The notes beneath the pieces are model-generated. The model ran no database searches, was not told the origin of the DNA, and saw only the letters and a program-made list of their open reading frames with translations. A stretch of DNA of 20,082 bases, from assembly GCA_003599475.1 (NCBI GenBank), contig QZKK01000142.1:1-20082 (forward strand), read 5' to 3'. Shown piece after piece: positions 1 through 20,082 of this stretch. Source of the DNA: Desulfobacteraceae bacterium (lineage in GTDB: Bacteria > Desulfobacterota > Desulfobacteria > Desulfobacterales > SURF-15). The translations under genes were made by a program, and so were the position numbers. How positions within the stretch are numbered: position 1 is the stretch's first letter; the number at the start of each line of letters is the position of its first letter.

Positions 1-143
1 CCGAGATCTTCCTCCGAAGGAGATGTCTGCCCAAGCTGCCAGTCTCCCCGGAATGCAAGCAGGAGCGTATCCGCATCCCGCCGGATGAAATCTACGCCGC
101 CGCGGGGACGGACTCCGTGCACTTCGGGCTTCTCTCTTTTCAT
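1..143 (-). CDS. MlaE-like lipid ABC permease with N-terminal STAS domain, 5' part only
   Basis: Only the first 47 codons are in the window; the rest lies beyond position 1. The ATG at 143-141 is the first usable start after an in-frame stop inside the end of the upstream mlaC-like gene. The visible residues include a segment reading DTLLLAFRGDWQLGQ (about residues 24-38). This resembles the opening beta-strands of STAS (MlaB-like) domains, which in some MlaE-family permeases are fused ahead of the membrane domain. Its position 46 bp downstream of an MlaC-like gene on the same strand supports an Mla-type role, moving phospholipid between outer and inner membranes. No membrane segment is visible yet, so a free-standing MlaB-like STAS protein is the alternative. 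The call is inferred from a short segment and context. Confidence 0.55.
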   Translation of the reverse strand, partial: MKREKPEVHGVRPRGGVDFIRRDADTLLLAFRGDWQLGQTSPSEEDL

Positions 144-189
144 CTCCGCTTCCGACCCGCCATTCCTGTGAATTTCCCAACGGAAATCC

Positions 190-774
190 TCAACTCCCCT
201 TTACCCTCTCCTCCAGGGTTTTGAGCAGTTCATCGGGGCTCTGCTTCGCCAGAATCTCATTGAACTGACTCCGATAATTGCTGACCATGCTGACTCCTTC
301 GATCACCACATCATAGACTTTCCAATTCCCCTTGTTCTTGACCATCCGGTAGTCGATCGGAATCTGTTGTGCCCCGGTGGAAATGTTGCTTTCGACCTCG
401 GCTTTGTTCTCCGAATTCATGGTTTCTTTTTCAAACAATACCTTCTCGCCGCTATAGGCAAGGATTCGATCCATGTAAACGTTTTCCAACAGCTTCCGAT
501 AGAATTGAACAAATTTCTCCTGCTGCTCGGGTGAAAACTGCTTCCAGTGCCGTCCGAGGGTCAATCGGGAGAGTACGTTGAAATCGAAGAACTCCGCTAC
601 GATGGACCGGATCTTTTCCCTTTTGGCGGAAAGCTCGAGGCTCTTATCTGCGGCTACCGCCACCACCCGATCCACGCCCTCTTTTGCCGTATCCGTCGGG
701 GGCCCTGCGAGTGCCGCCGACGGCAGGATAAAGACCGCACAAAGGATTCCGATGCATAGAAGACTTCTGTACAT
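190..774 (-). CDS. mlaC: MlaC-family periplasmic phospholipid-binding protein
   Basis: 194 aa. It starts with a clear type I signal peptide: a short basic start, then a hydrophobic run ending AALA near residue 23. The body has the Tol-Ttg2D/MlaC pattern. F-D-F-N-V-L-S-R-L-T-L-G-R-H-W (about 63-77) is followed by S-P-E-Q-Q-E-K-F-V-Q-F-Y (81-92). Further on come Y-R-M-V-K...W-K-V-Y-D-V-V-I-E-G-V-S and N-Y-R-S-Q-F. In the family this protein shuttles phospholipid across the periplasm between an outer-membrane partner and the MlaFEDB complex. A strong AAAGGAGG ribosome site lies 6 nt before the ATG and overlaps the stop region of the upstream 142-aa gene, so translation is probably coupled. The next gene downstream is the STAS-type permease. 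It is distinct from the longer MlaC-like gene at 4859-5596. Confidence 0.88.
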   Translation of the reverse strand: MYRSLLCIGILCAVFILPSAALAGPPTDTAKEGVDRVVAVAADKSLELSAKREKIRSIVAEFFDFNVLSRLTLGRHWKQFSPEQQEKFVQFYRKLLENVYMDRILAYSGEKVLFEKETMNSENKAEVESNISTGAQQIPIDYRMVKNKGNWKVYDVVIEGVSMVSNYRSQFNEILAKQSPDELLKTLEERVKGS

Positions 775-787
775 TCCGCTGCCTCCT

Positions 788-1216
788 TTACTCCTGATGA
801 TTTTCCGTCATCAACCTTTTTACGACATCCAAAAGCGGAGGTCGCAACGGACGCCATTTCGGCTGAACGGCCTTACCTTCATGCCAACTGAATTCGACCG
901 CTTCGAACGCTTCCGGAATTTCATGCCTGCCCGACGGACCGTATACGACTCCGGGATAATATTCGATATAGATCATCCGCTGGGGGTCGATTCCGAACGT
1001 CTCTACGATTCCGGTGGCGATATGACCGGCACAGCCTTTGATCGACATCCGACTCTCCGGCACATCGGTGGTGATTGCGATAACCGGTCTCAGATGTTTC
1101 AAGCCGTGCTTCTCGTTCTTTTGAAAATCAAAAATACGCAACCGGCAGGAACCGCTGGCCAGCCGAAGCTTGCCCCCCCACCCCTCCCATGAATAAAGGT
1201 CGTCGTAGATCCACAT
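788..1216 (-). CDS. conserved-looking hypothetical protein (142 aa)
   Basis: I do not recognise the family. The 142-aa product is soluble, with no signal peptide or membrane segment. It begins M-W-I-Y-D-D-L-Y-S-W-E-G-W-G-G and continues through S-C-R-L-R-I-F, a short S-I-K-G-C-A-G-H-I-A-T segment, an Y-I-E-Y-Y-P-G segment and an E-F-S-W-H-E-G-K stretch. It ends P-P-L-L-D-V-V-K-R-L. The aromatic/glycine-rich start and the charged C-terminus look protein-like. I chose the ATG at 1216 because the longer frame to 1390 overlaps the real upstream gene by 100 bp, and its extra residues are basic and low in hydrophobics. The ribosome site is weak (GGAG about 17 nt upstream), so an in-frame TTG further up remains possible. 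The stop codon lies 13 bp before mlaC, suggesting co-expression with the lipid-transfer genes. Confidence 0.68.
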   Translation of the reverse strand: MWIYDDLYSWEGWGGKLRLASGSCRLRIFDFQKNEKHGLKHLRPVIAITTDVPESRMSIKGCAGHIATGIVETFGIDPQRMIYIEYYPGVVYGPSGRHEIPEAFEAVEFSWHEGKAVQPKWRPLRPPLLDVVKRLMTENHQE

Positions 1217-1289
1217 GGCAGCCGCACTGGTTCTCCAAGTCCGTCTGAAGCGGTTTATGTTAGCATGCTTTTTATCCTGGACCAATACC

Positions 1290-2030
1290 TTAGATGGTGA
1301 ACCGCCAGGCACAGTACCACTCCTCCGTGTGCTCGTCCGGGGGGCATCCGATGCATTCGGTTCGAATCGCCGGATCGATGCTTTTCGCAAAAGAGGTATA
1401 TTCGATCATCCCCCCGGATTTGCACGGATAATCAGCCATCCCCTTCCGTTTCCTGGCGGACTGTACCCTACAATCGTTCATTTGGAATACGAAGCCGTTC
1501 GGCCCCTCGTGGATGAAGGAATATCTGTTGACTCGGGAATAGATTCGAAAATTGAGTGCGGTCTTGAGGCCTTCCAGACCCGGAGATTCGGGAAGAGCAA
1601 GAAAGTTTCGGATAGACCACGCCTCGAAGGGGGAGAAATGAGCCCAGCAGTTGTCGTTGCAGCGCTTGGCCTCCGTCATTCCGGATGAAAATTCGACCAC
1701 CTGAAACCAGACGCCGTCGTTGGCAAGCCAGTTGACCGCCACTGCGTCCATCAGCGCAAGAAGCTTCTCTTTCGGGAGTTCAAGCAGAGGTTTGGGGATT
1801 TGATCTTTCATTTCGAATCCCAGCGGATTCGAAAGCCGTTTCATCTGTATTTCGATGCTGCGGAAAGAGGCGCTCTTGAGAACCTCAAGCGCTTTTTCCA
1901 TTCCCATTTCATCCCTCACTTCGGTAAACCAGAGCGTATAATGAATCAGAATGCGATGGAAAAAGTCCATCAGCAATCGGGCGGTGTTTTCGTGATCGAG
2001 ATCTTCAATTCTTAGATCGGAATCTGCCAT
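1290..2030 (-). CDS. DUF6125-like cysteine-rich cytosolic protein
   Basis: 246 aa from the ATG at 2030; an in-frame GTG at 2039 is the alternative start. A GGTGGAG motif lies just before the ATG. I recognise the C-terminal pattern C-I-G-C-P-P-D-E-H-x-E-E-W-Y-C-A-W-R-F-T (about 226-245) as typical of proteins labelled DUF6125 in anaerobic Proteobacteria and Desulfobacterota; this is from memory. Cysteines at about 124, 128, 187, 203, 226, 229 and 240 fall in pairs or near aromatic residues and could bind a metal or cofactor, which is inference. There is no signal peptide or membrane helix. It is the first gene of the minus-strand group leading to mlaC, with 73 bp before the next start. Function is unknown. 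Confidence 0.75.
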   Translation of the reverse strand: MADSDLRIEDLDHENTARLLMDFFHRILIHYTLWFTEVRDEMGMEKALEVLKSASFRSIEIQMKRLSNPLGFEMKDQIPKPLLELPKEKLLALMDAVAVNWLANDGVWFQVVEFSSGMTEAKRCNDNCWAHFSPFEAWSIRNFLALPESPGLEGLKTALNFRIYSRVNRYSFIHEGPNGFVFQMNDCRVQSARKRKGMADYPCKSGGMIEYTSFAKSIDPAIRTECIGCPPDEHTEEWYCAWRFTI

Positions 2031-2044
2031 CGGCTCCACCCCAT

Positions 2045-2086
2045 TTTAGAGTTTAGATTTTTGATTTGAGATTCTTAATTGTCATT
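2045..2086. repeat. heptamer-period degenerate array (TTTAGAT type)
   Basis: Six consecutive 7-bp words with the theme TTTAGAT/TTTTGAT/TTGAGAT, degrading to the right. It lies directly upstream of the DUF6125-like start and overlaps its leader. No matching inverted arm is visible nearby. Confidence 0.55.
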
Positions 2087-2148
2087 CTCTGCGCCTCCGC
2101 CCCTCGACAAGCTCTGGGCTGTGAGCCCTGTCGAACAGCGTCTCCGCG
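2086..2148. repeat. octamer-period array (TCTCTGCG type) interrupted by hairpin
   Basis: An 8-bp word array of the type TCTCTGCG/TCTCCGCG is visible at 2086-2100 and again at 2138-2148. The 37 bp between them carry a hairpin. Removing the middle part would restore a nearly continuous octamer run, which suggests an insertion. Confidence 0.55.
2104..2134. repeat. REP-like hairpin
   Basis: Inverted arms TCGACA and TGTCGA, extended inward by GCTC and GAGC, enclose a short GC-rich loop. The sequence resembles the common intergenic palindromes built on TCGACA-GCTC found in many bacterial genomes. It sits inside the octamer array. Confidence 0.6.
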
Positions 2149-2247
2149 TGAGAAAAGCAGAGGGAATCGGTTCCCGACCTAAAGCCGTTAGCGCAAGTCA
2201 GGTGTCGATGTCAAGATGCTTCACCCGTCTTCCCCCCCTTTCTATCC

Positions 2248-2276
2248 TTGACAAAGTGCGGATGTTTACCTATATG
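2248..2276 (+). promoter_or_regulatory. sigma-70 promoter for mlaEFDC operon
   Basis: A perfect TTGACA -35 box (2248-2253), a 17-bp spacer and TATATG as -10 (2271-2276). The predicted start is near 2283, giving about 50 nt of leader before the mlaE ATG. This is the best promoter match in the window. Confidence 0.7.
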
Positions 2277-2333
2277 CTTGACCATAAAAGGAAATTTTTA
2301 CCGGAGTGATGGAAAGAGCGGCAGGGCTAAACG

Positions 2334-3140
2334 ATGAAGTCTTCCGATTCCATTTTGAAATCGTCTCTTGGCGCTCTGGGCCGATGGGCGCTGACCCTCT
2401 TCCAGGAGGCCGGAAAAATCGCCCTGTTTTTCTTTCAGGCGTTTCTTCTGATCTTTTCACTTCCGTTTCAGCTCACGAAAATCGTCCATCAGATATTTTT
2501 TATCGGCACCAAGTCTCTGCTTGTCATTTGTTTGACCGGGACTTTTTCCGGTATGGTCTTGGGTCTTCAGGGATATTATACGCTCGTTCAATTCGGATCC
2601 GAGGGGCTTCTCGGGGCTGCCGTCGCCCTTTCCCTGGTTCGGGAACTGGGGCCCGTGCTGACGGCCATCATGGTGGTGGGTCGCGCAGGATCGGCAATGG
2701 CCGCCGAAATCGGGATCATGAGAATTTCCGAACAGATCGATGCCCTCGAAACCATGGATATCGATCCGATCCGATTTCTGGTCAGCCCGAGGATGGCCGC
2801 CTCCCTTTTCAGCTTTCCTCTGTTGACGGCGGTTTTTGACGTTATCGGCATCTTCGGCGGATATGTGTCCGGGTCCCTGCTGCTCCAGATGGATCGAGGA
2901 ACTTACTTTTCCCGGGTGGAAACCGGAGTCACCATGACGGACATCAACGGCGGATTCATCAAATCGATCGCATTTGCTCTCCTGGTGGCGACCGTCTGCT
3001 GCTATCAGGGATACTTCACGCACACCCGGGCGGAAGGTTTCGGAGCAAAGGGCGTGAGTCTTTCGACCACTTCGGCGGTGGTGATGTCTTGCGTGCTGAT
3101 ACTGATTGCAGATTATATACTGACATCCTTTTTACTTTGA
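2334..3140 (+). CDS. mlaE: MlaE-family phospholipid ABC transporter permease
   Basis: 268 aa, the usual length for a permease without a STAS extension. Several long hydrophobic segments are visible, at about 28-48, 60-82, 155-180, 205-232 and 245-268. The family core appears as S-L-V-R-E-L-G-P-V-L-T-A-I, then V-G-R-A-G-S-A-M-A-A-E-I-G, then E-Q-I-D-A-L...D-P-I-R-F-L. In the Mla complex two copies form the inner-membrane channel, powered by MlaF and capped by MlaD. It is the first gene after a strong promoter, and its stop is 6 bp before mlaF. The second mlaE at the right end is closely similar over the shared region. Confidence 0.93.
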   Translation: MKSSDSILKSSLGALGRWALTLFQEAGKIALFFFQAFLLIFSLPFQLTKIVHQIFFIGTKSLLVICLTGTFSGMVLGLQGYYTLVQFGSEGLLGAAVALSLVRELGPVLTAIMVVGRAGSAMAAEIGIMRISEQIDALETMDIDPIRFLVSPRMAASLFSFPLLTAVFDVIGIFGGYVSGSLLLQMDRGTYFSRVETGVTMTDINGGFIKSIAFALLVATVCCYQGYFTHTRAEGFGAKGVSLSTTSAVVMSCVLILIADYILTSFLL

Positions 3141-3146
3141 TTCCCG

Positions 3147-4358
3147 ATGAAAGAACCATTCATACAGCTTGAAAACGTTTCCAAAAGGCTTGGGAACTCT
3201 CAGATCCTCAGCGACACCCGCCTGGACATCTACAGGGGCGAAATCACCACGATCATCGGAAAGAGCGGGGTGGGCAAAAGCGTACTGCTGAAACACATTA
3301 TCGGGCTGATGGAGCCGGATTCAGGCTGTGTGCGGTTCCAGGGGCGGCCGTTGTCGGCAATGAAAAAACCCGAGCGCAAGGCCCTCAGGCGCAAAATCAG
3401 CTATATGTTTCAGGGCAATGCGCTTTTTGATTCCATGACGGTATATGAGAACATCGCCCTTCCGTTGAAGGAAAGGACCCAGATGTCGGATCTGGAGATC
3501 CGGGAAAAGGTAAAGGAACAGCTTCGCAGGCTAGACATCCGGCAGATCGAAGACAATTATCCTTCTCAGATTTCAGGCGGGATGAAAAAGCGGGTTGCGC
3601 TGGCCAGGGCCCTTGTCACGGGCCCCGAGGTTGTCCTTTTCGATGAGCCCACGACAGGACTGGATCCGATTCGTAAGAGTGCGGTACACCATCTGATTTC
3701 GGATTTTCAAAGAAAATTCGGTTTCACCGGCGTTATCGTCAGCCATGAAATTCCGGATATTTTCTATATTTCTCAAAGAATCGCCATGCTCAATGAGGGC
3801 CGCATCCAATTCGAAGGCACCCCCGAGGAAATCCAGCGGGTATCGGACCCCGTGGTGCAGGAGTTTGTTCAAGGCCTTGAAAGCACCCGGGGCGAGCTGA
3901 CCGGCATGTCGGCTCTCCCTCTGGTCCAAAGGCGGTACGGAGAGGGGCTGTCATGGCTCACCCGGCGCGCTCTTCCTTTTTCAATCATCATTCTGCGTCT
4001 GGAGAACCTGGATGAGATCACCGCAGCCGCCGGACACACCCTGGGGCTTACGCTGCTGATCAATTTCGCAGATCAGGTCGAGAATCGCCTGCGCATCACC
4101 GACACCTGTATCCGTCATGGATTCAATACCGTCATGCTGATGCTGCCGGATACAAACATCGGCCAGGCCCGGATGATCTGCTCGAAGCTGGCCGAAAACA
4201 TCACCGGACGGGATATCATCCAGTCGACCCCTTACGATGGATTCAAGATCGAAGTCGGTGCAGGAATCATCGAGGTTGAGGAAAACAGCGAATTTGAAAG
4301 GCTGATCGCCGATGCCGCATCGGCAAAAACCCTGCATTTCGAATTCCGTCACGATTAA
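3147..4358 (+). CDS. mlaF: MlaF-family ABC ATPase fused to degenerate GGDEF-like domain
   Basis: 403 aa, about 140-150 residues longer than a standard MlaF. The ATPase has Walker A GKSGVGKS (38-45), signature ISGGMKKR (142-149), Walker B VVLFDEP (162-168) and switch histidine H200, so it should be active in driving MlaE. Residues 250-403 are extra. They follow the order of a GGDEF domain: LTG start (251), L-E-N-L-D-E strand (285-290), then R-H-G-F-N-T-V-M-L-M-L-P (323-334) where R-x-G-G-D-E-F-x-x-x-L-P is expected. The catalytic signature is lost, so diguanylate cyclase activity is not expected; a regulatory or nucleotide-sensing role is inference. No Shine-Dalgarno is evident before the ATG, so translation is probably coupled to mlaE 6 bp upstream. 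Confidence 0.92.
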   Translation: MKEPFIQLENVSKRLGNSQILSDTRLDIYRGEITTIIGKSGVGKSVLLKHIIGLMEPDSGCVRFQGRPLSAMKKPERKALRRKISYMFQGNALFDSMTVYENIALPLKERTQMSDLEIREKVKEQLRRLDIRQIEDNYPSQISGGMKKRVALARALVTGPEVVLFDEPTTGLDPIRKSAVHHLISDFQRKFGFTGVIVSHEIPDIFYISQRIAMLNEGRIQFEGTPEEIQRVSDPVVQEFVQGLESTRGELTGMSALPLVQRRYGEGLSWLTRRALPFSIIILRLENLDEITAAAGHTLGLTLLINFADQVENRLRITDTCIRHGFNTVMLMLPDTNIGQARMICSKLAENITGRDIIQSTPYDGFKIEVGAGIIEVEENSEFERLIADAASAKTLHFEFRHD

Positions 4359-4369
4359 TGGAGGTTTCA

Positions 4370-4819
4370 ATGAAGCGATCCTCGGTAGAAGTGTGGGTCG
4401 GCATCTTTGTCATCATCAGTCTTGTCTGTATCGGATATTTATCGATCCGGCTGGGCAAGGTGGAGGTTTTCGGAGACAAGTACTATTCTCTTCATGCCAG
4501 GTTTCAATCCGTTTCCGGGCTGAGGCCGGGGACGCACGTGGAGATGGCCGGCGTCAAGGTCGGACTTGTGGAGAAAGTCGCTTTGGACCCGCAAAAACTG
4601 ATCGCCGTCGTTACACTGAAAATCAGAAGGGACATCCAGTTGACAGACGACGTGATCGCATCGATAAAAACCGCCGGTCTCATCGGAGATAAATATATCA
4701 AACTTTCGCCGGGTGGCTCGGATGTCGAACTGAAACCCGGAGACTACATCACGGAAACGGAGTCCGCGCTCGATATCGAAGAACTCATCAGCAAATACGT
4801 GTTTGGCAAAGTATCCTAG
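4370..4819 (+). CDS. mlaD: MlaD-family MCE-domain lipid transfer protein
   Basis: 149 aa. A single N-terminal membrane anchor (about residues 8-25, W-V-G-I-F-V-I-I...) leads into one MCE domain. Visible family marks are F-Q-S-V-S-G-L-R-P-G-T-H-V-E-M-A-G-V-K-V-G and A-S-I-K-T-A-G-L-I-G-D-K-Y-I-K-L. In the family it forms a periplasmic hexameric ring on MlaE that passes lipid to or from MlaC. I chose the ATG at 4370 because GGAGG lies 5 nt upstream. The ATG at 4358 overlaps the mlaF stop and would place that site inside the gene. The end L-I-S-K-Y-V-F-G-K-V matches the other mlaD copy (17883-18341), pointing to a shared ancestry of the two operons. Confidence 0.93.
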   Translation: MKRSSVEVWVGIFVIISLVCIGYLSIRLGKVEVFGDKYYSLHARFQSVSGLRPGTHVEMAGVKVGLVEKVALDPQKLIAVVTLKIRRDIQLTDDVIASIKTAGLIGDKYIKLSPGGSDVELKPGDYITETESALDIEELISKYVFGKVS

Positions 4820-4858
4820 CAACGGAATGCGAACGATCAGCCATGGCGAGGTAAGCCG

Positions 4859-5596
4859 ATGAATGAGGAAAAGAAAAGATTATCGAAGATCGCTTTCACT
4901 GTTTGCTCGCTTCTGCTTCTGGTTTCGAATGCTTCCGGCTCCAATGACTCTCCCCTCGAAGCGCTCCGGGGCCCGCTCGAGAAAGTCATCGGTCCTTTGA
5001 ATCATCCGGTCTCTACCCTTCAGATCGACTCCGGAGAGGATGCCTGGACCACATTTCACCAGCTTTTCGATTTCAGAGAAATCAGCATGCGCTCGCTTTC
5101 TTCCTATTGGATCGATTTTTCGCTCGGTCAAAGGGAAGAGTTCACCCGTCTTTTTTCACAACTGCTGACCTCGGTCTGCTTGAAAAGAATCCAAGAGGAA
5201 TGCCTGAACAACGTTGTCGCATACCTTTCCCACGAAATGATCTCCGATCGCAGGGCCGTGGTGAAAACGAAGATTATCCGGAAAAACCTTACCGATATCT
5301 CCATTTCATACAGCATGAGAAAACGGGCGAAGGAATGGAAGATCTATGACATCGACATCGAAGGAATCCGACTGATTCACAACTATCGCCTCCAGTTCAG
5401 AAGAATCCTCATGAGGGAAGAGCCGGCCTTTCTCATCGCGTTGCTTCAGGGAAAGATCCGGCAGCAGATCGAGGAGAATGCATCCGGTGAGCGCGTCCCG
5501 GCTGAGAGCCGCTCAACCGATGCGAAGGTCGAGTGGCAGCAATTTGCTCAGAAATGCTTCCTGGCCATCTGGCTGGAAGGAGCGGATCGGAAATGA
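4859..5596 (+). CDS. mlaC: MlaC-family periplasmic lipid carrier, long form
   Basis: 245 aa. A basic start and hydrophobic stretch (about residues 8-27) form a signal peptide. The core matches MlaC: F-D-F-R-E-I-S-M-R-S-L-S-S-Y-W, then L-G-Q-R-E-E-F-T-R-L-F-S-Q-L-L, then K-E-W-K-I-Y-D-I-D-I-E-G-I-R-L-I-H-N-Y-R-L-Q-F. Compared with the 194-aa copy at 190-774, the N-terminal helix region differs. An extra tail of about 40 residues follows the usual end, with no membrane or lipobox signal. GAGGT lies about 7 nt before the ATG. The stop codon TGA is itself the first three bases of a perfect 14-bp tandem duplication. Sequence similarity to the other copy is limited, so this is an older paralogue rather than a recent duplication. 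Confidence 0.88.
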   Translation: MNEEKKRLSKIAFTVCSLLLLVSNASGSNDSPLEALRGPLEKVIGPLNHPVSTLQIDSGEDAWTTFHQLFDFREISMRSLSSYWIDFSLGQREEFTRLFSQLLTSVCLKRIQEECLNNVVAYLSHEMISDRRAVVKTKIIRKNLTDISISYSMRKRAKEWKIYDIDIEGIRLIHNYRLQFRRILMREEPAFLIALLQGKIRQQIEENASGERVPAESRSTDAKVEWQQFAQKCFLAIWLEGADRK

Positions 5597-5621
5597 GCTT
5601 TCAGCTTTGAGCTTTCAGCTT
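5594..5621. repeat. perfect 14-bp tandem duplication (heptamer based)
   Basis: Two exact copies of TGAGCTTTCAGCTT, each made of two related 7-bp words (TGAGCTT, TCAGCTT). The first copy contains the mlaC stop codon. The array fills most of the 32-bp gap to the convergent XRE-cupin gene. Confidence 0.85.
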
Positions 5622-5628
5622 CGGCACT

Positions 5629-6264
5629 CTATCCTTCATAGATGACCGCCAGAATCGTCGCCTGCCCGCTTTCCGCCGATATCAGGTGCGGCACGGTCGA
5701 AAGATAATAGACGCTGTCTCCCGGATTCAACAGAAAAATCTCATCTCCGATTTTCAATCTGGCGATTCCGGTCAGCACGTAGATAAACTCTTCTCCCTCG
5801 TGAACCGAGGTCCCCTCATCCGGCGCCTCTTCGAGTTGAACGATCAGCGCCTCCATATGGCGGCCTTTTACTTCGGGAGCAAGGCTCTTGTAACTGTAAA
5901 CCTGCGTTTTTCCCTTGCGTGAAGTCGACCTGTGGACGATTTTCTGCTCTGTATTGCGAGTGACCGAATAGAGCCGCTCCCCCACTCCCGACACCAGCCG
6001 GGTAAAGGCGCTGTCCAGGGCCTTGGAAAGCTTGATGATCGTGCCCAACTGCGGCTGGATTTGATTGTTTTCGATTCCCGATAGAAAATCGATTTCGAAG
6101 CCGGTCATCCTCGAGACCTCTTCAAGGGATAATCCCTTCTGCTGCCTGAGCGAACGGATTCGTTTTCCCACTTCATCGACGGCCGACCGCTTCTCCTTGG
6201 AAATACTGCCGGTGAGGTCTTCGAAAAAATCTACGTTGATGTGAGGTATCTCCTCTTTCCCCAT
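5629..6264 (-). CDS. XRE-family regulator with C-terminal cupin sensor
   Basis: 211 aa. An XRE-type helix-turn-helix spans about 32-92 (V-G-K-R-I-R-S-L-R-Q-Q-K-G-L-S-L-E-E-V then G-I-E-N-N-Q). A small cupin barrel lies at about 133-211, with H-E-G-E-E-F-I-Y-V-L-T-G (155-166) and N-P-G-D-S-V-Y-Y...P-H. This architecture is that of transcription factors that read a small ligand in the cupin; the ligand here is unknown. An extra 30-residue N-terminal tail is present. AAAGGAG lies 5 nt before the ATG and overlaps the end of the HMG-CoA-lyase-like gene, 13 bp upstream, so it is the last gene of that operon. The likely targets are the two divergent operons around 9679-10027, an inference from context. 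A paralogue lies at 15835. Confidence 0.92.
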   Translation of the reverse strand: MGKEEIPHINVDFFEDLTGSISKEKRSAVDEVGKRIRSLRQQKGLSLEEVSRMTGFEIDFLSGIENNQIQPQLGTIIKLSKALDSAFTRLVSGVGERLYSVTRNTEQKIVHRSTSRKGKTQVYSYKSLAPEVKGRHMEALIVQLEEAPDEGTSVHEGEEFIYVLTGIARLKIGDEIFLLNPGDSVYYLSTVPHLISAESGQATILAVIYEG

Positions 6265-6277
6265 TTGCTTCTCCTTT

Positions 6278-7303
6278 TCATGCCGACCCGCGTCCGGTCA
6301 TCTCCTTCGGAATCCGGCCCGTATGAGCGCATTCCGAACGGAGTCGACGCCCGACGATCCTCTCCATCATCTGTCCGGTTTTTAAAACTTCGTCCACATC
6401 GACCCCCGTGTCGATTCCCATCTCGTCCATCATCACGACCATGTCTTCTGTCGAGACCAGACCGGTGATGGTCGGATCCGGATAGTAGTACTCGCCGGTA
6501 CCTGCAACCGGCACGCCGTCGATGAAATTCGCAGGCTGTCCGCCGGTGCCCCCCAGAGTCGACTCGAAATGCGTGATACCGGCCTGAAGCGCCGCCAGAA
6601 CGTTGGCAAGGCCCCAGCCGCGGGTGACGTGGAAATGAGCCACATGTTTGGTGGGGTCCGGAATGGCATCCAGGATCATGGAGAAGTATTCGTAGACCCT
6701 GTCGGGCGGAGCCGATCCGTCGTGGTCGGCATGCTCGATATCGTCTGCGCCGATATCGAGCCATCTTTGGGTGAACTCGACGGCTTTCTTCAATTCCGTG
6801 GGGCCTTCGATCGGGCACCCCCAGATAGTGCTGACCGTGCCGCACACCTTCATTCCCACCTCATGGGCTTTTGGAATGTAGCTTTCGCACATCTTCCAGT
6901 AATCCTCGAGGGAAAGCCCCGAGTTTGTCCGGTGATGGCTTTCGCTGGTCGATACCATGAAAAGAATACGATCCGGACCGAAGCCTTCCTTTCTGGTTTG
7001 AACGGCCCGCTCGACCGCCTTTTCCCGGATCGTGACCGCGGTCATCTCGACATTTTTCAGCAGATGGCCGATCTTCTTGCTTTTATGAAGCCGCTTCATC
7101 AGATCGTCGGCATCCACGAACTGGGGCATCCCTTTCGGATTGCCGAAGTTTGTGACTTCGATCCGTTTGAAGCCCGAAAGTATCAACTGCTCCGCAACCC
7201 ATAGCTTGGCTTCGGTCGGAATGAACCTTTCCTCATGCTGAAAGCCGTCTCTTACCGTGATATCGCCGAGAACGACCTTTTTCGGATAGGATAAATGCGC
7301 CAT
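6278..7303 (-). CDS. HMG-CoA lyase-like (DRE-TIM type) protein lacking the catalytic-cysteine loop
   Basis: 341 aa from the ATG at 7303, which has AAGGAG 8 nt upstream; a longer frame to 7321 has no ribosome site. The fold is that of HMG-CoA lyase/pyruvate carboxyltransferase TIM barrels: T-V-R-D-G-F-Q-H-E (16-24, with R18 and D19), I-E-V-T-N-F (48-53) and a metal-site H-F-H (223-225), followed by G-L-A-N-V-L-A-A-L. True HMG-CoA lyases then have a GGCPYA-type loop carrying the catalytic cysteine. Here the loop reads G-G-T-G-G-Q-P-A (251-258), followed by an insertion of about 20 residues with E-Y-Y-Y. It is therefore a lyase or condensing enzyme acting on an unknown, probably CoA-linked, substrate. 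It sits between enoyl-CoA hydratase and the regulator. Confidence 0.82.
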   Translation of the reverse strand: MAHLSYPKKVVLGDITVRDGFQHEERFIPTEAKLWVAEQLILSGFKRIEVTNFGNPKGMPQFVDADDLMKRLHKSKKIGHLLKNVEMTAVTIREKAVERAVQTRKEGFGPDRILFMVSTSESHHRTNSGLSLEDYWKMCESYIPKAHEVGMKVCGTVSTIWGCPIEGPTELKKAVEFTQRWLDIGADDIEHADHDGSAPPDRVYEYFSMILDAIPDPTKHVAHFHVTRGWGLANVLAALQAGITHFESTLGGTGGQPANFIDGVPVAGTGEYYYPDPTITGLVSTEDMVVMMDEMGIDTGVDVDEVLKTGQMMERIVGRRLRSECAHTGRIPKEMTGRGSA

Positions 7304-7319
7304 TCTGAAGTCTCCTTGC

Positions 7320-7572
7320 AATGTCCAATGTAGAATGTAAAATTTCCAATGATCAAGTCAAATGGTACAGGTCCCGGTATCGAATTTCCGAACCCCCACC
7401 AAGCAACCGCCTGCAACCTGAAAATAAAAATTCCATGGTATTATGTTAATGCCCTTCGATCGGACTCTCAAGCCCCAATCCGGTGCAGAGAGAAGTGTTC
7501 TCCGATTCAGGCCCTGCGTTTTCTTCGTGCTTGGAAATTGGACATTGGAAATTCTGCATTGGACATTTTTCC
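7320..7572. repeat. inverted pair of heptamer arrays (AATGTCC type)
   Basis: The left arm (7320-7361) is built of 7-bp words such as AATGTCC, AATGTAG and AATTTCC. The right arm (7531-7572) is built of TTGGACA and TTGGAAA words, the reverse-complement theme. The outer 17 bases of the arms pair with one mismatch. The pair brackets about 170 bp between the enoyl-CoA hydratase stop and the lyase-like start, and the right arm ends 2 bp before that stop codon. Confidence 0.8.
7334..7361 (-). promoter_or_regulatory. possible internal promoter for lyase-like gene and regulator
   Basis: On the minus strand TTGACT (7361-7356) is followed after 16 bp by TACATT (7339-7334), giving a start near 7327 and a short leader. 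The -10 box falls inside the heptamer array, so this may be chance. Confidence 0.3.
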
Positions 7573-7573
7573 C

Positions 7574-8356
7574 TTATTTCCCTTTGTAGACCGGTTTTCT
7601 TTTTTCGCGAAATGCGGCAAGCCCTTCGAGCCGATCCTCTGTTGGGATGGTCACCCAGTAGGCATTGGATTCGATCGCCAGACCGGTATGAAGATCGGTT
7701 TCCATGCCGTAATCGATGGCATATTTTGCCTGTTGGACGGCAATCGGGCCCCCCTCGCAAATCGCCGAGGCCATTTTCCGACACTCGTCCAAAAGGAGTC
7801 CGGGTTCACAAACCCGGTTGACGAGCCCGATCGAAACAGCCTCCTGTGCATCCACCCGCCGGCCGGTAAAGATAAGCTCCTTTGCCTTTCCCTTGCCGAT
7901 AAGCCTCGGCAGACGCTGCGTCCCTCCGGCTCCGGGAATGATGGCAAGACGGGTTTCGGTCGATCCCAGGGTGGCATTTGTAGAAGCGATTCGGATATCG
8001 CAGGCGAGAGCCAATTCGATGCCGCCGCCGAGTGCAAGCCCGTTTACGGCCGCAATCACCGGTTTGTTCAACAATTCGATATCTGTAAAAAGATTTCGGA
8101 TGGTATATATGTATCGCTTTACCTGAGCCTCCGAGAGCGAACGCCGCTCCTTCAGGTCCGCGCCTGCGCTGAAGGCCTTGTCACCGGCTCCCGTGATGAT
8201 GACGACCCTTACCTCGGAATCGAACCGGATCTCGTCGATTTCATTCCGAATCGCATGGAGCAGTTCGAAATTGAATGCGTTCATCACCTCCGGGCGATTC
8301 AGCGTCAGCCAAACCGTGTGATCCTTCCGATCGACCCGTAAAACCGCCTCCCCCAT
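7574..8356 (-). CDS. enoyl-CoA hydratase (crotonase family, AUH-like)
   Basis: 260 aa, standard length. The oxyanion-hole segments appear as F-S-A-G-A-D-L-K-E (62-70) and N-G-L-A-L-G-G-G-I-E-L-A (105-116). Both catalytic glutamates are present 20 residues apart: E114 in GGGIELA and E134 in S-T-E-T-R-L-A-I-I-P-G. This spacing matches E144/E164 of rat mitochondrial hydratase, from memory. The C-terminal part (G-M-E-T-D-L-H-T-G-L-A-I-E, then D-R-L-E-G-L-A-A-F-R-E-K-R) is very like AUH/methylglutaconyl-CoA hydratases, but bacterial crotonyl-CoA hydratases of beta-oxidation share it. In this cluster hydration of crotonyl-CoA to 3-hydroxybutyryl-CoA is the simplest role. AAAGGAGG lies 8 nt before the ATG. 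It follows acyl-CoA dehydrogenase in the same direction. Confidence 0.92.
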   Translation of the reverse strand: MGEAVLRVDRKDHTVWLTLNRPEVMNAFNFELLHAIRNEIDEIRFDSEVRVVIITGAGDKAFSAGADLKERRSLSEAQVKRYIYTIRNLFTDIELLNKPVIAAVNGLALGGGIELALACDIRIASTNATLGSTETRLAIIPGAGGTQRLPRLIGKGKAKELIFTGRRVDAQEAVSIGLVNRVCEPGLLLDECRKMASAICEGGPIAVQQAKYAIDYGMETDLHTGLAIESNAYWVTIPTEDRLEGLAAFREKRKPVYKGK

Positions 8357-8383
8357 GGTTCATCCTCCTTTCTGGAAAGAGCG

Positions 8384-8447
8384 AGAAGGATAGAAGGAAA
8401 GAAGGAAAGAACGAAATATCTTTCTTAACTTCTCAACTTCTTCGCTG
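8384..8447. repeat. octamer-period purine/pyrimidine inverted array
   Basis: Four 8-bp words of the type AGAAGGAA (8384-8415) are followed by a short centre. Pyrimidine octamers of the type CTCAACTT/CTTAACTT then run from 8424 to 8447. The two halves are roughly reverse complements and could form a long, imperfect RNA hairpin upstream of enoyl-CoA hydratase. Confidence 0.7.
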
Positions 8448-8450
8448 CCC

Positions 8451-8526
8451 TCCGACCTCTGACCTCCGACCTCTGTCTCCGACCTCCGACTTCCGACCTC
8501 TGTCTTCCGACCTCTGTCTTCTGGTT
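8451..8526. repeat. heptamer-period array (TCCGACC/TCTGTCT)
   Basis: About eleven successive words follow the pattern TCCGACC, TCTGACC or TCTGTCT, with one 6-bp word. The array starts 3 bp after the octamer array and runs to within 4 bp of the acyl-CoA dehydrogenase stop codon. Confidence 0.85.
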
Positions 8527-8529
8527 CTT

Positions 8530-9678
8530 CTAGCATCCGATGTAGCGTGAAATGACGATCCGCTGAACCTCAGAGGTTCCTTCACCGATGTCCAGCAGCT
8601 TCTGGTCCCGATAATACCGTTCCACGCTGTAGTCCTTCATGAGCCCGTATCCGCCATGGATCTGCACGGCACGGTCGACGACACGCCCCATCACTTCCGA
8701 GCAGTATACCTTTGCCATTGCCGCCTCTTTCTCGAAAGACCTGCCGTGATCTCTGAGCCAGCAGGCCTTGTAGGTGAGGTTTCTGGCACATTCGATTTCC
8801 AGGGCGGAGTCGGCAAGCTTAAAAGCGATCGCCTGGAATTTGCAGATGGGCTGCCCGAACTGAACCCTTTTTCTCGCATATTTCAAGGCCGCTTCGTATG
8901 CCCCCTGTGCGCCTCCCAACCCCATGGAAGCAATCGAGAGCCTGCCGCCGTCCAGGGTCTTCAACATCTGGTGCAGTCCGTCCCCTTTCGCCCCGAGAAC
9001 GTTTGCTTTTGGAATTCGTACATCATCGAAGTAAAGTTCGGCGGTATCGGACGAACGCCACATCATCTTCCTCTTCATTGAAACTGCTTTGAACCCGGGC
9101 GTCCCCTGTTCTACGATGAAACAGGTATATTCGTGCTTGCCGTTGGGTCGGGCTCCGGTGACTGCCTGAACGGTAACCCCTAGAGAGAGCTCGCATGCGC
9201 CGTTTGTAATAAAAATCTTGGACCCGTTGATCACCCATGTATCGCCGTCTTCCACTGCCGTCGTCTTGCTGCCTCCGGCATCGGAACCGGCTGTCGGTTC
9301 GGTAAGTCCGAACCCCCACAGTCCTTCTCCGCTGCAGAGCTTCGGCAGATATTTTCTTTTCTGTTCTTCGGTGCCGTAGTAATAGATCGGACCGATGCCC
9401 AGAGAATTGCCGGCTGCCACTGTGGCGGCCTGGGAGCCATCGATGCGGGCGATCTCCTCGACGGCGATGATATAGGAAAGATAGTCGAGTCCCTGCCCCC
9501 CGTACTTTTCAGAAACAAACATTCCGAACAATCCGATTTCCCCCATTTTTTGCGTCAATTCGGGAGAAAAAGTTTCTTTTTCATCCAGTTCGCCGGCAAC
9601 CGGTGCGATTTCACTTTCGGCAAACTTACGGACCTCTTTTCGGATCATCTCCTGCTCTTTTGTCAAATCGAAATCCAA
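8530..9678 (-). CDS. acyl-CoA dehydrogenase (short/branched-chain type)
   Basis: 382 aa from a TTG start at 9678. AGGAGG lies 5 nt before this TTG, and the protein then opens M-D-F-D-L-T-K-E-Q as in the family. The longer frame to the ATG at 9756 adds a non-homologous leader and has no ribosome site. Three domains are visible: N-terminal helical, middle beta (G-L-T-E-P-T-A-G-S-D-A-G, FAD/substrate contact) and C-terminal helical (R-x-Q-F-G-Q-P-I, Q-I-H-G-G-Y-G). The catalytic base is E366 in G-E-G-T-S-E-V-Q-R, the short/medium-chain position. The alternative isovaleryl-CoA dehydrogenase position carries Gly (L-D-G-G-R), arguing against that activity. It probably oxidises butyryl-CoA or isobutyryl-CoA, passing electrons to ETF, which is not in the window. 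Confidence 0.93.
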   Translation of the reverse strand: MDFDLTKEQEMIRKEVRKFAESEIAPVAGELDEKETFSPELTQKMGEIGLFGMFVSEKYGGQGLDYLSYIIAVEEIARIDGSQAATVAAGNSLGIGPIYYYGTEEQKRKYLPKLCSGEGLWGFGLTEPTAGSDAGGSKTTAVEDGDTWVINGSKIFITNGACELSLGVTVQAVTGARPNGKHEYTCFIVEQGTPGFKAVSMKRKMMWRSSDTAELYFDDVRIPKANVLGAKGDGLHQMLKTLDGGRLSIASMGLGGAQGAYEAALKYARKRVQFGQPICKFQAIAFKLADSALEIECARNLTYKACWLRDHGRSFEKEAAMAKVYCSEVMGRVVDRAVQIHGGYGLMKDYSVERYYRDQKLLDIGEGTSEVQRIVISRYIGC

Positions 9679-9745
9679 TGAAACCTCCTCTCCGGAAACA
9701 GGGGGGCCAGGAATTGCGGCTGCAAGGGTGGATCCAGTCGAAATC

Positions 9746-9775
9746 AGCATATCCAAGCAGGATAAATCTTGTCAA
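9746..9775 (-). promoter_or_regulatory. sigma-70-like promoter for acyl-CoA dehydrogenase operon
   Basis: On the minus strand a perfect TTGACA (9775-9770) is followed after 18 bp by TATGCT (9751-9746). The predicted start is near 9739, about 60 nt before the TTG start codon. This also argues against the longer frame that would start at 9756, inside the promoter. Confidence 0.6.
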
Positions 9776-9875
9776 CAGGTTTTGCAAAGGCGGAGGGTTG
9801 GAAGTAGTCCTTTCTTCAAAGCTGCTAACAAGTTTAAATAATTGGCGATATCATGACCTCTTACGGATTGGACTC

Positions 9876-9904
9876 TTGATTTTTTCATCGGTTCTATATA
9901 TGAA
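9876..9904 (+). promoter_or_regulatory. possible icmF promoter
   Basis: TTGATT (9876-9881), a 17-bp spacer and TATGAA (9899-9904), each matching consensus at four of six positions. It would give a leader of about 115 nt containing the dyad at 9948-9981. Confidence 0.35.
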
Positions 9905-9947
9905 CTGTAAATTGCAGGCAAGATGACCTATACTTGAGGCATTCAAG

Positions 9948-9981
9948 GGCACCGGCGGGTTCCTCTCAACCGGCGGATGCC
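9948..9981. promoter_or_regulatory. 14-bp imperfect dyad in icmF leader
   Basis: The arms GGCACCGGCGGGTT and AACCGGCGGATGCC are reverse complements at 11 of 14 positions around a 6-bp centre. It could be an operator for one of the XRE-cupin regulators or a leader hairpin. The related word CCGGCGG is also a near direct repeat, so the element could be read either way. Confidence 0.4.
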
Positions 9982-10027
9982 CGATACCGGATACCTCACA
10001 GCAGCCATTCACACGACAGGAGGAGCC

Positions 10028-13000
10028 ATGCAAGCCGACACGGCGGGTTATCGACCCGCGCATCAGATTCGAGTCGTAACGGCAACGTCTCTGTTCGACG
10101 GCCATGATGCCTCCATCAACATCATGCGGCGGATCCTGCAGGACAGCGGCGCCGAAGTCATCCACCTGGGACACAACCGATCGGCTCAGGAAATCGTCGA
10201 TGCCGCCATCGAAGAAGACGTTCAGGGTATCGGTATATCCAGTTATCAGGGAGGCCACATCGAGTTTTTCAAATATATCGTCGACCTGCTCAGGGAAAAA
10301 AAAGCCGATCACATCCGGGTCTTCGGCGGGGGAGGCGGCGTCATCATCCCGTCGGAGGTCCGGGAGCTCGAATCATACGGCGTAGCCAAAATCTACTCGC
10401 CCGAAGACGGCGCCCGCATCGGTCTGCAGGGCATCATCGATCATATGCTTCGGGAAATGGATTTTTCGACCGTTTCAGACCTCCGCTTCGATTTCTCACG
10501 GCTCTCTCCTTCAAATAAGGGGATGGTGGCCAATCTGATCACGGCCGTCGAACAGGCAAAGATCGAAGAAAACGGAAACCTGGCCCGGATCCGGTCGGAA
10601 CTGGCCAAAAGAATCGCCGACCGGAGCGCTCCGATTCCGATCATCGGGATAACGGGCACAGGGGGCTCAGGAAAGTCTTCCATTACAGACGAACTCATCA
10701 CCCGGCTGCTGCTGGATATGGAGGATCTGACCGTCGGAATCGTCACGTGCGATCCTTCCCGCCGGAAGACCGGCGGGGCGCTTCTCGGCGATCGGATCCG
10801 TATGAATGCCATCGGCAATTCCCGGATCTACATGAGATCGCTGGCTACACGGCAATCCCGCACGGAGGTCTCCGACGCATTGTCCGATGCCATCGATGTT
10901 TTGAAAGGGGCGGGATTCGACCTGATCCTTGCGGAGACTGCAGGCATCGGCCAAGGGGATTCAACCGTTGCCGATATTGCCGATGTTTGCGTATACGTCA
11001 TGACAGGCGATTTCGGGGCGGCATCACAGCTTGAAAAAATCGATATGCTCGACTATGCGGATCTTGTTGCCGTCAACAAGTTCGAAAAAAGGGGGGGAGA
11101 AGATGCGGTGCGGGATGTCCGAAAACAGGTCCAGCGAAACCGGAAGGCCTGGAGCCGGTCCCCGGAGGATATGCCGGTATTCGGCACTATCGCTTCGAAA
11201 TTCCACGACGACGGAGTAACCGCTCTCTATCATGCACTGCTCGACACGGTTTTCGAAAAAACCGGGGTGCGGCTTCATTCCTCTCTGAACCGCCCTCCGG
11301 GAAAGGTGTCGACCTCCAATGCCGTCATCATTCCGGCGGCACGAATACGGTATCTTTCGGAGATTGCCGAAACCGTGCGCCGATATCATCGCCTGACGGC
11401 TTCGCAAGCCGATTCGGTTCGGGCCGTGTGGCATCTGAAGGAAAGCCTGGAAGCCCTCGACCAAAACCGGTCCGGGGATACCGAAACACTCCTACCCCGC
11501 CTGAAAGAAGAGATTCGAAAGACGGAAAGCCAAATCGAGCCGGAAACACGGCGGGTTCTCAAGGAGTGGGAAGAGATTGAAAAGGATTATGCCGGGGACG
11601 AGGTCGTCTACCGGGTCAGAGAGCGGGAAATCCGGGTGCCGCTTTTCACCGAATCGCTTTCCCACACCCGGATTCCCAAAATCGCACTGCCTAAATTCAA
11701 GGATCCGGGGGAGATCTACCGGTGGCTCCGGGAAGAAAACGTACCCGGTAAGTTTCCTTTTACCGCCGGAGTCTTTCCGCTTAGGCGCACCGATGAGCAT
11801 CCGACCAGAATGTTTGCCGGTGAAGGGGATCCGGCCCGCACGAACCGGCGGTTCAAGATGCTCTCGGCCGATTCCGAAGCCAAACGCCTGTCGACTGCTT
11901 TCGACTCGGTGACCCTCTACGGGCATGACCCGGAAACCCAACCGGATGTCTACGGAAAAGTCGGCACCTCGGGAGTCAGTATCTGCACTCTGGACGATGT
12001 CAGAGTCCTTTACGGCGGCTTCGACCTCTGCTCACCGAATACGTCGGTTTCCATGACCATCAACGGCCCCGCCCCCATCATCCTCGCCATGTTTCTCAAT
12101 GCCGCAGTCGACCAGCAGCAGGATCGATTCAAGCAGGAGACCGGTCGCAACCCCGGTCCGGATGAAGCCGAAAAGATTCGGACCGACGTGTTGTCGAATG
12201 TCCGCGGCACGGTTCAGGCCGACATCCTGAAGGAAGACCAGGGGCAGAACACCTGCATCTTCTCGATCGATTTTTCGTTGAAGATGATGGGGGACATCCA
12301 GCAGTATTTCATCGATCGGAAAGTCCGCAACTTCTATTCCGTCTCCATTTCCGGATACCACATCGCCGAAGCCGGCGCCAACCCGATCACCCAGCTTGCG
12401 CTCACCCTGGCAAACGGCTTTACCTATGTCGAGTACTACCTTTCCAGGGGAATGCCGGTGGACAGTTTCGCTCCGAACCTATCCTTTTTCTTTTCAAACG
12501 GAATGGATCCCGAATACACGGTGATCGGCCGGGTGGCCCGGCGCATCTGGGCGATCGCCATGCGGGAAATATACAATGGGTCGGATCGTTCCCAGATGCT
12601 CAAATACCACATCCAGACATCGGGACGATCGCTTCATGCCCAGGACATTCAGTTCAACGATGTGCGGACCACCCTCCAGGCGCTCTGCGCCATCTACGAC
12701 AACTGCAACAGCCTCCATACCAATGCCTTCGACGAAGCCATCACCACACCCAGCAGGGAATCGGTTCGGCGGGCCCTGGCCATCCAGCTCATCATCAACA
12801 ACGAATGGGGGATGAGCAGGACGGAAAACGTCAACCAGGGTAGCTTTATCGTGGAAGAGCTGACGCGTCTTGTGGAGGAGGCGGTTCTCGTGGAATTCGA
12901 TCGTATCACCGAACGCGGCGGGGTTCTTGGGGCGATGGAAACAGGGTATCAGCGCAGCCGGATTCAGGAGGAATCGATCTACTACGAGAGACTCAAGCAC

Positions 13001-13309
13001 GAGGGAAAGCTTCCCATCATCGGGGTCAATACCTTCCGCGATCCGGACGCAGGGGATGGAGAACTCAGCGAATCGATCGAGCTGGCCAGAGCGACCGAAG
13101 CCGAAAAGCGATCCCAGCTTCAGAGGCTGGCCGATTTCAAAAAAAGGAACGAAAAGCAGGCCCCCTCCGCCCTGAAGCGGCTCCAGCAGACAGCCCTGTC
13201 GGGGGGAAATGTTTTCGAAGAACTCATGCAGACCGTTAAGTACTGTTCGCTGGGGCAAATCACCCAGGCGCTCTTTGCGGTGGGGGGAAAGTACCGGCGA
13301 AATATGTGA
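10028..13309 (+). CDS. icmF: fused isobutyryl-CoA mutase IcmF
   Basis: 1093 aa, full length for IcmF. This adenosylcobalamin enzyme interconverts isobutyryl-CoA and n-butyryl-CoA and carries its own G-protein chaperone. The order is B12 domain (about 10-150, F-D-G-H-D-A-S with the cobalt-ligand His26, then H-L-G-H-N-R-S), GTPase (P-loop G-T-G-G-S-G-K-S-S near 210-218, N-K-F-E at 350-353) and mutase barrel (about 560-1093). Active-site Phe596 (R-M-F-A-G-E-G) and Gln740 (G-Q-N-T-C-I-F) align with a constant offset of two to F598/Q742 that I recall for the Geobacillus enzyme. That predicts isobutyryl/butyryl rather than methylmalonyl or pivalyl specificity. AGGAGG lies 5 nt before the ATG at 10028; the upstream frame to 9977 runs through the leader dyad and is not used. 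Confidence 0.97.
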
Positions 13310-13314
13310 ATAGT

Positions 13315-13394
13315 GCTGGATGCTTGATACTGGATGCTTGATACTGGGCAACATCCAGGATCCAGAACCCAGCATCCAGTATCCAGCATCAAAC
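13315..13394. repeat. inverted pair of heptamer arrays (TGGATGC type)
   Basis: The left arm (13315-13349) has five 7-bp words and includes a perfect 14-bp tandem duplication, TGGATGCTTGATAC, at 13317-13344. The right arm (13353-13394) has six words of the type ATCCAGC/ATCCAGT, the reverse-complement theme in the same phase. With only 3 bp between them the arms could form a long hairpin in the icmF-thiolase transcript. Confidence 0.88.
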
Positions 13395-13417
13395 TGAACA
13401 GGAGGAGGAAAGTTCTA

Positions 13418-14593
13418 ATGAAAGAAGCAGTCATTGTGAGCGCTGTCCGGACGCCGCTTGGAAACTTCAACGGTTCCCTGGGTCAAATCGGGGCAACCGA
13501 GCTGGGAGCGGTGGTTGTCAGCGCGGCAATCCAGAGAGCCGGAATCGACAAGAAAGCGGTTGATGAAGTCATCATGGGAAATGTGCTTCCCTGTGGATAC
13601 GGTCAGAATCCCGCCAAACAGGCCGCCGTAAAAGCCGGGCTGCCCTGGGAGGCGGAGTGCCTGACGATCAACAAGGTTTGCGGATCCGCTCTGAAGGCTG
13701 TCATGCTCGCCGCCCAGTCCGTTCAGCTCGGCGATGCCGAGGTTGTGGTCGCCGGCGGAATGGAAAACATGACCATGGCCCCCTACTTTCTGGAAAAAGC
13801 CCGTTTCGGATACCGCCTGGGTCCGGGCGCTCTGCAGGATCATATGGTTCGGGACGGGCTTTGGGATATCGTAAACGATTTTCACATGGGCATTTCAAAC
13901 GAACTCTGCTCGGAAAAGTACGGCATCGGCAGAGAGGAGCAGGACCGCTACGCGGCCAAATCTTATGAGAGAGCCCTCCAGGCCATCCGGTCGGGCCGGT
14001 TCAAGGATGAGATCGTTCCGGTCCCGCTTCCCCAGCGCAAGGGAGGGCCGGCTGCCTTCGAAACCGACGAATGTCCCCGGGAGACCCCGTATGAAACGCT
14101 TTCGAAGATGAAGCCGGCCTTCAAGACAGACGGCCTGACGACCGCCGGAAACGCCTCGATCATCAGCGACGGCGCCGCCGCCGTCGTCGTCATGTCGAAA
14201 GAGAAGGCGGAATCGCTCGGGTGCCGTATCCTTGCCGTCATCGGCGCCCAGGCATCCTCAGGAATCGATATGAAATACGTCCTGGTCGCCCCGATATGGG
14301 CCATTCCGAAGTGCCTGGCCAAAGAAGGAATCGACAAGAAGGATGTGGACCTCTTCGAAATCAACGAGGCGTTCAGCGGCTCTACCGTCGCAGTGCTCAA
14401 AGAGCTCGATCTCAATCCGGATCGGGTCAACGTAAACGGCGGCAGCGTGGCTTTGGGGCATCCGATCGGAGCCAGCGGATGCCGCGTTCTGGTCACCCTC
14501 ATCCACGAGATGATCAAACGGGACAAAAAGACCGGTCTGGCTTCGCTCTGCCTGGGGGGCGGAGAGGCGGTGGCGTTGGTGGTAAAACGGTAG
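13418..14593 (+). CDS. acetyl-CoA acetyltransferase (thiolase II)
   Basis: 391 aa from the ATG at 13418, preceded by GGAGGAGG 9 nt upstream. The longer frame begins within the repeat hairpin and is rejected. The catalytic set is complete: nucleophile Cys88 in K-V-C-G-S-A-L, His348 in A-L-G-H-P-I-G-A-S-G and Cys378 in S-L-C-L-G-G-G. These match the biosynthetic/degradative thiolase II numbering of Zoogloea (C89, H348, C378, from memory). It should split acetoacetyl-CoA with CoA to two acetyl-CoA, the last step of butyrate oxidation, or run in reverse. It lies 108 bp after icmF with a repeat hairpin between and is probably co-transcribed. Chain-length specificity cannot be read with certainty. 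Confidence 0.95.
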   Translation: MKEAVIVSAVRTPLGNFNGSLGQIGATELGAVVVSAAIQRAGIDKKAVDEVIMGNVLPCGYGQNPAKQAAVKAGLPWEAECLTINKVCGSALKAVMLAAQSVQLGDAEVVVAGGMENMTMAPYFLEKARFGYRLGPGALQDHMVRDGLWDIVNDFHMGISNELCSEKYGIGREEQDRYAAKSYERALQAIRSGRFKDEIVPVPLPQRKGGPAAFETDECPRETPYETLSKMKPAFKTDGLTTAGNASIISDGAAAVVVMSKEKAESLGCRILAVIGAQASSGIDMKYVLVAPIWAIPKCLAKEGIDKKDVDLFEINEAFSGSTVAVLKELDLNPDRVNVNGGSVALGHPIGASGCRVLVTLIHEMIKRDKKTGLASLCLGGGEAVALVVKR

Positions 14594-14598
14594 ATACA

Positions 14599-14761
14599 AA
14601 ATTCGAAATCCGAATATCGAAACTCGAAACAAATTCAAATATCAAAATGCCCAAATGAAAAAATCTATTCGCTCAGAATGCTCCCGTGTGTCTGGATCAC
14701 TTTGAATTTTTGGTAATTGGAGATTGTTTCGGATTTCGGATTTCGTGCTTCGGATTTGATT
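14599..14761. repeat. long inverted pair of heptamer arrays (AAATCCG type)
   Basis: The left arm (14599 to about 14656) uses AAATTCG/AAATCCG/AAACTCG words and then drifts into AAATTCAAAT. The right arm (14701-14761) mirrors it: first the AT-rich part, then TTTCGGA words. The mirrored order means the arms are true inverted copies over roughly 58 bp, with a centre of about 45 bp. They fill the spacer between thiolase and 3-hydroxybutyryl-CoA dehydrogenase. Confidence 0.88.
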
Positions 14762-14839
14762 GCAAGATAGATCCAAGAGTTCTAATCCGGGCTCAAGAAC
14801 CAAGTCTTTAATACCCTATAAACATCAGGAGAGGTTCAC

Positions 14840-15688
14840 ATGGAAATCAGGACATTCGGCGTGGTTGGTGCGGGGCAGATGGGAAGCGGAATCGCGCAGG
14901 TCGCGGCCGCAAGCGGGTTTGAAGTCGTCATGCACGATATTTCAGCGGAATTGGTCGAACGAGGGGTTCAGAACATCCGGAAAAACCTCGGCCGGAGCGT
15001 CGAAAAGGGGAGGATGACCGAAGCGGAGCGAGAAATTGTTTCGGGCCGGATCCATACGACGACCGATCTGAAGGGGATGGCCCCTGCCGATTTCATCGTC
15101 GAAGCGGCGACCGAGAATGAACCCGTCAAGTTTCAGATCTTCAAGCAGCTTGATACCGCATGCGGGCCGGATGTCATTCTGGCAACCAATACTTCCTCCA
15201 TCCCTATCGGTCGAATCGCCAGCCAGACCGCACGGCCGGATAAAGTCATCGGGATGCATTTCATGAATCCGGTTCCTGTCATGAAGCTGGTGGAGATCAT
15301 CCGCGCCCTGGCGACTTCGGAGGAGACGTTTAAAACCACCTGGAATCTGGCAACGAAGTTCGGCAAGACACCGGCCGAGGCAAACGACTATCCGGGGTTC
15401 ATATCCAACCGGATCCTGCTTCCCATGATCAACGAGGCTGTCTACTGCCTCTATCACGGGGTGGGAAGCCGCGAAAGCATCGATACCGTCATGAAGCTGG
15501 GAATGAATCATCCGATGGGACCGCTGGCGCTTGCAGATCTCATCGGGCTGGACACCTGCCTTGCCATCATGGAAACGCTTTACGAAGGCTTCAAAGATTC
15601 CAAGTATCGTCCATGCCCGCTTCTGCGGAAGTATGTCGAAGCCGGGTGGCTCGGCAGGAAGACCAAACGCGGGTTCTACGAGTATTAG
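14840..15688 (+). CDS. hbd: 3-hydroxybutyryl-CoA dehydrogenase
   Basis: 282 aa, the single-function bacterial length. The Rossmann motif G-A-G-Q-M-G-S-G (10-17) binds NAD(H). Catalytic residues are in place: S119 in N-T-S-S, H140 in G-M-H-F-M-N-P, E152 in K-L-V-E-I-I and N190 in F-I-S-N-R, the usual set for this family. The C-terminal dimerisation domain has N-E-A...[13 protein letters not shown] and ends [11 protein letters not shown]. It oxidises 3-hydroxybutyryl-CoA to acetoacetyl-CoA between the hydratase and thiolase encoded nearby. AGGAGAGG lies 5 nt before the ATG. The 246-bp gap before it is filled by inverted heptamer arrays, so it may have separate or attenuated expression. Confidence 0.96.
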
Positions 15689-15706
15689 AAAGATGCGACA
15701 ACTCAG

Positions 15707-15793
15707 CCACCAAGTCACAAAGGCACAAAGAAGAATATGAAGGACAAATCTTGTCGAGATTGGTTAAGCCTTCGTGTCTTCGTGCCTTCGTGG
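15707..15793. repeat. inverted pair of octamer arrays (CCTTCGTG type)
   Basis: The left arm (15707-15732) has words CCACCAAG, TCACAAAG and GCACAAAG. The right arm (15769-15793) has CCTTCGTG, TCTTCGTG and CCTTCGTG, the reverse-complement theme. A perfect small hairpin, GACAA-atc-TTGTC (15743-15755), lies near the centre. Confidence 0.85.
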
Positions 15794-15834
15794 CAGAACG
15801 GCTAGGATAAGATGCGAGATGAACAGGAGCGATC

Positions 15835-16386
15835 ATGTCGAAAAAGAAAGCGGGAGCCGTTCAAGCGGTCGGCAAGCGGATCAAAAGCGTCCGTGAAGAA
15901 AAGAAACTGACTCTGGACTGGATGGCCAATGAAACCGGCTATTCCATCGACTATTTGAAAAAGATCGAATCCGGAAAAGAAATCCCGCCGGTCGGCACCC
16001 TCTTGACCATTTCCCGCGCTTTGGATCTCGATTCCGGTTTTTTCCTGCGGGAACAGGAATCGAATCTGAGCAAGCGGATCAAGGCCTATACCCAAAGAAC
16101 CGAAAACTATGCCTACACCACCTTGACACCGGGTGCGGAAAACAAGCATCTGAAGGCATTCCGGGTGACGGTGGAAGCCATGGAGGAGCATACCGGAGTC
16201 GGCTATCTTCACGAGGGGGAAGAGTTCGTCTATGTTTTATCGGGGCAAATCGAAGTGACGGTGGGAGATCATGTCAACAGACTCGGAGCCGGAGAATCCC
16301 TTCATTTCAATTCCGGAATCCGGCACAAGCTGAGCAATATCGGCAATGAAAAATCGGAGCTCCTGGTGGTCATTTACAATTCGTAA
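15835..16386 (+). CDS. XRE-family regulator with C-terminal cupin sensor (second copy)
   Basis: 183 aa. The helix-turn-helix spans about 11-71 (V-G-K-R-I-K-S-V-R-E-E-K-K-L-T-L-D then K-K-I-E-S-G-K-E-I-P-P-V-G-T-L). The cupin lies at about 105-182, with H-E-G-E-E-F-V-Y-V-L-S-G (126-137) and G-A-G-E-S-L-H-F...R-H-K-L. It shares the H-E-G-E-E-F-x-Y-V-L-x-G core with the copy at 5629-6264 but lacks that protein's N-terminal tail. A CAGGAG ribosome site lies about 6 nt upstream. It sits between hbd and the second acyl-CoA dehydrogenase, each gap filled by repeat arrays. It probably controls this arm of the cluster, perhaps in response to an acyl-CoA or acid, which is inference. Confidence 0.92.
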   Translation: MSKKKAGAVQAVGKRIKSVREEKKLTLDWMANETGYSIDYLKKIESGKEIPPVGTLLTISRALDLDSGFFLREQESNLSKRIKAYTQRTENYAYTTLTPGAENKHLKAFRVTVEAMEEHTGVGYLHEGEEFVYVLSGQIEVTVGDHVNRLGAGESLHFNSGIRHKLSNIGNEKSELLVVIYNS

Positions 16387-16389
16387 ACC

Positions 16390-16494
16390 GTCAAATAGTT
16401 GATTTGTCGAATAGTTAGATCGTCAAATGGTTGAATAGTCAAAAAGTGAACGGGGTTTCCCAAATAAACGAATAATCGAATCAACGAATCAACG
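16390..16494. repeat. 16-bp and 8-bp period arrays abutting a start codon
   Basis: The left part (16390-16451) has 16-bp units starting GTCAAATAGTTG/GTCGAATAGTTA, three full and one partial. The right part (16463-16494) has four 8-bp words (AATAAACG, AATAATCG, then AATCAACG twice), roughly the reverse-complement theme. The last word ends at 16494, directly against the ATG of the next gene. Confidence 0.85.
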
Positions 16495-17649
16495 ATGTCT
16501 TTCCATCTGACTCACGAACAATTGATGATCCAGGCGATGGTCCGGGAGTTTTCGCGGAAGGTGCTTTCTCCTACCAGTGCGGAACGGGACCGGACCAAGC
16601 AATTTCCGGCGGAAAACATCGAAGCCATGGGCGAGCTGGGGCTCATGGGCATGATGATTCCTCCGGAATATGGCGGTGAAGGCGCGGATACGATCAGCTA
16701 TGTGCTCGCGCTGATGGAAATCGCCTACGCCTGTGCGGCCACGGCGGTCGTGATGTCGGTTCAGAATTCCATCGTCTGTGAGAGCATCTTTCGCTTCGGA
16801 AACGAGGAGCAGAAAAAGCGTTTTCTGAGGCCGCTTGCCTCCGGAAAACGGATCGGGGCTTTCGCCCTGACAGAGCCCGATGCCGGTTCCGATCCGCTCA
16901 GCCAGTCCGCCTCAGCCGTCCGGGACGGAGACTTTTATTTATTGAATGGTACGAAGCGCTTCATTACTTCCGGTAAAACCGCCGGCATCGTTGTGGTAAC
17001 GGCCAAGACCGATGAGTCCCAGCGCCACAAGGGAATCAGCGCCTTTGTTCTCGATAAGGACACCCCGGGGTTGACCACCGGTGCGCTGGAAGACAAAATG
17101 GGGCTCTGCGCATCGGACACCTGCGATTTGATTTTTGAAGACTGCCGCATTCCCTCGAAAAACCGTCTTGGAAACGAAGGAGACGGATTCAAGATCGCCA
17201 TGAGCTGCCTGGACGGAGGAAGGATCGGAATCGCCGCCCAGTCGGTGGGGGTGGCACAGGCGGCCCTGGATGCATCCATCAAATATGCCCAGAAGAGGAG
17301 CCAGTTCGGCCAGCCGATCTCAAAGTTCCAGGGGATTCGTTTCATCATCGCCGACATGGCGACCGAAATCGAAGCGGCCAGGCAGTTGACCCTGGCAGCG
17401 GCAACCCTCAAGGACAGAGGAGAAAAATTTACGATCCAGGCTTCGATGGCAAAGCTGTTTGCCTCTGAAATGGTCAATCGGGTCACGGCCAAGGCGCTCC
17501 AGATTCACGGAGGGTACGGCTTCATCAAAGACTATGCCGTAGAGCGGTTCTACAGAGACGCCCGCGTCTTTACCATCTACGAGGGAACCTCGGAGATCCA
17601 GCGCATCGTCATCTCCAATCACATCCTGAAGGACAAGCGACAGCCATAG
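16495..17649 (+). CDS. acyl-CoA dehydrogenase (second copy)
   Basis: 384 aa with the full three-domain layout: N-terminal helices, middle domain with F-A-L-T-E-P-D-A-G-S-D, then R-S-Q-F-G-Q-P-I and Q-I-H-G-G-Y-G-F-I-K-D-Y. The catalytic base is E363 in I-Y-E-G-T-S-E-I-Q-R, typical of butyryl-CoA and other short-chain dehydrogenases. It is clearly a different subfamily member from the copy at 8530-9678, which has G-E-G-T. The two may divide butyryl- and isobutyryl- or 2-methyl-branched substrates; this is inference. The ATG is immediately preceded by an octamer array and no Shine-Dalgarno is visible. The protein starts in register with the family here, so I keep this start. It converges with mlaD. 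Confidence 0.94.
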   Translation: MSFHLTHEQLMIQAMVREFSRKVLSPTSAERDRTKQFPAENIEAMGELGLMGMMIPPEYGGEGADTISYVLALMEIAYACAATAVVMSVQNSIVCESIFRFGNEEQKKRFLRPLASGKRIGAFALTEPDAGSDPLSQSASAVRDGDFYLLNGTKRFITSGKTAGIVVVTAKTDESQRHKGISAFVLDKDTPGLTTGALEDKMGLCASDTCDLIFEDCRIPSKNRLGNEGDGFKIAMSCLDGGRIGIAAQSVGVAQAALDASIKYAQKRSQFGQPISKFQGIRFIIADMATEIEAARQLTLAAATLKDRGEKFTIQASMAKLFASEMVNRVTAKALQIHGGYGFIKDYAVERFYRDARVFTIYEGTSEIQRIVISNHILKDKRQP

Positions 17650-17732
17650 TGATAGTGTTCAGCGTTCAGTGTTCAGGAAAGAAAAGCCGTTTTCTTAGCT
17701 CTGCTACCTTGTTTAAAACTACATGAAAATCG

Positions 17733-17793
17733 CCACTAAGGCTCTAAGGCACTAAGGTCATATCCCTTCTTTGTGTCTTCGTGTCTTTGTGGC
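17733..17793. repeat. inner inverted pair of octamer arrays (CCACTAAG/TCTTTGTG)
   Basis: Left arm 17733-17757 has three octamers ending CTAAG. Right arm 17766-17793 has three octamers of the type TCTTTGTG/TCTTCGTG, a diverged reverse complement. The centre is only about 8 bp. The element is the same type as the one at 15707-15793. Confidence 0.8.
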
Positions 17794-17805
17794 AAAATTT
17801 TTTTT
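17733..17805 (+). terminator. possible terminator of the icmF-acd operon
   Basis: The octamer hairpin is followed by GGCAAAA and then eight T residues (17798-17805). A long but imperfect stem plus a U-tract could stop transcription between convergent genes. The stem is AT/GU-rich and the T run starts several bases after it, so I rate this low. Confidence 0.35.
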
Positions 17806-17882
17806 CATAGTTTCTTATTCGATCAAACTGGTCGCATCGGGGGGCCAGCGGCTGGGCTGAACACTGAACACTGAACACTCAA

Positions 17883-18341
17883 CTACTCCTTCTTCTTGAC
17901 CTCCCCGAATGCATACTTGCTGATCAGATCTCCGATGTCCACGGGGGCTTCCGTTTCGGTGATCGTTCCTCCAGCCTTCAGCAGCTCGCCGCCGCCTCCG
18001 GGATTGATTTGAACATAGCGGTCTCCGATCAAGCCGGCCGTCTTGATCGAGGCGATGGCATCGTCATAGATTTTGATCCCTTCCTCTATCCTCATGATAA
18101 CGACTGCCTGCTGTTTTTCCTGATCCATTTGGAATCCGCTCACATGCCCGACCTGCAGGCCCAGCATCTCCACCGGATTGCCCACCCTCAGGCCGGATAC
18201 GGTATTGAATCGCGCAAAAAGCCGATAGGTATCGTCGGCAAGGAACGGCACATTGCCCAGCTTGACCGTGAGATATCCGACACCCAACAGACCGATCAGC
18301 ACAAAGATTCCAGCAATCGTCTCGTTGTGATACTTCTTCAT
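17883..18341 (-). CDS. mlaD: MlaD-family MCE-domain lipid transfer protein (second copy)
   Basis: 152 aa. The N-terminal membrane anchor I-A-G-I-F-V-L-I-G-L-L-G-V-G-Y (about 9-23) is followed by a single MCE domain with F-N-T-V-S-G-L-R-V-G-N-P-V-E-M-L-G-L-Q-V-G and A-S-I-K-T-A-G-L-I-G-D-R-Y-V-Q-I. It ends L-I-S-K-Y-A-F-G-E-V plus a lysine-rich tail. GGAGG lies 4 nt before the ATG at 18341 and overlaps the mlaF stop, so the longer frame to 18398 is rejected. The gene order mlaE-mlaF-mlaD repeats that at 2334-4819, but no mlaC follows; the strand converges with acyl-CoA dehydrogenase instead. It may share an MlaC encoded elsewhere. Confidence 0.93.
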   Translation of the reverse strand: MKKYHNETIAGIFVLIGLLGVGYLTVKLGNVPFLADDTYRLFARFNTVSGLRVGNPVEMLGLQVGHVSGFQMDQEKQQAVVIMRIEEGIKIYDDAIASIKTAGLIGDRYVQINPGGGGELLKAGGTITETEAPVDIGDLISKYAFGEVKKKE

Positions 18342-18342
18342 C

Positions 18343-19581
18343 CTACCTCCGATTCTCACACTGGATACGGGCCACTTCCCGCTGGTTGAACCTGGCAAAC
18401 TCCATAATCGATTCCAGCTCGACCTGAGGCTTTCCCTGGGAAAGACCCGCTAAGATCCGAAACTCGAAGCAACCGTCCCCCCGCTGCTGTATCTGGGTGT
18501 GCAGATTGCACAAACCCTCCTGCCGGAGATCTTTTACAAAATCCTCGAGGATGCGTTCGGCCTCTTCGAGGTTTGAAAAAGGCAGCACGGTTCCGATCTC
18601 GTTTATCGTCTGGCGTGCCGAAAACCCGCCCACGGCCCCGAAATGCTTGTTGATATAGGCCCCCAACGACCGGATGATCTCCTGAGCCTTATCGTAGCCG
18701 ACATTTTCCGAGACCTGATCCATGTCATCCAGGCTGAAGACGAGTGCCACATAGTTCTCATGGGCCTGTTTCTTGCCAAGATCGGTCTGATACCGTACCT
18801 TGAAGTGCCTGCGGGAATAAAGACCGGTAAGCTGTTCCTGCAGACCTTCGAGGCTTTCGACGATCTCGTCTCGGAAGGGATGATCGAAATCTTCGAACGC
18901 CTGGGGAGTCCCTTCGAATACGATTCGTCCGCCGTAGAGCGCAAGGATCCGGTTGGAGATGAAGTAGACGTCCGGAATGTCGTGGCTGATCAATACGGCG
19001 GTGAATTTGAACCTTTTCTGGTAACTGGCGATCATGCTCAGGATGGCGTTTTTGCGAATCGGGTCCTGGCCTGTCGTGGGCTCGTCGAAAAGAACGATGT
19101 TCGGGTAGGTGACAAGCGCCCGGCTCAAGGCCACCCTCTTTTGCATCCCTCCGGAGATCTCCGAAGGATACTTGTCCATCACCTCGGTCAGCTCGGAAAG
19201 CTCGATCCTGGACCGCACCCTTTTTTCGATTTCCTGTTTGTTCAATCGAGTCCCCTGCCGGAGGGGAAGGGCGACGTTTTCAAAAACCGTCAGCGAGTCG
19301 AACAGTGCGTTGTTCTGAAACATGTAGCTGATCCGGCCCGTGTAGTCGTTCCACTCGGCTTTGCTCATGCTCCCGATGTCTTTTCCCTTGTAGAGGATTT
19401 TCCCCTCGTCCGGCTTCAGCAGCCCGATGATGTGTTTCAGCAGCACACTTTTTCCGGTACCGCTTTTACCGATGATGGTCGATACCTCCCCTTCGAAAAG
19501 CTTGAGGTTCACATCGTCGAGAATGGTTCGCTCGCCGAACCGCTTGACCACATGCTGAAATTCGATGAGAGGGGCGCTCAT
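18343..19581 (-). CDS. mlaF: MlaF-family ABC ATPase fused to degenerate GGDEF-like domain (second copy)
   Basis: 412 aa. The ATPase half is intact: Walker A GKSGTGKS (38-45), ISGGMQKR (142-149), IVLFDEP (162-168), H200. The extra C-terminal half (about 250-405) is more recognisably GGDEF-like than in the first copy. L-T-G-L-Y-S-R-R-H-F (251-260) matches the classic opening L-T-G-L-x-N-R-R-x-F, and F-S-L-D-D-M-D-Q-V-S-E-N-V-G-Y (282-296) fits the substrate-helix region. R-Q-T-I-N-E-I-G-T-V-L-P (323-334) occupies the signature position with GGDEF replaced by TINEI. Cyclase activity is therefore unlikely. AGGATAAG precedes the ATG, and the mlaE stop lies 8 bp upstream. The extension may tune lipid transport, which is inference. 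Confidence 0.93.
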   Translation of the reverse strand: MSAPLIEFQHVVKRFGERTILDDVNLKLFEGEVSTIIGKSGTGKSVLLKHIIGLLKPDEGKILYKGKDIGSMSKAEWNDYTGRISYMFQNNALFDSLTVFENVALPLRQGTRLNKQEIEKRVRSRIELSELTEVMDKYPSEISGGMQKRVALSRALVTYPNIVLFDEPTTGQDPIRKNAILSMIASYQKRFKFTAVLISHDIPDVYFISNRILALYGGRIVFEGTPQAFEDFDHPFRDEIVESLEGLQEQLTGLYSRRHFKVRYQTDLGKKQAHENYVALVFSLDDMDQVSENVGYDKAQEIIRSLGAYINKHFGAVGGFSARQTINEIGTVLPFSNLEEAERILEDFVKDLRQEGLCNLHTQIQQRGDGCFEFRILAGLSQGKPQVELESIMEFARFNQREVARIQCENRR

Positions 19582-19589
19582 TTCTTATC

Positions 19590-20082
19590 CTATAAAAGAA
19601 AAGAAGTGACCACGTAATCCGAAATCAGGATCATCACACAGGAAAGGACCACCGCCGTTGTGGTCGAAAGCCCCACGGCCTTTGCTCCGAAGCTGTCTTT
19701 CCTCATGTGCGTGAAGTAGCCCTGAAAGCAGCAGATGATTGAGACCAGTACGGCAAATACGATCGACTTTACAAACCCCCCGGTGACATCCTGCATTTCG
19801 ATACTCGACTGCACGCGGTAGAAATAAGTACCGGGATCCAGATTGAGGAGCACCACTCCGCTGAAGAATCCTCCGAATATGCCGATCAGATCGAAGAAGG
19901 CGGTCAGCAGCGGAAAGCTGATGATGGAAGCGGCAAGCCTGGGGCTGATCAGAAACCGCACCGGATCGATCCGCATCGTCAGCAGCGCATCGATCTGCTC
20001 AGAGATCCGCTGAATCCCGATTTCGGTGGTCATGGAAGAGCCGGCAGCGGTCCCGGCGGAAGGATCGTCAAACGCGATATAC
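19590..20082 (-). CDS. mlaE: MlaE-family phospholipid ABC transporter permease, 3' part (second copy)
   Basis: The frame is open to the window edge, with at least 163 residues visible and the start beyond 20082. From M-T-T-E-I-G-I-Q-R-I-S-E-Q-I-D-A-L (ATG at 20033 is internal) to the end F-L-L it matches the first mlaE closely: D-P-V-R-F-L-I-S-P-R, F-F-D-L-I-G-I-F-G-G, G-G-F-V-K-S-I, G-Y-F-T-H, V-G-L-S-T-T-T-A-V-V. Several membrane helices are visible. The 49 bp upstream of that methionine read in frame as a peptide that does not fit the expected L-T-A-I-M-V-V-G-R-A-G-S segment well. This could be natural divergence or a sequence problem at the edge. It is the first gene of the right-hand mla set. 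Confidence 0.88.
   Translation of the reverse strand, partial: YIAFDDPSAGTAAGSSMTTEIGIQRISEQIDALLTMRIDPVRFLISPRLAASIISFPLLTAFFDLIGIFGGFFSGVVLLNLDPGTYFYRVQSSIEMQDVTGGFVKSIVFAVLVSIICCFQGYFTHMRKDSFGAKAVGLSTTTAVVLSCVMILISDYVVTSFLL

Follow-up and report, generated by a model that had tools for sequence, protein, structure and literature searches.

Tandem 7- and 8-bp word arrays in Desulfobacterota spacers as probable ends of small dispersed elements

Tandem word arrays in the window

The window, a 20,082-nucleotide stretch of a Desulfobacteraceae genome (contig QZKK01000142.1), carries mla operons and other genes separated by spacers rich in tandem arrays of 7- and 8-bp words. Ten of these spacers (1,815 bp) contained 10 runs at lag 7 and 7 runs at lag 8 with a run score of ≥9, compared with means of 0.04 and 0.02 runs, respectively, after dinucleotide shuffling (300 shuffles per lag; means 0.02–0.04, maximum 1), and no run of this score was detected at lags 5, 6, 9 and 10 in the same spacers. 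This result bore out the initial annotation, which placed 7/8-bp arrays in most spacers. The confirmed arrays were located at 2043–2073, 5594–5621, 7319–7351/7531–7567, 8384–8416/8422–8442, 8449–8523, 13316–13347/13352–13390, 14599–14630/14727–14757, 15703–15730/15768–15797, 16390–16447/16463–16495, 17654–17676/17857–17883 and 17734–17757/17768–17791. The spacer at 9757–9976 was array-free and had no significant arms (100 shuffles), and the window had no Rfam match at gathering scores. The annotated absence of arrays from the mla operons is true but near-trivial, because the spacers there are 39 bp or shorter by the ORF list.

Significant inverted arms (p 0.00–0.01 of 100 shuffles) were found in 5/10 spacers, or 5/9 of those bearing arrays (7322–7573, 13310–13420, 14594–14839, 15689–15834 and 17650–17882). 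The description of the arrays as usually forming inverted pairs holds for these five but not for the array-bearing spacers at 2040–2333, 5597–5628, 8357–8529 and 16387–16494, where the arms were not significant in 100 shuffles; counted array by array, 6 of the 14 window arrays lacked a partner at p 0.01. In the relatives and the window together, inverted array pairs resembling the terminal inverted repeats (TIRs) of MITEs numbered 147.

Strand is given below only where one was assigned. A solo heptamer array of ATTTTAG-type words (2043–2073), which has no inverted partner, is followed by a short octamer pair, TTCTCTGCGCCTCCG and CGTCTCCGCGTGAGA (2085–2153), enclosing a palindrome (2104–2135) whose pattern was unique to this locus among the loci compared; the octamer array annotated at 2086 is by eye this pair, with only ~2 units per side. 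Another solo array, consisting of two perfect 14-mers TGAGCTTTCAGCTT (5594–5621, + strand), overlaps a stop codon and resembles arrays in other genomes of the phylum (query positions about 23–60). A heptamer arm with ATTGGAC/ATTGGAA words (7320–7350; inverted score 18.5, spacer p 0.00) has its complement 186 bp away at 7537–7567, and these arms found matches in 3/297 genomes (G606, G437 and G401). At 8384–8442, a purine octamer array (8384–8416) faces 8422–8442, with a non-significant arm test. The adjacent long solo heptamer array of CCTCYGA words (8449–8523) ends 6 bp from a stop codon and had 76–85% matches over about 50–80 bp in other genomes, and the palindromic element at 13316–13390 (GATNCTGGATNCTTG words, arms 13319–13347 and 13362–13390, 14-bp loop) had whole or half copies in 18/297 genomes.

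Further downstream, the octamer element at 15703–15797, with significant spacer arms reading TCAGCCACCAAGTCACAAAGG.. and ..CTTCGTGCCTTCGTGGCAGA, lies between two copies of the 9-bp direct repeat AAGATGCGA (15690–15698 and 15809–15817, both + strand), a weak candidate target duplication and the only one in the window, for which we roughly estimate a ~3% chance over five window pairs. Its layout was also present in G002 and in G011; one of those copies corresponds to an empty site in G001. Two facing arrays of 16-bp/8-bp words (16390–16495) gave p 0.18 and p 0.03 for their arms in two tests. The outer heptamer arms of the locus at 17654–17879 (17654–17676 and 17857–17879, TGAACAC words; spacer p 0.00) contain a nested octamer pair, CACTAAGG and CTTTGTG (17736–17791; p ≤0.01), followed by a dispersed hairpin segment GATCAAACTGG..GGCCAGCGGCTGGGCTGAA (17800–17870, + strand) that continues straight into the heptamers. 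As initially stated, almost no two loci of the window share a word, but in other genomes the same words turn up again.

Dispersed copies, empty sites and direct repeats in relatives

The segment at 14598–14757 (+ strand) is a full-length member of a dispersed family of ~160-bp elements, with a CGAA core in its left arm and a TTCG core in its right arm, the latter lying at 14727–14757 and not at 14701 as first annotated. An alignment of 11 copies from 8 genomes left 60 of the 160 window positions invariant, with the CGAA/TTCG cores conserved at 7-bp steps. The element was matched in 23/24 genomes (22 of the 24 had been picked for an earlier match), with 2–68 matches each in 22 of them; G001 had no match, plasmids had none for 14594–14760, and an exact 24-mer was present in three viral contigs. 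The interior of the last locus (17793–17870) was dispersed as well, occurring in 14/194 genomes, and by eye ~25 of its 30 listed loci, among which three rows were misplaced, ran directly into heptamers. The initial view that the arrays are not copies of one mobile element is therefore wrong for at least these two loci, 14598–14757 and 17654–17879, and doubtful for three or four others; these loci are members of several dispersed families. Multiple dispersed copies, a characteristic of MITEs, were thus present, as counted in genomes other than that of the window.

The period of 7/8 bp and the two-arm layout recurred in the spacers of relatives, contrary to the confinement to this contig that the initial annotation had named as its test. 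A composite query had matches in 77/297 genomes, part of which may reflect low-complexity similarity because the reversed composite still matched 33/297; just two candidates were scored per genome in these searches and in the 297-genome search for the 7320–7567 arms and the 13316–13390 element. The families were distributed patchily between genomes, and the word differed between families inside one genome. Unit number was independent for each arm (left 2–4, right 0–6, r −0.27; 23 of the 33 matches were retained), a pattern of inverted ends with variable-number tandem repeats as in Foldback-type elements.

Comparison of the congeneric species G001 and G011 revealed an array in one or both species at 14/29 orthologous spacers, and at 11 of these 14 the array was found in one species only, providing empty sites of the kind expected for MITEs; one ortholog pair differed by 7 bp of array. 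One precise insertion consisted of a 163-bp octamer element with the TIR GTAACTATTCAGCCAC and the direct repeat ATGTTTTT, at a site that is empty in G001. Across the 147 inverted array pairs, 18 were flanked by an 8-bp direct repeat, compared with a null mean of 4.2 and maximum of 11 in 200 runs. This bulk excess is to be discounted for seven of the 19 candidate duplications listed, which are not true duplications because five share one GTAAAAAGT-like sequence and two resemble array words.

An unbiased scan for target-site duplications (TSDs) combined with TIRs was little above the shifted control (TSD 8, 94 vs 72; TSD 4, 1015 vs 806), and its excess at TSD 7 (1211 vs 247) came mostly from 946 GGGGC cases; therefore, a GTAA-anchored test was used instead. 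Exact 8-bp direct repeats flanked 10 of 14,231 GTAA..TTAC pairs compared with 0.67 per control shift (maximum 3), and five of these ten pairs hold detected arrays, with the same words below threshold in a sixth. Target-site duplication was thus seen for the GTAA..TTAC families; in the 14598–14757 family, no clear duplication was found by eye. GTAA ends with an 8-bp duplication are the hallmark of IS66; five to six array elements in G001/G011 had both, and the window had none.

Explanations for the arrays

We consider it probable that small non-autonomous MITE/foldback-like elements of about 75–400 bp, belonging to many families, have the paired arrays as their inverted ends, and that in about half of the window gaps the arrays are ends of such scattered elements rather than gap-specific features. 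This reading draws on properties observed for at least one family, namely dispersion, presence or absence between species, some flanking direct repeats, independent arm units, conserved cores and no sign of arm covariation. Each end would be a row of 7-/8-bp words that keep their core constant and vary in the linker letters. Each word would serve as one recognition site for a mobilising protein, with the two ends presenting it in opposite orientations. Copies would insert into spacers, after which the number of words per arm would change one unit at a time via slippage or unequal exchange, and loss of one arm or of the interior would produce the solo arrays. The binding protein, one mode of movement for all families and such an origin of every window array are what we infer.

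A non-exhaustive search covering IS66, Y1 and one candidate unit found no autonomous copy or transposase for the array elements. IS66 was rejected as the driver: its transposase had no match in 8/16 genomes (one match in G001, none in G011), and its ends were not found at 12/22 scanned loci (nine with nothing, three with masked N stretches only). The candidate unit, 6 kb between outward arms in G525, held a 1,554-aa ORF and ordinary-looking ORFs and was judged to be two separate elements. That the arrays are REP/REPIN-like elements, mobilised by a Y1 (RAYT) transposase via single-stranded hairpins, is highly improbable. The 17800–17870 segment does form a REP-like hairpin beside heptamers, and Y1 matches numbered 1–19 (median 9) in ten genomes judged array-rich and 1–4 in five judged poor, a grouping made by judgement, with density measured for G001 and G178 only. 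However, G072, with few arrays seen, had 12 Y1 matches, and arrays were found no more than 600 bp away at just 6 of the 29 Y1 loci assessed (30 taken from 107 matches, one without gene call), unlike the flanking of the RAYT gene by elements that characterizes REP/REPIN systems. The 8-bp direct repeats at array elements are, to our knowledge, not expected from Y1 transposition.

RNA hairpins that stabilise mRNA or attenuate or terminate transcription, with their pairing kept by selection, are an improbable explanation, even though three of the four window pairs tested folded better than shuffles (z −5.7 for 13316–13390, −5.0, and −4.5 for 8380–8445 despite its non-significant arms; z −1.2 only for 16388–16494). 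Arrays lay within 8 bp of stop codons more often than at random in G001 (19.8% of 207 sides vs 11.8%), G178 (43.5% of 23 vs 15.4%) and G011 (22.9% of 48 vs 15.3%), a moderate enrichment with no counterpart at start codons in these genomes. In the window, however, the share of array sides close to a stop barely exceeded the random level (66.7% of 9 sides vs 57.2%), and proximity to starts was seen as well (40% of 5 sides vs 11%). Arm lengths were unequal, partners were missing in the four spacers named above, and none of 27 predicted pairs showed a compensatory change, although 20 of them never vary and are hence silent. Selective maintenance of the hairpins, as initially proposed, found no support because in two families the two arms of a copy resembled each other no more closely than they did the arms of other copies (similarity 15.13 vs 15.18, p 0.54; 19.21 vs 21.09, p 0.9995). 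The arrays may nevertheless have a secondary effect on mRNA.

Template switching, which combined with replication slippage would let arrays arise de novo in every spacer without any movement of elements, should make the two arms of a copy alike, and this likeness was not seen in these two families. Higher-order periods of 14 bp and 16 bp and length shifts in whole units point to slippage as the likely process altering unit number. That slippage produced the entire layout is improbable: identical word order and interior in other genera refute it as the sole cause, and the precise insertions with flanking direct repeats argue against it. We regard it as unlikely that the arrays are chromosomal binding sites, set in opposing pairs, for IHF/HU or another nucleoid or global regulator protein. 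This was proposed for Geobacter metallireducens, where the published description includes tandem octa-/heptanucleotide sites that form pairs across the two strands with varying separation (PMC2700814). The conserved cores and variable linkers would suit such sites, but the 11 of 14 array-bearing orthologous spacers occupied in one species only, the patchy families and the family-to-family word differences within one genome do not.

The mobility reading, if correct, explains the spacer differences between sister species and could bring both the G. metallireducens regulator sites and comparable heptamer reports into line with mobility; many overlooked Desulfobacterota spacer repeats would then be traces of a large, still-moving group of elements with an unusual end design. 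We give a small chance to a wider version, a phylum-wide foldback-like superfamily recurring across genera, in which one kind of protein reads 7-/8-bp steps and the word varies by family. If so, recognition would be modular or reprogrammable, with constant step size and variable word. The question raised is which protein reads 7–8-bp words in tandem.

Comparison with known repeats

The STRR sequences of heterocystous cyanobacteria are mostly intergenic tandem heptamers with the word CCCCART. They differ from the window arrays in having essentially one word, almost always in direct orientation, and tandem CCCCART did not occur in the window. The TAACTGA repeats of Beggiatoaceae are likewise tandem heptamers, mostly intergenic, but are described as essentially one word that is almost always direct, with 169 direct sets and one indirect set in one genome (PMC4679880); no tandem TAACTGA was present in the window. 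BrickBuilt MITEs of Porphyromonas gingivalis share an intergenic, dispersed location and internal tandem repeats, but their repeats are 23 bp long and internal, flanked by small inverted ends, and that account reports one species (PMC4596501).

Closer to the window arrays are the G. metallireducens "predicted global regulator binding sites", presented as classes 1–3 with 16–48 sequences per class (PMC2700814). They too are tandem 7/8-bp repeats with several classes per genome, and classes 1 and 2 share the opposite-strand pairing at variable distance; unlike our reading, the description interprets them as possible IHF/HU sites (PMC2700814). Their consensus words GTTGCTYN, TCTCCGTS and MTYCTGA gave 0 exact tandem matches in the window and, at ≤2 mismatches, 1, 0 and 4 matches as raw counts without a chance level.

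Drosophila Foldback/Galileo elements are described as having inverted ends with internal tandem repeats whose number is independent at each end, as well as many copies without transposase, and the repeats are proposed there to act as secondary transposase-binding sites (PMC3573991). In contrast to the window elements, they are eukaryotic, their repeats are much longer, at about 210 bp for the F group, and the parent transposase is known (PMC3573991). By analogy, and with no claim of membership, which would call for a related transposase of the P superfamily, the array elements may work as Foldback/Galileo elements do.

Tandem arrays in the window and in related genomes

Most window spacers were filled by tandem repeats with periods of 7 and 8 bp (also 14 and 16). 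Ten spacers (1,815 bp) contained 10 lag-7, 7 lag-8, 10 lag-14 and 3 lag-16 runs and none at lags 5, 6, 9 and 10, with chance-level means of 0.02–0.04 in 300 shuffles, bearing out the period-7/8 arrays that the initial annotation had reported for most spacers. Its claim of inverted pairing held for five of the nine array-bearing spacers, where inverted arms exceeded the shuffles, and not for the remaining four; in a separate partner test, 8 of 14 window arrays had an inverted partner at p ≤0.01. The region around 9974–9995 had been described as array-free, but a heptamer repeat of CGGATAC type, weak at a TRF score of 30, lies there, at the start of the 9977–13309 gene. A short octamer pair encloses a 32-bp palindrome at 2104–2135, TCGACAAGCTC..TGTCGAAC, an arrangement that resembles insertion of one repeat into another; no second match to this pattern was detected among the loci searched.

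Judged from its nearest relatives, the window DNA is Desulfobacterales-like. Pfam matches among the 10 proteins scanned comprised MlaC, DUF6125, two HTH-cupin regulators, HMGL-like, enoyl-CoA hydratase, two acyl-CoA dehydrogenases, thiolase and 3-hydroxyacyl-CoA dehydrogenase. The two regulators (5629–6264 and 15835–16386) are separate genes of one acyl-CoA gene cluster. The best relatives of the 1,110-aa protein encoded at 9977–13309, which we take to be IcmF-type, were ≤77% identical.

Scanning relatives' spacers for the same periodicity revealed arrays beyond this contig. Per 10 kb of spacer sequence, the window contained 43.7 lag-7 and 37.4 lag-8 runs; the corresponding densities were 8.0 and 2.9 for the Eth-SRB1 genome G001 (400 kb; a run in 53/244 spacers), 4.5 and 1.4 for G178 (360 kb; 24/232) and 1.9 each for G072 (40 kb; 2/25). 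In coding DNA the rate at these lags was ≤0.4 outside the window and 1.1 within it. The refuting condition set in the initial annotation (spacers genome-wide with no more 7/8 periodicity or arm complementarity than random sequence, or arrays confined to this contig) thus does not hold. No lag-7 or lag-8 run was detected in 71 spacers from seven Geobacter-like and gammaproteobacterial loci, and 120 spacers from nine Bacilli loci yielded two runs, both lag 8. Arrays are distributed patchily across Desulfobacterota: lag-7 and lag-8 runs were absent from 29 of 39 loci assigned to this class, which includes one locus titled Aminicenantes (some short Desulfobacterales loci being classed as "other"). 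Significant inverted partners were found for 30/84 arrays in G001, 17/41 in G178, 0/2 in G072 and 12/20 in five further loci.

Dispersed array-bearing families

A composite query built from 14 window arrays had matches in 77/297 Desulfobacterota genomes vs 33/297 for its reversal, and in 3/34 genomes that were reached via mostly other-phylum loci. Another composite, of the heptamer arms at 7320–7350/7537–7567 and the palindromic element at 13316–13390, matched 21/297 genomes (raw counts: palindrome 18, arms 3). With a spacer region of L009 (from G001) as query, 104 and 100 matches were found in two congeneric genomes. Window 17793–17870, from the interior of the heptamer-armed locus at 17654–17879, matched 14/194 Desulfobacterales genomes, and in ~25 of the 30 loci displayed, as judged by eye (three rows positioned off the match), its conserved hairpin passed directly into heptamers (e.g. 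CTGAACA/CTGACAC/CTGAAAC).

Window 14594–14765, spanning the dispersed element at 14598–14757, matched 23/24 genomes, which is not a prevalence estimate, since 22 of the 24 (all but two reference genomes) had been preselected by a composite match. Many copies ran end to end (query ~5–164), with up to 68 matches per genome, one in G545 and none in G001. Alignment of 11 copies from 8 genomes showed 60/160 window positions invariant; CG dinucleotides occupy 7-8, 14-15, 21-22 and 28-29 on the left and 133-134, 140-141, 147-148 and 154-155 on the right, almost all of them fully or nearly invariant.

An exact 24-mer of the right arm also occurred in three IMG/VR contigs (L340 3643–3666, L342 1503–1526, L341 3743–3766), and L340 and L342 shared identical flanks and a whole palindromic element. 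At locus L394 (G525), a 14598-type element at 2923–3052 approximately fills the gap between two predicted ORFs, its arms touching the ORF ends. In genome G654 (L373–L387), a similar palindrome is nested in a larger conserved element in ~14/15 copies (by eye), with ends near CCCTTAG and GGGTTAGG; core identities of 89.7–94.2% to one copy were measured, and the copies represent a recent burst, favourable material for examining TSDs.

Insertion sites and the role of pairing

G001 and G011 are congeneric, and segments beside 37 collinear junctions were 77–95% identical, mostly near 90%. Among 29 orthologous spacers, 15 were array-free in both genomes, 7 carried arrays in G001 only, 4 in G011 only and 3 in both (two homologous in place, one with different arrays). 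Clean insertions included a 163-bp octamer element (GTAAC ends, 8-bp direct repeat) for which the G001 site is single and empty; a 404-bp octamer element (TSD TAAAAAAT) was also absent from G001, but its site was not clean. Flanking 8-bp repeats accompanied 18/147 inverted pairs vs 4.2 on average in permutations (max 11), a count to be discounted for seven of the 19 pairs listed with somewhat wider flanks, five sharing one GTAAAAAGT-like flank and two resembling array words. Exact 8-bp repeats flanked 10/14,231 GTAA..TTAC pairs vs 0.67 per control shift (max 3). A small GTAACTTCTCAA-ended element with no detected arrays (G001 C40:683635–683894) has 8-bp flanking repeats TTAACACT, a heptamer-type word, and may have inserted into an array.

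The initial annotation had listed mRNA stabilisation or attenuation hairpins among possible roles. Strong RNA folds were predicted for 3/4 window pairs tested, and arrays lay nearer stop codons than random, and not nearer starts, in G001, G011 and G178 (the stop-side excess in the window was small), making side effects on transcripts plausible. Arm comparisons argued against selected hairpins: none of 27 predicted pairs in the 11-copy alignment changed on both sides, the test being silent for the 20 that never vary, and arms of the same copy were no more alike than those of different copies, both in the conserved-interior family (15.13 vs 15.18, p 0.54) and in the CGAA family (19.21 vs 21.09, p 0.9995; 14 copies). 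In the former, unit number varied between copies and between the two arms of one copy (22 rows displayed, one a chance match); it ranged over 2–4 on the left and 0–6 on the right (r −0.27) in the 23 copies left after 10 of 33 pattern matches had been dropped for lack of the words. From these alignments, each arm's sequence, not pairing, seems to be under selection or common descent.

Putative mechanism and known systems

The words would serve as repeated recognition sites at inverted ends, and slippage would alter their number. As mobilising proteins, IS66 and Y1 transposases fit poorly. Among the matches listed (titles and abstract openings, subscription papers mostly outside), none was found to describe mobile elements across Desulfobacterota whose ends are 7/8-bp arrays. 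The closest precedent seen in print is Geobacter metallireducens, where paired tandem octa-/heptanucleotide sites are listed as regulator sites and insertion sequences adjoining class 1 sites are noted (PMC2700814). Tandem repeats at Galileo ends have been proposed as repeated recognition sites (PMC3573991), a role that the 7/8-bp words may share.
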